Assembly: GCF_016598595.1 (NCBI RefSeq)
Contig: NZ_CP066787.1
Location: 62,001-126,000 of the forward strand
Length of the DNA stretch: 64,000 nucleotides
Direction of reading: 5' to 3'
Origin: Martelella lutilitoris
GTDB taxonomy: Bacteria; Pseudomonadota; Alphaproteobacteria; Rhizobiales; Rhizobiaceae
Shown here: piece by piece, positions 1 to 64,000 of the stretch
Numbering within the stretch: the first letter of the stretch is position 1
Layout: every line of letters starts with the position of its first letter
Position numbers and translations under genes: made by a program
The notes under the pieces: generated by a model
What the model saw: the letters and a program-made list of their open reading frames with translations, nothing else
Told to the model about the DNA's origin: nothing
The model's database searches: none

Positions 1-1
1 G

Positions 2-235
2 GCGCTGTCCACCACATCCGAGGACACGGCCTTGCGGTCCATGCTCTATGACCGTCTCGGCTCGAAGCGCGCGCGCGCCATTCTGGCCGCCCGCTTTCCC
101 GACGGATCTGCAAAGGCAACGATCGAACGCCGGCTCGGTGAGCTGGAAGATCGGGGCGTTGCCGTTGACGAGGGCAAAAGAGGCGATGTCATCCGCGATC
201 TCGCAGATCAAATTGTGAAGGAGGCAGTAGCATGA
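2..235 (+). CDS. C-terminal part of unidentified protein (cut by window edge)
   Basis: The frame is open from the first bases of the window with no stop upstream, so the true start probably lies outside it. About 77 residues are visible. They are Arg-, Glu- and Asp-rich, look helical and soluble, and carry no signal peptide. The stop overlaps the ATG of the next gene by four bases, which suggests translational coupling with the secretion-system cluster that follows. I do not recognise the family. A role in conjugation is inferred only from position. Confidence 0.5.
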   Translation, partial: ALSTTSEDTALRSMLYDRLGSKRARAILAARFPDGSAKATIERRLGELEDRGVAVDEGKRGDVIRDLADQIVKEAVA

Positions 236-1068
236 GTTTTCGAAACTTGGCGCTGGCGCTTCTGTTGTCGTCATCGGCAGCTGTCGCGCAAGATACGGAT
301 GTAGCGACCACATACATCACCTTCAACGATGTGGATGCGGATGCGACACAGGTCGCTCGCAAGATGTATGGGCGCTTCTATCGCATGGTCGAGGCCGAGC
401 GCGTCTGGCTGGAAGAGCCGACCGAAAGCTATGACCAGATGGTGGTGCGCCTCGGCGACAACCGCAAATGCGATCCAAACTGCGGCGTTGTTGCTCTTTA
501 TTACAGCGAGCCGGACGCAATGTGGCTTGAAGTCTGGCGGGGCCTTGGCGATGCGGTTGGTATTGGAGACGTCGGCATGGATGGCATTCGCTCCATCCAT
601 GGCGACGACGGTCGTGTTTGGAAATGGTTCAGCACGTCCTACTCGCCCCAGGTACTAGGTGATGTTTACGAGTCCCGCGTTGCCACGGAAGATGAGAAGC
701 GCGCCGCCTATGGCGTCCTGAATGCTCGATCGGCACCTCCCGAGGGCGTCGATCCGCCTGAGTTTCTCGCATTTGACGTGGACCTGAAGAGCGGCGACGA
801 AACCGTCATTACAGCGCGTTCCCTTTACTATTGCGGCAACGGTCCTTGCCCACTGATTGTCCTCGACGGCGATAACAAGGCGATCGCCAACTTCCGGACC
901 TATGCCGAGGATTTCGCTCTCGAGCCAGATCGCGACGAGGAAGGTTACCGCCTGATCGAATTGTCGATCGACGACGGCATCGGCGTTTACAGCGTCGGCA
1001 GTGGTGAACGGGTCAAGACAATCGGTCTTATGCCTGTCCTGGAGGCTGGTCGGGAGAAGCCGCTATGA
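232..1068 (+). CDS. Exported protein of the Dot/Icm-like conjugation cluster, unknown function
   Basis: This 278-residue protein begins with a clear Sec signal peptide (about residues 1-19, ending AVAQ). The mature part is acidic and has two cysteine pairs (CDPNC near residue 83 and CGNGPC near 205) that could form periplasmic disulfides. There are no membrane segments after the signal. It overlaps the genes on both sides by four bases (ATGA junctions), so it belongs to the operon leading to DotA. No family is recognised; a periplasmic accessory role in transfer is inferred. Confidence 0.7.
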   Translation: MSFRNLALALLLSSSAAVAQDTDVATTYITFNDVDADATQVARKMYGRFYRMVEAERVWLEEPTESYDQMVVRLGDNRKCDPNCGVVALYYSEPDAMWLEVWRGLGDAVGIGDVGMDGIRSIHGDDGRVWKWFSTSYSPQVLGDVYESRVATEDEKRAAYGVLNARSAPPEGVDPPEFLAFDVDLKSGDETVITARSLYYCGNGPCPLIVLDGDNKAIANFRTYAEDFALEPDRDEEGYRLIELSIDDGIGVYSVGSGERVKTIGLMPVLEAGREKPL

Positions 1069-1784
1069 AACAGGTTATCTTGTGCTTATCCGCTTTTTCG
1101 CTCGGCCTGGCGTCGGTAGCGGCACATGCGGGATATCTGGATGCTCTCAAGGGACATGAGGGAGGCGACAGCTACTCGGTCATCAACAAGAAGGGCACCG
1201 CGCTCGGCAAGTACCAGATCACGGCTGGTACATGGGCCACGCTCGGATATACCCAGGGATCTGGTGGTGACTGGTCAAACTACACCTTCACAGACAAGGC
1301 ACGCGCCGCCGGCGTCTCTTCACTCGACGATCTGCGGTATTCCGAAGCCGGCAAGGCACTGCAAGAGCGCGCCGTGAACGAGCTGACCATCAGCAACTGG
1401 AATTCAATGAGTTCCCAAACACGAGGGCTTGTGGGTCAGACAGTCAATGGCGTGCAGATCACACAGGAAAGCCTTCTGGACGCGGCGCATTTTCTTGGCT
1501 CCGGCGCCCTGAATGATTGGGTCGCAAGCGGTTTCGATCCCAACGCGCTACCCGAGAGCTATCTCGCGGCCAATGGCCTGTCATCCTACGCGGAGCTGCA
1601 AGATCTCATCCTGAAGCGCATGGCATCCATCAACGGCAACTCATACGACGGCTTCGGATATACGAACACCTATTCCGTCGGGGGAATGTATGGCGCCACC
1701 AGCGACTTTCCCGGCTTTGGATCTAAGCGGCCCGTTCTCATTCAGGAAGTGCCGCCATATCAGGGAGAAAAGAAAACGCTATGA
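1065..1784 (+). CDS. Exported lysozyme-like / lytic-transglycosylase-like protein
   Basis: The 239-residue protein has a signal peptide (residues 1-22, ending AAHA). Directly after it comes a segment with a Glu, a small loop and GKYQIT (residues about 29-52), the layout of the catalytic Glu and the G-x-Y-Q motif of lysozyme-like folds. Type IV secretion systems usually carry such an enzyme to open peptidoglycan for assembly, and the gene sits inside the secretion operon with four-base overlaps on both sides. The enzyme class rests on short motifs, so the exact family is uncertain. Confidence 0.55.
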   Translation: MKQVILCLSAFSLGLASVAAHAGYLDALKGHEGGDSYSVINKKGTALGKYQITAGTWATLGYTQGSGGDWSNYTFTDKARAAGVSSLDDLRYSEAGKALQERAVNELTISNWNSMSSQTRGLVGQTVNGVQITQESLLDAAHFLGSGALNDWVASGFDPNALPESYLAANGLSSYAELQDLILKRMASINGNSYDGFGYTNTYSVGGMYGATSDFPGFGSKRPVLIQEVPPYQGEKKTL

Positions 1785-2374
1785 AGAAGCTTGTATTGTT
1801 TTTTGCACCTGCCCTGATGCTGCACGCGGGATTGACCCATGCCGCAGAGGGAACCGACCAGATCGAACAGCTATTCGATTCCATGCTCGGCGGTCAAAGC
1901 GGCGCATGTACTGACACCGTTAAAATCAGTTTGACCGACGCAATCCGCGCAGGGATCGACACTGAGGTGGCGCGAAAGGAAGCGGCGCTTCAACAGCCGA
2001 AGCCCGTTGATGGCCTTGGTTGCCTGGACAACCTCATGAATCTGGACCTGGATATCGCCATTCAGGTTCCTGACGTGCAGGGCCTGTTCGATTCTGCATT
2101 GTCCAACGCAGAACAACAAATCTGCTCCTTTGCACAAGAAGCCTGGGACAAGGCCACGGAGCCCCTGACATCGGCGCTTCAGCTGCCGTCCTTCGATGGC
2201 ATCTCGGTAGACAGCTTTACCGGCGGTTCCAGTGACGTGCTCGACTTCGGGTCCGTCAACATGGGCCTGTCACAGGGCGGCGACTATGGCGGCGACGCGG
2301 GCGTGAGAGATGCTGGCGCGAATTCGCTGCTGCGCGACACCTATCAGAAGCTCTATGGCACCGGAGGACAGTGA
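1781..2374 (+). CDS. Exported protein of the conjugation cluster, unknown function
   Basis: This 197-residue protein has a signal peptide ending THAA (about residue 22). The mature protein has four cysteines (near residues 43, 85, 112 and in that neighbourhood) and a Gly/Asp/Ser-rich C-terminal third of low complexity. It overlaps the upstream gene by four bases and its TGA overlaps the ATG of the IcmX/TraW-like gene. Position implies a periplasmic component of the transfer machinery. I do not recognise the family. Confidence 0.65.
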   Translation: MKKLVLFFAPALMLHAGLTHAAEGTDQIEQLFDSMLGGQSGACTDTVKISLTDAIRAGIDTEVARKEAALQQPKPVDGLGCLDNLMNLDLDIAIQVPDVQGLFDSALSNAEQQICSFAQEAWDKATEPLTSALQLPSFDGISVDSFTGGSSDVLDFGSVNMGLSQGGDYGGDAGVRDAGANSLLRDTYQKLYGTGGQ

Positions 2375-3483
2375 TGAAACATTTGATTTACGGCCTGTTG
2401 GTTTCGGTTGCGAGTGTCGGTCTGGCGCAGTCGGCTGAGGCGGCATGCTCTTGCGGTGGCGTGCGCAACATTGTTGCTCAATACAGCAACAAGACCATCC
2501 AGGACGTCAACGACCACACGACAGATGTCGGGCAGCAGATTGCGGATACGATCCTGAAAGGCGTCGCACAGCTGAGCGCCTATTCCGATCGCTCCGTGGA
2601 GGCGCAAAAGCGCATCGAGGACGCAGCACAGTTGAATGACACGTTGCGGGCGCGTCAGGAGGCCCGCGGCAAGGCGGAAGGCGGCCGCTACGATCCGGCC
2701 GCATCAGCGTGCTTCGACCTTTCCGGTCTGATGCAATTCGGCGGCGGAACCGCTTCCTATGGCGTCGGCGGGACTGACGTCTCGAACCTGTCGCGCAATC
2801 GCTCGCGTGGAAACGGTGCTGAGGGACAGGCAGTGTCCCAGGGTGGGCTTGCGATCGCCAATGCGATTATCAAGGACCGGGACGAGCTGGAAGATGTTGG
2901 CGGTTTCAAAGATCCCACATCTGACATTCGCTTCCTCACCGACGCGCAGACGTTGGATACATCCGAAGGCAAGGTAGCCCAGGCATATGCGCGCATGGTC
3001 AACAACATGGTCGACCCGATCCCGGCAAAGCCAATCACGGAAGGTGAAGCGAAAACGCCGGCAGGAAAGGCCCAAATGGCGGCGCGCCAGGTCGACGCGA
3101 CACGCCGGTCGGCCTCCCACGCCATTCTCTCCTACCTTGGCGACCTGAGCGCGCCGACCGGCAGCAGCGAGCTCGCCGATTGGGCCAAAAAGGCTGCACC
3201 GACCAACTACCCCTATGAAATCGGAGACAAGGTTTCGAAGCTTCAGGCTTTGGATATCTTCGTTGAAAGTCGCTTCCCGAATCCGGAATGGCATCAGGCG
3301 GTTGCCAAGATGTCACCAGAGGCCGTTGAGCGCGAAAACCTTCTGACCAATGCCCTGCAGCTCTACGTCTCATGGGAGCGTTTCGGTCTCGAACGGCGAC
3401 AGGCGGCCGCTCTGTCTGCACTGCTCGCTCTTCAGCTTGACGATCGCGACAGCAGGACAACCGTAATCCCGGTGAACGACTGA
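2374..3483 (+). CDS. IcmX/TraW-like periplasmic T4SS protein
   Basis: The 369-residue protein has a signal peptide (residues 1-24, ending AEAA) followed at once by a CSCG motif. The ATG at 2374 is preferred over a GTG three bases upstream because GGAGGA lies five bases before it. IncI plasmids and Legionella keep the order TraW-TraX-TraY (IcmX-IcmV-DotA). Here an exported protein, a small membrane protein and DotA follow in just that order with overlapping stops and starts. The IcmX/TraW assignment rests on size, export and this order, not on residue-level similarity I could verify. Confidence 0.55.
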   Translation: MKHLIYGLLVSVASVGLAQSAEAACSCGGVRNIVAQYSNKTIQDVNDHTTDVGQQIADTILKGVAQLSAYSDRSVEAQKRIEDAAQLNDTLRARQEARGKAEGGRYDPAASACFDLSGLMQFGGGTASYGVGGTDVSNLSRNRSRGNGAEGQAVSQGGLAIANAIIKDRDELEDVGGFKDPTSDIRFLTDAQTLDTSEGKVAQAYARMVNNMVDPIPAKPITEGEAKTPAGKAQMAARQVDATRRSASHAILSYLGDLSAPTGSSELADWAKKAAPTNYPYEIGDKVSKLQALDIFVESRFPNPEWHQAVAKMSPEAVERENLLTNALQLYVSWERFGLERRQAAALSALLALQLDDRDSRTTVIPVND

Positions 3484-3998
3484 TGAAAAGACGGCGGAAC
3501 CGACAGGATGATCCGCACAAGACTGGCTGGCTTGCCCGACGCGGCGGCATGCACCAGCTTGCCTTCATCGTCACGTCCGGGTTTTCGGTCGGCATGGCGG
3601 CATGGGATATTATCTCCAGCACGATGCGACCGAAGCGCTATTCGCGTGACAGGTTCTTCAAGACGGACGAAGACGGCGGCATCTCCCGCTTCAAGGCCCA
3701 GACATCTGGAATGAGCCAAAAGGAAATCGACGACGATGCCCGCGCCTGGCTACGGGAGCGAACGGTTTACACGATCATCGCGTTTCTTTGTCTCGCTGTG
3801 ATCCCGGCCATGTTTGCCTTCGGCATTTTCAGCATTTTCACACTCATAGCACTCATCGTTTTGGCACTTTTGTTAGCGGCCAAGGCCATGAAAGCTGACT
3901 TTGCCTACTGGCAAATCCGACAGGGCCGTTTCGGCCCCTTTGCGGACTACCTCCAGCACCGTCTTCCTTACGACATGCAGATAATCAGGAAGGATTGA
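3483..3998 (+). CDS. IcmV/TraX-like small inner-membrane T4SS protein
   Basis: The protein has 171 residues. It has a basic N-terminus, a soluble middle and a pair of adjacent membrane segments (about residues 96-138), ending in a basic tail. IcmV of Legionella and TraX of IncI plasmids are membrane proteins of similar size encoded immediately before DotA/TraY, as here. The ATG overlaps the previous TGA (TGATG). The call is mainly by position and topology. The likely role is assembly or stabilisation of the DotA complex. Confidence 0.55.
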   Translation: MKRRRNRQDDPHKTGWLARRGGMHQLAFIVTSGFSVGMAAWDIISSTMRPKRYSRDRFFKTDEDGGISRFKAQTSGMSQKEIDDDARAWLRERTVYTIIAFLCLAVIPAMFAFGIFSIFTLIALIVLALLLAAKAMKADFAYWQIRQGRFGPFADYLQHRLPYDMQIIRKD

Positions 3999-4001
3999 AC
4001 C

Positions 4002-6221
4002 TTGCGGCGATTTTTCAAAGGTCTGCCCCTGGCCTTCATCTTTACCAGCTCCGGCGCGTTCGCACAGGAAATCGATGTCGTGGACATTCTGTCCGGCGGC
4101 GGCGACGAACGGACGAACACCTATCTGAACATGATTTTTGGTCCGCTTTTTCCCGGCCCGAACGACAAAACCCTGATCTCGGTGCTGATCTCGGACTTCA
4201 ATATTCTGTTCTTCGCCCTCGGCGCGATCCTGCTGACCTACAACATTATTATCGGGACGATGGAATCGGCGCACCACGGCGAAGTCCTCGGCCGACGTCA
4301 TTCATCCCTGTGGGCGCCGATCCGCACACTGGTCGCAGCAGCGCTGCTCATTCCCATACCTGCGACGGGGTACAATGGCGTGCAGCACGCAGCGGCCTAT
4401 CTGGTGCAGTTTGGTACGGGCACGGCATCGTATTTCTGGCAGAAAAGTGTGGATCTCGTCTTCAACGACCACATGCCGATCGTTGGCACGGATATGTCCC
4501 AAAAGGACGGTCAGTTCATTCAGGCTGTTTGGCGCATGGAGATGTGCCGGGCTGTCTACAACGCTGAAGCTGCAAAGGGTGGTGGCGACATTGCCGGCAT
4601 TACCAAAAACTGGCGTACAACGGCCAGCGGCAGCTTGGCGCTCTCCTATGACATGCCCAACTATCGGGGTGCGTGCGGCACGATCACGCTTCCCTCCGAA
4701 ACCAAAGGTTTCCAGAGGATTGCTGCGTCATCGAACAAAACATATGCCGATTATGCAAAGGCCATGCGTGACGCGGTTACTCAGGTCACCAACAACTATG
4801 CGCCGACGGCGGATTCAGTCGCCCTGGCGGTTTCGCAAAGGCAGCCTTTACCCGATTATAGGGGCCTTGCAGATGACCTTGCGGAATGGCGCGAACTTCA
4901 TGCCAACATCCTCAAGGACTATATCGCAACCGTTAAGTTGCAAAAGGACGTGCAATCCGCGGCATCCGAAACAGAAACGATCAACATCAACGGCATAGGC
5001 GACAAGGAGCAGAACATCGACCTCTCTGCCAGTCTGAAGGATGGCGGATGGCTGCAAGCCGGCTACTACTATCAGCTGATCAGCCGCTTTACCGCCGACG
5101 CATCGGCCGTCGCGGGAGGAATTCCGCAGACAACACCCGGCGGCGCGATCGGAGCGACGGCTAATCCGAAAGGTCGGGTCGGAGAGTCTATTGCCTCGCA
5201 GTATGACGACGCCAATTGGTATCTGTTCGGTTCAGCCCAGGGAGACGCCACAAAATTTCTTGAGAGTTTCGCCGGCACCTACAATGGTGTCGTCGAATGG
5301 TGGAACGAGAGCGTCGCCCGAAGCGATGTACGGGCCTTTACCAACGAGCGTGCAGCGTTTGCAGATTCAACGGCCGATATGACATCCTATATGGTGTCTG
5401 CCGGCAATCTGTACGAAGCCTTCGACTTTCTAAACCCGGCTGCCAATGACGGCGACCCTATGGTGGGCCTGATCGCCGTCGGTAATCAGCTGGCGTTCTA
5501 TAGCGGCGTCATCATGATTTCGCTCGCGGTGCTGGCAGCGGTGCCTTTTCTTGGACAGTCCGTGATCGCGTTCGCCGGCTTTCTCGGCTGGGTCTTGAGC
5601 GGGATCTCAGTCGCCGGCTACTTCATGGCGTTTGTGCTACCGATGATCCCCACCGTGATTTGGGTCATCGGCGTGACGGCCTTCTTCCTGTTGGTTGTCG
5701 AGATGATTTTTGCCGCACCACTGTGGGCGATCGCTCACTTGTCGATGGAAGGCGAAGGTTTGGGCGGTCGGCAGGCCAGACGCGGATACGTCATGTTGCT
5801 GGCGCTGACGGCAACACCAGTGCTCATGCTCTTCGGGCTTCTCGTGGGCATGATCATCTTCCGGATTGGTGGAACGCTTCTCAACGGGGGCTTCTATTAT
5901 GCCATCACTGCAGCGCAGGCTCTGTCTGGTGACAGCTACACCCAAATCACCTGGTTCATCGGCATTTTGGCCATCATGGTGTTCATGCTCTTCGCATATG
6001 TCGTCATGCTGGAACGTTCTTTTGCCTTGATCGCCGAATTCCCTGGCAAGGTGTTCCGATTGATCGAACCGGATGCTGTCAGCGATCTCGACACGCATGC
6101 AGCCATGCGGGCCAATGTTGCCGCTGGTGGAACAGCTGGCTCGATGGGTAGCCTGACAACTTCGGGAGGCCATTCTCTAAATAGACGCATCGCTGGCAAC
6201 GCAGCGAAAAATAACGATTAA
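4002..6221 (+). CDS. DotA/TraY family T4SS membrane protein
   Basis: The 739-residue polytopic protein starts at TTG 4002, chosen because AGGAAGGA ends seven bases upstream and the product then opens with a signal peptide (ending AFAQ). Two hydrophobic segments occur near residues 65-85 and 105-120. A long polar region of about 350 residues follows, then a C-terminal bundle of five or six helices (about 495-690) containing a PLWAIAHL stretch typical of DotA/TraY. This arrangement matches DotA of the Dot/Icm system and TraY of IncI plasmids, essential for conjugative transfer. It is the last gene of the upstream secretion operon. Confidence 0.88.
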   Translation: MRRFFKGLPLAFIFTSSGAFAQEIDVVDILSGGGDERTNTYLNMIFGPLFPGPNDKTLISVLISDFNILFFALGAILLTYNIIIGTMESAHHGEVLGRRHSSLWAPIRTLVAAALLIPIPATGYNGVQHAAAYLVQFGTGTASYFWQKSVDLVFNDHMPIVGTDMSQKDGQFIQAVWRMEMCRAVYNAEAAKGGGDIAGITKNWRTTASGSLALSYDMPNYRGACGTITLPSETKGFQRIAASSNKTYADYAKAMRDAVTQVTNNYAPTADSVALAVSQRQPLPDYRGLADDLAEWRELHANILKDYIATVKLQKDVQSAASETETININGIGDKEQNIDLSASLKDGGWLQAGYYYQLISRFTADASAVAGGIPQTTPGGAIGATANPKGRVGESIASQYDDANWYLFGSAQGDATKFLESFAGTYNGVVEWWNESVARSDVRAFTNERAAFADSTADMTSYMVSAGNLYEAFDFLNPAANDGDPMVGLIAVGNQLAFYSGVIMISLAVLAAVPFLGQSVIAFAGFLGWVLSGISVAGYFMAFVLPMIPTVIWVIGVTAFFLLVVEMIFAAPLWAIAHLSMEGEGLGGRQARRGYVMLLALTATPVLMLFGLLVGMIIFRIGGTLLNGGFYYAITAAQALSGDSYTQITWFIGILAIMVFMLFAYVVMLERSFALIAEFPGKVFRLIEPDAVSDLDTHAAMRANVAAGGTAGSMGSLTTSGGHSLNRRIAGNAAKNND

Positions 6222-6234
6222 GGAAGGAGCCGAA

Positions 6235-6444
6235 ATGCCTGACACCAACTCTCCCGTTTCTGTTCGGTTGGATGTCGATACGCGCGGCAAACTAAACGCA
6301 CTGGCCAATCGTCTGAACAGCACACCACATGCGCTGATACGCCAAGCGGTTGCAGGGTTTATCGAAGACAATCACGGCGGTTTCAGCTTCGATACCAAAC
6401 TAGAGCAGCGGATAACCGATGATACGCATATCCAGAAACCTTGA
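6235..6444 (+). CDS. Ribbon-helix-helix (CopG/Arc-type) DNA-binding protein
   Basis: The product has 69 residues. It opens with a short beta strand (VSVRLD), then a helix-turn-helix pair (TRGKLNALANRL and HALIRQAVAGFIED), the classic ribbon-helix-helix layout. A strong AAGGAAGGAG ribosome site precedes the ATG. Such proteins act as plasmid regulators or antitoxins. No convincing toxin follows: a 41-codon frame starts inside its end (ATG at 6419) but looks like nothing known. It may autoregulate or control the transfer operon upstream. Confidence 0.7.
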   Translation: MPDTNSPVSVRLDVDTRGKLNALANRLNSTPHALIRQAVAGFIEDNHGGFSFDTKLEQRITDDTHIQKP

Positions 6445-6823
6445 TGAAGCTGCAGCATCCCATCGACTTGAGGATTTCGCCGAAGCCTCAACACAAATTC
6501 TCGAAAGTTCCGGCTTCTGCCCGGCTTCCAGTGGCACGACATGATCCCAGAACAACGCCTCGATCGGGTCCAAAACGCACGGCGCTTACGCTCCAAGGAG
6601 ACAGCATGCGGCGGCAGAAAACATCATCCAATTTGACCGGCGCTGAAGAAGGCGAACTCAATCGCCGACGAGTCCTGCCCGACAAGCGATAATCGACCAG
6701 GCTAGACTGTTCCGGAATTAACGAAAAGACTCTCCCGTTCCTTCGAAATACGCATACCGCCGACGTCATCTCCTGATTGTGTGCGCTTGACTGCGGCGCC
6801 AAGAGGGTTCCGCTTCCTTGCCC
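6445..6823. other. Intergenic stretch without a convincing gene
   Basis: Short open frames occur (ATG 6419-6544, ATG 6606 after AAGGAG giving 28 codons), but none has recognisable composition or family. The stretch may be decayed coding sequence downstream of the ribbon-helix-helix gene and marks the join between transfer genes and cargo. Confidence 0.4.
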
Positions 6824-7543
6824 TTAGGCTCCGCTATCGAGCCCTCTCCAGCGGGTCTGGGTTGTAGTGTTCCGCGCGACGGATTTTTCCTCTCCGGTAG
6901 GCAGCACGACGACCTTTGATCCGTCAGGCACACGGCGATAAAGATCCATGACGTCTTGGTTCATCATTCGAATGCAGCCCGAAGACATGGCCTTGCCGAT
7001 TGACCATGGTTCGTTGGTGCCGTGGATTCGGTACAGCGTATCCTTGCCATCCTCGAACAGATAGAGCGCCCGGGCACCGAGCGGATTCATCGGCCCTCCA
7101 TCCATTCCATCTGCCCATTTCTGATAGGTTTCGGGATCTCGTCTGATCATGTCCTGCGTGGGTGTCCATGTCGGCCATTCGCGTTTGTAAGCAACGGTGG
7201 CCGTACCGGACCAATCCATGCCTGCACGACCAACGCCCACTCCGTAGCGCATGGCCTTGCCGTCATCCATAACGAGATAGAGGAACCGTTTTTCCGGATC
7301 GACGACCAGCGTTCCCGGCTGCTCGCCGGTCGGATCATCAACGATCCTGCGCCGGAATTCAGGGTCGAATTGTCTCATATTGACAGCCGGCACAATGAAC
7401 GGTTCATCGGTGACGGCGTCATAGCGGGCATCGTACACCACTGGCTTCGGCTTTTCGGGTCGAGGCACATCCCTAGTCGATGCGCAGGCTGACAGTCCTG
7501 CGGCCACGACCACCAGAAAGAGCCGAAATGCGAGAAATTTCAT
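6824..7543 (-). CDS. L,D-transpeptidase (YkuD domain) lipoprotein
   Basis: The 239-residue protein has a lipoprotein signal with lipobox LSAC (Cys about 20). The YkuD catalytic signature is intact near residues 174-193: HGTN, then S-S-G-C-I-R-M with the nucleophilic Cys. These enzymes form 3-3 peptidoglycan crosslinks or attach proteins to the wall in the periplasm, here anchored to the membrane by lipid. An upstream gene (7540-7851) ends in a four-base overlap with this ATG, so the two were once coupled. A second, Tat-exported L,D-transpeptidase lies at 47501. Confidence 0.9.
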   Translation of the reverse strand: MKFLAFRLFLVVVAAGLSACASTRDVPRPEKPKPVVYDARYDAVTDEPFIVPAVNMRQFDPEFRRRIVDDPTGEQPGTLVVDPEKRFLYLVMDDGKAMRYGVGVGRAGMDWSGTATVAYKREWPTWTPTQDMIRRDPETYQKWADGMDGGPMNPLGARALYLFEDGKDTLYRIHGTNEPWSIGKAMSSGCIRMMNQDVMDLYRRVPDGSKVVVLPTGEEKSVARNTTTQTRWRGLDSGA

Positions 7544-7851
7544 ACGTTGTTATCTCCCTTGGCGCGACGGTATCGGTCTTCCGGCACAGTCTTTTGGAAT
7601 CCGTCACCGTCGAGCTTGGTCGTCAAAATCGAACCATTTGGATAGTTGCTGCAGGAGGAAAAATCCTGTGCTTCATTTCGATCTCGTTCGGCGATCTTCC
7701 GGCGCCACCCGAGAGAGTCTCAGTGGATGGTCTCAGCGAGGAAATCCGCTATCTCAAACGGAGCATTTGCCATCGCGCCCTCGGTAACATCATTGGGCAG
7801 CGATAAGCAACCTACCACAAACAGAACGGCGCTTGGGACCATGAAGGGCAT
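7540..7851 (-). pseudogene. Small lipoprotein-like gene interrupted by an in-frame TGA
   Basis: Reading minus from ATG 7851 (or GTG 7869) gives a hydrophobic leader ending in a VVGC lipobox-like motif, then a TGA at 7722-7720 after 43 codons. The same frame stays open for another 59 codons of ordinary composition and ends with a TGA overlapping the ATG of the L,D-transpeptidase. The overlap and the continuing frame suggest a gene of about 103 codons with one nonsense change (TGG to TGA would restore Trp). Function is unknown. A sequencing error or a short product cannot be excluded. Confidence 0.5.
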
Positions 7852-8240
7852 CAATAGTTGGCGGTTCACTTCAATTGCAAAATCGATCCCTCCAATGCGA
7901 CCTCCCTATTATTATTGTCGGCAATTGTTCTTCGACACCGTATTGGCTAAGCAGCAGCGGCACTCGCCCAGCGCACCTGCGTCCGTCTGAACCCAATGCA
8001 AGGCGAAGCTCAATCCGGAGTGGTTGCCCAGAATAAGGCAAACGGTCTCTAGAACCGGCAGGCCTCACACTGCGACTGAAGCTCGACAGGTATCCATTGA
8101 CTAGGTTGAGCAGAGACAAGTCGGCTACCCCAACGTGATACGGTGCTTCATTGCTACCAAATATCTTCCCATCCGAGGGTCTGAATCACCGAGTTTTGAC
8201 TCTCAGCCACCGCATGTTAGGCTTCCCGAGGAAGGAGATC
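7852..8240. other. Intergenic stretch, nothing recognised
   Basis: About 390 bases with stop codons in most frames and no recognisable protein or RNA. It contains the upstream regions of the minus gene at 7851 and of the plus gene at 8248. Confidence 0.4.
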
Positions 8241-8247
8241 ATGAAAC

Positions 8248-8610
8248 ATGACTATACCATCCTGGATAAAGCCCGCAGCTTGGGGCGCGGTATGTGGTGC
8301 CGCTGCCATAACGATTTTCACGATGAGTGCCGGTTGGCTGGTGACCAGCGGCGCTGCGGAAGAACAAGCCGCGAATGAGGCTGACCGTGCGGTCATTGCC
8401 GCTCTAACGCCGATTTGCGTTGCGCGGTTCAATAAGGTCGCTGAGACGCAGCAAGAGAAATATATAGCCGCCCTTGAGCAAGAGAGCGCCTGGAGCCAAG
8501 GTGATTGGATAGAAGAAAAGGGCTGGGCAACGCTTCCCGGTAGCGAAGAACCCAACGACGAAGTCGCTGAAGCATGCGCCGAGCAATTACTTGCCGCAGC
8601 AGAAAGTTAA
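8248..8610 (+). CDS. Small membrane-anchored conserved hypothetical protein
   Basis: The 120-residue protein has one N-terminal membrane segment (about residues 9-33, Ala/Gly-rich) and an acidic helical domain outside it. The segment ALTPICVARF and the many Glu/Ala residues resemble small proteins common in Rhizobiales, of unknown function. ATG 8248 follows GAAGGAG by ten bases. An ATG at 8241 is out of frame. It probably faces the periplasm. Confidence 0.65.
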   Translation: MTIPSWIKPAAWGAVCGAAAITIFTMSAGWLVTSGAAEEQAANEADRAVIAALTPICVARFNKVAETQQEKYIAALEQESAWSQGDWIEEKGWATLPGSEEPNDEVAEACAEQLLAAAES

Positions 8611-8730
8611 AAAGCTAACCAGTGGGATGTGGGACAATATTATCAAACTCCGACATTCTCAACTAGTTCTTATTTAGATGGTGGCTTTGGTCGGTGATCA
8701 AAAGCCGCCATTTTTTGAGAAACAACTATA

Positions 8731-9255
8731 ATGAAGTTGAATTTCCTATCGCTCTTCGCTTCCCTCTATATTGCTGCATCAGTACTGCCTAATGGCGCTC
8801 AAGCGCTTGAGGAAAAAGGCCAGGAAACGGGGTTCCCGCTTCCTCGCTTTGTTTCTCTCAAGTCAGAGAAAGCAAACATGCGGGTCGGGCCCGGCCTGCA
8901 ATATCGGATTAAGTTGGTCTACACTGAGCCCGGCTTTCCATTGGAGGTGCTGGCTGAATACGGGAACTGGAGACAGGTCAGAGATTATTCTGCCGACGTC
9001 GGCTGGATGCATGAGGTACTGTTATCCGGAAAGCGGACAGCAGTGGTTGCGCCGTGGAAGAAGGGGTATACGGCTCTGCGCGAGCGTCCGTCCTTTGACG
9101 GAGACGTAAGGGCGAAGCTGGAGAGCAAAGTTTTGGTCAACGTCAATTCATGTAACACGGCCTGGTGCAACGTTTCGGCAGGCGATCCTTCCGTGGAAGG
9201 TTATGTCAATCAGCTTGCTTTGTGGGGCGTATACCCTGGCGAGGCTATCAATTGA
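8731..9255 (+). CDS. Periplasmic bacterial SH3-domain protein
   Basis: The 174-residue protein has a signal peptide ending AQAL (about residue 25). Two bacterial SH3 repeats follow: the first (residues about 42-95) carries NMRVGPG and GWMH, the second (about 105-165) carries ALRERPS and EGYVNQ. Such domains bind cell-wall peptides and are often wrongly labelled as aspartyl-tRNA synthetase in databases. The neighbours, an L,D-transpeptidase and DegP, suggest envelope maintenance cargo. Confidence 0.75.
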   Translation: MKLNFLSLFASLYIAASVLPNGAQALEEKGQETGFPLPRFVSLKSEKANMRVGPGLQYRIKLVYTEPGFPLEVLAEYGNWRQVRDYSADVGWMHEVLLSGKRTAVVAPWKKGYTALRERPSFDGDVRAKLESKVLVNVNSCNTAWCNVSAGDPSVEGYVNQLALWGVYPGEAIN

Positions 9256-9410
9256 ATCAAGCTGCACGAAATTTGCATTGGCTCAAGTCATCGGCAACCT
9301 TCTGATCGCCTTAACAATCTTTCATCAACTTTCAATCTCCTCGTAATGCGGCAGCTTTTATCCTGTGGCAAAAGAGCCACCGGCCATAAGCGGATAGGAG
9401 AACTTGATTG

Positions 9411-10934
9411 ATGAACGAAGCCAATAACTCGACACGACTCAAAACCATTCTCAAAGGCTCAGCGGCAGCAGGACTTGTAGCTGCGGTCGTCTATGGAGGT
9501 ATCACTGGCTCCGCGATCAACGCTTTTGCTGATCCGGTTCAAATTGAAGCCCCGGCAGAGAACCCTGGCTTCGCCGATGTCGTCAGCGCGGTGTCGCCAG
9601 CAGTGGTGTCGGTTCGGGTCAGAGGCGAAGTCAAACAGGTTTCAGACAATCTACCTGGCTACGGTTTTGGGAATGGTCTCGACAGACTGCCCGAGAATCA
9701 TCCTCTACGGCGTTTCTTCGACCAATTTGGTGGACCAGGCTTTGCCACCCCCTATCAAGGGAAAGGCGAAGCTCCGCGAGAAGTTCACCCAATCTCACAA
9801 GGCTCGGGCTTCTTCATCTCTGACGACGGTTATGTCGTCACAAACAACCATGTCGTAGATAACGGATCTGAGTTTAGTATTCTTCTTGATGACGGGACCG
9901 AACTCGATGCGAAGCTTGTCGGCAAAGACAGCCGAACGGATTTGGCGGTACTCAAGGTCGACGACAAGCGGAATTTTACGTATGTCGATTTTGCCGAAGA
10001 CGAGGACGTGCGCGTGGGCGACTGGGTGGTCGCGGTTGGCAATCCCTTTGGACTTGGCGGTTCCGTGACCGCCGGTATCGTATCAGCACTTGGTCGCGAT
10101 ATCGGAACCGGCCCTTATGACGATTACATCCAGATCGACGCCGCAGTGAATCGTGGTAACTCCGGCGGTCCGGCATTCAATTTGAATGGAGAAGTCGTGG
10201 GCATCAACACTGCGATCTTCTCACCCTCTGGTGGCAATGTCGGAATCGCTTTCGCAATTCCAGCGTACGTGGCGCAGGACGTTGTGCAGGACCTCATCGA
10301 TGACGGCAAGGTCGAGCGCGGCTGGCTTGGCGTGCAGATCCAGCCGGTGGACGCCGAGATTGCAGAATCGCTTGGCCTTCAGGCGGACCGAGGCGCGCTT
10401 GTTGTCGAACCCATGCAAGGCTCTCCAGCGGCCAGAGCTGGTATCGAGACAGGAGATGTCATTGTAGCCTTGAATGATGAGCCGATCGAGGACGCCAGCG
10501 ATCTCTCAGTCAAGATCGCGTCCGCCGGCCCTTCAAGCAAGGTCCAGCTCTCGGTATGGAGAGACGGAGAAACGAAATCGATCGATCTAACGCTTGGGAA
10601 TCTGGCGAAAGCTGATGTCAATACAGCCGAAAGCCAGGACACGATAGCGCCGAGCACATTTCAGGCGCTGCCAAGTGTTGGACTGACGGTTGCCCCTGCC
10701 CAGGAAGGCAATGGCCTGGTGATCGCCAAAGTCGATCCAGAATCCGATGCTGCGTTGCAGGGCATCTTCGAAGGCGAACGCATCGCCTCAATCAATAACC
10801 GGAAGGTAAGCGACATTGATGATGCCAAGGCCATCTTGAACGACGTTCAAAAGTCTAACAGAGAGCACGCCCTCTTCCAGATTGAAGGGGAGCGAGGCAG
10901 CCGTTTTGTGGCCTTGCCGGTTCAGCAGAGCTAA
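9411..10934 (+). CDS. DegP/HtrA (Do family) periplasmic serine protease
   Basis: The 507-residue protein has an N-terminal signal/anchor and a trypsin-like domain with the triad His in NNHVVD (about residue 146), Asp in RTDLAVLK (about 176) and Ser in GNSGGP (about 250). Two PDZ domains follow (about 290-390 and 410-500). A Pro/Gly-rich loop with two Phe-rich stretches precedes the protease core, as in Do-type enzymes. ATG 9411 is preferred to the adjacent TTG because GGATAGGAG lies ten bases upstream. It degrades or refolds misfolded periplasmic proteins, useful under metal stress; that link is inference. Confidence 0.93.
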   Translation: MNEANNSTRLKTILKGSAAAGLVAAVVYGGITGSAINAFADPVQIEAPAENPGFADVVSAVSPAVVSVRVRGEVKQVSDNLPGYGFGNGLDRLPENHPLRRFFDQFGGPGFATPYQGKGEAPREVHPISQGSGFFISDDGYVVTNNHVVDNGSEFSILLDDGTELDAKLVGKDSRTDLAVLKVDDKRNFTYVDFAEDEDVRVGDWVVAVGNPFGLGGSVTAGIVSALGRDIGTGPYDDYIQIDAAVNRGNSGGPAFNLNGEVVGINTAIFSPSGGNVGIAFAIPAYVAQDVVQDLIDDGKVERGWLGVQIQPVDAEIAESLGLQADRGALVVEPMQGSPAARAGIETGDVIVALNDEPIEDASDLSVKIASAGPSSKVQLSVWRDGETKSIDLTLGNLAKADVNTAESQDTIAPSTFQALPSVGLTVAPAQEGNGLVIAKVDPESDAALQGIFEGERIASINNRKVSDIDDAKAILNDVQKSNREHALFQIEGERGSRFVALPVQQS

Positions 10935-10991
10935 TCATCTCCAAGCGCGATCTCTGCTGTACCTTTTGCCGTTGAGGGCAGTCATGCATGA

Positions 10992-11018
10992 GGTGTCCAC
11001 CAAAGATAGGTGGACACC
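10992..11018. terminator. Perfect 10-bp hairpin, possible terminator or insertion-sequence scrap
   Basis: GGTGTCCACC and GGTGGACACC form a perfect inverted repeat with a 7-base loop, about 60 bases after the DegP stop. No T-run follows. An ATG directly after it starts only a seven-codon basic frame, reminiscent of a decayed transposase start. It could stop DegP transcription or be the end of a lost insertion sequence. Confidence 0.4.
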
Positions 11019-11669
11019 ATGTCACGGAAGAAGGTCAGAAGCTGAATGTGAGGTGAGAGGAAAGCGCCTAGAGGACCATGTTTGACATGAAGTTCCACGG
11101 CGGCACGAGAGCCTCGATATCGCGCGCAGCAATCGCTTGCTCATTCGAATCAGTGTCTGCTAGGCGACTAGATCGGATTCTGCAGATGGCCGTGTAAATC
11201 CTCGATCGAGCCGTTCTCCTGTAATGCGGTGGCGGGTTTGCGCGTCAGCGTCATATAATAATGGGCACAGACTTCCTCGTAACAATAGGAGAGATCGGCC
11301 TTTTGCTTTCGCATAGAGGTTTCAGAGGGCGGACGACAGCCTGTTGCTGCGGTGACGGAACGACAAAAGCTCGTCTTCAGTTCAGGGCAACGCTGTTTTT
11401 TTGAATGGCGACGTAACCGACGGCGGGTGTTGCCTCGTGGAACGGAACAGCCTCGGAATGAAAGAGGCGCGTCATCGAGATGAAGGCCACTCAATGCAGC
11501 GGTGCGAGTGGAGGGTTCGGGGAGGCTCCGAGCGGCCGCCGCGTGCCAAAGCGGAGACCGTTCATCCCTTGGAACAATCACCGCATTCGTCAGTTCGAAG
11601 CTCAGGAGCCGCTCGCCGGCCACTCGCAGGTCGGCGACAAACGCAGTCTCGATGAAGTGCGAGGAAAAG
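11019..11669. other. Degenerate intergenic stretch
   Basis: About 650 bases with no recognisable intact gene. One minus frame (ATG at 11311, stop at 11168) codes about 48 residues of natural-looking composition but lacks a ribosome site and a known family. It may be the end of a decayed gene. The stretch separates DegP from a stub of glucose dehydrogenase. Confidence 0.35.
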
Positions 11670-12173
11670 ATGATAGTGAACGAGAGCACCCACCACCGCC
11701 TCAAAGATCCGGCGTACTGGTACTGCGTCAGTCTTAAGATCTTGATGACTTTGCTCGGGATCGTGTTGGGCATCGGCGGCCTCTGGCTCATCGCGCTGGG
11801 TGAGACCTGGTTCGATCTGCTTGGCGGGCTTGGTCTTGTGATCTCCGGCACGGGGATGGCCAATACGTCCAGCGCCGGCATGTGGGCCTATCTTCTTTCT
11901 TATCTGTTTACCCTCGGCTGGACGTTTTGGGGGGTCGAAACGGACTGGTCCTCGCTGGCGCCAAGGTTGGTTGCAACGATCGCGCTACAGGCTTCGGTCT
12001 TTATTTGTATTTCGTTGTCAAGATCACCCCGTGATGCACATGGTCATGGTCGAGCCGCCGCCATGGCGGCTTTCTTGGTCGTGGCGGCTGGCGGCTTTCT
12101 GCTCACGGCGTCTGAATCTCTCAGGGTGGTGGTCGGAGAGATATCTCGTTACATTGATATCCTGCCTACGTGA
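11670..12173 (+). pseudogene. N-terminal membrane domain of PQQ glucose dehydrogenase, catalytic part missing
   Basis: The 167 residues match the N-terminal five-helix membrane anchor of membrane-bound PQQ-dependent glucose/quinate dehydrogenases: GGLWLIALG, W-F-D-L-L-G-G-L-G, an Ala-Tyr-Leu-Leu helix, then W-x-V-E-T-D-W and LAPRL. These enzymes are about 800 residues long. Here the frame stops after the anchor and the periplasmic beta-propeller is absent. GAGGAA stands just before the ATG. It is either a truncated gene or a stand-alone anchor-like protein. Without the propeller it cannot oxidise sugar. Confidence 0.7.
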
Positions 12174-12349
12174 GGAGCGTCCAACTGGAAATCCTGACAC
12201 CTGATCGATCGGACCGTTTCACTTCACGATTTTGTGCCAAGCTATGGAATAGGAGGTGCCAAGACCGGATCCCTCTGGCAAGGGTTGTAATCCCGCCTCC
12301 AATGCCCAATTGGATGCTTGAACCTGAACTCGAGAGCAGGAGAAAACGC

Positions 12350-12631
12350 ATGCAGTGTCCGCTGGACGGTCAAACCCTCGTCATTGCCGAACGTAGCGGT
12401 ATAGAGATTGATTACTGCCCCAAATGCCGCGGAGTTTGGCTGGACCGTGGCGAACTGGACAAGATTATCGAACGATCGGGCCAAGCTGCGATGAAACCCC
12501 AGCGGGGGCGCGACAGTCGCGAGGCGCCTTCATTTGGGCGCGACCACGATGACGACCGAGCCAGTGACGGATCGAGGTCTTACAAAAAAAAGAAAAAGGA
12601 ATCGTTCCTCAGTGATTTGTTCGATTTTTGA
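12350..12631 (+). CDS. Zinc-ribbon (zf-TFIIB-like) protein
   Basis: This 93-residue protein starts with CPLDG, followed by Y-C-P-K-C-R-G-V-W-L-D-R-G-E-L at residues 24-38. The Cys pairs and the GVWLDRGEL helix are the hallmark of the bacterial zf-TFIIB family. The C-terminal half is charged and ends in a lysine run and FLSDLFDF. AGCAGGAG precedes the ATG. Function is unknown; it is probably cytoplasmic and zinc-binding. Confidence 0.85.
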   Translation: MQCPLDGQTLVIAERSGIEIDYCPKCRGVWLDRGELDKIIERSGQAAMKPQRGRDSREAPSFGRDHDDDRASDGSRSYKKKKKESFLSDLFDF

Positions 12632-12736
12632 CGTTGTGAAGACAATCGCTTGGGTTTGTCTGGCCGTTTCGCACGTGCCTGTTGACGTCTAAGATGTTTA
12701 CAGAACCAGAATAAGTTTTGAAAGACGAGGACTCGA

Positions 12737-13702
12737 ATGCTCCCTGATCTTGTGCTCGTTGTGGCAGGTCTCTTTCTTCTTTTCATCGGTGGTGAGGGCT
12801 TGGTGCGAGGCTCGGTAGCCATCGCCGAACGACTGGGTATATCCAAACTTTTGATTGGACTGGTCATTGTCGGGTTCGGGACATCCACGCCTGAACTGCT
12901 TGTATCGGTAAACGCTGCCCTTGATGGCGCGCCGGAAATAGCGCTCGGAAATGTGGTGGGTTCGAACATCGCCAACGTGCTGCTGATCGTAGGCATAGCG
13001 GCCGTGATCGCTCCCATAGCGAACTGGGAGCGAACAGCCGTTCGCGAGGCGGTGATTGCGTCCCTCGTAACGCTTGCCGCATTTGCGCTGGTCCAGGGCG
13101 CGGTCATCACCCGTCTGGAAGGCGGCGCAATGCTGGTTGTACTCGCTGGCTACCTTGGCGCAAGCTACTGGTTGGAACGGCGGGATCGCAAGGCAAAGGC
13201 CTTCCAGCATCAGACCGACGAATTGAAAGATATCCCCCTGACACGACCTTGGCTGGCACCGGTCTTGGCAATCGGTGGAATAGCTGCGCTGGTATTCGGA
13301 GCTGACTTGTTGGTCGAAGGAGCTGTCAACATTGCTCGTGATTTCGGTGTGCCGGATGCGGTCATCGGGCTGTCACTCGTCGCCATCGGAACCTCCCTGC
13401 CGGAACTCGCCACGGCCGTCGTCGCCGCTGTCCGACGTCATTCCGATGTGGTTCTGGGCAATGTGATAGGTTCGAACATTTTCAACATCCTCGCAATCCT
13501 TGGCGTAACAGTACTGATACATCCAATCGAGGTTGCAGCGCGGTTTCGCCAGATCGACGCGCCGGTGATGCTTGGAGCCGCGTTGTTGCTGCTGACGCTG
13601 CTGTTTGCGGCCAAATCCATCGGGCGGATATGGGGTGTGCTCATGCTGGCTCTCTATGCGGCCTACATGATATTCCTGTTCTCCAACGGCCTATCGGCTT
13701 AA
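12737..13702 (+). CDS. Calcium/sodium antiporter, CaCA family (YrbG-like)
   Basis: The 321-residue protein has about ten membrane helices in two homologous halves. Each half holds an alpha-repeat: GFGTSTPEL with GNVVGSNIANV in the first (about residues 47-83) and AIGTSLPEL with GNVIGSNIFNI in the second (about 216-255). These repeats form the ion-binding site of Na+/Ca2+ exchangers. It would exchange Ca2+ for Na+ across the inner membrane. The only hydrophilic loop is in the middle (about residues 140-170). Confidence 0.92.
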   Translation: MLPDLVLVVAGLFLLFIGGEGLVRGSVAIAERLGISKLLIGLVIVGFGTSTPELLVSVNAALDGAPEIALGNVVGSNIANVLLIVGIAAVIAPIANWERTAVREAVIASLVTLAAFALVQGAVITRLEGGAMLVVLAGYLGASYWLERRDRKAKAFQHQTDELKDIPLTRPWLAPVLAIGGIAALVFGADLLVEGAVNIARDFGVPDAVIGLSLVAIGTSLPELATAVVAAVRRHSDVVLGNVIGSNIFNILAILGVTVLIHPIEVAARFRQIDAPVMLGAALLLLTLLFAAKSIGRIWGVLMLALYAAYMIFLFSNGLSA

Positions 13703-13808
13703 GCATGAAGATTGGAATTGTTTTTGGGACTGAAATGATCGGACTTGAGACGGTAAAGGTTCCGATTGCCCGTGTTATGTCCGAGGCAACCCGCAGAAGC
13801 TCTTGAGC

Positions 13809-15245
13809 ATGTCTATTCTTGTCACATCACCCATCGGGCCTATCCTTTTCCTTGATGGTGTGCGGGAGGGGCGATTAAGCCTTTCGGCCCTTTTCATTGC
13901 CGCACGGGGTTATGTGCCGCCACCGATCATTCTCGGAGATGCCGAGGTCCATGCAATGGCTTTGGCGGAGTATGATCATGCGATCGCTTGGAGGGCGCGG
14001 TTCTCACTACCGGCCGATCGGACCTCCGCCTACGCCTGGGATGGCGTGAGCTATGAGGTCGCCGGCGATCTCACGGGTGATATTCGTCTGGCTTATGTCT
14101 CGTGCAATGGCGAAGAAATAGCCGACATGGAACGTGAGGGCTCAGAGCGCAACGCCATGTGGGCGCGCCTGCGCGAAAGCTATCAGGCCAAGCCCTTCGC
14201 GCTCATGCTTCACGGCGGTGATCAGGTCTATGCCGACGAGATCACGCTCGGTCACAGGTTGAGCCATGATTGGCCCGACCGCAAACCGGACGATCCGTCA
14301 CCTCCGGAGTTGGCCGATTTGCGACACCATCTCCGCGAGGGTTTCTTCGCTCGATATGCCGCGATTTATTCAACACCTGAGCTTGCGTGGCTGGCCGCTC
14401 GAGCACCCTCGCTCATGCAGTGGGACGATCACGACATCTGCGACGGGTGGGGATCGTTGCATCACTCCCTGACAGAATCTCAGGTGGGCCAGACGGTTTT
14501 TTCAGTCGCGCGGGAGAGCTTTCTGATCTTCCAGCAAGCGGCCAGGGAGGGTGACCTGCCGTTCCGGTTCGCGGACCGCTCGGGGCGACATCTCGGTTGG
14601 GGCATTTCCGCGCCCGGACTGCGCATTCTCGCTCCGGATCTGCGTTCGGAGCGGACGCGAGACCAGATCATGGGGACTGGTGGTTGGGCAATGATGACGG
14701 CAGAAGCTTTGCGCAAGATGGAAGGGCACACGTTGCTGATGTCGAGCGTCCCATTGCTCGGGCCGAGGCTGTCACTGCTTGAGGCTCTGATGGCCGTCAT
14801 TCCGCGGATGCAGAAATACGAGGACGACTTGCGAGACCAGTGGCAAAGCCGTGCGCATCGCGAGGAATGGCAGCGGATGCTAAAGCTCGTGATCCAGATA
14901 GGTCAACGTGACGGCCATCAACTGACCGCGATCTCAGGAGAAATTCACCTTGCCGCCCGTGCCGTTATGGACTTAGGACACGGCCTTCATCTCAATCAGC
15001 TTGTCGCGTCAGGCATTGCACATCGTGCGCCGCCCAAGGCTTGGGCTCGCTTCCTTGGCGCTCTCGCATCGCTCGGCGAGCAACCGCTTCCTGAGCATCC
15101 TATCCGAATCAATACGGTGCCTGGTCAAAGCGAGCGCTACACAGCCGAACGCAACTATTTGCTCCTTGAGCGATCATCCGGGACCTGGTCAGCGCGCTGG
15201 GACCTGGAAACGAGTGGTATGACTAAGTCGCTTGCACTCTACTGA
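13809..15245 (+). CDS. PhoD-like metallophosphatase
   Basis: The 478-residue protein has metal-site motifs GGDQVYADE (about residue 137), WDDHDICDGWGS (about 205) and SGEIHLA (about 379). These are typical of the cytoplasmic branch of PhoD-like phosphatases/phosphodiesterases. No signal peptide or Tat motif is present, unlike secreted PhoD, so it probably acts in the cytoplasm. ATG 13809 is two codons after an in-frame TTG. It lies alone, convergent with the DotB operon. Confidence 0.8.
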   Translation: MSILVTSPIGPILFLDGVREGRLSLSALFIAARGYVPPPIILGDAEVHAMALAEYDHAIAWRARFSLPADRTSAYAWDGVSYEVAGDLTGDIRLAYVSCNGEEIADMEREGSERNAMWARLRESYQAKPFALMLHGGDQVYADEITLGHRLSHDWPDRKPDDPSPPELADLRHHLREGFFARYAAIYSTPELAWLAARAPSLMQWDDHDICDGWGSLHHSLTESQVGQTVFSVARESFLIFQQAAREGDLPFRFADRSGRHLGWGISAPGLRILAPDLRSERTRDQIMGTGGWAMMTAEALRKMEGHTLLMSSVPLLGPRLSLLEALMAVIPRMQKYEDDLRDQWQSRAHREEWQRMLKLVIQIGQRDGHQLTAISGEIHLAARAVMDLGHGLHLNQLVASGIAHRAPPKAWARFLGALASLGEQPLPEHPIRINTVPGQSERYTAERNYLLLERSSGTWSARWDLETSGMTKSLALY

Positions 15246-15375
15246 CTCTAAATCATGGTGTATTTGGTTTTCATGTCGATGTCGCGCAAGTATCTGCGGG
15301 TCGGTCATGCTCTGGCGGAGCGGCAGGCCTTTGGTCGGAAAGACATCCACCCGCAGGCGAAGGCGGATGCTTACC

Positions 15376-15681
15376 CTAAATGATAAAGTATCGATGCACG
15401 ACGTAAGCCAGCTTCCAAAGCGACAGGATCGCCGCCGAGGCGAGAGCGATCAAAGCCAGCATTAACCAGTCGTGGGCAACGATGGCATTCTCGACAACAT
15501 TCAAAAGCTTCAGGAACAACAGGCCGAAGGACAGAAACATGCTCGCGATCACAGCGATAGCCGGCACGCAAAGAAGAAAGACGATCGGCCAGTTGACCAC
15601 TATGCGAACGATCCGCTCCCCGAAGCTTGCCTCGTAGCTTTTTTTGTCCCTGACGGGTCGAAGGTATTTAGGGACCAGCAT
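15376..15681 (-). CDS. Small membrane protein at the end of the dotDCB operon
   Basis: The 101-residue protein has a basic N-terminus and two or three membrane segments (about residues 30-60 and 70-90). AAGGAG stands just before its ATG, 26 bases after the DotB stop. In IncI plasmids and Legionella the gene after DotB is the small membrane protein TraK/IcmT. The position and topology fit that slot, but I see no IcmT residue signature. Treat it as a positional candidate only. Confidence 0.6.
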   Translation of the reverse strand: MLVPKYLRPVRDKKSYEASFGERIVRIVVNWPIVFLLCVPAIAVIASMFLSFGLLFLKLLNVVENAIVAHDWLMLALIALASAAILSLWKLAYVVHRYFII

Positions 15682-15707
15682 TTTTTCTCCTTCATGATCA
15701 GCGGCCG

Positions 15708-16916
15708 TCAGTGGCGCGGCAGCAATCGCCTGACGTCGTCATACGAAACTTTGCCCTCATCAACCTTCTGTTGGGCCGCATCATGCATGGAGCGGGCAAG
15801 AACACGGTCGGCCGACTCAAGCATCAGGCGGCTCACGACCTTCGGCCAATCCCCGATAGGCGCGGAAACAAACTGATCGCGCACATAGTCATCAAACAAC
15901 AGATACTCGCGCAGCGGCACGCGGCCGCGATGGTCGCTTGTGCGGACCAGGTGCTGAACGACGAAGAGCTGGAGCGACGTGATCAGGTCGAACGCGCGTG
16001 CATCGCGTTCTTCGGCCGGGAAGTTCACGACCATGCGCCGCAAGCCTTCCGCGACCGATCCGGCATGCGTGGTGGTGTAAACCAAGTGGCCGGTCAGACT
16101 GGCTTCCAGGCAACCCTCGAGGGAGGCTTTGTCGCGGGCCTCTCCCAGCGAAATAATATCAGGCGCACAGCGCAGTGCCGCCCACACTCCGTCGCCGAAC
16201 GACGGCAGGTTGCGCCCTTCGCCGATCTCCGACTGCTCAATGGAAGACGCGCAGTCGCTATGATCTGTCAGCACGTCGGAATAGGTGAACTCGATAGGCG
16301 CCTGCAGATCGACGATCGCTTTCGGATCGGCCGTGTTCTCAAGATGAAAGCGCGTGATCCCGGCAAGCGTCGTGGACTTTCCCTGGCCGGTCGCCCCGGC
16401 GACCACGACAATGCCATTCTGAGGCGACATGTACGGGCGCACTTCAGTGTCGAGACCGACATCATCGATCGTCGGCGTCTTTGTCGGCAGCGGCCGCATC
16501 GTCATGGAAATGCCGTCGCCGGCACCTTTCATCACGCCCTTGGCGTTCACGCGGAAACGCTGACGTCGGTGGCGATCGATCGGCACCTCGAACGAGAAGT
16601 CCAGCGGCCGCCCTTGACGCAGAATGCTGAAGGCATCTTCCGACCGCCACATATGGCTCAGGATACTCAGGACCTCGGAGGCGTTCAGGGGCCTTGCCGT
16701 CGCAAAATGCTGGGTGCCGTGCATCTTGATCCGGATACGACTGTCGGTCTGTATCCGGATGTCCGACGCCCCTTTGATGGAGGCCCCGACCAGCAACTGT
16801 TGAAACGGGTCCATGTCGCCGTCAAAACGCAACGGCTCATGGTTCAGGACGCGAGCATAGGGCTCCTTCGGATCATAGGCGTCTTCCATCAAATTCGAGA
16901 GATCAACCGCCGGCAT
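15708..16916 (-). CDS. DotB/TraJ-type secretion ATPase
   Basis: The protein has 402 residues from the ATG overlapping the DotC stop (TAATG); a start 13 codons further up is possible but lies inside dotC. The N-terminal domain has the ASDIR-Q motif (about residue 51) of VirB11/PilT-like ATPases. Walker A is GATGQGKST (about residue 174), followed by an Asp box, a SLGEARD Walker B-type segment and a TTTHA His box. As a hexameric inner-membrane-associated ATPase it would power substrate transfer in the Dot/Icm-like channel. It is co-transcribed with dotD and dotC. Confidence 0.9.
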   Translation of the reverse strand: MPAVDLSNLMEDAYDPKEPYARVLNHEPLRFDGDMDPFQQLLVGASIKGASDIRIQTDSRIRIKMHGTQHFATARPLNASEVLSILSHMWRSEDAFSILRQGRPLDFSFEVPIDRHRRQRFRVNAKGVMKGAGDGISMTMRPLPTKTPTIDDVGLDTEVRPYMSPQNGIVVVAGATGQGKSTTLAGITRFHLENTADPKAIVDLQAPIEFTYSDVLTDHSDCASSIEQSEIGEGRNLPSFGDGVWAALRCAPDIISLGEARDKASLEGCLEASLTGHLVYTTTHAGSVAEGLRRMVVNFPAEERDARAFDLITSLQLFVVQHLVRTSDHRGRVPLREYLLFDDYVRDQFVSAPIGDWPKVVSRLMLESADRVLARSMHDAAQQKVDEGKVSYDDVRRLLPRH

Positions 16917-17830
16917 TACTTGGCCACCTGAAAACGTCTCTGGATTGGCTTCCATCGGGCAGGGTTCTTGACGAACCGGGCGGCATCGTCGATCTCGACA
17001 CGGCGCTCCCCGATATAGAGCTCGTCGACATCACCGGCCGCGCGCGTCTCGCTCGACTTCAGCACGAGGTTGGTAATAAGGCCGGCTTCCACCGCCTTGC
17101 GATACTCGACCATGCCGAGATAGTCGCGCCGCAACAGGTTCATGTTTTCCTGCAAAGCAGCGTCGGCCTGCTGCTCGCCCTGTGACCAGCCTTCATCGAG
17201 ATACTGCGACCAGACTTTGGTTTCATCGTCATCCTGGGGCAATAGGCGATCGTCAGGCTCACGCGGCGTATCGAGCGGGAGCACAAGATAGTCGCGCCAG
17301 GTCGGCAGAATGGCGACCAGTCGGCCTGGCTCCTCGATGCGGTAGTATTCGTCGGCGGCAACGCTCTTGCGGCCATTGTCAGTGACGTTGATCGCCGCCG
17401 TGGCGCGGGTGATCACCGGCGGCAACACGTAGCCTGTTTCCCGCGGCGCCTTGAATGCGACCCGGTTGAAATTGAAGGTTTCAGAGAGTTTGATCGATTC
17501 ACGCTCCAGATCATTCATGATCTCCCAGCTGCGCCGCTCAAATCCTGCTTGTGCCCCATAGGCAAGGGCTGCGTCCCGAAGGACCGAATAGCGCTGCTCC
17601 TCAACCTCGGTCCCACCAAGCTTTCCGCGTTTGGCCCGGGAAGCAAACTGCTTGTAGGACAAGGGCGCATATCGCGGACTGGTAAGGTCGTCAGGGCCGC
17701 CGAGCTGCGGGATGGGCGGCGGTTCCGGGGTTTCGTCCTTCATTGTTGCGCATGAAGACAAAAACGCGGCCATAAGAATGCCTGTCAGCGTCATGGCACG
17801 AAGGCGACGGTGAGAAAGGGTCTGGCTCAC
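16916..17830 (-). CDS. DotC/TraI family outer-membrane lipoprotein
   Basis: The 304-residue protein has a lipoprotein signal with LSSC lipobox (Cys about 27). The start is a GTG overlapping the DotD stop by four bases. The middle contains the DotC-typical sequence Y-Y-R-I-E-E-P-G-R-L followed by PTWRDYL (about residues 162-182). The C-terminal part ends with the RRVEIDDAARF segment seen in this family. DotC and DotD lipoproteins bring DotH to the outer membrane to form the core complex. Confidence 0.88.
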   Translation of the reverse strand: MSQTLSHRRLRAMTLTGILMAAFLSSCATMKDETPEPPPIPQLGGPDDLTSPRYAPLSYKQFASRAKRGKLGGTEVEEQRYSVLRDAALAYGAQAGFERRSWEIMNDLERESIKLSETFNFNRVAFKAPRETGYVLPPVITRATAAINVTDNGRKSVAADEYYRIEEPGRLVAILPTWRDYLVLPLDTPREPDDRLLPQDDDETKVWSQYLDEGWSQGEQQADAALQENMNLLRRDYLGMVEYRKAVEAGLITNLVLKSSETRAAGDVDELYIGERRVEIDDAARFVKNPARWKPIQRRFQVAK

Positions 17831-18330
17831 GGCTTGAGGTCCTCCTGATGCGGGATCGGGCTTTGCTCAGGGCGAGCGTAATAGATTGTCATGTGTCTGG
17901 CGCCTTGATCGATCACGAGGCGCGCACGTCCCTTCGCCTGCCCATAGGCTTCCCGAAGCAATCCCAAGGCCGTCAGATTGTAGAAATTGGTCGAGATCAA
18001 AATCGGAGCGCCGGACTTTTCCCCGGACGCCGACACGCTGTAGTCCACTTCGCTGGCAACCCGCGTTGTCAGCTCATCCAACGTTCCCTGCCATTCGGCA
18101 TCAACGATCTTCATAATCGGGTCTTGGGCAATCCCCGGATTGCGCACCTCAACCGTATTCGTAGCACGCGCTTCCAGGACATTTTGATAGAGCGCTGCAT
18201 CGTTCAACTCGCTTCGAACGAGATGGACTTGATTGTCGATGTAATTGATCGTAGGGGAATCCGACGGAACGTCTCTTGTGCTGGTACAGCCAGCGAGCAC
18301 AGCCAGTGCCAGGCTGATCGCGATGCGCAT
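17827..18330 (-). CDS. DotD/TraH family outer-membrane lipoprotein
   Basis: The protein has 167 residues, with lipobox LAGC at Cys 15. The mature part has the DotD-like domain, which resembles secretin N-domains (strands around residues 90-160). It opens the operon dotD-dotC-dotB, with four-base overlaps between dotD and dotC. AGAGG lies before the ATG. Together with DotC it forms the outer-membrane part of the channel. The DotD call depends partly on the firm DotC and DotB neighbours. Confidence 0.8.
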   Translation of the reverse strand: MRIAISLALAVLAGCTSTRDVPSDSPTINYIDNQVHLVRSELNDAALYQNVLEARATNTVEVRNPGIAQDPIMKIVDAEWQGTLDELTTRVASEVDYSVSASGEKSGAPILISTNFYNLTALGLLREAYGQAKGRARLVIDQGARHMTIYYARPEQSPIPHQEDLKP

Positions 18331-18353
18331 AGGGAAACCTCTTGCGGTGCGGA

Positions 18354-18379
18354 AATTGCAGCGTATTACATCTGCAATT
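18354..18379. promoter_or_regulatory. Inverted repeat in front of the dotDCB operon
   Basis: AATTGCAG and CTGCAATT are separated by 10 bases, 24-49 bases upstream of the DotD start. On the minus strand the spacer contains TGTAATAC, a possible -10 element. This suggests an operator for the operon. The binding protein is unknown; the ribbon-helix-helix protein at 6235 is one candidate by inference only. Confidence 0.45.
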
Positions 18380-18458
18380 CACCACAATGGCCGCCTTGAT
18401 GCAACATCCAAGAGAACAAAAGGGCGTTCAGTCACCATTCTTGCCGATTTTGGAGCGC

Positions 18459-21400
18459 TTATCTCCCGATAGAATGATACTGCGACTTCTCGTGCTCGAG
18501 ACGAGTTTCGCGCCGCTGTGTCCGATCGATCTCGACACACCTGTCATAGGCAGCGCAGATCTGGCGGGCATCACGATGAACCCTCGATCTTGCTTCTGGA
18601 GAAAGCTCCGGCATTGCCCGTGCAATCAGTTCCTGCGCCGGCGCGCCGCTGCTATCGCCAAAACGCGCCCTGATATCATGAGCGACACCCCGCAGCTGGC
18701 CGATGGCTTCCCTGTCTTCGATCGCCGCCCTTTCAAGAGCGCGACGTTCGTCAGAGCGTTCCGGAAGACTGGACGCTTTCGACAGAGAGGCCAGCACATC
18801 TTTGGCGGCCGGCGACAGTCCGTCGATTGGCGCGGCCATCTGGCTACGCAGCTTTCTCTCCGACTTTTCGGCACCCTCAATGCTCACCTTTAATGATCCG
18901 GCAAAATTATCAGCACTACTGATCGCCGGCATCACTGCCGCAAGTGCCGCTTTCCGCTCCTCATCAGGGCGCCCCAGGAAGTTTGTTTTGCCGTTCAAAT
19001 CGCCTAGCGATGCCGGGCTCTGGTCCATCGTTTTCAATACCTGAATGACATCGGAGCCATCCGTCACCGCCGCCACCAGCTTGTCGAGGATCGCGGCCGG
19101 ATCGCGCCAGACCTTGCCCATGTTCTGAAGCGCAGACCGGTGCAGCGACTTGGTAACCGCCGCGTAATTGGCCGGATCACGGGCAACGGCTTCGACCGAA
19201 ACGGGCCATTGCGTCACGGACGGAACAAGCGGAACATCGGGAAGGCGATAACGTGCCCGCTCCTTTTCATAATCGGCCTCAAGGCCAGCATCGCGCCGCT
19301 CCGTGACCATGACCGACGCAACATCAACGCGGCTCTTGTCGTCGGCGGCCAGCTGACCGACATGCACGAGCTGCCAGTTTCTCTTGATGAAGGTCTGCGC
19401 CGATGGCGGAAGATGCGCGACAAGCGACTGAAGCTTGTCGTCATCCGGATCGCGACCAAGAGATCGAACTTCCACCGGGGAAACGAGCGCTGCGATCTGG
19501 TCATTGAACATCACCAGATCGGTCGCTGATGACATCTGCGTCAGCTCGGTTTCGGCAGCGCGGAACCAGCGCCCCCGTTTGCCGCTGTAGCCGTTCGTGT
19601 TGCGGTCCACTTCCGAAAGCCGCGAAAGCGCCTGGCTGACCGCTGGCGTCAGTTCAGGAAGCCTGATCTCTTTTTCAGCTTCAACAGGCCGCGCGCCGTC
19701 GGCAGGCGGGACATTCGGCGAGACGTCAACCGCTTGCGGACGCGCAAGCGAAAGCCGTTCGGAAATTGCTCTGAACCGTTCCGCAATAGCCGCGAACCGC
19801 GAACGCATGGCATCGAGCGATCGACGCCAAAGATCGCGCAGTTCGCCAATGTCCGGAAGGTCGCGCCGACGCACAAACGCGTCACGTTCGAGCTGATAGT
19901 CGGGCGTATGCGCATAGGCCAGCGTTGAATCCTTGAGCCGGTCGCGCGACAGCGTGTTCAGCAAATCCTTGATTTCAGGAAAGTCATTCCGGCCGGCATA
20001 AAGTGTGACCGCCTCGCGATGACGCGAAAGCGCGACATAGGAAAGCTGGGCATCCATCATCTGTGTGGCAAGCACATGCACCCGATCGACGGTCGCCCCT
20101 TGCGACTTATGGATCGTCGTCGCGTAGCCATAATCAACGTTGTTGTAATGCTCATGGTTGACCGCAACGATCCTGCCGTTGTCGAGCCTAACGTCAAGAA
20201 TGCCGTCATTCGCCTTTTCCACGGTTGCCAGCATTCCGTTCTTGACGCCAAGGTCACGATTGTTTTCCAGGAACAACAGCCGATCGCCAACGGCGAAAGC
20301 GCGCGGGCCACGAACCGCGTCAAACGTCACTTCATTTTGAAGCCCCCCGTGGGCTTTGATGGTCAGGCGTGCCCGCTCATTCAGACTGAACACCGCGGCC
20401 TTGGTGTGCGCCAGCATCAGCGTATCGGCGCCGGCGCGCCAATCAGCTCCCCACGCACCAACCAACTCAGACATGGCATCGTCACGATGGCCCTTAAGAC
20501 GAATGTGCCCGTTGTCTGCATAAGTTTGAAGCGCCGCGCGGCTCTCACCGCGCCCGAATGCGAGAGAAGCGTCCCGCATCCATGTTTCCCTTTGCCGGCG
20601 CACCTCCGTCAACTCGACAAACCCGGTATTATCCGCAATGGCGCGAAACGCAGCGCCAGCCTGAATAGGCTGAAGCTGCCGCGCGTCCCCGACAAGAATA
20701 AGCTTGGCCTGCGCCGCGTTAACCGCATCAACCAACATCACCATGTCGCTCGAAGAGACCATTCCTGCCTCATCCAGAACGAACACGTCGCCTTTCTGAA
20801 GTCGGCGCTTGTCGTGTTCCCACGACAAGCGCCAGGACGCCAGCGTCCGGCTCTCGATACCAGCCGATTCAAACAGGCCCTCGGCTGCCTTTCCGGCAAG
20901 CGCTCCGCCAACCACACGACGCCCCTGCCCTTCGTAAACCTCCCGCACGACGTCCATGACCGTGGATTTACCCGCTCCCGCATAGCCGACCACCGTCGAT
21001 ACGCCGCGATCGGACGTGACGGCGTGAACGACCATCGCCTGTTCGCCGGAAAGGGAAAACCCGTGCGACTTCGAGAAGTCCGCGATCGCCTTTTCAACCT
21101 GACGCGGCGGGGCACCGAAAGACTGATCCGTCGCGCGCTGACGGACGCCATCGATCATCTGCGCTTCCATCTGCAGGACTTCTCGCGTGGTCATCTTCTC
21201 CCGTTCAAGAAGTTTGTTCGTGAACGGGTCGCGGATTTCCTGGGAAAGCGTCACAAGGTTTTCGAGCGCACCGACCCGGAGGAAAAGCCCGGAAAATTCT
21301 TCAGACGTTGACGCATACCGGTGGATGAACTTTGCAACATCACGTTCATCGAAAACGGACTTTTCCGCAGTGATCATTTTCAGAACAAGCGCAGGATCTT

Positions 21401-22214
21401 CCGCCAGCCTGCGGAAATTCTCACGCATGACCTGCTGGTGCTGCTGGACCATCTCGGTCTGAATGCCGCGCGCCTCCATGTCGTCGACGGCGGGGCCGCG
21501 ATGCGTCGTCGGCTCCAGCGGAATTTTCCGATCTTCGAAGCTGCGATGATCAACTGTCGTGTCATATCCATGCTGGACCAAATGACGATTGACCACCTGC
21601 GACCAGGCAGCGCGGATCTCGGGCAGGCGGTCCTTCCAACCCGCGAAGTGCTGATAGACGATTTCCCCCTTTTGGCCCTCCACCTTTGGCGGCCTTCGGA
21701 CCGGTTCACCGTCACCATCAAGAACCGGAACCCGCTTTGAGCCAAAGCCTGTCTCGGTCAGCGGTCGCAACGCCACCATGATGTGAACATGCGGATTCCC
21801 TGTAGCATCGTGATAGTTCCAATCTGCGACCTGCCCACGCGCCGCAAACTGATTGCGCACAAAGTCACGAACCAGAGCCTTGTTCTGCTCTACGGACAAC
21901 TCAACGGGCAGTGCGACGACAAACTCATGCGCGAGCTGGGCGTCATCGCGCTTTTCACTGGCTTCCACACGGTTCCAGAAACGCTCGGCAAACTCATGTG
22001 GCGAATATCGATCATGCCAGGCATTTATCCACCGCGGGGCAGCTTCGGGCAACACGACTTCACTGTGGATACAACCCTTCTTTCGACTGTAGTCGGCAAT
22101 CTCTCCGGAGCGCGCGACGTTCATATGTGTCGCGTGGCGGTATGCAGCGGCAGCGACCGCACTCTGCCCTTTGCCACGGGATATCTGATGAGCGCGCAAA
22201 TGATAGATCGCCAT
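18459..22214 (-). CDS. traA: Ti-type conjugative relaxase-helicase TraA (MobQ)
   Basis: The protein has 1251 residues. It has an N-terminal MobA/MobL relaxase domain (about 1-230) starting MAIYHLRA, with a histidine motif H-V-H-I-M (about 142) and an N-terminal region (residues 20-40) that would hold the catalytic Tyr (AAAYRHA). A helicase region follows with Walker A GYAGAGKST (about 411), V-L-D-E-A-G (about 485) and a late helicase motif T-I-H-K-S-Q-G-A-T (about 705). The C-terminal third is charged and may be the secretion signal. It nicks oriT and unwinds the plasmid for transfer. It is transcribed away from the oriT at about 22.25 kb. Confidence 0.93.
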   Translation of the reverse strand: MAIYHLRAHQISRGKGQSAVAAAAYRHATHMNVARSGEIADYSRKKGCIHSEVVLPEAAPRWINAWHDRYSPHEFAERFWNRVEASEKRDDAQLAHEFVVALPVELSVEQNKALVRDFVRNQFAARGQVADWNYHDATGNPHVHIMVALRPLTETGFGSKRVPVLDGDGEPVRRPPKVEGQKGEIVYQHFAGWKDRLPEIRAAWSQVVNRHLVQHGYDTTVDHRSFEDRKIPLEPTTHRGPAVDDMEARGIQTEMVQQHQQVMRENFRRLAEDPALVLKMITAEKSVFDERDVAKFIHRYASTSEEFSGLFLRVGALENLVTLSQEIRDPFTNKLLEREKMTTREVLQMEAQMIDGVRQRATDQSFGAPPRQVEKAIADFSKSHGFSLSGEQAMVVHAVTSDRGVSTVVGYAGAGKSTVMDVVREVYEGQGRRVVGGALAGKAAEGLFESAGIESRTLASWRLSWEHDKRRLQKGDVFVLDEAGMVSSSDMVMLVDAVNAAQAKLILVGDARQLQPIQAGAAFRAIADNTGFVELTEVRRQRETWMRDASLAFGRGESRAALQTYADNGHIRLKGHRDDAMSELVGAWGADWRAGADTLMLAHTKAAVFSLNERARLTIKAHGGLQNEVTFDAVRGPRAFAVGDRLLFLENNRDLGVKNGMLATVEKANDGILDVRLDNGRIVAVNHEHYNNVDYGYATTIHKSQGATVDRVHVLATQMMDAQLSYVALSRHREAVTLYAGRNDFPEIKDLLNTLSRDRLKDSTLAYAHTPDYQLERDAFVRRRDLPDIGELRDLWRRSLDAMRSRFAAIAERFRAISERLSLARPQAVDVSPNVPPADGARPVEAEKEIRLPELTPAVSQALSRLSEVDRNTNGYSGKRGRWFRAAETELTQMSSATDLVMFNDQIAALVSPVEVRSLGRDPDDDKLQSLVAHLPPSAQTFIKRNWQLVHVGQLAADDKSRVDVASVMVTERRDAGLEADYEKERARYRLPDVPLVPSVTQWPVSVEAVARDPANYAAVTKSLHRSALQNMGKVWRDPAAILDKLVAAVTDGSDVIQVLKTMDQSPASLGDLNGKTNFLGRPDEERKAALAAVMPAISSADNFAGSLKVSIEGAEKSERKLRSQMAAPIDGLSPAAKDVLASLSKASSLPERSDERRALERAAIEDREAIGQLRGVAHDIRARFGDSSGAPAQELIARAMPELSPEARSRVHRDARQICAAYDRCVEIDRTQRRETRLEHEKSQYHSIGR

Positions 22215-22233
22215 GAAACGGACCTACCATCTT

Positions 22234-22265
22234 ACATTGTTGAAAACAATGTATAAGTGCGCATT
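22234..22265 (+). other. oriT: Origin of transfer (oriT), Q-type nick region
   Basis: A perfect 8-bp inverted repeat (ACATTGTT, loop GAA, AACAATGT; 22234-22252) is followed directly by ATAAGTGCGCATTT (22253-22266). The RSF1010-type oriT has the same layout: a hairpin with GAA loop, then TAAGTGCG and the nick, so the predicted nick is after TAAGTGCG near 22261. The site lies between divergent traA and traCDG, where Ti-type plasmids keep their oriT. The match to a MobQ relaxase supports the call. Confidence 0.8.
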
Positions 22266-22266
22266 T

Positions 22267-22286
22267 AACAAAACGATCGTTTTGTT
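22267..22286. promoter_or_regulatory. Perfect 20-bp palindrome beside oriT
   Basis: AACAAAACGATCGTTTTGTT reads the same on both strands. It lies one base past the predicted nick-region core, between traA and traC. A further dyad (ATCGGC, TCC, GCCGAT) is at 22305-22319. These are likely binding sites for a relaxosome accessory protein or a tra regulator; which one is unknown. Confidence 0.6.
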
Positions 22287-22423
22287 CGCATGACGGAGTG
22301 CGGCATCGGCTCCGCCGATTCATCTTATACAGTATGGGCTCTTTTTCACGCATCATCGGTGTTTACAAACACAGAACATCTCTGCAATCTTCTCATCGTT
22401 TGATGCCGAAAAGGAGAAAGCAC

Positions 22424-22663
22424 ATGGCACGCGCAAAATCCCCTTCCGCGATCCGTGACCAGATCAGAACTCTGCAAAAGCAGTTGCGCGAAGCTGAAGA
22501 AAAGGAAGCAATCAGGATTGGACAAATCGCCATGAAAGCTGGCGTCGAAACCCTTGATCTTTCGGAGAATGAACTTGAGGCGGCATTTGCCGAGATGGTT
22601 CATTCCTTTCGTTCCGTGCGGGAGAATGAGCAGCGACCTTCTGACCTTGCGCAGAACGCTTAG
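22424..22663 (+). CDS. traC: Conjugal transfer protein TraC
   Basis: This 79-residue protein has a basic N-terminus (MARAKSPSAIRDQ) and a long helix rich in Lys, Glu and Gln (about 8-35), typical of Ti-plasmid TraC, which lies in the traCDG operon divergent from traA. AAGGAG precedes the ATG by seven bases. TraC is thought to assist TraA at oriT as part of the relaxosome. Identification rests on size, composition and perfect gene order. Confidence 0.8.
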   Translation: MARAKSPSAIRDQIRTLQKQLREAEEKEAIRIGQIAMKAGVETLDLSENELEAAFAEMVHSFRSVRENEQRPSDLAQNA

Positions 22664-22880
22664 CAACCTGCAAAGCGAGTTTAGAAAAATGCGCAAGCGC
22701 GAACGAAGCGAAGACACCCGTCACAAGATCGAGCTTGGTGGATTGGTCATCAAAGCAAGCCTCGGAGATGAGGACCGCGCCTACATTCTTGGCGTTCTGC
22801 TGACAGGAAATCGGAGAAAGGGCGACGCTCGACTTCGCGAACAAATGATCAAGCTAGGTCGCGAGGCGTTACGCCAATGA
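22626..22880 (+). CDS. traD: Conjugal transfer protein TraD (Ti-type)
   Basis: The core DTRHKIELGGLVIKASL (residues about 30-46) is the signature of the small Ti-type TraD proteins. The usual length is about 70 residues; from ATG 22626 the product has 84 and overlaps the end of traC, and ATG 22689 would give 63. I prefer 22626 because GGGAG is close by, but the start is open. The stop overlaps the coupling-protein ATG by four bases. Confidence 0.75.
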   Translation: MSSDLLTLRRTLSNLQSEFRKMRKRERSEDTRHKIELGGLVIKASLGDEDRAYILGVLLTGNRRKGDARLREQMIKLGREALRQ

Positions 22881-24742
22881 TCACCAAACCCAGACGTTCC
22901 GAATTTGCTATTCTGCTCTATGCCGGTCTCTTCCTTGTGGGCATCTCGGCACTTGTCTGGGTTTGTTTTTTTGCGCTTCGTTCATGGAACGCCCCGAACG
23001 GATCGGCCTACCGCCTATCAGTTTCGCAGGCGATCGACTGCCTCACATTCTGGTCCTCCGATCTTTGCCGAAGTCACTTCATTCAGGCACTCGGCTACGT
23101 CCCGGCCGATCTGGCTAAACTGCAATGGTTGTTGGCTGCCATGCTTGTGGCAGGAAACCTTGCCATTGCGATCGGCGGCTATATTGCCTTCCTCATGCCA
23201 CCGGATAAATGGATCAAGTCCGGCCGGACCGTCGCAGGCATGCCCGAACTGCTACGAGCCGCAAAAGCCGAAAAGATCGACAAGAGGGACGGCCTTCATT
23301 GGTTCAATGGATGGCGGCTGGCGCTCGAACGCGAGGTGCGACACTTCATCATCTTTGGCTCCATTGGCGGCGGCAAGACACAGACCATGATCGGGCTGAT
23401 CGTCTCTGCAATCGCGCGACATGACAAGGTTCTCGTCTTCGATATCAAGGGAGACTTTACCGAGAAGCTGCCTCCAACGGACAAGGGAGATGGTTCCAGG
23501 GTGCAGCCAATCATCATCGCTCCACAGGATCGGCGTTCCCATGTTTGGGATATCGCCAAGGATCTGCGCATTGCAGAGGATGCCGTTGAGCTGGCCACGC
23601 GACTGATCCCTGAATCAAGAGATCGGTTCTTTTCCAACTCGGCCCGTGCCGTGCTGGCCGCGTGCACCATACGCCTTATGCATGAGAACCCCGGAAGGTG
23701 GACGTGGGCCGATCTGGTAGCAGAGACGCGCCGTGACCACCTTGAACTTCTTGAGGTCGCGCATCGCTATCACCCCGACGCGGTTCGCTTTCTGGATGCT
23801 GACTATCGACAAGTCGCCTCGACGCTTTCGACGCTCACCGCTGATACGAACACGCTGCGTCTGCTGGCAACGGCGTGGGCGAATTATGAAGGTCTGGAAC
23901 GTTTTTCGTTGCGCGACTGGCTGCTCTACAAAACAGATCGGCGCACCGTCATCCTGCAGAAGTCTGGCCGGTTTTCTGACCAATCTGACGGCTGGATCAG
24001 CGCGTTTCTTACCATTGCCTCCGGCATCGTGTCCGATCCGGAACTTGGCGATGCCAAGCTCCGTCGCATCTGGTTTTTCGTGGATGAGTTTGCCCAACTG
24101 CCGAAGATCAGCCGGTTTTCCGCGCTACTGGATATCGGACGATCGAAGGGGGTTTGCGTGTGTCTCGGCGTGCAGGATATTGCACAGATCCGTGACACCT
24201 ATGGGCGCGAACGCGCCGACGCGTGGATGTCGATCGTCGGAACAAAGATCATCGCCAAAGTGAATTCGGGACCGACCGCGCAGCGACTTGAAAGCGATGT
24301 CGGTCAGGCCACCGTGGTCTATAACCGTCGTGAGCCACGTGGAAACGGGCTGGAATGGGTGCGCGACGAGCGGCGCGAGAACACGATTGAGCGTTCCGAA
24401 TTCGAGACGCAGCTCGGGCCTCGCAAGAACGGTATCGATGTCCTCGTCACCGGCGTTGGCGAGGACGTCTACAAGGTGCGCGTTCCCTATACCACCCTCC
24501 CGCATGCGCGCGATGCCCAAGCGCCAGCGCAATGGACCCTCGACCTTATCACCGCCAGCCGACTTGAAGGTTTCACGACTGACGACGATACTGAGACCGG
24601 TCAGACGGACAGTGACGCAAACTATCCGAAAGAGGCCATTGACGTTCTCAAGGGAATGGATCCGGTCGACACGCCCAGGAACACAGCGATGATAGAAGGC
24701 GACACGCACGACCTGTTCGACGGGCAACTGCCGGGGATCTGA
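22877..24742 (+). CDS. traG: Type IV coupling protein, TraG/VirD4-like
   Basis: The 621-residue protein has two N-terminal membrane helices (about residues 11-35 and 85-113) around a short periplasmic loop. A cytoplasmic ATPase follows with Walker A GSIGGGKTQT (about 160) and Walker B IWFFVDEF (about 398). It has the TraG/TraD DNA-binding architecture and would bring the TraA-DNA complex to the Dot-like channel as a hexameric pump. It completes traC-traD-traG, and all three junctions overlap. Confidence 0.9.
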   Translation: MITKPRRSEFAILLYAGLFLVGISALVWVCFFALRSWNAPNGSAYRLSVSQAIDCLTFWSSDLCRSHFIQALGYVPADLAKLQWLLAAMLVAGNLAIAIGGYIAFLMPPDKWIKSGRTVAGMPELLRAAKAEKIDKRDGLHWFNGWRLALEREVRHFIIFGSIGGGKTQTMIGLIVSAIARHDKVLVFDIKGDFTEKLPPTDKGDGSRVQPIIIAPQDRRSHVWDIAKDLRIAEDAVELATRLIPESRDRFFSNSARAVLAACTIRLMHENPGRWTWADLVAETRRDHLELLEVAHRYHPDAVRFLDADYRQVASTLSTLTADTNTLRLLATAWANYEGLERFSLRDWLLYKTDRRTVILQKSGRFSDQSDGWISAFLTIASGIVSDPELGDAKLRRIWFFVDEFAQLPKISRFSALLDIGRSKGVCVCLGVQDIAQIRDTYGRERADAWMSIVGTKIIAKVNSGPTAQRLESDVGQATVVYNRREPRGNGLEWVRDERRENTIERSEFETQLGPRKNGIDVLVTGVGEDVYKVRVPYTTLPHARDAQAPAQWTLDLITASRLEGFTTDDDTETGQTDSDANYPKEAIDVLKGMDPVDTPRNTAMIEGDTHDLFDGQLPGI

Positions 24743-24744
24743 AG

Positions 24745-24996
24745 ATGCTGGGACAGCTTGATCTTTTCCCGACTGAAGTGCTCCTGCGCCGCATCGAGCC
24801 GGCCACGAATAAGTGGCGGTTCTATCATCTCAGCATTGAGGGCGGCCTGTTCGGAGACTGGTGCCTTGTGCGCCGCTGGGGCCGGATCGGGACCAGCGGT
24901 CAGCTGAAGCTCGATTGGTTCACCTCGGCCGGACAGGCCCATGACGCACTCGCCATTCTGGAGCAAAGCAAGCGCAAGCGTGGCTACCGCGACTGA
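24745..24996 (+). CDS. WGR-domain protein
   Basis: The product has 83 residues. Nearly the whole protein is one WGR domain, with RRWGRIGTSGQ at about residues 43-53 and the preceding aromatic strand N-K-W-R-F-Y. WGR domains bind nucleic acids and occur alone in small rhizobial plasmid proteins. It starts two bases after the TraG stop, so it may be co-transcribed. Its role is unknown. Confidence 0.85.
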   Translation: MLGQLDLFPTEVLLRRIEPATNKWRFYHLSIEGGLFGDWCLVRRWGRIGTSGQLKLDWFTSAGQAHDALAILEQSKRKRGYRD

Positions 24997-25074
24997 CCAG
25001 TGGTTCACGCACGGTGGTCACGCCATCAACAGGCATCAAACGGCCTTCCGCGCTGCAGGTCGGCCGAACTACAC

Positions 25075-25416
25075 TTAGGAAGCGGCTCGATGTTCTGAAG
25101 CGCTCGAAGCTGCCCCTGCAGACGGTGCTGCAACAACCTGAATTTTAAGATCGAGCGCTTTGGCCACTTTCATCAAGGTTGCCATTGTCGGATTTCCGTT
25201 GCCGGACAGCGCGCGTGAAAGACCTTCCCGAGAAAGCCCGGTGTCACGCGCCAGCTGGCTCATATTGCGCGACCGCGCAATGGTTCCAAGAACGACAGCG
25301 ATATATTCAGGATCGTCTCCGCCTTCTTCCATCGCGGCATCCAGGAAGGCCGCAATGTCTTCGTTGGTTTTCAGGTAATCGGCCGCATCGAAACGGCTAA
25401 AAACTTCCTTTGCCAT
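25075..25416 (-). CDS. Antitoxin with HTH domain (HigA-like addiction antidote)
   Basis: The 113-residue protein has an N-terminal helical part and a Xre-type helix-turn-helix (about residues 50-85: M-S-Q-L-A-R-D-T-G-L-S-R-E-G-L-S-R-A-L). The Ala/Ser-rich tail is probably disordered. AAGGA lies before the ATG. It follows the toxin gene by four bases, the toxin-first order of higBA modules. It should neutralise the toxin and bind the shared promoter. Confidence 0.85.
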   Translation of the reverse strand: MAKEVFSRFDAADYLKTNEDIAAFLDAAMEEGGDDPEYIAVVLGTIARSRNMSQLARDTGLSREGLSRALSGNGNPTMATLMKVAKALDLKIQVVAAPSAGAASSASEHRAAS

Positions 25417-25420
25417 AGTT

Positions 25421-25717
25421 TCAATCCTTCCATTCGTCGGCCAGCATTTTTGCGGCCTTGATGTCCTTTTTCTGCGTCGACTTGTCGCCACCGCAAAGCA
25501 AAACGATAATCAACTCGCCGCGCCTCATATAGTAAACTCGATATCCCTTGCCGTAGTGAATTCGGAGCTCGGAAATCCCCGACCCCACGGGCTCCACATC
25601 ACCGGGATTGCCCATTGAAAGTCGCACGAGGCGGGCGGCGACCTTTGCGGCCACAGTTCGATCCTTCAGGCTCGAAAGCCAGTGATCAAATGTTGCCGTT
25701 TTGATTAACTCGACCAT
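25421..25717 (-). CDS. RelE/ParE-superfamily toxin (HigB-like)
   Basis: The protein has 98 residues. The motifs D-H-W-L-S-S-L-K-D, the stretch ending G-I-S-E-L-R-I-H-Y-G-K-G-Y-R-V-Y-Y, and C-G-G-D-K-S-T-Q-K-K-D-I are those of the phage-derived Gp49/HigB family. These are ribosome-dependent mRNA interferases. ATG 25717 is chosen because the upstream ATG lies inside the promoter. The chosen start lies where transcription should begin, so the message may be leaderless. Confidence 0.85.
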   Translation of the reverse strand: MVELIKTATFDHWLSSLKDRTVAAKVAARLVRLSMGNPGDVEPVGSGISELRIHYGKGYRVYYMRRGELIIVLLCGGDKSTQKKDIKAAKMLADEWKD

Positions 25718-25723
25718 ATGCCT

Positions 25724-25765
25724 ACTATAGGTCACACTGGACTAAATTGCAAACTATAAGTCACA
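25724..25765 (-). promoter_or_regulatory. Promoter and paired operators of the toxin-antitoxin operon
   Basis: On the minus strand TTGCAA (25752-25747) and TATAGT (25729-25724) are spaced 17 bases, an excellent promoter. A 13-base direct repeat with one mismatch, TGTGACYTATAGT, lies at 25765-25753 and 25736-25724, the second covering the -10. These are likely antitoxin operators for autoregulation. Transcription would start at about the toxin ATG. Confidence 0.7.
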
Positions 25766-25912
25766 GCCTGCTCATGTCACCTGTTCATGCAGCAATGCTC
25801 GATTTGTCGGTTCAATGGTATTCCTGGCTTCGAGCTTTCTTTTTTGAACTGGCGCACGGAATAGCGGCTTCAGCGCTCAAAATATTCGGCTTTTCGGGTG
25901 TCGGCTAGAGAA

Positions 25913-25935
25913 CAGGAAGGCTGAAAGCCTTCCTG
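25913..25935 (-). terminator. Hairpin terminator after the 57-codon gene
   Basis: CAGGAAGGCT and AGCCTTCCTG form a perfect 10-bp stem with a 3-base loop just downstream of the minus-strand gene ending at 25945. A clear T-run is lacking. Confidence 0.55.
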
Positions 25936-25944
25936 AAACTGACC

Positions 25945-26118
25945 TCATTCCAGGTCAGCGTTCCAGGCTGCCATGTCCTGCTCAAACTGCAGCTCCTCTG
26001 CCACTGCCTGCGCCTCCAGCTTTTCAAGTTCTGCTTCAGCATCCCGCCGTTCGACTTTCGAGAAGTCGCAGTTCATCAGCTCGGCGCGAAGTTCGTTGAT
26101 CTGATCGATAGTCGTCAT
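25945..26118 (-). CDS. Small acidic protein, 57 residues, unknown
   Basis: The gene starts at ATG 26118, eight bases after AAGGAGA, and ends at 25945. The product is highly helical and acidic, with two segments (about 3-35 and 30-48, many Glu, Leu and Ala) that suggest a coiled coil, and one Cys. It is followed by a hairpin terminator. The ribosome site, composition and terminator support a real gene; no family is recognised. Confidence 0.65.
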   Translation of the reverse strand: MTTIDQINELRAELMNCDFSKVERRDAEAELEKLEAQAVAEELQFEQDMAAWNADLE

Positions 26119-26256
26119 GTTTCCGTCTCCTTTTGTTGACGGAAACCGGCCACGGGTGATCGCAGGCCGGCGTCAATGATCGCGAAGCGACCGGCAAGGC
26201 TGGTGAATGGGGGTGCCGATTTAGTTGCTGCCCGCAGGACTGCGGCAAAATTGATG

Positions 26257-27608
26257 GTGTGGACGGCCCTCCGAAACCGCAGCGCGAGATGATACGATCA
26301 CCGCGCTCCAGCAATTCAAAGGAACCGCACCATGTCTTTAGAGAATATCGCTGTCGTTGGTCTTGATCTGGCCAAGAACGTTTTTCAGATACATGCCGTT
26401 GATGACACTGGGTGTGTCGTTGCTCGCCGCCAACTCCGCCGAAATCAGTTGCTGCAATTCTTTGAACAGATCCCGCGTTGCCTAGTCGGTATGGAAGCCT
26501 GCTCGACTTCTCATTTCTGGGCGCGAGAACTCGGCAAGTTGGGCTTCGAGGTCAAGCTGATGCCGCCAGTATATGTGAAGCCCTATGTCAAACGCGGGAA
26601 GAACGATGCTGCAGACGCCGAGGCGATCTGCGAAGCGGTCACACGCCCTACGATGCGTTTCGTGCCGATCAAGAGCTGCGAGCGGCAAGCACTGCTAATG
26701 CAACACAAGACGCGAGATCTACTCGTTCGTCACCGAACTGCGCTCATCAATGCTCTCCGTGGCCACCTCGCGGAATTTGGCATTATTGCTCCGCAAGGAG
26801 CGATGGGCGTGAAGACCGCGCTCGAAGCGCTGCATGCGGCAAGGGATGAGCTACCCGCGCCAGCAGTGCAGGCGCTGGAACACATTCGAAACCAGCTACA
26901 GGAACTCAGTCAGAAGATTGCCGAGTTGGATCGCATTATCATTGCGTGGTGCAGGAGCGACGCGGCCGCCCGTCGCTTGATGACCATCCCTGGCGTAGGT
27001 TCACTGACGGCGGCGGCTATCGCCGCTTCGGTTGGGGATGCTGCGGAATTCAGATCGGCACGGCAATTCGCGGCCTGGCTCGGTCTGACGCCGCGACAGA
27101 ACAGCAGTGGCGGGAAAGAACGGCTCGGCCGGATCAGCAAGCAGGGAGATCGAACCATCAGGCGATTGCTGGTGGTCGGAGCGACTGCGGTTGTTCGGCG
27201 AGCCCGCCTCGACGCATCTTCATTTCCGTGGATCGCACGGTTGCTGGATCGCAGACCTGCAAGGCTAGTGTCCGTGGCGATCGCCAACAAAACCGCGCGC
27301 ATTGCGTGGGCTATTCTCAGACGGGAGGAAGTGTATCGGCCGGCAACGGCCTGAGGGAATCCCGTTCGGCCATCACCGGCCGGGCGGTGGAATGAAGGAC
27401 TGAGTTGTGATGGCGAACCGGTTTGGCCGGGGATGGATGAAAGCCTAGGTGCCCCCAGCGCCTCGAGCGCGCAAAATTGATTGGCAATCCGTCTGCGGAC
27501 TTCATCAGGGCCAGCAGCATATGAGCTGCGATAAAAGGCCGGACACATGAGTGAACCTTATTGGCCGCCAACATAAATAAAGTCTTGCATTCCACGGGCC
27601 GTCCACAC
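26257..27608 (+). mobile_element. IS110-family insertion sequence, IS1111 subgroup
   Basis: A perfect 13-bp inverted repeat (GTGTGGACGGCCC at 26257-26269 and its complement at 27596-27608) flanks the transposase gene, 62 bases before its ATG and about 240 after its stop. IS1111-type elements have such subterminal repeats and no target duplication, so the true ends are a few bases outside. The element appears complete. Confidence 0.8.
26332..27354 (+). CDS. IS110-family (IS1111-type) DEDD transposase
   Basis: The 340-residue protein has an N-terminal DEDD catalytic domain: GLDLAKN with the first Asp (about 11), the Glu in GMEAC (about 53) and the Asp cluster KNDAADA (about 87). The C-terminal transposase-20 domain has PGVGSLTAAAIAA (about 221) and W-L-G-L-T-P-R-Q-N-S-S-G-G-K (about 247), including the conserved Ser. 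It probably excises and inserts the element as a circle without target duplication. The frame is intact. Confidence 0.93.
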   Translation: MSLENIAVVGLDLAKNVFQIHAVDDTGCVVARRQLRRNQLLQFFEQIPRCLVGMEACSTSHFWARELGKLGFEVKLMPPVYVKPYVKRGKNDAADAEAICEAVTRPTMRFVPIKSCERQALLMQHKTRDLLVRHRTALINALRGHLAEFGIIAPQGAMGVKTALEALHAARDELPAPAVQALEHIRNQLQELSQKIAELDRIIIAWCRSDAAARRLMTIPGVGSLTAAAIAASVGDAAEFRSARQFAAWLGLTPRQNSSGGKERLGRISKQGDRTIRRLLVVGATAVVRRARLDASSFPWIARLLDRRPARLVSVAIANKTARIAWAILRREEVYRPATA

Positions 27609-27756
27609 ATGGGGGAACCGTTCGTCATTGACGCTGACCAAGGAGCCGTACGCTATCCCGGCAGATAAAAAAGAGAACCGCGTTCCCAAGGGCCGCGACC
27701 GAATCCGGCGTCCAGCCGGCAATCTACGCAGCGAGACCGCGAAGATGGGATTTTAG
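27609..27756 (+). other. Remnant next to the insertion sequence, possible gene tail
   Basis: A plus frame stays open from inside the element edge to TAG 27754-27756. The last 42 codons (from TTG 27628) give a basic peptide, Arg- and Lys-rich, ending KMGF. It may be the tail of a gene cut by the insertion sequence or nothing. It runs convergent into the Fic gene. Confidence 0.25.
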
Positions 27757-28667
27757 CTGAGGCCGTGCCCAAAGTCGTCGTCACGCCCCCTACTCTCTCG
27801 GGCGTTCGCAGGGGTCTTCTGTGGCGTTTCGAACGTCACATGCTGCCCTTGCTCGGGCAGAGGCCTTGGCAGGTCCTTTGTCTTGCCGACGAGAATATTC
27901 TGCTTGTCATGCATCATGAAATCCGAGCCACCGACCCCGACCAGAACGCCATCATAGCGGCGGCCAGGCTCGGTCGTTGCCATATAGCGATTTTGCCAGT
28001 CAAAGCCTTGCGAGGTCAGGAAATTCTGTGCCTTCTCCAACGCCTGCACGCGTTCCGGATCAGAAATCTCGCGGAACATTCGCTTGAAAGCATCGACATC
28101 GCCGCGTTCATGACCGGCAATGCTGGCCTGCGCCATGCGCTCGGCCGACACGACATCGAAGCTCAGTTCGTGACCGGCGTTCTTCGCCAGCGCGATCATG
28201 AACGCCCTCTGCGTCCGGCCATTGCCTTCGCGAAACGGATGAATCGAGTTGAGCCGATTGAAATAGCCTGCCGCCTGGTCGGCAAACGTCTCTCGGTCCA
28301 GGCCGCGCAGGAAGTTCTGACCGCGCAGGTCCTCGGAAAACCGGTCCAGTGCGCTGGAAATGGCCGGGCCAATCGCAAATTGCTCACCGTCGATCTTCTG
28401 CATGGTCGGCATGGTCGCGACAGTGCCATCAGAAAGCTGAACCAGCTCATCGCGGGTTCGCCCGGCCCATTCGTAGACCTTCTCGAAGAGGTGCTGATGT
28501 AAACCCTTCAAGTATTGGCCATCGAATGTCGGGGCCGGGCCGGCGCCAAATTGCAGGGTAACCAAACGAGCAGCAACGCGTTCGGCCTCCACAGCTGACA
28601 GCTTGTCAGCATCGGTTATGCCATAGATGTTCTTGAGGGTGCCGTTTTCGTAGGTGTAGTTCGTCAT
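27753..28667 (-). CDS. Fic-domain AMP-transferase toxin (VbhT-like)
   Basis: The 304-residue protein has the complete Fic active-site motif HPFREGNGRT (about residues 143-152), with catalytic His, the acidic residue and the Gly-Asn-Gly-Arg loop. Fic enzymes of this class attach AMP to target proteins. The C-terminal 90 residues contain Y-D-G-V-L-V-G-V-G-G (about 238), resembling a small beta-barrel/KfrB-type domain. It is shorter than Bartonella VbhT and I see no BID secretion domain. The gene overlaps its antitoxin by four bases. Confidence 0.88.
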   Translation of the reverse strand: MTNYTYENGTLKNIYGITDADKLSAVEAERVAARLVTLQFGAGPAPTFDGQYLKGLHQHLFEKVYEWAGRTRDELVQLSDGTVATMPTMQKIDGEQFAIGPAISSALDRFSEDLRGQNFLRGLDRETFADQAAGYFNRLNSIHPFREGNGRTQRAFMIALAKNAGHELSFDVVSAERMAQASIAGHERGDVDAFKRMFREISDPERVQALEKAQNFLTSQGFDWQNRYMATTEPGRRYDGVLVGVGGSDFMMHDKQNILVGKTKDLPRPLPEQGQHVTFETPQKTPANARESRGRDDDFGHGLS

Positions 28668-28873
28668 CCGTTGGCGGCGCGAAATTCATCGAGCATGGTG
28701 TCGATATCATCGGCGTCGATATCACCACGAATGAAAGCCTCGAAAATGTGATCGGTGGCAGGATCGCGCTTCAGGCCTTCCATGGCATTGGAATGATCGG
28801 CGCTGTTGACCAGCCGGCGCCGCTTTTCCATCTCGGCATCGGAGATGCGCATCTTTTCAAGGGTGCTCGCCAT
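28664..28873 (-). CDS. VbhA-like antitoxin of the Fic toxin
   Basis: The 69-residue protein is all helical. It contains the inhibitory motif S-x-x-x-x-A-M-E-G (residues about 28-33), in which the Glu blocks ATP binding by the class I Fic partner. The N-terminal helix is M-E-K-R-R-R-L-V-N, as in VbhA. AAGGAA precedes the ATG. Order and overlap match VbhA-VbhT. Confidence 0.82.
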   Translation of the reverse strand: MASTLEKMRISDAEMEKRRRLVNSADHSNAMEGLKRDPATDHIFEAFIRGDIDADDIDTMLDEFRAANG

Positions 28874-29079
28874 GGTCTTTTCCTTCTTCAGATCGGTGAG
28901 GTTTTACAGTCAGGCTGGTCTTCATGGAATCTCTCAACCCTTGAACCGGCACGGTCCTGCTATGCACTCTCGCTCTTGGACGATAGATCCAGCATAGGTC
29001 TCTTGACCACGCGCATTATACCAGAACCAGCAGAATAATTCTCTTGTTTTTTATATGTTTGACCCGGCTATCGGGTGCG

Positions 29080-29511
29080 TCAGTCGTCTCTGCGGAGCCG
29101 TTTCGCTGGCAACGGAACGAACAGGTCATGAAACACGACCAACGCCGTATCGGGCTCGACAGCGTAGCGACCGTTCTTCGTGACCTTATAGAAGAGGCCC
29201 ATTTCCTCGAGCACAACGCAGTTGCGCGGGATCGTAAACCGGCTGACGCCAAGACGGTCGGCAAGCATTTGGAGGGGCAGGATGCCGCCATCGAGCTGCG
29301 GATCATGGATCAGCCCGATCAGGCTCATGCGCAACATGGGCAACAGGTTCACATACCGGCTCGGCCGGTTCTCGATGACACTGACAATCTTGATTGAGTT
29401 CACGCCCACTGTACCAGGCGGAATCTGCTCCAGTACGGGTGGTCCGTCGAACCACACAAACGGGTCATGCGGTTGCGCGCCCAATCCTTTGATGATTTCG
29501 TCTCTGGTCAT
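29080..29511 (-). CDS. Putative winged-helix regulator
   Basis: The product has 143 residues. Residues about 80-125 (L-P-L-Q-M-L-A-D-R-L-G-V-S-R-F-T, then L-E-E-M-G-L-F-Y-K-V, then a basic hairpin) look like a winged helix-turn-helix. The N-terminal 70 residues have no recognised fold. ATG 29511 gives a natural start but a weak ribosome site. It could regulate plasmid genes nearby. Confidence 0.55.
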   Translation of the reverse strand: MTRDEIIKGLGAQPHDPFVWFDGPPVLEQIPPGTVGVNSIKIVSVIENRPSRYVNLLPMLRMSLIGLIHDPQLDGGILPLQMLADRLGVSRFTIPRNCVVLEEMGLFYKVTKNGRYAVEPDTALVVFHDLFVPLPAKRLRRDD

Positions 29512-29738
29512 TCTCTCGCGACAGCTGTTCAAGCCCACATAGTGCTTCGTCTATATGCGTCAACGCCCGTCATGAACCACGACACCCCCGCGGGTATCGG
29601 TCGTTGACTTGATAATGGCGGGCATTTCTCAATGCATGATACTTAATTTGTGTGAGGCTGGGACACAAGTGCGGACTATTCAGGCCGGCGCGGATTTGCC
29701 AGAACCGGCGCGGCGGATACCGCCGCGCCGGTGGAGCC

Positions 29739-30059
29739 TTAGCTCCAGGGGATCACGGTCATGAGGTCATCATCGTCCTGGCCGGGAAACTTTCCGAGGT
29801 TTGCACGGAACGCCCGGCTCGGGGTCGCAGCAGTCAGCTGCAGGTACTCTTCACCGTTCTGGTTCGTCTGACGCCAGATGCCGCCAACCTCGATCTTCCG
29901 ACCTCGCGGGGAAACGCCATACAAGCGGTAGACAGGCGCCTTCGGGTTCGTGCTGTTGAGCTCTTCGCCAGTGATGTCGAAGTCGAAGTCCAGTGCGGCG
30001 ATGTTGCCTTCCAAAGTGCCGTTGTCGTTGAAGCGGATGAAGTTGATCAGGTCTGCCAT
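29739..30059 (-). CDS. DUF736-like plasmid protein
   Basis: The product has 106 residues. The arrangement of beta strands with a short Pro-x-Y-R-L-Y motif (about 50), E-V-G-G-I-W (about 65), E-E-Y-L-Q-L (about 78) and a C-terminal acidic tail ending IPW fits DUF736-type proteins carried by alphaproteobacterial plasmids near transfer genes. Function is unknown. GGAGA lies before the ATG. Confidence 0.65.
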   Translation of the reverse strand: MADLINFIRFNDNGTLEGNIAALDFDFDITGEELNSTNPKAPVYRLYGVSPRGRKIEVGGIWRQTNQNGEEYLQLTAATPSRAFRANLGKFPGQDDDDLMTVIPWS

Positions 30060-30652
30060 TGGTATGTCTCCGTTGTTTGATCGAATTGACAGGGACACCA
30101 GGAAGCACCGGAAGAGGATGACTGCACCCTTCAGGGCCGCAGCGAAGCGAAGGGCGGCGCAGGACCGGAAAAGACGGAGGGTCCGCCGAAGGTGGAAGCC
30201 GTCTTTTTTGGACGGAGACGTTGCTGACAGACCCCGGGCCTTACAGTCCCATCGTCAATTGCTCGCAAACAACAACGGCTGGACATTCCTTCGCCATGGC
30301 AGCCCGCGTCAGCTTTGTGCAACAGGGTGTCGATACTGGCAAAGAACACAGTCTGCATGGACAACAAAGCACGAAACGGCCTGTCGCAGCGAATCCGAAA
30401 GGGGCTCTGTTCCTTCGATGCGAGGAAATTCCCGACACAACACGACGGAGACGGTCACCCCCGAAACGAAAATTGGGTCCTTCGTCAAAAACAGAATCTG
30501 AATAGGAGAGGAACAGACCGGGCCGATTGAGGGAGGCTGCCAGCGCGGTCACTCTTGGCTAAATATCGCCATTTTCGAGTTCGGCAAAGATGGTTTCAGG
30601 CAGGGCAAGACAGATCGTATAATCGGCGAAACTCGGTTGCCAGTATTTATTT
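30060..30652. other. Intergenic stretch before the arsenic operon, nothing recognised
   Basis: About 590 bases. A plus frame of about 57 codons from ATG 30357 has plausible composition but no ribosome site or family. A TATAAT at 30618-30623 could serve the arsenic operon. Otherwise nothing is seen. Confidence 0.4.
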
Positions 30653-30670
30653 TGTCCATATTATTGGACA
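30653..30670. promoter_or_regulatory. Probable ArsR operator
   Basis: TGTCCA, six bases, TGGACA form a dyad directly in front of the arsR start codon (30672). ArsR-type repressors bind dyads overlapping the promoter or leader of their own operon, so this is the natural candidate. Confidence 0.5.
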
Positions 30671-30671
30671 C

Positions 30672-31034
30672 ATGGAAATAAGCATCGTCACCGCGAGTTT
30701 TAGCGCGCTTTCCCAAGAGACCCGTCTTGAGGCGTTTCGTCTCCTTGTTCGCCATGAACCCGACGGGCTCCCTGCCGGGGAGATCGCGCGTCAATTATCT
30801 GTACCGCACAACACCATGTCGGCACATCTTGCGGTGCTTTCACGGGCAGGATGGGTGATATCGCGCCGACAGAGCCGCTCAATCATCTATCGCGCCAATC
30901 TCGAGCACATGCAGGAAACTCTGCGTTTTCTGGTCCGCGACTGCTGCGCTGGCCACCCAGAAGTTTGCGAGCCGTTTTCGGCGGCTCTGAGTGAAGGTGG
31001 CCTCAACGACAAAAGAAGGAGCGAGAACGCTTGA
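30672..31034 (+). CDS. arsR: ArsR-family arsenic-responsive repressor
   Basis: The 120-residue protein has a winged helix (residues about 8-85), with L-S-V-P-H-N-T-M-S-A-H-L as recognition helix. A Cys cluster near the C-terminal end (D-C-C-A-G-H-P-E-V-C, about 96-105) can bind As(III). It should repress the arsR-arsC-arsH-arsB operon and release it on arsenite. The stop overlaps the arsC start. Confidence 0.9.
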   Translation: MEISIVTASFSALSQETRLEAFRLLVRHEPDGLPAGEIARQLSVPHNTMSAHLAVLSRAGWVISRRQSRSIIYRANLEHMQETLRFLVRDCCAGHPEVCEPFSAALSEGGLNDKRRSENA

Positions 31035-31444
31035 AAGCGATAATCTTTCACAATCCGGCATGCGGAACCTCCCGAAATACCCTAGCGATGATCGAGGCGT
31101 CAGGCGAAACCCCGACCGTGATGGAATACCTAAAGACCCCACCCAATCGTGAACGGCTGATCGAGCTGATTTCGATAATGGCGATCACGCCAAGAGAGTT
31201 GCTGCGCCGCAAGGGAACGCCTTTTGAGGAACTCAATCTTGATGATCCGACGCTGAGTGATGATCAACTGATCGATGCAATGATGGCGCACCCGATCCTG
31301 ATCAATCGTCCAATTGTGGTGACAGAAAAAGGTGCGCGGTTATGCCGGCCTTCAGAGCGGGTTCTTGAACTGCTGGCAAACCCGGTGGCGGTGTTTACCA
31401 AGGAAGACGGCGATGTGGTACGCTTCGGCGGGGCAACTCAATGA
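31031..31444 (+). CDS. arsC: Arsenate reductase, glutaredoxin-coupled (ArsC)
   Basis: The 137-residue protein has the catalytic Cys 11 in N-P-A-C-G-T-S-R-N and the substrate-binding Arg in I-N-R-P (about 94). It reduces As(V) to As(III) with glutathione/glutaredoxin in the cytoplasm. The start is TTG, four bases overlapping arsR, with AAGGAG ahead. The stop overlaps arsH. A second, mechanistically different ArsC is fused to an ArsR at 33644. Confidence 0.93.
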
Positions 31445-32169
31445 GCGGGACTGAACGCCTCGATGACCTGCCGAATATCGATCCGGACAAGTTACGTCCA
31501 ATTGACGTCGATCTGCTGGCGGGTCCGGATGCGCCTCGCCATCCCCCCAGGATTCTGGTGCTTTACGGCTCGCTGCGCGAGCGCTCCTTTTCACGCCTGG
31601 CCTCCGAAGAGGCGATGAGACTATTGCACTGGTACGGCTGCGAAGTGCGCACCTTCAAACCCTCGGGTCTACCTCTGCCTGACGATGCGGATACCGACCA
31701 CCCGAAAGTCCAGGAGTTGCGCGATCTCGCCCAATGGTCCGAGGGCATGCTGTGGGTCAGCCCCGAGCGGCATGGCGCGATGACCGGCATCATGAAGACG
31801 CAGATCGACTGGATACCGCTATCGCTGGGCGGTATCCGGCCCACCCAGGGCAAGACACTGGCGGTCATGGAGGTTTCGGGCGGCAGCCAGAGCTTCAATG
31901 CCGTCAACCAGATGCGAATCCTCGGGCGCTGGATGCGTATGATCACCATCCCCAATCAATCATCCGTACCCAAAGCTTTCACCGAGTTTGACGAAGCCGG
32001 GCGCATGAAGCCTTCCCCCCTCTATATGCGTATCGTCGATGTGTGTGAGGAACTCGTGAAGTTCACCTGGCTGACGCGCGGCAGGTCTGCCTATCTCACT
32101 GACCGTTATTCAGAGCGCGTCGAGAGTGCTGAGGAGCTCTCTCGACGCGTCAACCAGAACACGCACTGA
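31441..32169 (+). CDS. arsH: ArsH NADPH-dependent flavin reductase
   Basis: The 242-residue protein has a flavodoxin-like fold. The FMN-binding loop [10 protein letters not shown] is near residue 41, and [12 protein letters not shown] near 102 is diagnostic of ArsH. The family oxidises trivalent organoarsenicals using NADPH. ATG 31441 overlaps arsC by four bases. Confidence 0.93.
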
Positions 32170-32184
32170 CGATAAGGTCTTTTC

Positions 32185-33498
32185 ATGTTGGCACTGGCTA
32201 TTTTTGTCGTCACCCTGGTTCTGGTGATCTGGCAGCCGAAAGGTCTGGGGATTGGTTGGAGCGCGCTCGGCGGCGCTTTGGTGGCACTGCTGACGGGCGT
32301 GGTGCATCCGGACGATATCGTCGTGGTATGGGATATCGTCTGGGATGCCACTTTCACTTTCGTGGCGCTGATTATCATTTCGCTGATCCTGGACGAAGCT
32401 GGGTTCTTCGCGTGGGCAGCGCTGAATGTGGCACGTTGGGGCAACGGACGCGGCCATTTGCTTTTCCCGCTTGTCGTTATACTGGGGGCGATCATTGCTG
32501 CGTTCTTTGCCAATGACGGCGCAGCCCTTCTGCTGACGCCCATTGTCATCGCTATTCTCCTGCGCCTGAATTTTGGGCCGCCGGCGGCGTTGGCCTTCAT
32601 CATCGCGACCGGGTTCATCGCAGACACGGCAAGCCTGCCGCTGGTGATCTCCAACCTCGTCAATATCGTCAGTGCCAACTATTTTGATATCGGGTTCGAC
32701 CGCTACGCGGCGGTCATGGTCCCTGTGAATTTTGTTTCCCTGGCAGCAACACTGGCCGTGCTCTGGTTGGCATTCGGCCGTCGAATTCCCAAACACTACT
32801 CCGTCGAGAGCCTGGACCCGCCGCACATGGCCGTCAAGGATCCACTGGTCTTCCGGGCTGCGTTTCCCTTGCTGGCCGTGCTGCTTGCCGCCTATTTCGT
32901 GACGGCCCCGCTAGGCATTCCCATCGCGTTTGTGACAGGTACTGGCGCAGTTCTGCTCATGGCAATTGCCGGGCGCTGGTGGCAGGCCGGCCGCGGTGCA
33001 ATCGTCTCCGTATCGGACGCGCTTCGCGGCGCCCCCTGGCAGATCGTTCTGTTCTCAATCGGCATGTATCTCGTCGTCTACGGGTTTGGCAATGCGGGGC
33101 TGACGAATTACGGCGCCCTGGCGATTGAGTGGTTGGCGCAACATGGTGAGTTTGTCGCCACGCTGGGCACCGGCGTGCTTTCCGCCATCGCAGCCTCCAT
33201 CATGAACAATATGCCCTCGACATTGGTCGGTGCATTGTCTATCGATCGGGCCAACGTGCCTGCGGCAACGCGGGAGTTGATGATCTACGCCAACGTCATT
33301 GGCAATGATCTGGGGCCCAAATTCACCCCGATCGGCAGTCTCGCGACCTTGCTCTGGCTCCATGTGCTGGCCGGAAAGGGCTACAGGATTGGCTGGGGCC
33401 AGTATATGAAAATCGGTCTTCTGATAACACCGCCGGTATTGCTGGCAAGCCTGGTCGCCCTGGCTTTCTGGCTACCGGCTCTACCGCCATCGCCATAG
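32185..33498 (+). CDS. arsB: ArsB arsenite efflux permease
   Basis: The 437-residue protein has about 11-12 membrane helices. [13 protein letters not shown] (about residue 108) and [15 protein letters not shown] (about 372) are ArsB signatures. It exports As(III)/Sb(III) driven by the proton gradient. The gene closes the operon, 15 bases after arsH, and is convergent with the ArsR-ArsC fusion. Confidence 0.95.
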
Positions 33499-33643
33499 GT
33501 GCATCTTGGGTCATGGCGCGGTGAGTTTCGCTGCCTGGAAGTTGCCGTCGGCACGATGACGCTGTCGTAATAGCCGGTTGGTCGCCTGGCCAGAAGGCGA
33601 ATCCTGCCCAAGACAGCGTGAAAGCGCCGCTCTTCGACAGTAT

Positions 33644-34480
33644 TCAGACTCGGGCCAGGCGCAGCCTACCGATATCGTCAACATGCTCCTGAAGGGCGGC
33701 GCGATCGAGGGTCGGTCCCGGGAGTTGAGCGAAGGGTTGAATGCGCCGGCGCATGGCCTGATAGGTCTGGCGAAACAATTCGAGGCGTTCTTCATCGCTG
33801 AAAACGCCCGCGGCAGGATCCGGGTGACCCCAATGCGCTGTAACCGGCTGTCCGGGCCAGACCGGGCATTCTTCATTGGCCGCCTGGTCGCACACAGTGA
33901 AAACGAAGTCCATTTGCGGCGCGGTCGGCTTCTGAAACTCGGCGATCGAGCTTGTCCCCAGTTCTGAAATCTCGTGTCCGTTTTCTTCAAGAACCTGCAG
34001 GGTCAAGGGATGGACCGCGCCATGTGACGATGTGCCTGCGGAATAGGCTGCAAACCGCTCAGGCGCGGTGTCACGCAGGATGACTTCGGCAAAGATTGAC
34101 CGCGCTGAATTGCGCGTACAGACGAACAGGACATTATATCTGCGGTGATCGTTCGCGTCGAAATCTATCGTGCGATGGTCATTGTTTGTTCGGCCCCGAC
34201 AACAATCCTCCGAGAGGAAGCCTATCAGCGACTTCGCGCCGGATAGATCGGCGCTGTACAACAACGAGTTCCCGTCGCGATCCTGATGGACGAGACCCGC
34301 ACGCCGCAGAACCGATAGATAGATAGAAAGCGTCGAGCGTTTATAGCCAAGTGTTTCGGCCAGTTCACCGGCTGCCACTGATTGCGGATATCGTCGAACC
34401 AGAACGCGGAATACGTGGAGCCGTTCGGCGTGCCCGAGCGCATCGAGCATCCCGACCATGTCATCTATCATTACGTGCAT
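33644..34480 (-). CDS. ArsR-ArsC fusion: repressor domain plus thioredoxin-type arsenate reductase
   Basis: The 278-residue protein is in two parts. Residues 1-100 are an ArsR-like winged helix (recognition helix Y-K-R-S-T-L-S-I-Y-L). Residues 115-260 are a low-molecular-weight phosphatase-type ArsC with the P-loop C-T-R-N-S-A-R-S (Cys 121) and the general acid Asp in H-P-D-P-A. The redox Cys pair would be among those near residues 197 and 203. Such fusions are known in alphaproteobacteria. It runs toward arsB with its own operator upstream. Confidence 0.9.
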   Translation of the reverse strand: MHVMIDDMVGMLDALGHAERLHVFRVLVRRYPQSVAAGELAETLGYKRSTLSIYLSVLRRAGLVHQDRDGNSLLYSADLSGAKSLIGFLSEDCCRGRTNNDHRTIDFDANDHRRYNVLFVCTRNSARSIFAEVILRDTAPERFAAYSAGTSSHGAVHPLTLQVLEENGHEISELGTSSIAEFQKPTAPQMDFVFTVCDQAANEECPVWPGQPVTAHWGHPDPAAGVFSDEERLELFRQTYQAMRRRIQPFAQLPGPTLDRAALQEHVDDIGRLRLARV

Positions 34481-34494
34481 GCCTCTTCAGTGCA

Positions 34495-34521
34495 GTCATA
34501 AGTCCGATTTATGCTTATGAC
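34495..34521. promoter_or_regulatory. Dyad upstream of the ArsR-ArsC fusion gene
   Basis: GTCATAAG and CTTATGAC, separated by 11 bases, lie 15-41 bases upstream of the fusion start codon on the minus strand. It is a likely operator for the fused ArsR domain. It also lies just after the phoB fragment. Confidence 0.5.
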
Positions 34522-34556
34522 CGGAAGAGACAACGATTTTGTGTCAGCCGCAAGGT

Positions 34557-35105
34557 TTAGCCGAGGGCGTACCCTATTCCCCTGATTGTTCGGAGCGGGT
34601 AGTTCGTTTTCTTCTGGTTGAGCACCTTGCGCAGACGGCCGATATGCACATCCACACTGCGAATATCGACATCGCCTTTGCGCCGTCCGGCGCGTTCCAA
34701 CAACTGTTCCCTGGTGAAGGGTCGTCCAGGACGACTCATGAAGGCCGCAAGCATGCGATATTCGGTTGGACCGAGATGCACGGGGCGTCCTTCGATATAG
34801 ACCCGCAGCGCGTCTTCATCCAGAGCGATGCGCTCAAAGGTGAGGCAGGGCCTTACCTTTCCGGAATCGATACGACGAAGCTGGACATGGAGCCGCGCCG
34901 CCAGCTCTGATGAAGAGTAGGGTTTGGACAGGTAATCGTCTGCGCCCAGTTCAAGCTCCTTGACCTTGTCTTCCTCGCCGGAACTGCCGGACAGAATAAT
35001 CAGCGGCATCTGCCTCGTGGCGCTGTCCTGTTTGAAGCTGCGGCACAGGTTGAAGCCATAATCATTCGGTGCGACCCAATTGAAAAGGACGATGTCCGGC
35101 CGTAC
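34557..35105 (-). pseudogene. phoB: PhoB response regulator, 5' end lost at an insertion-sequence junction
   Basis: About 180 residues remain: the second half of the receiver domain (P-L-I-I-L-S-G, then the G-A-D-D-Y-L-S-K-P-Y-S Lys switch) and the complete OmpR/PhoB winged helix (D-V-D-I-R-S-V-D-V-H-I-G-R-L-R-K, ending G-I-G-Y-A-L-G). The N-terminal receiver part with the phospho-acceptor Asp is missing; the frame runs straight into an ISL3 transposase at about 35.1 kb. The fragment is not expected to work. Confidence 0.85.
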
Positions 35106-36719
35106 ATGGCGCGTTTGAGGGTTTTCAGGCGGTTGATCTGACCTTCCGCCTGGCCGTTGCTCCAAGGCATCTCGATTGCGTTTTTGACCGCATCGAAGTC
35201 CCGGTTCAAGGTGCGGGCGAAGCGCATGATGGGCGCCAGGTTGGTTTCGATCGCGTCGTCGATCCATGCAGGGAGCGGGTCTGCTTGGCGGCCACGCATG
35301 ATACCGTTGAACCGCATGGCGAGGCTGCGCATCGTTGCGAAGGCGGGAGAGCCGGTCTTGAGCGTGTCGACTTTCCGCGCCTGATCCGGGGTGAACTTTC
35401 CGCGCGGCTTGATGCACAGCGCGGCCGCGATGACCGGGGAGATCGCGTGCCCAGTTTCCGGGTCTCGGACTGGCTTAAGGATTTCGTGCTCTACCTTGGG
35501 GTCGCTCGCTTGCTGTTCGGCTCTGCGCCAACCCGCCAGCAGCCGCTGCAAATGCGACTGACTCCCCTCGTAACCACGCTCTTGGATCATATGGAACAGG
35601 GCGCTGCCAGTTCGAATGCCCTCCTTCCAGCTTTGGCTCAGGAACTCTTCAAAGTACCACGGCGAAGTTGGTTTCAAAGCGGCCCGCCTGCGGTCCGGTG
35701 GTGTTTCGAACTGCAGCCATTTCGCGATGCTACGACGCGGGAACCCTGTTCGTCGCCCGATCTCGCTGCAGGAAAGCCCTTGATTTCGGAGTGCATGAAT
35801 GGTGGCGAAAATCTCTTCCCGAGACGTCCTGTGCGCAAGGCGTGACTTCAGAAGGTTGCCGGCGGCGGTGATGTTGTCGGCGTCGGACAGCAGCGCCCTG
35901 CCGGTCGCACGGCCATGAAGGTTCATTTGCTCCTCTATGGCCTGCCGCAGGTTTTGTACGATATGGAACCGGTCAGCGACTTGCTTCGCCTGCGGTGCCC
36001 CTTGCCGTGCGGCCTGGGCGTAAAGACCGCAGCGATCTCTACTGATCACTTCCACCTCGGGATGTCGCTTCAGCCAGTTGGTGCAGGTGACGACATCTCG
36101 ATCCTCGAGAACATCGATGACCACGCGCCGCTCCAGATCGACAATGATCGTGCCGTAGGTCTGCGACTTCCGCCAGCTCCAGTCGTCGATCCCGATGACT
36201 GTCGGCGGCGCGGCGGTGTCTTGAGCACGCTTCTTCAACTGCCTGAGCACTGTGTCATCGCTGATCCCAAGGCCCAAACGGTGCAAGAGCCGCTCGGCCG
36301 GCCGCCCGCCGGTCGCATGCCCAAGATGGCTGACAATCCCCCCGACACGCGAGGTGCGCCGCGCATAAGGACGCGCAATCGAGGCGATCTGGTCCGAGAA
36401 CGTCCGACGTGGGCAAGCGGGCGTCAAACATTGCCAACGGCAAACCCAGAGAGCCACCGTAACCCCGTCTCCATGGGCGGGGTAATCCTGCAGCCGCCGA
36501 CGCCGCCATCCGTGACGTCGGCGTGAATGCAATCCACAGTCCGGGCAAATGCCGTTTGGTGTCAGACTGCCCGATACAATCCACCCGCCGGAATCACTTC
36601 GCTCGACGCTTTGAACCGAAACTTCGCCCCCGGGCGACCAATGGTGCTTCGAACTCACAATTATCCCTCCTGAATTTTCCAGTTTCAGGATAGTTGCGCC
36701 ACACAAAGTGAGGCAGAGC
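35095..36719 (-). mobile_element. ISL3-family insertion sequence, right end deleted
   Basis: The left terminus is likely at 36719, where the minus strand begins GGCTCTGCCTCAC, matching the GGCTCT-type ends of ISL3 elements. The transposase runs to about 35105 but breaks off before its usual end, and the right inverted repeat is absent because phoB sequence follows directly. The element has been truncated by deletion or recombination. Confidence 0.75.
35105..36658 (-). pseudogene. ISL3-family transposase, C-terminus lost
   Basis: The start is GTG 36658 after AGGAGGGATAATT. About 517 residues remain: a zinc-binding region (C-P-D-C-G and C-x-T-P-A-C-P-R), a helix-turn-helix, and the DDE catalytic domain with G-I-D-D-W (about 157), D-R-F-H (about 244) and the final E-G-Q-I-N-R-L-K (about 505). 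The natural product normally extends about 15-20 residues past K-R-A-M-Y-G-R; here the frame crosses into phoB sequence. It is probably inactive because the right end is missing too. Confidence 0.8.
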
Positions 36720-36720
36720 C

Positions 36721-36872
36721 GATTAAAGGGCAACGCGACAGCGGGTTTGACATCTGCCCGCCTTCTGGCGCATAGGGTCGACATCACGCTGTCGGATGGA
36801 CGACGGGTCGTTGTCGAAGGGTCGACGGCGCTGTCATCGGTTGTCGGCCTCGTGCAGGGTCTGATGGCATGA
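36721..36872 (+). pseudogene. C-terminal scrap of an IS66 accessory protein (TnpA-like)
   Basis: About 49 codons are open to TGA 36872, ending I-T-L-S-D-G-R-R-V-V-V and a Leu/Val-rich helix, as in IS66 tnpA products. It has no start and abuts the ISL3 left end. It is a broken remnant that shows nested insertion. Confidence 0.55.
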
Positions 36873-36889
36873 TCCCGGTTCCGAGCAAT

Positions 36890-37283
36890 ACGCGGGTGTG
36901 GCTCGCGGCCTCTCCCACGGGTGCGGCGGCACGTCGGGGCGCTGGTCGGGGTCGCCCGCGTGCGCCGCCCGGCGGATCGCCTCTAGCGGGTCGTCCCCAG
37001 CCACCGTTTCACCGCGCTCGAACAGACGCGACCCCAGAGGCGACCCCTGCCACCAGACCGTACCGCGCGGGGCGGGAAGCTGGGCGTGCAGCCGCTCCAG
37101 CGCGCGCTTGTGCGCCGGCGCCACCTCTCCGGCCACCAGCAGCACGCGGGCGTGGCGCGAACTGTCCACCAGCCGCAGGCCGGGCCGGCGGCGCAGCGTC
37201 TCGACCCGCGCAAGGCCCCGTGCGCCGACGACCGGAAAGACCGGTACCTCGGCCCGGCGCGCCAGCGCGGTGAGCAGCCTCAT
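36890..37283 (-). pseudogene. NuoB/hydrogenase small-subunit-like fragment
   Basis: From ATG 37283, which overlaps the nuoA stop by four bases, about 130 residues are readable. The part R-L-V-D-S-S-R-H-A-R-V-L-L-V-A-G-E-V resembles the start of NuoB-like proteins. The iron-sulfur cysteines are not present. The frame runs into IS66 sequence at about 36.88 kb, so the rest is lost. GC is very high compared with the neighbours. Confidence 0.5.
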
Positions 37284-37609
37284 TGCCACCGGAACACCCC
37301 CTCGCGCCAGCCGTAGAGGATGCCGAGGAACATCCCCATCTCCGCCAGCGCCTTCGCCCCGGTCTCCACATAGGCCACGGCCTACGGATACATGAACATC
37401 ATCTCCATCTCGAACGCGATGAAGAGCAGCGTCATCGGATAATAGCGCACATGGAACCGCTGCCAGGCATGGGCTTCCGGCTGGCCGCCCCCGAGAAAGG
37501 CCGCGCGCCCTGGCCATGTCGCTCCGTCCTGCGACCCGATCCGCTGCACCGCGAGCGCAAAGGCCACGGCGAACAGCACAAGAATGAGTGGCATCGCAAT
37601 CTCGGTCAT
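37280..37609 (-). pseudogene. NuoA-like complex I subunit with an amber stop
   Basis: The frame from ATG 37609 gives a short NuoA: one hydrophobic helix, a region with R-Y-Y-P-M-T-L-L-F-I-A-F-E-M-E (the family hallmark) and then F-M-Y-P-stop, where families have F-M-Y-P-W-A. The same frame continues after TAG 37384-37382 for 33 more codons with A-V-A-Y-V-E-T-G-A-K-A-L-A-E and a natural stop at 37280. A TGG to TAG change explains it. Only nuoA and a nuoB-like stub remain of the operon. Confidence 0.75.
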
Positions 37610-37724
37610 CGTGCTGTCCTCCTTCACATCCCATGCGGCGTTTTTCCCGACGCTTTACCACCCTTTTCGCGAAGGATCATATCCTGCTGCAATCGCGCCT
37701 GCCTGCGCCAACCCGAAGCAACGC

Positions 37725-38606
37725 TCACGCCGCACAACGGTAGAAGCCGCGGAAGCCGGCGGTCAGGCCCGCGTCCAGCTCCAGCGTCAGGTCGGCTTCC
37801 TGCATGGTTCCGCCCGCGTTCAGGGCACCGCCACCCGGTGCGCTTACATGCATGGCAAGGCCGTCGGCGCGCGGCGCGGCGCCGGTCGCGATGTCGCCGT
37901 CCGAGGAAACGTCGAGGCGCACCAGATCGCCGCTGAGTTTCACCAGGCCGGCCATCCCGTCGCCAACCGAACCGATCGCCAGAACCGCGGGACTGTCCGA
38001 GGTATAGGCGAAGGTGCAGATGGGGCCATCGGGGAACAGGCGGGCGATGTCCGCTTCCGTCATGAACCCTGGATCGAGAACCGCGATATTGGCCGTGGAA
38101 AGCGCCTGCTCCAGGTTCATCACGTCCCCGGCGGGTGCTTCTTGCGATCCCGACACCACGCCCGACGCCTCGATCTCGTCGACGAGATAACGCATCTCGG
38201 CGATTTCCTTGTCCTGGGCATAGACGATTTCATCGGCCAGCTTGCGCACGCGGACATCCTCGATATTGGCCCGGCTCGACGTCATGATGGCGATGGAATG
38301 ATGCGGGATCATCGCGCGCATGAAGCTGGTATCGCCCACCGTCACCTGGCTGCGCACCAGCCAGAGCGAGGCGGCGAAGGCAAGGACCGCGCCCGCGAAG
38401 ATCGCGGCATTGATCGCCTTGCTGGAATACATCGACAACATGAATCCGAGCATGATGAAGGCCATTGTCGCGCCCATCAGGACCGCCATGTAGGCTCGCG
38501 TCTCCGACCAGAAGACATGCGCCCAGAGGTAGGTATTGAGATACATCAGAATGAACATCACGACCGTCGAGGTCGCGATCATTGCGGCAAATCTCCAATA
38601 TGACAT
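37725..38606 (-). CDS. DUF305-type membrane protein of the copper island
   Basis: The 293-residue protein has four N-terminal membrane helices (about residues 8-25, 38-60, 64-85 and nearby). A DUF305-like segment with M-I-P-H-H-S-I-A-I-M-T-S (about 118) follows, then a C-terminal periplasmic beta-rich domain. DUF305 proteins are often found with copper resistance genes and their HH motif may bind metal. The gene has a CueR-type promoter (38636-38666), so it is probably copper-induced. Confidence 0.75.
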   Translation of the reverse strand: MSYWRFAAMIATSTVVMFILMYLNTYLWAHVFWSETRAYMAVLMGATMAFIMLGFMLSMYSSKAINAAIFAGAVLAFAASLWLVRSQVTVGDTSFMRAMIPHHSIAIMTSSRANIEDVRVRKLADEIVYAQDKEIAEMRYLVDEIEASGVVSGSQEAPAGDVMNLEQALSTANIAVLDPGFMTEADIARLFPDGPICTFAYTSDSPAVLAIGSVGDGMAGLVKLSGDLVRLDVSSDGDIATGAAPRADGLAMHVSAPGGGALNAGGTMQEADLTLELDAGLTAGFRGFYRCAA

Positions 38607-38635
38607 GAGTGACCTTTCAGATTCGCGTTAAAACA

Positions 38636-38666
38636 AGGTAACGACCTTCCAGCGCTGGAGGGTTCC
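38636..38666 (-). promoter_or_regulatory. CueR/HmrR-type promoter before the DUF305 gene
   Basis: The minus strand reads GGAACC (-35), a 19-base spacer containing CTCCAGCGCTGGAAGG, then TTACCT (-10). The dyad ACCTTCCAGCGCTGGAGGGT lies at 38644-38663. The 19-base spacer with an internal dyad is the hallmark of MerR-family activators. Confidence 0.7.
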
Positions 38667-38699
38667 CAAGCTTTGGAAAGTCCAGATATGCGGCAGGCG

Positions 38700-39116
38700 T
38701 CAGGAATGGCGTCTGGTCGTGACCAGAAAGATGGTCGAAGCCGAACAGCTGATCAGCAAGAAACCGTTCAGCGCCTCAATCCCCGCCGGAAAGCGCAGAT
38801 GACCTGTCGGATAGATGTCGCCCAGCCCAAGGGAAGAATAATTCACCACTGAGAAATAGAACACATCCATGAACGAGTTCACGTCAGATTGCGCAAAACC
38901 GCCAATGCCCGTCGATTGGCCGATAAAGAAGCCGACCGCGTAGAGCCCTGCCTCGGCAATATGCGCGGCCGCCAGGACGTAAAGGGCGATCAACAGTGCA
39001 CCTGTGCCGGTGATGTGCTTCCGGTCGGTAAGGTGCATGGCGAATGCCATCGCACGCGCATGCAGGCCGCCGCACAATCCGAAAAGAATGATGGCCAGCC
39101 CTGCAGCCAGTGTCAT
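38700..39116 (-). CDS. Two-helix ion channel protein (potassium-channel-like)
   Basis: The 138-residue protein has a pore-loop arrangement: N-terminal helices, then a pore helix and the loop Y-S-S-L-G-L-G-D-I-Y-P (about 92-102), then a final helix. It belongs to the Ion_trans_2 type, but the usual filter T-V-G-Y-G is replaced by S-L-G-L-G, so selectivity is uncertain. It lies just after the MerR-copA block but in a separate frame. The natural ion is unknown. Confidence 0.7.
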   Translation of the reverse strand: MTLAAGLAIILFGLCGGLHARAMAFAMHLTDRKHITGTGALLIALYVLAAAHIAEAGLYAVGFFIGQSTGIGGFAQSDVNSFMDVFYFSVVNYSSLGLGDIYPTGHLRFPAGIEALNGFLLISCSASTIFLVTTRRHS

Positions 39117-39131
39117 ACGCGACTGTCCCTC

Positions 39132-39551
39132 TTAACCGGCTTCATTCAGCAGAGCGATTTCTTCCTCTTTCGCTGCAAGATCGGCCAGGATAGGGCAGTC
39201 GGGCCGGTGGTCTCCGGCGCAGGCATCGACGAGATGCGCAAGCGTCGCGCGCATCTCCGTCAACTCCGCGATCTTCCGGTCAATCCGATCAAGCTGCACT
39301 TCGGCGATCTGTTTGACCTCGGAGCTGGTGCGGTCGTCGTCCTCGTAGAGCTTCAGGAGATTGCGGCAATCCTCGATGCTGAAGCCGAGCGCGCGGGCGC
39401 GCCCGAGGAATGCCAGCTTGTGCACGTCGCGGTCGCGAAAGCTGCGATAGCCGTTGGCGCTGCGCAGCGGCTTGACCAGCCCGATATCCTCGTAATAGCG
39501 GATTGTCTTGGCCGGCAGGCCGGAGCGTTCCGCGACATCTCCGATGTTCAT
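39132..39551 (-). CDS. cueR: CueR/HmrR copper-responsive MerR-family activator
   Basis: The 139-residue protein has an N-terminal MerR helix-turn-helix (I-G-D-V-A-E-R-S-G, then T-I-R-Y-Y-E) and a coiled coil. The C-terminal metal loop has C-A-G-D-H-R-P-D-C-P: two Cys with seven residues between, the Cu(I)-binding arrangement of CueR. It lies directly after copA and probably activates all promoters with CCTTCC/GGAAGG dyads in this window. Confidence 0.9.
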   Translation of the reverse strand: MNIGDVAERSGLPAKTIRYYEDIGLVKPLRSANGYRSFRDRDVHKLAFLGRARALGFSIEDCRNLLKLYEDDDRTSSEVKQIAEVQLDRIDRKIAELTEMRATLAHLVDACAGDHRPDCPILADLAAKEEEIALLNEAG

Positions 39552-39564
39552 CTCAAAATCCTCC

Positions 39565-42072
<2,508 letters not shown>

Positions 42073-42099
42073 GGCGGACTCCTGTCTGGATTTGTCCGA

Positions 42100-42130
42100 A
42101 AGATAGGGGTTCCACCTGATGGAAGGTCAA
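42100..42130 (-). promoter_or_regulatory. CueR-type promoter of copA
   Basis: TTGACC (42130-42125), a 19-base spacer carrying TTCC-ATCAGGT-GGAA, then TATCTT (42105-42100) on the minus strand. It has the same architecture as the E. coli copA promoter. It lies 28 bases before the copA ATG. Confidence 0.85.
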
Positions 42131-42158
42131 TAGGGTTCAAAAATATTCCATTCCGTCC

Positions 42159-42189
42159 TTGACCTTCCTGCGGTGGAAGACCTCACCTG
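42159..42189 (+). promoter_or_regulatory. CueR-type promoter of copZ
   Basis: TTGACC (42159-42164) followed by TTCCTGCGGTGGAAGACC, a CCTTCC/GGAAGA dyad. The -10 is poor (about TCACCT or CACCTG after 18-19 bases), fitting an activator-dependent promoter. It is back to back with the copA promoter. Confidence 0.7.
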
Positions 42190-42213
42190 AACTGGAATTC
42201 GAAGGAGATAGGC

Positions 42214-42420
42214 ATGACCAGATTGAGCGTACCGGACATGAGCTGCGGGCACTGCACCGCTGCAATCGAGAAGGCGATCAAGGCAATTGATCCAACCGCC
42301 AGGGTTTCCTGTGACCTTGGGGCGCATATTGTCGAGGTGGAGAGCTTTCTAAGCGAGCGGGCCGTGTCCGAAGCAATTCGCGATGCCGGCTATGATGCAA
42401 AAACACCGGCAGCGACCTGA
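42214..42420 (+). CDS. copZ: CopZ copper chaperone (HMA domain)
   Basis: The 68-residue protein is a single heavy-metal-associated domain with M-S-C-G-H-C (residues 9-14), the Cu(I)-binding loop. The typical ferredoxin-like length and the divergent position next to copA indicate a cytoplasmic chaperone that hands Cu(I) to CopA. GAAGGAG precedes the ATG. Confidence 0.92.
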   Translation: MTRLSVPDMSCGHCTAAIEKAIKAIDPTARVSCDLGAHIVEVESFLSERAVSEAIRDAGYDAKTPAAT

Positions 42421-42442
42421 TACGAAAGCGACCTGATACGAA
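42411..42442 (+). repeat. Tandem 16-bp duplication at the end of copZ
   Basis: AGCGACCTGATACGAA occurs twice in direct succession (42411-42426 and 42427-42442). The first copy includes the copZ stop codon, the second lies between the stop and a terminator. It looks like a replication slippage event. Confidence 0.85.
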
Positions 42443-42444
42443 AA

Positions 42445-42469
42445 ATGGCGCCGGCGGGTCCGGCGCCAT
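42445..42469. terminator. Strong rho-independent terminator between copZ and dsbA
   Basis: ATGGCGCCGG and CCGGCGCCAT form a perfect 10-bp stem with a 5-base loop. On the minus strand the stem is followed by TTTTT, so it ends the long copper operon that finishes with the dsbA-like gene; it also faces copZ. Confidence 0.85.
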
Positions 42470-42495
42470 TCCAACATCTGATCTGGCGAGCGAGA

Positions 42496-43224
42496 TCAGT
42501 CGCTTTCCCGTGTCTTGTCGACCAGAGCCTCCAGTTGATCCTGTTCGACAAAGCCGGGCACGAGGTCGTCTCCGATCACGAAAGACGGTGTTCCGTTAAA
42601 GCCGAGCGCCTGGGACAGGCGCATCGACTCGTCGATATGCTCCTGCACTTCGGGTTCGTCCATATCGGTACGAAGTCGTTTGACGTCGAGCCCGATCTCC
42701 TCGGCCAGGCGCATGACCGATGCTTCCTCGGCACGTTCTTCCATACCCATCAGCGCCCAGTGAAACTCCTCGTATTTGTCCTGTTCCCTCGCGGCCAGGG
42801 CGGCTTTGGCCGCGAAGACAGACCCTTCGCTGAGAATGGGCCATTCGCGATAGACGAGCCGGACATCCTGGTCGGCATCGAGCAGCCCCTGAACCTCGGA
42901 CATGGCCCGTCTGCAGTAGGGACAGTTGTAGTCGAAGAATTCCACGACCGTGACATCGCCGTCGGGATTTCCGAGGACCGGCGCGTTCGGATCATGTTCG
43001 AGCGACTGGCGCTGGTTCTTCAGAACGTCGGCAGCTGCGTCTGCCTGCGTAGCCGCCTGCTGCTGTTCGAGCAACTGCACGGCTTCCATGATGATCTGCG
43101 GGTTTTCCCGGATCGCTTCCAGCGCCAGTTCCTTGATCCGAGCATCGCTCAGATCTTGCGCGAAGCCGGCAATCGGCGCGATAGCCAGACCAAGCGCCAG
43201 GGCTGTGGTTTTCATCGGGTGCAT
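42496..43224 (-). CDS. DsbA-family periplasmic thiol protein
   Basis: The 242-residue protein has a signal peptide ending GFAQ, a helical extension (about 30-75), then a thioredoxin fold with F-D-Y-N-C-P-Y-C (about 97). The DsbA-like helical insertion and the cis-Pro in F-N-G-T-P-S-F (about 210) are present. It would oxidise or reduce disulfides of periplasmic partners. It is the last gene of the operon with the multicopper oxidase and cytochromes. Start ATG 43224 follows AAGGAA. Confidence 0.88.
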   Translation of the reverse strand: MHPMKTTALALGLAIAPIAGFAQDLSDARIKELALEAIRENPQIIMEAVQLLEQQQAATQADAAADVLKNQRQSLEHDPNAPVLGNPDGDVTVVEFFDYNCPYCRRAMSEVQGLLDADQDVRLVYREWPILSEGSVFAAKAALAAREQDKYEEFHWALMGMEERAEEASVMRLAEEIGLDVKRLRTDMDEPEVQEHIDESMRLSQALGFNGTPSFVIGDDLVPGFVEQDQLEALVDKTRESD

Positions 43225-43226
43225 TG

Positions 43227-43706
43227 TCAATTTCCTTCTCTCTGGGCTTCGGCGGCGCTGCGTTCGGCCTGAATCTGCCGTTGCCGATCCGGCCATGTGG
43301 ATTTGATATAGGCGAGGATATTCCAGATCTGATCGTCGGTCAGTTGGTCGCCGAAACCGGGCATGCCGCTTTCAAAATCGACGCCCTGTGCGGCGAGGGC
43401 CGCCTTGCCGCCGAGCTTGGTGTAGTCGAAGAGCACGCTGTCAGAATGGTGCCATGTATGACCCGTTTCGTCATGCGGTGGGGCGGGCAACACGCCAGCC
43501 GGGCCCGGTGAATGCCAGTCGGGCTGACCCTCGAGATTCGCGCCGTGGCAGGAGGCGCAGTAGCCCTGGTAGAGGTCCTCGCCCTGCGCCAGATCGAAGT
43601 CTTCCGGAGCAGCACTGGTTTGGGTGCCGGCCTGCGTCATGAGCCAGGCACGTGCTGCCGCACCGGACACCAGAATGACGGTCAGGATCAGGTATTTCCG
43701 CATCAT
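43227..43706 (-). CDS. Monoheme c-type cytochrome
   Basis: The product has 159 residues, with an N-terminal signal/anchor and one heme site C-A-S-C-H (about residue 52). A later Met in G-M-P-G-F-G (about 114) is the probable sixth ligand. It resembles small class I cytochromes of electron transfer in the periplasm. Start at 43706 overlaps the multicopper oxidase stop by four bases. Confidence 0.85.
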   Translation of the reverse strand: MMRKYLILTVILVSGAAARAWLMTQAGTQTSAAPEDFDLAQGEDLYQGYCASCHGANLEGQPDWHSPGPAGVLPAPPHDETGHTWHHSDSVLFDYTKLGGKAALAAQGVDFESGMPGFGDQLTDDQIWNILAYIKSTWPDRQRQIQAERSAAEAQREGN

Positions 43707-45094
43707 GTCACCTCGAGCCACGTCATCATGCCCGAAGCCGCATGGCTCAGCATATGACAGTGAAACAGCCATTTTCCCGGGTTGTCGGCGACAAAGGCAA
43801 TGGTCCGGGTCTCGCCGCCGAGCATCAGCAGCGTATCGCGGAAGGGACCAAGGGCCGCGTCCTTGGTCACCTCGCGGAAATGCATCCCGTGCAGGTGCAT
43901 TGCATGGGGGAAGGACGTGTCGTTGTAGATTTCCAGCTTGATCGTCTCACCCACGGGCACGCTCACGAGCGGGGTGTCGGTCATCCCGATCGTCCCGTTG
44001 AAGGACCAGAACTGGTTTGCCTCGACCAACTGGCGAAAGCTCTTGCGTTCGCCGTCGAGGGTGGCGGCATCGAGTGTGCCCATTGCCCCGCCCTGCATAT
44101 TGAGCCGCGCCGTTACCGCTTTTTCCATGCCGGATATGTCCATGCGTGGGTTCGGGGGCAGGGGATGTGGCGACCCGCGCCGCGCCGCCGCCGCGCGGCC
44201 CGATACCGGAAACGCCACCTGTGAGACGCCCTCCTGATCCTCGACGCGCACAAGATGCGCTGTCTCGCCCGACGCCGCTGTGACGTCCACGATCAGATCG
44301 GCGCGCTGGCCCGGCCCAATGATCAGCACCTCACTTACTGGCTTGGGCTCGGACAGCGGCATGCCATCAAGGGCCACGGTCCAGCCTTCCATCCCGAAAA
44401 TCGAAAGAACGAATATCCGGGCGTTGGCGGCATTGATCAGCCGCAGCCGCAGGCGTTCGTTCTGCTTCACGTCCAGCGACAGATCAAAGCGCCCGTTGGT
44501 GGCGATGAAGTTGCCGCGCCGCCCGGCATGGCTGCGATCATGGCGTGACGTGAAGTCGGGGTCGATCTGTGCCGTTTCGGGATCGAGAAGCCAGTCGTCG
44601 AGGATCAATACCTCCTCGCGGTCGATATCCGGCGCCTCGGGCTCTTCCACGATCAGCGCACCATAGAGTCCGCGCGCGACCTGCTCGGTTGACCGGTTGT
44701 GCGCGTGATACCAGTAGGTGCCGGCGTCCGGCACCACGAAATCATAGTCGAAACCCTGTCCCGGTTCGACAGCTGGCTGCGTCAGCCCGGGAACCCCGTC
44801 CATCGCGTTGTCGATGCGGATCCCGTGCCAATGAACCGAACTTGCCTGCGGCAGTTCGTTCAGGAACGATCTCTGGATGCGGGCGCCTTGAGCCATCCGC
44901 AACTCGGGTCCCGGCATCGCGCCGTCATAGCCCCAGATTTCAGTCTTGGGATAGGTTGGGGGTGCAAGTTGGACGCGCGCGGGCCGGGCCTTGAGTTCGG
45001 CAAAGCGTGGCGTTGCAGCACGCGCCAGGGCCGGAACGGCCAGAGCCGCAATCGTCGCCGCGCCCTGCTCAAGAAATTCTCGCCGTGTCGTCAT
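43703..45094 (-). CDS. Multicopper oxidase, Tat-exported (CueO/CopA-type)
   Basis: The 463-residue protein has a twin-arginine signal (T-T-R-R-E-F-L) followed by a hydrophobic core. All four copper-binding motifs are present: H-W-H-G (about 84), Y-H-A-H (about 125), H-A-M-H-L-H-G (about 395) and H-C-H-M-L-S-H (about 443). It is a periplasmic laccase-like enzyme, probably oxidising Cu(I). Its c-type cytochrome neighbours suggest electron exchange; that is inference. Confidence 0.95.
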   Translation of the reverse strand: MTTRREFLEQGAATIAALAVPALARAATPRFAELKARPARVQLAPPTYPKTEIWGYDGAMPGPELRMAQGARIQRSFLNELPQASSVHWHGIRIDNAMDGVPGLTQPAVEPGQGFDYDFVVPDAGTYWYHAHNRSTEQVARGLYGALIVEEPEAPDIDREEVLILDDWLLDPETAQIDPDFTSRHDRSHAGRRGNFIATNGRFDLSLDVKQNERLRLRLINAANARIFVLSIFGMEGWTVALDGMPLSEPKPVSEVLIIGPGQRADLIVDVTAASGETAHLVRVEDQEGVSQVAFPVSGRAAAARRGSPHPLPPNPRMDISGMEKAVTARLNMQGGAMGTLDAATLDGERKSFRQLVEANQFWSFNGTIGMTDTPLVSVPVGETIKLEIYNDTSFPHAMHLHGMHFREVTKDAALGPFRDTLLMLGGETRTIAFVADNPGKWLFHCHMLSHAASGMMTWLEVT

Positions 45095-45143
45095 CTTTTC
45101 CGTGTCCTTGAAATGTGCGGGGCGATACGCCGCCCCGCCCGTG

Positions 45144-46085
45144 TCAATCGATGGTTTTGCCGATACTCGGCCTCCCCGCCAAAGCCCTGCCTTCCGGTAC
45201 ATCGCTGTCGAGAAGATAGATCGCCATCGCTTTCAAATCGGACTTTGAGAGGAACCGCGTTCCGTTCTGGACAACCTCACCCATGCTGCCGCCGAACACG
45301 TCTCCTGACGGGGTAACACCACTTTGCAGAGCATATGACAGATTGGCGACGGTCCATCCGCGATCTGCCAGATCGTCGGACAGGATTGATGGTGCCTTGT
45401 TTCCACCGGGCAGGTCGTCGTTGCCGGCAAAAACGGCATCTGGCATCCGGCCGCCCGCGAGGTTCCGACCGGTGTGACAGGCCCCGCAATGGGCGGCGCC
45501 GCGCACGAGTTGCCGGCCGCGGTTCCAGTCGACGCTCTTTCCTTCCACCGGTTCGGTCTGCGGATCATGCATGAAAAGCGCACGCCATAGTTTCAGGCCC
45601 CAGCGTTGGTTGAACGGGAAACCGACATCGTGCGGTGGTGCGGGGTTGGTTACCGGTGCGACGGTCTGGAATGCTGCCCACATATCGGCGACGTCCTGAT
45701 CGGAAAAATCCGCATAGAACGGATAGGTGAATGCCGGAAACAAGGGCTCGCCATCGGGCGAAACGCCCTGCCTGACAGTCATCGCGAAGTCAGACAGGCT
45801 CCAGTCTCCGATGCCGTGCTCGGGATCGGTGGTTATGTTCGGCGGGTAGAAGACGCCAAACGGGGTTTCGAGCGGGGCACCGCCCGCCAGCGGAGCGCCG
45901 CCATCCTCGAAATTCGTGTGACAGGCGATGCAACCGCTCGCGCGCGCCAGATAGGCACCGCGCTGGACATCGCCGGTCAACTCGATCTCGGCGGGCGGTC
46001 GGCCAATCGGCCAAACCACCAACGCCGCGATTGCCGCCGTGCCGGAAAGGGCAAGGACGGCAACACCTGCAAGAACCCGCCTCAT
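45144..46085 (-). CDS. Diheme c-type cytochrome
   Basis: The 313-residue protein has a membrane anchor or signal (about residues 1-26) and two heme sites, C-I-A-C-H (about 52) and C-G-A-C-H (about 200), each in a cytochrome c domain. The arrangement resembles the cytochrome subunit of alcohol/gluconate dehydrogenases, which usually has three hemes. It likely carries electrons in the periplasm or at the membrane. Confidence 0.88.
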   Translation of the reverse strand: MRRVLAGVAVLALSGTAAIAALVVWPIGRPPAEIELTGDVQRGAYLARASGCIACHTNFEDGGAPLAGGAPLETPFGVFYPPNITTDPEHGIGDWSLSDFAMTVRQGVSPDGEPLFPAFTYPFYADFSDQDVADMWAAFQTVAPVTNPAPPHDVGFPFNQRWGLKLWRALFMHDPQTEPVEGKSVDWNRGRQLVRGAAHCGACHTGRNLAGGRMPDAVFAGNDDLPGGNKAPSILSDDLADRGWTVANLSYALQSGVTPSGDVFGGSMGEVVQNGTRFLSKSDLKAMAIYLLDSDVPEGRALAGRPSIGKTID

Positions 46086-46086
46086 G

Positions 46087-46672
46087 TCATTTCACCTTCG
46101 CGCGGAAGCGGGTGTGACAGGACGAACAGGTGTCGCTGACCTTCGCGAAAACCGCGTTGGCGGGCATCTCGGCCAGTTCTTCGCGCCCCATCGTGTCATC
46201 GGCCATCATGTCACCACTGCCCATCATCGAGTTGGCTCCCATCATGTCGGAGCCGCCCATCATGGCGCTTGTATTCGACTTGGTGTCCGACTGACTTGCG
46301 GGTGCGTTGTCAGCGGCAAGAGCCAGGCCTTCGGCGTATCTGTGCAACTCCTCGGCCAGGCCTGCAAAGCTCTCCCAATCGTTCCATATGGCGTCTTTCG
46401 CGACCGATGGCATGCCTGCGCTGCCGTCCGGGAACAGACGGGTCATGGCATCGCCAGCGTGCATGCCGATGGTTTCCGCAGCGTGCCGCACGGTATCAGC
46501 ATCATACCCCGTCTCGCCGCTCATCATCGGGGCGACCGTGTTTCACGGCCTTGCCCATTGCCGACATCGCGTCCATGCGCTCCTTCACGATACCGGTCGC
46601 GCCGCTATGGGCGAGCGCCGCCGATGCCACGCCGACAAGCACGGCGGAAGTGATAATCCCTGTAGGTTTCAT
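46087..46672 (-). pseudogene. Cytochrome c' with a +1 frameshift
   Basis: The start ATG 46672 follows AAGGA. The first frame gives a signal peptide (ending ALAHS) and the cytochrome c' N-terminus A-T-G-I-V-K-E-R-M-D-A-M, then shifts at about 46538-46533, where one extra C in GTGAAACACGG ends it early at a TGA near 46501. The other frame continues correctly (M-S-G-E-T-G-Y-D-A-D) through to the C-terminal heme site C-S-S-C-H at about 46108. Removing one base restores about 194 residues. A Met-rich insert (A-M-M-G-G-S-D-M-M) sits before the heme. It is either a true pseudogene, programmed frameshift or sequencing error. Confidence 0.8.
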
Positions 46673-46673
46673 G

Positions 46674-47012
46674 TCATTGTCCTTCAAATCCTGATTTCGA
46701 GACGGGTCCGATCACGTGAGGAGGCCGGACCTTCGTGGTCGCGGCACGCCTGACGGGGTGTGCGCGCTCTGAATCCACCGTGATCGCCGCAAGTGCGCAG
46801 TCAATTCCCGGATGGCAATGTCCGAATGCCTCCTGGATGACAGTATGATCTTCGCCATGATCATCGTCGACCACGGCGTGCGTTGAGCTTGTCGCGGCGG
46901 GAGCAGAAGAATGGGCTTCAGCGCCCTGAGGGGTCAAGCCGAATGCGAAAAGCGCGCAGAGAATCATCGCGCGTAGCAAGCCGACAGGTTCGATTTTGCG
47001 TCTTTCGTTCAA
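46674..47012 (-). CDS. Small His-rich exported protein, unknown
   Basis: The product has 112 residues, with a signal peptide ending GAEAH. The mature part has many His (D-D-D-H-G-E-D-H, then G-H-C-H-P-G-I-D-C) and could bind metal. It overlaps the next cytochrome gene by four bases. No family is recognised; a periplasmic copper-binding role is inferred from composition and context. Confidence 0.65.
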   Translation of the reverse strand: MNERRKIEPVGLLRAMILCALFAFGLTPQGAEAHSSAPAATSSTHAVVDDDHGEDHTVIQEAFGHCHPGIDCALAAITVDSERAHPVRRAATTKVRPPHVIGPVSKSGFEGQ

Positions 47013-47467
47013 AAGATGCCGTTTTCCTTCTGAAGCTCACGAATGTAACGCGTGATCATTTTCACGTCGCCATCGGTCACACCCTCCACCGCCGGCATGT
47101 TGCCGAAGTTCCAGTGATGCGCACGGACGCCGTTTTTTGCCGCGAGGACGAATGCCATGTCGGAGTGATGGTTTGGCTCATAGGTCTTGTGTACAAGCGG
47201 TGGGGCGACGCCGTTCTGGCCCGCCGCATTCGCACCATGACACTCGGCGCATTTGGCGTCGAACGCCCGCTTTCCGATCTGCGCGTCCGCCGACAGTTCG
47301 GCGGGAAGCGCCACCTCGACGATCGGTGCGCCCTCGGCCAGGGTGCTGGTATCGGGCGGAATCATCGAATGGCCCGTGCCTTGCGTCGCCCGTTGCGTCG
47401 CATTCCAGTAGACCGCAACCCCCCCGACGAGAAAGAAGGCGACGATCGCCAGCAATGTCTTGTTCAT
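47009..47467 (-). CDS. Monoheme c-type cytochrome
   Basis: The 152-residue protein has an N-terminal membrane anchor (about 5-22) and heme site C-A-E-C-H (about 71). N-M-P-A-V-E-G-V (about 120) gives the Met ligand. It is a membrane-attached periplasmic electron carrier. It lies between the L,D-transpeptidase and the His-rich protein in the operon. Confidence 0.85.
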   Translation of the reverse strand: MNKTLLAIVAFFLVGGVAVYWNATQRATQGTGHSMIPPDTSTLAEGAPIVEVALPAELSADAQIGKRAFDAKCAECHGANAAGQNGVAPPLVHKTYEPNHHSDMAFVLAAKNGVRAHHWNFGNMPAVEGVTDGDVKMITRYIRELQKENGIF

Positions 47468-47500
47468 ACTTTTCTTGCCCCTCGCAACCGAATGCTTCGG

Positions 47501-48076
47501 TCAAATAAGTTTGACCTGTGTACCAACCGGCGATCTGTCGAAAACCCCGACAATTTGTTCGTTATAAAGGCCGATACAGCCATTCGACGATTTGCGACCG
47601 ATCTTGCGCGTGTCGTTGGTGCCGTGAATGCGATAGTACTGCCAACTCAGGTGCATGGCACGAATACCCAGCGGATTGTCCGGCCCGGGCGCCACATAGC
47701 GCGGCAGCGTCGGATCGCGCTCGATCATCGAGGGTGTCGGCGCCCAATCGGGGGCCTCATCCTTGAAGACCACTTCGGTATAACCGCGGCGTGTCAGCTC
47801 GTCGGACAACGGCACCGAGGTGGGATAGATACGCATCTCCCCATCGGCAGTCCAATGCTGGAGCACCCTGGTGTTCGTGTCCGAGAGCAGGATGCCTTTG
47901 CCAAGGCTGTCGAAGTGATCCTGCCAAGCGTGTAGCCGGAAGGAAGACATGTTGCGCCTCACCACGGACGCTTCCTCCGCCCGAAGGAGTGTTGGGGTCG
48001 CCAGCGCGATAACACCGCTGGCACCCGCCGCCAGAAATCCGCGCCGGTTGAGGGGCTTTTCGCCATTTTTTATCAT
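47501..48076 (-). CDS. L,D-transpeptidase (YkuD domain), Tat-exported
   Basis: The 191-residue protein has a Tat-like signal (N-R-R-G-F-L-A-A-G-A) and the catalytic motif H-G-T-N ... S-N-G-C-I-G-L (about 155-175). It is first in the copper operon, directly after a CueR-type promoter. Copper is known to inhibit L,D-transpeptidases (established in E. coli), so a copper-induced copy may replace lost crosslinking; that link is inferred. Confidence 0.9.
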   Translation of the reverse strand: MIKNGEKPLNRRGFLAAGASGVIALATPTLLRAEEASVVRRNMSSFRLHAWQDHFDSLGKGILLSDTNTRVLQHWTADGEMRIYPTSVPLSDELTRRGYTEVVFKDEAPDWAPTPSMIERDPTLPRYVAPGPDNPLGIRAMHLSWQYYRIHGTNDTRKIGRKSSNGCIGLYNEQIVGVFDRSPVGTQVKLI

Positions 48077-48114
48077 AACCTGCTCTCACATCTATTTCTT
48101 GCCTGTTTTAGCGG

Positions 48115-48145
48115 GATAAACCACCTTCCAGCACCGGAAGGTCAA
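48115..48145 (-). promoter_or_regulatory. CueR-type promoter of the minus copper operon
   Basis: TTGACC (48145-48140), a 19-base spacer TTCCGGTGCTGGAAGGTGG, then TTTATC (48120-48115). The near-perfect dyad ACCTTCCAGCACCGGAAGGT is inside. It starts the eight-gene operon ending at the 42445 terminator. Confidence 0.85.
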
Positions 48146-48192
48146 GCAGATGCCCCCTGACAAGACCGTGATTTTTGTATCGGTTTGTATCG

Positions 48193-48223
48193 TTGACCTT
48201 CCGGCGCAGGAAGGCTTTAGCCC
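48193..48223 (+). promoter_or_regulatory. CueR-type promoter of the plus copper operon
   Basis: TTGACC (48193-48198), a 19-base spacer TTCCGGCGCAGGAAGGCTT, then TAGCCC, a weak -10. It lies back to back with the minus promoter, about 50 bases away, and drives genes from 48254 on. Confidence 0.8.
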
Positions 48224-48253
48224 ATCTCCTGTATGCTTGGAGATGCAACGAAA

Positions 48254-48541
48254 ATGAATGAATCTGAAACTCCTGTTGAGAAATCGAGCACGATGCCGGT
48301 GATGAAATACGCCATGTGGGCCTGCTGCGCGGTAATGCTGCTTCCAATCGCAGCGTTCGTGATGACGGGGGGACTTGCGGGCGGATTGACCTCCGGGCTC
48401 TACGTCTTCGCACCTCTGCTTTTGTGCGTCGCCGCACATTTGATCATGCATCAGATGATGGGAAAATCATGCCATGATACGAAGAGCGAGCGGACCGATG
48501 ATGTTGCGATCCAGGTGGATCAAAAAGTAGCCGCCAATTAG
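48254..48541 (+). CDS. Small membrane protein, DUF2933-like
   Basis: The 95-residue protein has two membrane helices (about residues 16-37 and 45-65) separated by a Gly-rich turn, then the H-L-I-M-H-Q-M-M-G-K-S-C-H segment. The Met/His/Cys-rich tail could bind copper. DUF2933-type proteins are common in copper islands. It is the first gene under the plus CueR promoter. Confidence 0.7.
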   Translation: MNESETPVEKSSTMPVMKYAMWACCAVMLLPIAAFVMTGGLAGGLTSGLYVFAPLLLCVAAHLIMHQMMGKSCHDTKSERTDDVAIQVDQKVAAN

Positions 48542-48547
48542 GCCGGG

Positions 48548-48778
48548 GTGAGATTGGGTATCGTTCGCCGTCTTCTGCCGCTTTGGGCGATGCTCTTACT
48601 TGGCGCCTGCGCCCAGACCATCGCGCAATGCGAGCGAAGCGGTGATGTCCGGCTCTCTTCGAGCGGTCAGGTGGCCGACCTGCCTGCAGGTTGTGAGGTA
48701 AAGGAAATAACGGGCAGTGGGCTGGCAGTGCTTGAATGTCGGGACGGCAGGGAGGGCTTCGCCTTCGCTTTGGAATAG
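48548..48778 (+). CDS. Small lipoprotein, unknown
   Basis: The product has 76 residues from a GTG start, with lipobox L-G-A-C (Cys about 21). The mature part has three further Cys (in A-Q-C-E-R, G-C-E-V and L-E-C-R). It lies between DUF2933 and the DsbA-like gene. No family is recognised. Confidence 0.6.
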   Translation: MRLGIVRRLLPLWAMLLLGACAQTIAQCERSGDVRLSSSGQVADLPAGCEVKEITGSGLAVLECRDGREGFAFALE

Positions 48779-48796
48779 TTGTGAAGGTGACGGGAT

Positions 48797-49567
48797 ATGA
48801 TTGAAGGACGGCGGAATACATTGGCAGTTCTTGCGACTGTTGCGGCCGCCTACGCCGGGTTTTGGTATTTTCCGGAACTCGGTTCGACCGAACTCAACTT
48901 CGAGGACGTTCAATACCCGCGGGGCTTTCGCAGGCTGTCCGCCAGCGAAAGCTCGAGCGGCTTCGATCTCTTCATCGGAATGAACGCCATGGGTCCGGAT
49001 AGTCTGGCGGATGCCGAAGCGCGGGTCAGGGCAGATATCTGCGGTGCGCTCTACGGCGATGACCTGTCTGCAACACAGCGCGTTCCGGTGGCGTTTTTTA
49101 CAGAGTATTATTGCCCTTATTGCCGTGTTCAGACCAGGACGCTTGCGGCGCTCGATGCACGTCCCGACAGCAACCTGCGTGCCATCTGGCACGAATTGCC
49201 GCTTCTCGGGCAATCGTCGGAGGTCGCGGCCAAGGCGGCGCTGGCGGCGAAACGCCAGGGTGCCTATGTCGCATTTCATGAACGGCTCATGAAATCCTCG
49301 TTTGTGGCGACACCGGAATATTTACAGGCTTTGGCGCGAGACATCGGTGTCGATCACCAACGTCTGATTACCGACATGCGAAGCGCCCCTGTTACCGAAG
49401 AATTGGAAAACAGTGCTGCTCTCGCACGGGTATTCGGCATTTTTGGAACGCCCGCCCTGATAATCGGGCGAACGATCATCCAGGGCCAGATCGATGAGAA
49501 GACCATTCTGCGTGTTGCCGAGATGGAAATCGAGGAAGATTGGACGTCCCAGTGTCAGACAGCGTGA
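48797..49567 (+). CDS. DsbA-family thiol protein, membrane-anchored
   Basis: The 256-residue protein has a signal or membrane anchor (about residues 8-26) and a thioredoxin fold with Y-Y-C-P-Y-C (about 109) and a cis-Pro region F-G-T-P-A-L-I (about 219). It probably works with the ScsB/DsbD-like protein encoded next, whose ATG overlaps its stop. The pair resembles the Scs copper-tolerance thiol relay. Confidence 0.85.
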   Translation: MIEGRRNTLAVLATVAAAYAGFWYFPELGSTELNFEDVQYPRGFRRLSASESSSGFDLFIGMNAMGPDSLADAEARVRADICGALYGDDLSATQRVPVAFFTEYYCPYCRVQTRTLAALDARPDSNLRAIWHELPLLGQSSEVAAKAALAAKRQGAYVAFHERLMKSSFVATPEYLQALARDIGVDHQRLITDMRSAPVTEELENSAALARVFGIFGTPALIIGRTIIQGQIDEKTILRVAEMEIEEDWTSQCQTA

Positions 49568-51681
49568 TGAACAAATTCTCGCGGCTTTTCGTCGCAAAGC
49601 TGATTCTGCTGGTCTGCCTCGGTTTTCTCGGCGCGGGGCTGGCCAGTATGTCGAACGCCGCCGAATCCGGGAGCTTTTCCAACCCGGCTCTCGAGGCGCG
49701 TCTGATCGCAGCCGAAAACGGAGTCGGCCCGAACGCGACGTCCCTGTCCGCCGGGCTGCATCTGGAGTTGGGCGAGGGCTGGAAGACCTATTGGCGGTCC
49801 CCGGGCGAGGTCGGCATCCCGCCCTCGATCGACTGGGCGGGATCGGAGAATGTGGAAGAGGTCGAATTGCTCTGGCCCGCCCCGGAACGGTTCACGGCCT
49901 TCGGGATCGAGAATTTCGGATATCACGACGAGGTCGTATTTCCGCTGCGTATCGCATTGTCCGACCCCGGCGCGCCGGTGCGATTGAACGCCAATGTCAC
50001 GCTTCTGACCTGCTCGACCGTTTGCGTCCCGCAGGAGTTCACACTGACCCTGTCGCTGCCACGAGCCAGCGGAATCGACGCGGATGCGGCGGCGCTCATC
50101 TCGGCCTATGCCGAAAAGGTGCCGGAGGAGGGGGCTGAGAGCGGTATCTCGATCCAGTCGGCCTATCTCGACCCGGACATGACCGCCCTGACGCTGGTCG
50201 CACACAGTGAGCGTCCCTTCGCGGGCCCGGATGTCTTTCCCGAACTGGGCGCGGGCACGGCATTCGGCAAGCCGGATATTCGTCTGGGCGACGGGGGCCG
50301 TCTGCTCTGGGCCCGATTGCCCGTTCTGAGCGCGGCCGCGGATCTGCCCGATCTGCGGATCACCGTGACCGATGGCGACCGTGCGGCCAGCCTGTTCACG
50401 GAGTTGGCCGATGCAGCACCGCAGCCGCCCTTCGCCCTGGACCGCGTGCTGCCGGGTCTGGCGGAACTGGCCTGGATCGCCGCAATCGCCTTCCTCGGCG
50501 GTCTTGTCCTGAACGTCATGCCCTGCGTGCTGCCGGTGCTCTCCATCAAGCTGTCCTCGGCGATGAAGAGCCGCGACCAGGGCGTGGGCCGTATTCGCAA
50601 GGGGTTTGCCGTCTCCGCACTCGGCGTTCTGGCGTTCATGTGGTCGCTCGCCGCTTTGACCCTCGCGGCGCGCGGTCTGGGGATGACCGTGGGCTGGGGG
50701 CTGCAATTCCAGAACCCCGTATTCTTGGCGGTGATGTTCATTGTCCTGGCCGTGTTTTCCGCCAACCTTTTCGGGGCATTCGAAATCGAGCTGCCGTCTT
50801 CCTTGCAGACCCGGCTCGCCCGCGCCGGCGGTGGCAAAGGCTATAGCGGCGACTTTGCGACAGGTGCCTTTGCCGCCATCCTCGCGACACCCTGTTCGGC
50901 GCCGTTCCTGGGCACGGCTGTTGCCTTTGCGCTGGCCGGGCGGCTGCTCGATATCGCGGTGATCTTCACGGCCCTGGGGATCGGTCTGGCCTTGCCCTAT
51001 CTCATCGTTGCCGCGTTTCCGGCGGCGATCTCGCGCCTGCCGAAACCGGGCCGCTGGATGCTGTGGCTGAAGATCCTGCTGGGGCTGGCATTGGCGGGCA
51101 CAGCCGGCTGGCTGTTCTGGGTGCTGATCGGTGTCGGTGGCATGACGTCCGCGCTTGCGGTTCTGACAGCCAGCGCAGTCCTCGTCGTGATTCTGTCTTT
51201 CAGTCGCCTGGCCGCAGGTGCTCGCTTGTCCGGGGCTGCGGCCACGGGCGCGTTGGCCATCTTCCTGGCGGGATTCCTTTCTGCGGCCGGCACGCCGAAC
51301 GCCAAGCCGGCGACGGACTGGGCCGCATTCGACCGTCGAGAAATTCCGAAGCTCGTGTCGCGCGGAGAGGTGGTTTTCGTGGATGTGACCGCCGATTGGT
51401 GTCTCACCTGCAAGGCCAACAAGGCGCTCGTGCTTGACCGCGCGCCGGTTCGAACGGCCCTTCGCGCGCCGGGCGTGACGGCGATGCAGGCCGATTGGAC
51501 CCGGCCCGACGAGGCAATCTCGCGCTATCTGGAGACCTTCGACCGCTACGGTATTCCGTTCAACGCTGTCTATGGACCCGGCGCTCCCGAGGGTATCGTC
51601 CTGCCCGAGCTCCTGTCGTCCGAAGCGGTTCTATCAGCGCTCGAGAAGGCGGCGGAGCGCGCGGTGGCGTCGGGCGGATAG
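49567..51681 (+). CDS. ScsB/DsbD-family thiol-disulfide transmembrane reductase
   Basis: The 704-residue protein has an N-terminal signal and a periplasmic domain with T-C-S-T-V-C (about 150). Eight membrane helices (about 310-590) contain N-V-M-P-C-V-L-P (about 320) and T-P-C-S-A-P-F (about 445). The C-terminal thioredoxin domain has D-W-C-L-T-C-K (about 615). This is the ScsB arrangement. It moves electrons from cytoplasmic thioredoxin to periplasmic thiols and so supports copper tolerance. Confidence 0.9.
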   Translation: MNKFSRLFVAKLILLVCLGFLGAGLASMSNAAESGSFSNPALEARLIAAENGVGPNATSLSAGLHLELGEGWKTYWRSPGEVGIPPSIDWAGSENVEEVELLWPAPERFTAFGIENFGYHDEVVFPLRIALSDPGAPVRLNANVTLLTCSTVCVPQEFTLTLSLPRASGIDADAAALISAYAEKVPEEGAESGISIQSAYLDPDMTALTLVAHSERPFAGPDVFPELGAGTAFGKPDIRLGDGGRLLWARLPVLSAAADLPDLRITVTDGDRAASLFTELADAAPQPPFALDRVLPGLAELAWIAAIAFLGGLVLNVMPCVLPVLSIKLSSAMKSRDQGVGRIRKGFAVSALGVLAFMWSLAALTLAARGLGMTVGWGLQFQNPVFLAVMFIVLAVFSANLFGAFEIELPSSLQTRLARAGGGKGYSGDFATGAFAAILATPCSAPFLGTAVAFALAGRLLDIAVIFTALGIGLALPYLIVAAFPAAISRLPKPGRWMLWLKILLGLALAGTAGWLFWVLIGVGGMTSALAVLTASAVLVVILSFSRLAAGARLSGAAATGALAIFLAGFLSAAGTPNAKPATDWAAFDRREIPKLVSRGEVVFVDVTADWCLTCKANKALVLDRAPVRTALRAPGVTAMQADWTRPDEAISRYLETFDRYGIPFNAVYGPGAPEGIVLPELLSSEAVLSALEKAAERAVASGG

Positions 51682-51735
51682 GGCGCGCTCTTCATGTGGG
51701 GAGGCATCAATAAACTGCCACGGAAAGGAGGTTCG

Positions 51736-52680
51736 ATGAGTTCCGAAACAGAATTCCATATTCGTGGACACGGATCGCACATGCCGACAAGCGGGCGGGG
51801 TATGGTCATCTCGGCCTGGCTGACCGGCGTCTATTTCATCATTGAGCTTGGTATCGGGCTCTGGACCGGATCGATCGCTGTCCTGTCGGATGCATTCCAC
51901 ACGTTTTCCGCCGTGGGCGGAATCCTCGTCGCCGTGGGCGCGGCCCGGCTTTCCCGGCGGCCTGCCGATGCAACATTCAGCTTTGGCTGGTACCGCTCCG
52001 AAATCCTCGGCGCGCTGGTGAATGGCGGGTTCCTGGCCGGAATGGCCTTCGTCGTTATCTATATGGCCGCGATGCGGCTGAACGCGCCCATCGACCTGCC
52101 GACAGGGCCAATGCTGCTTGCTGCAGCCGGGGGTCTTGTGACGGAGTTCATTTCGCTTGGCCTCATCTGGAAACAGAGCCGGAGCGACATGAACGTGCGC
52201 GGCGCGCTCTGGCACATCATCCAGACCTTCGTGGGCAGCCTGCTCATCATCGTCACGGCGCTGGTGATCCGCTTTACCGGTTTCCTGATGATCGACCCAC
52301 TTCTGGGCATGGCTTTCGGCTTCGTGCTGCTCTGGGCCAGCTGGGGCATCCTGCGGGATGCGGCGCGGCTCTTGATGGAGGCAGCGCCGAGCGAGATAGA
52401 TTTGAACTCGGTGATCGCGGATCTGGAAGCGCTCGACGGTGTGCACGACGCGCATCATGTCCACGCATGGACATTGACCAGCGGGCGGAACGTGTTTTCG
52501 GCGCACCTTCGCGTGGGTGACGGCGTGGACCCGCAGGCGGTGCAACGACGGGCGCACCGCTTGCTGCGCCGCGATCACGGCTTCTTCTTCGTAACGCTCC
52601 AGACTGAAACCGAGTGTCTGGACGAGTCGGGTGCCGAGACGATCGATATCACCTCGGGCCATCAGGTCGGCCATGTCTGA
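51736..52680 (+). CDS. CDF-family metal cation efflux protein
   Basis: The 314-residue protein has six membrane helices. S-D-A-F-H-T (about 57) and the second metal site in the fifth helix (H-I-I-Q-T) match cation diffusion facilitators. A C-terminal cytoplasmic domain includes H-D-A-H-H-V-H-A-W (about 237). It exports Zn2+, Co2+ or a related divalent ion using protons; the exact metal is unclear. AAAGGAGG lies before ATG 51736. Confidence 0.9.
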   Translation: MSSETEFHIRGHGSHMPTSGRGMVISAWLTGVYFIIELGIGLWTGSIAVLSDAFHTFSAVGGILVAVGAARLSRRPADATFSFGWYRSEILGALVNGGFLAGMAFVVIYMAAMRLNAPIDLPTGPMLLAAAGGLVTEFISLGLIWKQSRSDMNVRGALWHIIQTFVGSLLIIVTALVIRFTGFLMIDPLLGMAFGFVLLWASWGILRDAARLLMEAAPSEIDLNSVIADLEALDGVHDAHHVHAWTLTSGRNVFSAHLRVGDGVDPQAVQRRAHRLLRRDHGFFFVTLQTETECLDESGAETIDITSGHQVGHV

Positions 52681-53449
52681 CGGTTCGCTCCGCTTGTGGC
52701 TGGCACGCAAGCTGATCGGGCGCATCGTCGCCCGGGCGGCGGGGCGCGGCCTTGCCACGCGCGGCCTGCGCGACACGGAGGGGTGCGAGATCCGTTGGCT
52801 GACGCCCGAAATCGAGGCATTCGTGGTGGCGATGACCGCGGAAACCGTCCGCCTTCGCCCCCATGCGCAGCAGGCAGAGCTTCCGACTTTCGGTAGCCGG
52901 CTGATGGTGGAAATGGCGATCTGGACGATTGCAGCCGACCGCAGCCTGCGCGCTTGTGGCATCGCGCCCGAGACCGCGCGACAGGTGGTCGCCGATCTCG
53001 GCTGGGACATCTACCGGCGGATGCTGGCGCTCAGCGCATTGCCCGTGCGCCTGCTCACCCGCGATTCCGGCCGTCGGCTGCGCTGGACCATCCGCGCGCT
53101 GCTGGTGTTTCCCTTCGCGCCCTCCGGTGCGCCGGGTTACGCCGTTCGGGTCAGCCGGGACGGGGACGACCTGTTCACGCATTTCACCCATTGCCCGCCG
53201 CAGAGCTTCGTGCGCCGCATCGCCCGGGCGGAGGACGATCCTGAGTCGCTGGAGTCGTTCCGGCAGAGCTGGTGCCGCTACGACTGGCCCGGTGCCGACG
53301 TCATCGCCGGGGATGGCCAGCGCGGTCACTATCGCCGCCGGCGTACTCTGTCCCATGGCGACCCGGTCTGCGACATGTGCTGGATCGGGAACGCGAGCCG
53401 CGACGCAATAAGTGGCCAGGAGGACCGCGACGAGCCGGCGGCGTCCTGA
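52673..53449 (+). CDS. ATC-hydrolase-like protein (L-2-amino-thiazoline-4-carboxylate hydrolase family)
   Basis: The protein has 258 residues. The C-terminal region with H-Y-R-R-R-R-T-L-S-H-G-D-P-V-C-D-M-C-W (about 222-241) is characteristic of this family. The family contains hydrolases of thiazoline compounds in cysteine metabolism, but most members are uncharacterised. The start overlaps the end of the CDF gene. A link to cysteine supply under metal stress is possible but not shown. Confidence 0.7.
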   Translation: MSDGSLRLWLARKLIGRIVARAAGRGLATRGLRDTEGCEIRWLTPEIEAFVVAMTAETVRLRPHAQQAELPTFGSRLMVEMAIWTIAADRSLRACGIAPETARQVVADLGWDIYRRMLALSALPVRLLTRDSGRRLRWTIRALLVFPFAPSGAPGYAVRVSRDGDDLFTHFTHCPPQSFVRRIARAEDDPESLESFRQSWCRYDWPGADVIAGDGQRGHYRRRRTLSHGDPVCDMCWIGNASRDAISGQEDRDEPAAS

Positions 53450-53481
53450 GAGCGTGAACGAGAGAGGATCAGAACCGACCC

Positions 53482-54396
53482 ATGCGCACCATCCTGTTAC
53501 TGCTTCTCATCACCTTCTCGGAGGCGACAATCGGCGTCTTCGTCAAGCTGACAGGCGGTCTGATCCCGATCCACACGGTGAATTTCTACGCCATCCTCAC
53601 GGCCGCGCTGTTCCTCATGATTCTGATGCCGTTCGCAACCGGGAACCCGCTTCGCGTTCCGTGGAAGAACCTCAAGGACACCGCCATCATCGGTATGCTG
53701 ATCGCCACCCAGATCAGCGTCTTCAATTACGCCATGACCCTGGTGCCGATTGCCAACGCGGTCATTTTCTGGAGTATCGCGCCGTTCTTCACCTTCATAT
53801 TCTCGGCGCTGTTTCTCGATGAGAAAGCAAGCTGGGGTCACTACCTGACCTTCGCGGTCGCCATCATGGGCATTGTTCTCGCGAAACCGCTGGAGGGCGG
53901 ATACATGGTCGGAAATCTTGTCGCGCTTGCCGATGGGGCGATCTATGCCGCGATGATCACCTACATGCGCCACGAAGGCAAATCCGAGACCGGTAACGAC
54001 ATCGCCTGGTCCATGCTTGTTGCCGCCCTCGTGCTGTCGCCGGTGCTGGTGATCTTCGGACCCGGCGACATCATGGCAATGACAGTCAATGAGCGGATCG
54101 GCATTGCTGCTCCGGCCGGGCTCTGGGCGCTGATGCTGGGACTGGTCTCTACCGGGTTCGCCTATTTCGGCATCTCGCTTGTGCTGAAGACGCTGAACGC
54201 CAACGTCTATTCGCTGGTCGACATCATCGTATCGCCGGTGGTTGCGGCAACGCTGGGCTTTCTCGTATTCGGAGAGGTCCCGGCGACGGGCATGATCTAT
54301 GGCGGCGCGTTGCTTCTGACGGCCGGGTTCGTCCTGACCCGTCTGACCACCCGGGACGATCCAAACCTTGCGGCGCATCCCTGTCAGTGCACCTGA
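53482..54396 (+). CDS. EamA/DMT-family transporter
   Basis: The 304-residue protein has ten membrane helices in two EamA repeats, typical of drug/metabolite transporters. N-terminal T-F-S-E-A-T-I-G-V-F-V-K and a second repeat beginning D-G-A-I-Y-A-A-M are present. The C-terminal tail ends C-Q-C-T. The substrate is unknown. It is the last gene of the plus operon, convergent with ccmI. Confidence 0.85.
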   Translation: MRTILLLLLITFSEATIGVFVKLTGGLIPIHTVNFYAILTAALFLMILMPFATGNPLRVPWKNLKDTAIIGMLIATQISVFNYAMTLVPIANAVIFWSIAPFFTFIFSALFLDEKASWGHYLTFAVAIMGIVLAKPLEGGYMVGNLVALADGAIYAAMITYMRHEGKSETGNDIAWSMLVAALVLSPVLVIFGPGDIMAMTVNERIGIAAPAGLWALMLGLVSTGFAYFGISLVLKTLNANVYSLVDIIVSPVVAATLGFLVFGEVPATGMIYGGALLLTAGFVLTRLTTRDDPNLAAHPCQCT

Positions 54397-54432
54397 TCGC
54401 ATTGGCAGGGAAACCATAGCGCTGTTTCGGCC

Positions 54433-55599
54433 TCAGCCGGGCAGCTCTGACATCGCCTGCCGGATTTCCTGCGCACGCGGGTCGTCGGGAGGCAGGGTCT
54501 CGGCGAGCCTGTTGGCGGTCAGATATGCCTCCCGCGCCTTCGCCGCCTCACCGAGGACGCGATAGGCGTTGCCCAGTCGCATCCAGCCATCCAGGTCATC
54601 AGGGTCGTCCCGCAGCCGCTCGGCCAGCCGCTCAACCATCGAGCGAATAAAGGCGGCCCTGTCGTCCTCGCTCATGTCCGCTGCGGCGGCGACATCGCCC
54701 GCGGTGGGGCCCGGCGTATCGCCGCCAGCCGTGGGCGCGAATGCCGCGAGGCTGACCGGCTCGCGGCCGAGCGTCTCGCCGATGCTGTTGGCCTGCGCGA
54801 CGAACGCCTCCATCCAGGGCGCGGGGCCATTGGCCGCGTCCAGCCGGGCAATCAGCAGATCGTGGGCCTCCGCGCCGTCGCCCGCCTGATCGAGCGCGAT
54901 GGCCTCGTAGTACGTGGCCGCCGGATTGGACGGATCCATGTCGCGTGCCCGTCCGATGGCCGCGCGGGCCGCGGGCGTCACGATCCCGTCATCCGCGGCG
55001 ATCAGCGCCTCGGCGTATTGCGACAGGATGGCCGAACTGGCATCCGGGCGCTCGGTCACGTTCTCCATGGCGGATACCGCATCCCTGTAGCGGCCCATGC
55101 GCATGTAGGTTTGGCCAAGCAACATCCACCCCTCGGTCGGGCCACCGCCCGGATCGCTTTGCAGGCGCTCCAGCAAACGTACCGTCAACCCGGCGATTTC
55201 AACCTGCTGGTTTCGCTCCGCCTCACGCTCGGCGAACGCGATGCTCGGCATGTCGGGCGATCCCAGTTGCAGGTAGAGCGCTGCCGCGGCCACAGGCACC
55301 GTCAAGGCGGTCGCCCAGACGACGACGCCGGCGGAGCGACCCGACATGGCCGGCCGCGCGCGTTGGCCTTTCCGTTCCAGCGACAGGATACGCCGCTTGA
55401 TCTCGATCCGGGCGGCGCGGGCTTCCTCCGGCGAGATCAGGCCGCGTTCCGCATCGGCGTCCACCTCCCGCAGCTGATCGGAGAGGATGGAAATGGAGCC
55501 GTCGGTTCGGTCGGAAACCTTCGATCCGAAGGACCGCAGTGGAAGCAGCAGGAAACCTGCGGCAAGCAGCGCCAGAAACGCAAAGACAATCCAGAGCAT
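54433..55599 (-). CDS. ccmI: CcmI cytochrome c maturation protein
   Basis: The 388-residue protein has an N-terminal membrane helix (about 3-20) and a cytoplasmic loop ending with R-I-E-I-K-R-R-I-L. A second helix (about 92-110) follows, then a large periplasmic domain with TPR repeats (about 150-370; W-M-L-L-G-Q-T-Y-M-R-M-G-R-Y). CcmI binds apocytochrome c and hands it to CcmFH. ATG overlaps the ccmH stop (TGATG). Confidence 0.9.
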   Translation of the reverse strand: MLWIVFAFLALLAAGFLLLPLRSFGSKVSDRTDGSISILSDQLREVDADAERGLISPEEARAARIEIKRRILSLERKGQRARPAMSGRSAGVVVWATALTVPVAAAALYLQLGSPDMPSIAFAEREAERNQQVEIAGLTVRLLERLQSDPGGGPTEGWMLLGQTYMRMGRYRDAVSAMENVTERPDASSAILSQYAEALIAADDGIVTPAARAAIGRARDMDPSNPAATYYEAIALDQAGDGAEAHDLLIARLDAANGPAPWMEAFVAQANSIGETLGREPVSLAAFAPTAGGDTPGPTAGDVAAAADMSEDDRAAFIRSMVERLAERLRDDPDDLDGWMRLGNAYRVLGEAAKAREAYLTANRLAETLPPDDPRAQEIRQAMSELPG

Positions 55600-56075
55600 C
55601 ACGGCTCATTCCTTTCGCGCTGCGCCAACAGTTCGGAAACCCGGCGCTCTTCTTCGGCGCTCAGGCCTGCCTTCGCCTTGCGCCGACCGGACCTGGCAAG
55701 GACCGCGACCACACCGCCGGCCCCCAGCAAAAAGAGTGCGAGCGGCGTCAACCAAAGAGCATAGGTTTCCGGTTTGAATGGCGGTTTCAACAGGACATAA
55801 TCGCCATAGCGCGCCTGAATGTAATCCAGCACCTGCTGATCGGTGTCTCCGGCAACCAGCCTTTCACGGACCAGCAGCCGCAGATCGCGCGCAACGCCCG
55901 CGTTCGAGCTGTCGATGTCCTGGTTCTGGCAGACCACACAGCGCAAGTCTTTGGAGATCTCTCTCGCACGGGTCTCAAGGATCGGATCAGCCAGCATTTC
56001 GTCGGGTTCGACGGCATGGGAGGCAAGCGGCAAGGCGATCACGATCAGGATCGTCAGCACGACAATTCGGATCAT
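55599..56075 (-). CDS. ccmH: CcmH (CcmL-type) apocytochrome thiol reductase
   Basis: The 158-residue protein has a signal peptide ending S-H-A-V and the thiol motif L-R-C-V-V-C-Q-N-Q-D-I (about 44-54), then a C-terminal membrane anchor (about 108-128). It reduces the heme-binding cysteines before heme attachment. Its ATG overlaps the ccmG stop by four bases. Confidence 0.93.
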   Translation of the reverse strand: MIRIVVLTILIVIALPLASHAVEPDEMLADPILETRAREISKDLRCVVCQNQDIDSSNAGVARDLRLLVRERLVAGDTDQQVLDYIQARYGDYVLLKPPFKPETYALWLTPLALFLLGAGGVVAVLARSGRRKAKAGLSAEEERRVSELLAQRERNEP

Positions 56076-56635
56076 GTTCCCGCTCCTGTTGCAGCACGTG
56101 CCTGCGCGAGCGCGGTTGCGAACTTCTCTTCCGCCTCTGCGCCGACGACCGGGCCGACATAGCGGAAAAGAACCGTGCCGTTGCCCGAGACGATGAAGGT
56201 TTCCGGCACGCCTGAAATGCCCCACTCGATCCCGGCGCGGCCGTTCAGATCGGATCCGATCCGCTCATAGGGGTTGCCCAGGTTCTCCAGCCAGGCGCGC
56301 GCGTCCTCGGGCTTGTCCTTGTAGTTGATGCCCATGAGTCGCACGCCGCCCTGTTCGACCATTCGGGTCAGGACCGCATGTTCGGCCCGGCAGGGGACGC
56401 ACCAGGAGGCGAAGACATTGACCACGACCGGCGCAGGATTGTCCGTCAGGTCCGCCCGTGACAGGCCGGGCACACCCACGTGATCCACCGGCGCCAGATC
56501 GAATTCCGGTGCCGGCTGAGAGATCAGCACCGACGGGATCGCGTTCGGGTCGCGGCTTGGATTGAGGCCCCAGAGAAAGAAACCGCCGACAATCAGCGCA
56601 ATCAGGATCGGCAGGGCGGCGAGGGCTCGGGTCAT
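56072..56635 (-). CDS. ccmG: CcmG/DsbE thioredoxin-like cytochrome c maturation protein
   Basis: The 187-residue protein has an N-terminal membrane anchor and a thioredoxin fold with W-C-V-P-C (about 80) and cis-Pro in G-V-P-E-T-F (about 145). It keeps apocytochrome or CcmH thiols reduced. GGAG precedes the ATG. Confidence 0.93.
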   Translation of the reverse strand: MTRALAALPILIALIVGGFFLWGLNPSRDPNAIPSVLISQPAPEFDLAPVDHVGVPGLSRADLTDNPAPVVVNVFASWCVPCRAEHAVLTRMVEQGGVRLMGINYKDKPEDARAWLENLGNPYERIGSDLNGRAGIEWGISGVPETFIVSGNGTVLFRYVGPVVGAEAEEKFATALAQARAATGAGT

Positions 56636-56639
56636 GGAC

Positions 56640-58640
56640 TTACTCCGCCGGCGTTGCTTGTGGTTTCGGAATAGTAGCGCGGCGCGGCGCACCGACCCGC
56701 AGGCGCCGATCCGAAAGCGACAGACCGCCGCCCAGCACCAGAAGCGCCGCCCCGATCCAGATGAAATTGACCAGCGGCTCGTAGAGGATTCGCAAGGTCC
56801 AGGCCCCAGATTGCGCCGCGCCCTCCGCGGCCGGCTCGGCCAGCGAGGCGTAGAGGTCGCCCGCCAGCGTCGAGCGGATGGCAGATTCGGTGGTCGTGCT
56901 CTGGGCGACCGGATAGAAACGGCGCTCGGGGTAGAGTGTCGTGACGGGTGCACCATCGCGCGTGACCACCAGCGTGCCGCGGTCGGCGACATAGTTCGGA
57001 CCCTGCACCCTTTGGACACCGTCGAAGCGCACGTCGAAACCTGCGATCTCGGTCACGGCGCCGGATTGGACGAAAACAATTTTCTCGGATTTCCAGGCGC
57101 TCGACCCGACGAAGCCGAAGACCGCCACGGCAAGTCCCGCGTGTGCCAGCGTCATGCCGTGGGCCGCGCGGGGCAGGTTGCGCGCCCTCCGAACAGCCTG
57201 CGCGAACGGCACATCGAAGAGTCTGATCCGGGCCGCCCATTCCCGCAATGTCGCCAGAAGGAGCCAGGTGGCTATCGCGATTGGAAGATAGGCCAGGGCG
57301 GGCCCGCCCTCGGTCAGGTACCAGACCGCAAGTGCGGCCAGCCCTGACAGCAGCGCGACAAAGCGCAGGCGCTGGAATACCCCCTTCAGGTCGGCGCGTT
57401 TCCACGACAGGAGCGGCCCGACGGCCATGATCGCCAGCAACGGCAGCATGATCGGTATGAAGGACGCGTTGAAGAACGGTGGTCCGACCGAAATCTTCTG
57501 ATCGGCCAGGGCTTCGGTGAACAGCGGATAGAGCGTGCCGACCAGCACGGTTCCGGTGGCCACGACCAGCAGCAGGTTGTTGATCAAGAGGCCACCCTCG
57601 CGACTGATCGGCGCGAAGAGGCCGCCGCCTTCCATCGACGGGGCGCGCCAGGCATAGAGCGCGAGCGAGCCGCCGATGGAGAGGCCCAGCAGGCCGAGAA
57701 TGTAGAGGCCTCGTTCGGGATCGACGGCGAAGGCGTGGACGGATGTCAGAAGGCCCGACCGGACGATGAACGTGCCCAGCAGAGACAGCGAGAATGTCAG
57801 GATGGCCAGCAGGATCGTCCAGCTTTTGAAGGCATCGCGCTTTTCGGTGACGATGGCCGAATGCAACAGCGCCGTGCCCAGAAGCCAGGGCATGAAGCTG
57901 ACATTCTCCACCGGATCCCAGAACCACCAACCGCCCCAGCCCAGTTCGTAGTAGGCCCACCATGATCCGAGCGCGATGCCCGCCGTCAGGCTCATCCAAG
58001 CCGCCAGCGTCCACGGCCTGACCCAGCGGGCCCAGGCCGCGTCGACACGGCCCTCGATCAGTGCGGCAACCGCGAAGGAGAAGACGATCGAGAACCCGAC
58101 ATACCCGAAATAGAGAAGCGGCGGATGCATCGCCAGCCCCACATCCTGCAGCAGCGGATTGAGGTCGTTGCCATCCAGCGGCGGCGGGAACACACGTTCG
58201 AACGGGTTGGAGGTCAGCAGCAGGAAGGATAGGAATCCCGTGCTGATCCAGGCTTGCACGGACAGGGTCCGCGCCTTCAGCGCATCGGGAATGTTCGTCC
58301 CGAGCAGGGCGACACCTGCGCCGAAAGCCGCGAGGATCAGCACCCAGAGCAGCAGAGACCCCTCATGGCTTCCCCAGGTCCCTGCGATCTTGTAGAGCAT
58401 CGGCTTGAGCGAATGCGAGTTCTCGACGACATTCGCCACCGTGAAATCGCTGACCATGAAGGAGCGCATGAGGGCGGCGAACGCGATACCGATGAAAACC
58501 AGCTGAGCGAGCGCCGATGTCCGCGCACTCCGCATCCAGACCAGATCGCCGCGCGAGGCGCCGAGGATCGGTAGAACGCTTTGCACCAGGGCAATGATCA
58601 GCGCCAGTGCCAGCGCGAATTGTCCGATTTCAGGTGTCAT
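56640..58640 (-). CDS. ccmF: CcmF heme lyase subunit
   Basis: The 666-residue protein has about 14-15 membrane helices. The heme-handling WWD signature W-G-G-W-W-F-W-D-P-V-E-N (about 230) and the surrounding His residues are intact. CcmF transfers heme to apocytochrome c with CcmH and CcmI. It starts the operon ccmF-ccmG-ccmH-ccmI; ccmA-E are not in the window. A CueR-type promoter lies just upstream. Confidence 0.95.
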   Translation of the reverse strand: MTPEIGQFALALALIIALVQSVLPILGASRGDLVWMRSARTSALAQLVFIGIAFAALMRSFMVSDFTVANVVENSHSLKPMLYKIAGTWGSHEGSLLLWVLILAAFGAGVALLGTNIPDALKARTLSVQAWISTGFLSFLLLTSNPFERVFPPPLDGNDLNPLLQDVGLAMHPPLLYFGYVGFSIVFSFAVAALIEGRVDAAWARWVRPWTLAAWMSLTAGIALGSWWAYYELGWGGWWFWDPVENVSFMPWLLGTALLHSAIVTEKRDAFKSWTILLAILTFSLSLLGTFIVRSGLLTSVHAFAVDPERGLYILGLLGLSIGGSLALYAWRAPSMEGGGLFAPISREGGLLINNLLLVVATGTVLVGTLYPLFTEALADQKISVGPPFFNASFIPIMLPLLAIMAVGPLLSWKRADLKGVFQRLRFVALLSGLAALAVWYLTEGGPALAYLPIAIATWLLLATLREWAARIRLFDVPFAQAVRRARNLPRAAHGMTLAHAGLAVAVFGFVGSSAWKSEKIVFVQSGAVTEIAGFDVRFDGVQRVQGPNYVADRGTLVVTRDGAPVTTLYPERRFYPVAQSTTTESAIRSTLAGDLYASLAEPAAEGAAQSGAWTLRILYEPLVNFIWIGAALLVLGGGLSLSDRRLRVGAPRRATIPKPQATPAE

Positions 58641-58672
58641 GTCGATTCCTCGTCAATCTCTCGTTTTGGCGG

Positions 58673-58703
58673 TGCATGCCGCCTTCCCGGACTGGAACGT
58701 CAA
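58673..58703 (-). promoter_or_regulatory. CueR-type promoter of the ccmFGHI operon
   Basis: TTGACG (58703-58698), a 19-base spacer TTCCAGTCCGGGAAGGCGG, then CATGCA (58678-58673) on the minus strand. The dyad is less symmetric than at copA but has the same spacing, 33 bases before ccmF. Confidence 0.65.
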
Positions 58704-58768
58704 GTCCGGTATCGGCACCCGGTCTCACATTGCCGTTAGTTGGATCATTGCCGTTTACCCGGTCCGGC

Positions 58769-59782
58769 CTACGGCATTACGGCGAACTGATGGGCGGTAC
58801 TGTTCGTGGCAATCGTCTGGCGAAGCTCCAGCGTCTCGGGATCGAGAATCCACAGTTCCGGCTTGCCGGCACTGCTCACCAGCAAGGCATCCTCAACGCG
58901 CGCCATGTGGTAAGGTTCAGGTCCGACGTTGACTTCCAGGCGTTCACCGGTCGACCGGTCGACACGCACAACGAGATTGCGTTCACGCGCGCTCGACCAG
59001 ATCGCGTCCGGGTCAACCGCTACGCCATGCAATTCTCCGCCGATGTCGAACCTGTCGAGGATCTCGCCGCTGTCGGCATCGACGATGGAAACGGTTCCGT
59101 TGAAGGATTCGCTGACGATCAGTTGACGGGTATCGGCATCGAGCTGGATGTGCTTGGGTGGCCCCTGCAGCTTGAAATTTCGCGTCACGATCCCGTCCTC
59201 CGGATCAAGCACACTGATCGTTGCGTTGCCGGCGTTGGAGACAAGGAAGTTTCCGGTCTTCGGATCGGCGACCGCATATTCCGGAATCGGGCCGGTGGCG
59301 ACCGTCGCGGTGACCTGGCCACTCTCAAGGTCAATTACCGAAACAGCATCGAGCCCGGGGTGGGTCACGGCGGCAAACCGTTCATCCGACGAAATCCCGA
59401 CATGGTGAACGATGCCCGGCACCTCGATTCGGCGCCGAATTTCGCGACTGTCAGCGTCAACCAGCGTTACCAGACTTACCGCGTCCGGCTTGGCCGTGTT
59501 TCCACCCCCGTGATGGGCCGCGTGCTCCTCTTCCGAGACGGCGGCCGGCTTGGCCACATCGCCGGGTGTGGATTCCGACAGGCTGCCGGCCACCAGTATG
59601 CCCCGTTCGGGCGCACCGGCGAGACCGTGGACGTTATCGAGCCCTTCGATGCGACCCATCTCATTGAAGGATCGATCCAGATGAAGCACTGTTCCGAGCT
59701 CGCCTTCGGGGATGTAGACGTCGGCAATCGCGGCGCTGCCGGTCATCAAGACCGCACTGAGTGTCAGGGTCGTGATGCGCAT
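58769..59782 (-). CDS. YncE-like periplasmic beta-propeller protein
   Basis: The 337-residue protein has a signal peptide ending A-I-A-D and about seven repeats of about 40 residues (V-S-V-I-D-L-E-S-G, I-S-V-L-D-P-E-D-G, V-S-I-V-D-A-D-S-G). A His-rich insert (E-E-E-H-A-A-H-H-G-G-G, about 84-94) may bind metal. Its function is not known; binding of DNA or cofactors has been shown for related proteins. Confidence 0.8.
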   Translation of the reverse strand: MRITTLTLSAVLMTGSAAIADVYIPEGELGTVLHLDRSFNEMGRIEGLDNVHGLAGAPERGILVAGSLSESTPGDVAKPAAVSEEEHAAHHGGGNTAKPDAVSLVTLVDADSREIRRRIEVPGIVHHVGISSDERFAAVTHPGLDAVSVIDLESGQVTATVATGPIPEYAVADPKTGNFLVSNAGNATISVLDPEDGIVTRNFKLQGPPKHIQLDADTRQLIVSESFNGTVSIVDADSGEILDRFDIGGELHGVAVDPDAIWSSARERNLVVRVDRSTGERLEVNVGPEPYHMARVEDALLVSSAGKPELWILDPETLELRQTIATNSTAHQFAVMP

Positions 59783-59835
59783 GATGTATTTCCTTTCATG
59801 GGTGTAATTGCGTCTATCGAGAACGTACGGACGGG

Positions 59836-59888
59836 ATTGCGACTATCAAGACAGCCTCGCGGCCTTTCATGTAAGCGTTTGTCGCAAT
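59836..59888. promoter_or_regulatory. Spaced inverted pair upstream of the YncE-like gene
   Basis: ATTGCGAC (59836-59843) and GTCGCAAT (59881-59888) lie 54-106 bases upstream of the minus gene. They may be binding sites of the nearby response regulator; there is no other evidence. Confidence 0.3.
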
Positions 59889-60005
59889 GCCGGAGCCTGT
59901 TACAGTGAGAGACAATTTTTTCGTGTAAAGACGGGCAAACACCGACGTGCCGGGCTGACGAGGACTCCGACCGGCACTTTCAGTACCGGTCCGGTTCCGT
60001 ACACA

Positions 60006-60320
60006 TCATCGTTTTCGGGCCTCCAGTTTGGCCAGCCGCCGCTCGAATTCATCCTCGTCGATTTCGCCGCGGGCATAGCGTTCACGAAGGACATCCATCG
60101 CAGTCTGACCATTCCCGGTGTCGGAGCGGTTGGAAAAGCCGCGAACCGCAAGAAAAATCAGACCGATGATAAGTGCCCAGAAAATCACCATCATCAGGCC
60201 TCCAAAGATACCGTGCCCACCCCACATCATGTGGCCGGAGCCATCGTAGATATCGGCCATGCCCGGCGTTGCGACGAAGAGGAGCGATCCTGCAGAGATG
60301 ACTGAGCCGTTGAGTTTCAT
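60006..60320 (-). CDS. SHOCT-domain membrane protein
   Basis: The 104-residue protein has a signal or first helix (about 1-22), a His/Met/Trp-rich loop (H-M-M-W-G-G-H-G) and a second membrane helix (about 42-60). The C-terminal SHOCT motif is D-V-L-R-E-R-Y-A-R-G-E-I-D-E-D-E-F (about 76-92). It overlaps the histidine kinase stop by four bases, so it belongs to the regulator operon. Confidence 0.8.
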   Translation of the reverse strand: MKLNGSVISAGSLLFVATPGMADIYDGSGHMMWGGHGIFGGLMMVIFWALIIGLIFLAVRGFSNRSDTGNGQTAMDVLRERYARGEIDEDEFERRLAKLEARKR

Positions 60321-61726
60321 GTCGTTGTCCTTTCCTGTTTCAGGGGTTCCGGTCCCAGCGGCAGCGTCACGGTCGCCACGAGGCCGCCTTCTGCCCGGTT
60401 GGTGAGGCCAATGTCCCCGCCATGCGCCCGGACGATCGTCCGGGCGATGGACAGTCCAAGTCCGGTGCCGCCGGTCTCTCTCGAGCGGGATTTCTCAAGC
60501 CTGAAATAGGGCTCGAAGACCTGTTCAAGCTCGCCGTCCGGTATACCGGGGCCATTGTCAGCGACGCGGATAATGGCGTGATCGTCCTCGCGTCCATAGC
60601 TGACATCAACCATTCCGCCATAGCGTTCGGCATTGTCGATGAGGTTGCGAAGCGCGCGCCGGACTGATTGCGACCGCAAGCGCAGGTGAATGGTTTCGCC
60701 CTCCTTCAGAGAAAAACCGTTCAGCATATCGGCGCGGAGTTGACCCAGAAACGCGCCCATTTCGACGGTCTCGTAGTCTTCCGAGCTTGTGATCCCGCGC
60801 GCGAAGGAAAGCGTCGAGTCCACCATCTCCTGCATCTCCTCGATTGAGGTTATGAGGCTGTCGCGTGTTTCCCGCTCGTCGACCATCTCCGAGCGAACGC
60901 GGAGTGCCGTGAGAGGCGAGCGCAGGTCATGTCCAAGGGCCGCGAGAAGCCGGGTCCGGTCCGCGAGGAAGCGGGTCAGCCGGGCCTGCATCCGGTTGAA
61001 TGTCCGGGTCAGGTCGCGCACCTCGGCGGGTCCGATCAAGGGCAGTGGTCTGACATTTTCGCCGCGCCCGAGACTGTCGGCGGCACGGGACACGCGCAAG
61101 AGCGGGCCAGTCAGACGGGTCAGAAGAAACCAGCAGGCGGCAACAAGAATAATGGCAGCCGTGAGCCCGAAGCTCAGGAAAGAGGCCCAGGGCCATTGCA
61201 GGGGCGGGCGCTCGAACCGCGTGCCGACATTGAGCCACTGTCCGCCCGTCAGGGCGATGGACAGCTGCATCTCGATGGCCGACAGATCGCCCCGCATCAT
61301 CGCCAGATGCATTTCCGCCATCTCGGGCGCCATATGCGGCATCGGAAGGATGCCGTGATCGACCTCGTGCACCTCCACGCGAATTTCACGGTTGTCCTTG
61401 GCTCCGAGAAGACCACGCACTCTTGCCTCGATAGCACCGCTGTCCGCGTGGCTGTCGTGATCGACGGTCGGTGTATCAGACAGGTCAAAGCGCACCAGCG
61501 GTGAATTCGCCGCGCGCAGAATGGCCGGTTCCAGCGTTGCCGGCGCTTCCTCGATCAACCGCGCGACGTTCGCGGCCCGCCCCGCTGCCTCGAAGCCGAG
61601 CGCGGCCCGCACGGCCAGGCCGCGCTCGTCAACGAACAACCAGAGGCTGACCGCTTGGGCGGCGGCGAGTGCCGCGATGATTAACAGGACCAGTTGGCCG
61701 CGCAGACTGTCAAAGAAGCGCCACAT
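60317..61726 (-). CDS. Sensor histidine kinase
   Basis: The 469-residue protein has two membrane helices (about 10-30 and 185-205) around a periplasmic sensor region rich in Met and His (M-P-H-M-A-P-E-M-A-E-M-H-L-A-M-M), which may sense copper. HAMP, then H-D-L-R-S-P-L-T phospho-acceptor (about 268), N-box N-L-I-D-N-A-E-R-Y (about 360), D-N-G-P-G-I-P and G-T-G-L-G-L-S follow. ATG overlaps the response regulator stop (TGATG). Confidence 0.9.
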   Translation of the reverse strand: MWRFFDSLRGQLVLLIIAALAAAQAVSLWLFVDERGLAVRAALGFEAAGRAANVARLIEEAPATLEPAILRAANSPLVRFDLSDTPTVDHDSHADSGAIEARVRGLLGAKDNREIRVEVHEVDHGILPMPHMAPEMAEMHLAMMRGDLSAIEMQLSIALTGGQWLNVGTRFERPPLQWPWASFLSFGLTAAIILVAACWFLLTRLTGPLLRVSRAADSLGRGENVRPLPLIGPAEVRDLTRTFNRMQARLTRFLADRTRLLAALGHDLRSPLTALRVRSEMVDERETRDSLITSIEEMQEMVDSTLSFARGITSSEDYETVEMGAFLGQLRADMLNGFSLKEGETIHLRLRSQSVRRALRNLIDNAERYGGMVDVSYGREDDHAIIRVADNGPGIPDGELEQVFEPYFRLEKSRSRETGGTGLGLSIARTIVRAHGGDIGLTNRAEGGLVATVTLPLGPEPLKQERTTT

Positions 61727-62448
61727 CAATCCAACTCCGTCACATCGGCGGCAAGGCAATATCCGCCACCGCGCACGGTCGTGATCAGCCGGGGCCTGGA
61801 TGGATCGGCCTCGATCTTTCTGCGAAGGCGGCTGATCTGATTGTCGATCGTCCGATCGAGCGGGGAGGCCGCGCGCCCTGCAGTGAGATCGAGAAGCTGA
61901 TCACGGTTGAGGACGAGGCGGGGCCGTTCGAGCAAGACAACCAGAAGCTTGAGTTCCGAACCGGTGAGATCGATTTGCGCACCGTTTTCATCGGTCAACA
62001 ACCGGCTGTCGGTATCGAGAGTCCATTGTGCGAATGCGATGCGTCTTCCCGAGAGTTTTCCGGCATAGGTCTCGGGCAGGGATGAACGCCGCAGGATGGC
62101 CTTGATCCGCGCAAGCAGCTCTCGCGGATTGAATGGTTTGGCCAGATAGTCGTCCGCGCCGATTTCGAGCCCGACGATGCGATCCGTCTCTTCGCCAAGC
62201 GCCGTCAGCATCAGGATCGGTACGCCACCCGTGGATGACAGACGGCGGCAGACCGACAGCCCGTCCTCGCCGGGCATCATGACATCCAGAACGATCAGAT
62301 CGTACTGACCCATCGCGAGCTTGGCGTCCATCTCGACCGCATCCCGCGCCGAGGTCGCACGCAGGCCGTTCTTCTCCAGATAGCGCGAAACCGAGTCTCG
62401 GATTTCGCGATGATCGTCGACGACGAGGATATGAGGCTGATCGTTCAT
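61726..62448 (-). CDS. OmpR-family response regulator
   Basis: The 240-residue protein has a receiver domain with D-D (about 11-12), phospho-acceptor Asp in V-L-D-V-M-M-P (about 54) and Lys in L-A-K-P-F (about 104). An OmpR/PhoB winged helix ends V-R-G-G-G-Y-C-L-A. AAGGA precedes the ATG. Divergent from the EF-hand gene, it is likely to regulate the envelope or copper response together with its kinase. Confidence 0.92.
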   Translation of the reverse strand: MNDQPHILVVDDHREIRDSVSRYLEKNGLRATSARDAVEMDAKLAMGQYDLIVLDVMMPGEDGLSVCRRLSSTGGVPILMLTALGEETDRIVGLEIGADDYLAKPFNPRELLARIKAILRRSSLPETYAGKLSGRRIAFAQWTLDTDSRLLTDENGAQIDLTGSELKLLVVLLERPRLVLNRDQLLDLTAGRAASPLDRTIDNQISRLRRKIEADPSRPRLITTVRGGGYCLAADVTELD

Positions 62449-62618
62449 GTTCTTCCTTCTAACGGTTGCCGCATTGGTTTCCCGAAGAGATTTGTCACGA
62501 AATGTAACAGGGGCGGCGCTTGTGACACGGCGATACAATACCGTTGTTTCCTCGCATTTCATCACGGCCTAACGCTGCCATATGAAATCTATCGAAACCG
62601 AAACATGAGGAGATAACG

Positions 62619-63206
62619 ATGACCCGCAAAACCCTGCTCGCAGCGACCGTTTTGGCCGCAACTGCAATCGGAGGAGCCGCGATCGCGGATTCCAATCACG
62701 GACATGGGGGCCAGTCCGGCCCGAAGGATCGCGCTGGCATGATGCAGGGCGGTTCCGGAATGATGGGCAACATGGGCGGCATGTCCGATATGATGGGCAT
62801 GATGAAGCGCATGCACGGCCAGATGATGGGCGGCGGCATGATGGGCGGAATGGGTCCGATGGGCGGCGGAATGATGCAGATGTTCGACGCTGACGGCGAC
62901 GGCACGGTGACGCCCGAGGAAATGCGCGCCGGACTGCAGGCCAAGCTGACCGAATACGACAGCGACGGTGACGGCACCCTGTCTATCGAGGAATTCGAGG
63001 CGCTGCACAGCGCGATGATCCGCGAGATGATGGTGGATCGCTTCCAGCATCTGGATGCCGATGGCGACGGCGCCATCACAGCCGAAGAAATGGCGGCGCC
63101 GGCCGACAAGATGGAGCGCATGCAGAAGATGCGCGACGCAATGGGGCAGATGCAGCCCGGCGAGAGCCCCGGCATGGGCGACGGCGACATGATGAACAAC
63201 GATTGA
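62619..63206 (+). CDS. Met/Gly-rich EF-hand protein, exported
   Basis: The 195-residue protein has a signal peptide ending A-I-A-D and a Met-Gly-rich segment (about 40-88; many M-M-G repeats, His) that could bind Cu(I). Three EF-hand loops D-A-D-G-D-G-T-V-T (about 91), D-S-D-G-D-G-T-L-S (about 114) and D-A-D-G-D-G-A-I-T (about 147) follow. It likely acts in the periplasm as a metal buffer. It is divergent from the two-component genes. Confidence 0.85.
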   Translation: MTRKTLLAATVLAATAIGGAAIADSNHGHGGQSGPKDRAGMMQGGSGMMGNMGGMSDMMGMMKRMHGQMMGGGMMGGMGPMGGGMMQMFDADGDGTVTPEEMRAGLQAKLTEYDSDGDGTLSIEEFEALHSAMIREMMVDRFQHLDADGDGAITAEEMAAPADKMERMQKMRDAMGQMQPGESPGMGDGDMMNND

Positions 63207-63216
63207 GCGCTTTCGG

Positions 63217-63238
63217 GCGTCGGCCTATGGGCCGACGC
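63217..63238. terminator. Hairpin after the EF-hand gene
   Basis: GCGTCGGCC and GGCCGACGC form a perfect 9-bp stem with loop TATG. No T-run follows, but it lies just after the stop. Confidence 0.6.
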
Positions 63239-63308
63239 TCGTATCCGGCACCGAGGCACGGTTTGCGAAACGGTGCTGACCTTCCCTGCTTTGACGGAGG
63301 CAGACCTC

Positions 63309-63401
63309 ATGAGCCTTGAAATGATGACCGTTTTGCTGGTTCTCGCGACAACTGCGATCATGCGGGGACGGCTCAAACCGATCAGGCAGTCGTTCGAATA
63401 A
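63309..63401 (+). CDS. Very small membrane peptide, 30 residues
   Basis: ATG 63309 follows GGAGG by seven bases. The product is M-S-L-E-M-M then a hydrophobic helix and a basic tail ending S-F-E. It lies between the EF-hand gene and the DUF302 gene, 15 bases before the latter, whose own ribosome site is separate. Short, but the ribosome site and topology support it. Confidence 0.5.
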   Translation: MSLEMMTVLLVLATTAIMRGRLKPIRQSFE

Positions 63402-63416
63402 CCGAAGGAGATTGAA

Positions 63417-63803
63417 ATGAATTATACCTATGACCGCTCACTCATAGGCGTCAGCATCGACGACGCGGAAATGCGCGTTCGCGCCGCCCTAGCTGATCGG
63501 GGTTTCGGTGTTCTTACCGAAATCGACGTCAAGATGACGATGAAGCAGAAGATCGACGTCGATATGGACGGCTATCGCATCCTTGGCGCCTGCAATCCGC
63601 AAATGGCCCACAAGGCGATCGGGATCGAACCGCGCGTGGGCGCGATGTTGCCATGCAACGTTATCCTGCGCGAAACGGACGGCGGCACCGAGATCAGCGC
63701 CATCGATCCGGTGGCGTCAATGCAGGCAATCGACAACGATCAGCTCCATGAAGTCGCGTGCGAGGTGCGCGACATGCTGCGCGAGGCCGTCGATGCTGCA
63801 TGA
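63417..63803 (+). CDS. DUF302 protein
   Basis: The 128-residue protein matches DUF302: a central G-A-C-N-P-Q-M-A-H-K-A-I (about 61-72), then the G-A-M-L-P-C-N-V-I-L-R segment (about 80). The Cys-x-x-x-x-A-H and L-P-C-N motifs are typical. The function is not established; these genes often lie in copper or sulfur islands. GAAGGAG lies before the ATG. Confidence 0.88.
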   Translation: MNYTYDRSLIGVSIDDAEMRVRAALADRGFGVLTEIDVKMTMKQKIDVDMDGYRILGACNPQMAHKAIGIEPRVGAMLPCNVILRETDGGTEISAIDPVASMQAIDNDQLHEVACEVRDMLREAVDAA

Positions 63804-63814
63804 TCGCCATATCG

Positions 63815-63845
63815 TTGACCTTCCGGTCACTGGAGGGCGTATGCA
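63815..63845 (+). promoter_or_regulatory. CueR-type promoter before the last gene
   Basis: TTGACC (63815-63820), a 19-base spacer TTCCGGTCACTGGAGGGCG, then TATGCA (63840-63845). A 12-base palindrome GGGTTCGAACCC follows at 63856-63867 before the start codon 63891. Confidence 0.8.
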
Positions 63846-63890
63846 TCGGGGAATCGGGTTCGAACCCCAGTAACCGGGAGACAAGGCGGT

Positions 63891-64000
63891 ATGGTGGCTG
63901 ACAGCATCCAGGATACAGAAGAATCCCCAACCTTCGGCGAGGGCTTCTGGGGGCCTGGCGCTGTGGGTGCCGTCTTGTTTCTGATCGCCGCTCCGGTGCA
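63891..64000 (+). CDS. Start of a membrane protein (cut by window edge)
   Basis: The first 36 codons show an acidic N-terminus and the beginning of a membrane helix (G-A-V-G-A-V-L-F-L-I-A-A-P-V). It is the target of the CueR promoter, so probably copper-induced. The family is not identifiable. Confidence 0.6.
   Translation, partial: MVADSIQDTEESPTFGEGFWGPGAVGAVLFLIAAPV

Follow-up and report, generated by a model that had tools for sequence, protein, structure and literature searches.

A plasmid-borne copper-resistance island of marine bacteria with a multicopper oxidase gene between cytochrome genes and a second heme-attachment gene set

The window analyzed here, 64,000 nucleotides of Martelella lutilitoris DNA (contig NZ_CP066787.1, positions 62,001 to 126,000), harbors a plasmid-borne copper-resistance island of marine bacteria, in which a multicopper oxidase (MCO) gene lies between cytochrome genes and which also carries a second set of genes for heme attachment. 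This second set probably serves to continue the supply of cytochromes while copper poisons the cell surface. The favored reading, to which we assign a probability of about 0.6, is that of a mobile copper-defence island with a copper-inducible second heme-ligation set that uses the chromosomal CcmABCDE and is fed by ScsB. Direct observations of the gene set, its order and conservation, the promoter boxes, the catalytic residues, a separate CcmF lineage and the chromosomal CcmB, CcmC and CcmE underlie this proposal.

In the proposed mechanism, Cu(I)-CueR would turn on the efflux ATPase, the thiol proteins and the MCO-cytochrome operon, so that a periplasmic MCO would be produced jointly with cytochromes c. 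The CcmFGHI set would be under stress control, here perhaps through a CueR-type box and in most relatives through a linked EnvZ/OmpR-type pair. It would receive heme from the chromosomal CcmABCDE, be held reduced by ScsB, which we infer to feed CcmG and CcmH, and sustain cytochrome c maturation when copper disturbs the housekeeping thiols and heme ligation. Its clients would be the island cytochromes and probably also those of the cell itself.

Gene content of the island

Profile and motif reading identified a Cu(I)-responsive CueR regulator (39132–39551, minus strand; NCBIfam TIGR02044, 162.3 bits, cut-off 147.4), a Cu(I)-exporting P1B-type ATPase (39565–42072, minus strand; TIGR01511, 596.8 bits, cut-off 397), annotated in RefSeq as a heavy metal translocating P-type ATPase, and a small heavy-metal-associated (HMA), CopZ-like protein (42214–42420, plus strand), assigned from its sequence and the RefSeq annotation. 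The MCO operon, on the minus strand, starts with an L,D-transpeptidase gene of the YkuD type (LDT; 47501–48076; PF03734), which the preliminary description had left unnamed. It is followed on that strand by cytD, a monoheme cytochrome c with an N-terminal hydrophobic segment (47009–47467; PF00034, CAECH), a small exported protein with the motif GHCHPG(I/L)DC and no family match (46674–47012), the Met-rich cytochrome c' gene cytC, the diheme cytochrome gene cytB (45144–46085), the three-domain MCO (43703–45094; PF07732, PF07731 and PF00394; nearest solved chain 4f7k), and cytA, a second monoheme cytochrome c with an N-terminal hydrophobic segment (43227–43706; PF00034, CASCH), whose gene overlaps that of the MCO by 4 bases. 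The ScsC-like DsbA1 (42496–43215, minus strand; PF01323; PF18312 ScsC_N, 31.1 bits, cut-off 25.8; CPYC) lies beyond cytA. On the plus strand, a DUF2933 protein (48254–48541; PF11666) precedes DsbA2 (48797–49567; PF01323) and ScsB, a DsbD-type thiol reductase (49648–51681; PF11412, PF02683 and PF13899), and domain matches thus bear out the two DsbA and one ScsB thiol carriers described previously. Family models and motifs likewise confirmed the ccm operon on the minus strand, composed of CcmF (56640–58640; PF01578 and PF16327, His and WWD motif), CcmG (56072–56635; TIGR00385, 154.4 bits, cut-off 123.15), CcmH (55599–56075; PF03918, LRCVVC) and CcmI (54433–55599; TIGR03142, 86.4 bits, cut-off 29.3).

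The cytochromes contain one CXXCH motif each in cytA, cytC and cytD and two in cytB. All genes of the operon that had been described as encoding four c-type cytochromes and an MCO are there, with the qualification that only three of the four cytochrome genes are intact: comparison of frames placed the signal peptide of cytC (46502–46672, minus strand) and its heme-bearing part (46087–46527, minus strand; PF01322) in different frames. The identical frame break was found in loci L004, L017 and L018, and the gene aligns in one frame in L019, L020, L023, L054 and L058. The small GHCHPG(I/L)DC protein had tblastn matches in 8 of the 93 stretches L004–L096, the match in L007 being a piece without the motif.

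The pairing of the MCO with cytochromes is conserved: a cytochrome gene adjoins the MCO gene upstream in 89 of the 92 copies and downstream in 87 of them. The operons occur together in many genomes, and the refuting outcome named in the preliminary description, a lack of co-occurrence elsewhere, was thus not observed. A somewhat unlikely alternative, which overlaps with the favored reading, is that the island duplicates envelope enzymes poisoned by copper (L,D-transpeptidase, Lgt, Dsb/Scs, Ccm and the Rieske protein) and has no special chain of cytochromes. Passages of PMC9302775 describe inhibition of LD-transpeptidases and of lipoprotein maturation by copper, as well as wrong disulfides. The L,D-transpeptidase gene LDT1 is present in 69 of the 80 MCO loci and in 10 of the 13 long stretches of plasmid DNA; for lgt, the count in the long stretches is 8 of 13. 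None of these genes was found in 13 standard ccmF regions. Against this alternative, lgt (only 3 of the 80 shorter loci) and petA (4 of the 80 loci, 3 of the 13 long stretches) are inconstant, and the most constant part consists of the cytochromes and the MCO, in loci that were themselves chosen by their MCO.

Promoter boxes and the two-component pair

CueR-type boxes were searched with ACCTTCC, which we take to be the CueR half-site, trying gaps of 5 to 9 and scoring out of 14. The MCO-cytochrome operon is preceded by a box of 14 of 14 (48123–48142, minus strand, gap 6) and the DUF2933-DsbA2-ScsB genes by one of 13 of 14 (48196–48215, plus strand, gap 6); the boxes at the ATPase gene (42107–42127) and the HMA gene (42162–42181) score 11 and 12 of 14, respectively. 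A further box of 12 of 14 lies upstream of ccmF (58681–58700, minus strand, gap 6). Mononucleotide-shuffled sequence contained 0.2 sites scoring at least 12 per 64 kb for one gap size, and since five gaps were tried the weak box at ccmF may have arisen by chance; those of 13 and 14 exceed the chance expectation. Across loci, boxes scoring at least 12 of 14 were found at LDT (38/67), DUF2933 (39/60), the ATPase (49/85) and HMA (49/65), four counts that are not independent because LDT and DUF2933, like ATPase and HMA, mostly have one intergenic region in common; such boxes occur in 1.7% of 930 random pieces. The two hallmarks of a CueR regulon, a CueR above its cut-off and palindromic promoter boxes, are therefore both present. 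Of the CueR-type promoters proposed earlier, those of the MCO operon and of DUF2933-DsbA2-ScsB are upheld by strong boxes kept across loci; the weak ccmF box is uncommon in relatives, where only 7 of 72 accessory copies reach 12 of 14.

In relatives, ccmFGHI mostly lies behind a two-component pair. An EnvZ/OmpR-type pair occurs upstream of accessory ccmF in 50 of 72 copies, versus none of 13 standard ccmF copies, some of the 72 being near-identical or one gene counted twice; L164, L166 and L167 belong to neither class in this count. Here, the minus strand upstream of ccmF encodes an exported YncE-like beta-propeller protein (58769–59782; PF21783), a SHOCT-domain membrane protein (60006–60320; PF09851), an EnvZ-like sensor histidine kinase (60317–61726) and an OmpR-like response regulator (61726–62448). 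A copper-specific two-component system was considered and rejected, as the kinase falls below the CopS/CusS and the regulator below the CopR cut-offs (CopRS/CusRS models TIGR01386, 117.7 of 292.55, and TIGR01387, 139 of 279.2).

The accessory CcmFGHI set

Phylogenetic analysis separated the accessory CcmF from the standard CcmF, both lineages being supported at 99. Histidines 92, 172, 260 and 302 are present in all 71 accessory copies and His 500 in 70 of 71, and particular ones among the CcmF histidines are presumably heme-binding. All 71 accessory proteins contain WGGWWFWDP, a string that 3 of the 13 standard copies share exactly. A search for residues that could harden CcmF against copper yielded no more than 6 diagnostic positions, and none of them has an obvious link to metals; Cys and Met content lies slightly under that of standard CcmF.

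The set shares its motifs and domains with Ccm System I (CcmABCDEFGHI), including the WWD motif and histidines of CcmF, CXXC in CcmG and CcmH, and the TPR of CcmI. It differs in comprising the ligation and thioreduction part only, as one F-G-H-I operon with ScsB nearby and apparently under copper-type or two-component control. The 13 standard regions show ccmF-ccmH without a ScsB or two-component match for the query set used. The missing components had been expected to come from elsewhere, and CcmB, CcmC and CcmE, which the search covered, lie on the chromosome of the same genome: it carries CcmB once, CcmE once, a PF01578 protein adjoining CcmB that we take for CcmC, and a second CcmF. ScsB adjoins the accessory ccm set or lies one gene off in 8 of the 9 loci L159–L167 and in none of the 13 standard ccmF loci L176–L188. 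Like ScsABCD, the suppressor of copper sensitivity, the island combines a ScsB-like DsbD protein with a DsbA bearing ScsC_N, as befits the ScsB/ScsC type; unlike it, island-type ScsB keeps its link with ccmFGHI also at loci that lack any nearby copper gene from the query set.

NrfEFG, which attaches one NrfA heme, and SirEFG are accessory heme lyase sets. The island resembles NrfEFG in having an extra CcmF-CcmH(-CcmI) set that relies on CcmA-E from elsewhere and differs in its extra CcmG and in the lack of a CXXCK client among the cytochromes of the loci. It misses the TIGR03145 NrfE and TIGR03147 NrfF cut-offs and passes the NrfE model PRK10369 (466 vs 394 bits). We consider it doubtful that CcmFGHI, in the manner of NrfEFG, serves the island cytochromes only, chiefly diheme cytB and cytochrome c'. 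In the family sample, all 11 genomes that have an extra CcmF copy carry cytB, and the extra copy was found in none of 34 genomes with an MCO but no cytB (0/35 on inclusion of G231, whose 248-residue MCO fragment with 67% identity did not enter the MCO set). Two of these 34, G181 and G241, have a sole CcmF that is of the accessory lineage. Among the genomes behind the loci, accessory-type CcmF was found in 46 of 59 with cytB at the locus versus 2 of 16 without, a count that leaves out G012, which has no CcmF at all, and the genomes of L023 and L082. Raw Fisher tests gave p = 2.7e-6 for the genomes behind loci and 1.0e-10 for the family sample. After correction for kinship, however, the paired test (on a 74-row tree that omits L021, L023, L029, L030, L050 and L082) found about 3 pairs for and 0 against, with median p of 0.25 and 0.125 (range 0.0625–0.5). 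The pairing is thus suggestive, consistent in direction and not significant, and dependence of the extra CcmF on cytB was rejected as a firm claim despite the raw values. Nor is the extra CcmF required with cytB, because 18 of 29 cytB-bearing genomes in the family sample have no extra CcmF and 13 of the 59 behind loci have none of the accessory type. The heme motifs also speak against dedicated clients: they are ordinary CXXCH, and C..CK is absent from the 88 cytA, 71 cytB, 68 cytC and 87 cytD proteins of the loci, so that an unusual heme motif requiring a special lyase was rejected as well. Finally, the sole CcmF detected in 6 of 198 genomes belongs to the accessory lineage, which implies that this lineage can mature cytochromes in general. 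The earlier idea of a cytochrome module with its own maturation genes therefore holds for the presence of CcmFGHI on the island and fails for an exclusive tie to the island cytochromes.

The multicopper oxidase and its cytochromes

With CueR, its boxes, a P1B ATPase and an MCO, the island resembles the Cue copper response (CueR, CopA ATPase and CueO). Its MCO, whose N-terminal TTRREFLEQG looks like a twin-arginine signal, nevertheless scores well below the cut-offs for CueO (140.6 of 525 bits) and the copper resistance oxidase CopA (TIGR01480; 197.6 of 478.95), and sits between cytochrome genes. An MCO gene is also found together with cytochrome c genes in Nitrosomonas ncgABC-nirK, which is tied to nitrite reductase and a two-domain MCO. 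The cytB protein resembles the cytochrome subunits of membrane-bound dehydrogenases for alcohol, fructose and glucose, and most of its length can be aligned to solved chains (8gy2_B, 8hdd_B and 7w2j_C); it differs in its length of 313 residues, against 444–486 in the five best dehydrogenase cytochrome chains, in its two CXXCH motifs and in its position next to an MCO.

A more far-reaching and rather unlikely reading is a copper-induced periplasmic electron chain in which dehydrogenase-type diheme cytB and the two monoheme cytochromes would connect the MCO with the respiratory pool. Its cytochromes would be built by a CcmFGHI-ScsB unit more tolerant of copper than the housekeeping set, which this unit would have displaced in several lineages as the sole heme-ligation machinery. 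It is quite unlikely that part of the electrons of Cu(I) leave the MCO by way of cytA, cytD and cytB for the pool of quinones or cytochromes, even with cytochrome genes flanking the MCO gene, the 4-base overlap with cytA and the likeness of cytB to dehydrogenase subunits in its favor. Every type 1 and trinuclear copper ligand is invariant across the 90 MCO homologs used (130 MCO-like matches less 40 with identity below 50% or length outside 400–580), and oxygen is therefore expected to remain the acceptor, which weakens the suggestion that the MCO passes electrons to cytochromes instead of only to oxygen. No fused MCO-cytochrome protein was found among the best 120 of 7302 MCO homologs (7999 candidates scored). 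The opposite flow, in which the cytochromes would feed the MCO as a copper-induced cytochrome c:oxygen oxidase, draws on the same gene pairing, the intact oxygen-reducing center and the low CueO and CopA scores, and appears equally improbable.

That unrelated genes simply gathered on one metal plasmid is very unlikely: the plasmid location, insertion sequences close by (L007) and minimal cytD-MCO-cytA loci without ccm within the stretches read (L015 and L016) would fit, but gene order is constant across numerous genera, both in plasmids and in contigs up to 1.6 Mb, and regulation by boxes and the two-component pair is conserved.

Discussion

That copper disturbs heme handling, as the preliminary description assumed, agrees with passages of PMC8456105 and PMC6247083 that name Ccm among the main targets of copper excess in the periplasm. 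Its view that no such system had been described needs revision, as published passages already pair these genes with metal genes, in those passages without a mechanism. Plasmid LR027556 of PMC6308992 bears the whole island, and the text of that paper reports MCOs and P-type ATPases detected in copper. We do not take it as proof, because the word 'cytochrome' does not appear in the main text and the tags PEPIB2_172/173, when placed by approximate gene counting, map close to a different MCO-like gene around 166 kb. For a 102-kb D. shibae plasmid with copper genes, a passage of PMC9426580 reports unchanged copper resistance; passages of PMC9044938 and PMC5071866 hold nothing decisive on the island.

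The island looks like a natural way of protecting cytochrome c maturation against copper. Its second CcmFGHI, carried on plasmids of cultivated marine bacteria, can be knocked out while the housekeeping set stays intact, and its MCO has cytochrome genes built into the operon. Two questions thereby become accessible to experiment: does bacterial copper defence extend to Ccm itself, and does a Ccm module draw its reducing power from ScsB?

Genomic setting and layout of the copper island

Searched against plasmid records, the region at 42496-58703 is identical (100.0%) over the full length of the query to pMM259, a plasmid of Martelella mediterranea DSM 17316, and this match comes with annotation and conjugative typing. 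In total, 103 of 72,556 plasmid records match the region, the majority belonging to marine roseobacter genera; in two of the 103 the match extends over 80% or more of the query. The description of pMM259 (PMC5613091) gives two copper-export operons, and the word "cytochrome" is absent from its main text. Identical DNA (100%) was also found in CP070277.1 (150234-166348), labelled Dysgonomonadaceae, perhaps a mislabelled record or a mixed sample.

The multicopper oxidase (MCO) operon, read from a CueR-type promoter box at 48123 on the minus strand, comprises genes for an L,D-transpeptidase (LDT), cytD, a small exported protein, cytC, cytB, MCO, cytA and DsbA1. From another CueR-type box at 48196, DUF2933-DsbA2-ScsB is read on the plus strand, and beyond it comes the minus-strand set ccmF-ccmG-ccmH-ccmI, which has a weaker box at 58681. 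Family models place CueR and a Cu(I)-exporting ATPase at 39132-42072. A further CueR-type box (13/14; 38644-38663) stands upstream of a DUF305 gene (37725-38606), and close to the copper genes the annotation has a short NADH-quinone oxidoreductase subunit A gene (37382-37609). At 58769-59782 lies the gene for an exported beta-propeller protein that has a His-rich loop; in relatives, loci L009, L010, L015 and L016 also carry YncE-family genes close to ccmF or to the MCO operon, and a petA copy (Rieske iron-sulfur subunit) is annotated in copper islands L006, L011, L014 and L195.

The oxidase and its cytochromes

Scanning of genome contigs with the MCO alignment gave 544 loci, the best 80 of which served as a sample of close relatives. 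Among 92 MCO copies with at least 50% identity (L004-L096; only genes of the query set are visible), the preceding gene was cytB in 67, cytD in 22, LDT in two and none in one, while the following gene was cytA in 86, DsbA1 in two, cytC in one and none in three. L015 and L016 are examples of a reduced version, cytD-MCO-cytA. All 90 MCOs used share the same type 1 and trinuclear copper ligands, and the MCO scores well under the cut-offs of the CueO and copper-resistance-oxidase models. Because the neighbourhood is constant and the MCO and cytA genes overlap, MCO and the cytochromes probably exchange electrons, in one direction or the other. The preliminary description had suggested that MCO may hand electrons to cytochromes rather than to oxygen alone; the intact oxygen centre argues against a replacement of oxygen by cytochromes.

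The cytochrome c' gene cytC (46087-46672) is frameshifted in the window and in L004, L017 and L018, but reads through without a break in L019, L020 and others; L018 comes from another genus. Met content averages 10% in 68 cytC proteins of relatives, and 63 of 65 carry at least six Met within the 60 residues N-terminal of the heme motif. Membrane dehydrogenases for alcohol, fructose and glucose have a cytochrome subunit to which the diheme cytB is related. The small exported protein between cytD and cytC (46674-47012) bears GHCHPG(I/L)DC, a possible copper ligand.

Regulation

Boxes with a best score of at least 12/14 were found in the 281-base upstream pieces of HMA (small heavy-metal-associated protein; 49/65), DUF2933 (39/60), ATPase (49/85), LDT (38/67), DUF305 (20/42) and ccmF (2/12), but in none of those of CueR (0/70), ScsB (0/60) or SHOCT (0/23); random control pieces gave 1.7% of 930. 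In a larger ccmF set, which leaves out 21 loci lacking a ccmF start, 72 accessory genes (the window-type lineage; several near-identical, or one gene counted in two loci) were compared with 13 standard ones. A box of at least 12 preceded 7/72 accessory and 0/13 standard genes, and one of at least 11 preceded 13/72 and 1/13. In 50/72 cases accessory ccmF followed a co-directional kinase or SHOCT gene at a distance of at most 1.6 kb; for standard ccmF the count was 0/13. Kinase and regulator are EnvZ/OmpR-like and do not reach copper-type cut-offs, so the pair may sense copper or another signal.

Distribution and phylogeny of the accessory CcmF

Full-length CcmF proteins from the genomes behind the loci fell into two groups, with at least 75% and at most 61% identity to that of the window, some fragments being intermediate. 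In an 84-sequence tree (quick method, midpoint root), the 13 standard CcmF were separated from all other sequences, with SH-aLRT support of 99 for either side. Rows labelled as the only CcmF (ten rows for nine genes, since L153 and L165 are the same gene) were interspersed with copper-linked CcmF, with six changes, five forced by well supported branches; these rows include L159, a chromosomal copy in a genome with two plasmid copies, and L166 and L167, with 63-66% identity.

Among the genomes behind the loci, accessory-type CcmF was present in 46/59 with cytB versus 2/16 without (Fisher p 2.7e-6; G012, lacking any CcmF, left out, and G071 having the accessory type as its only CcmF). In 198 genomes drawn from the family of G061, 17 carried it at 70% identity or more. 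It was the only CcmF found in six (G071, G141, G162, G181, G191 and G241), where a contig may be missing; G181 and G241 have MCO and no cytB. CytB was present in 11/11 genomes with the accessory type as an extra copy and in 18 of the other 187, and the extra copy in 0/34 genomes with MCO (at least 51% identity, one fragment uncounted) but without cytB. On a 74-row MCO tree the extra copy changed 10 times and cytB nine times; well supported branches gave 5 and 7 independent pairs, about three in the same direction, none opposite and the rest without difference (median p 0.25 and 0.125), a number of pairs too small to decide a kinship-corrected association. All three CcmF copies of G111, whose plasmid coordinates are those of D. 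shibae DFL 12, are of the accessory type. In another M. mediterranea assembly (G001:C6:156793-158791) ccmF is split into two pieces, either a frameshift or an assembly error.

Loci L159-L167 were read over 12-19 kb. ScsB adjoins the ccm genes in eight of the nine (one gene apart in L161), the exception being L160, and CcmI had no match in L167. Seven contain no copper genes of the query set in the stretch read; the exceptions are L160, with an MCO-like gene, and L161, with a two-component pair. L159 and L162-L167 represent chromosomal-type ccmFGHI and ScsB loci in accessory-lineage genomes, several also with a ScsC-like DsbA. ScsB was found in none of 13 standard ccmF regions (14-15 kb), nor in L170, L189 or L190. 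The ScsB link is therefore a trait of the accessory Ccm lineage that extends beyond copper islands. Within islands, ScsB and CcmI are both visible in 39 stretches, as convergent neighbours in 23 and with at most one labelled gene between them in 33.

A proposed role for the island

The combination, put forward in the preliminary description as a candidate new system, is partly in print: a pairing with metal genes had already been noted, with no mechanism given, and this earlier mention concerns the D. shibae plasmid pDSHI03 together with a relative of 185 kb; the retained paralogs of D. shibae described in PMC3091735 include multicopper oxidase and MerR-type genes. No function proposed for the combination was found in the literature searched, largely outside subscription journals.

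Excess periplasmic copper is reported to strike the Ccm pathway (PMC8456105, PMC6247083, PMC11591864), and copper to inhibit LD-transpeptidases and lipoprotein maturation and to cause wrong disulfides (PMC9302775). The island carries second copies of functions hit by copper (LDT, Dsb/Scs and CcmFGHI), to which 8 of the 13 long plasmid stretches add Lgt, and the chromosome of the source genome encodes CcmB, CcmE, CcmF, a CcmC-like protein and a CcdA-sized DsbD_TM protein. On these grounds we read CcmFGHI and ScsB as a second, copper-inducible ligation set that would draw on chromosomal CcmABCDE. This backup reading, that of spare parts, and electron flow in either direction overlap in confidence and can hold together. 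The second set would be a working general lyase, as supported by the conserved His and WWD residues of its CcmF and by the genomes in which no other CcmF was found.
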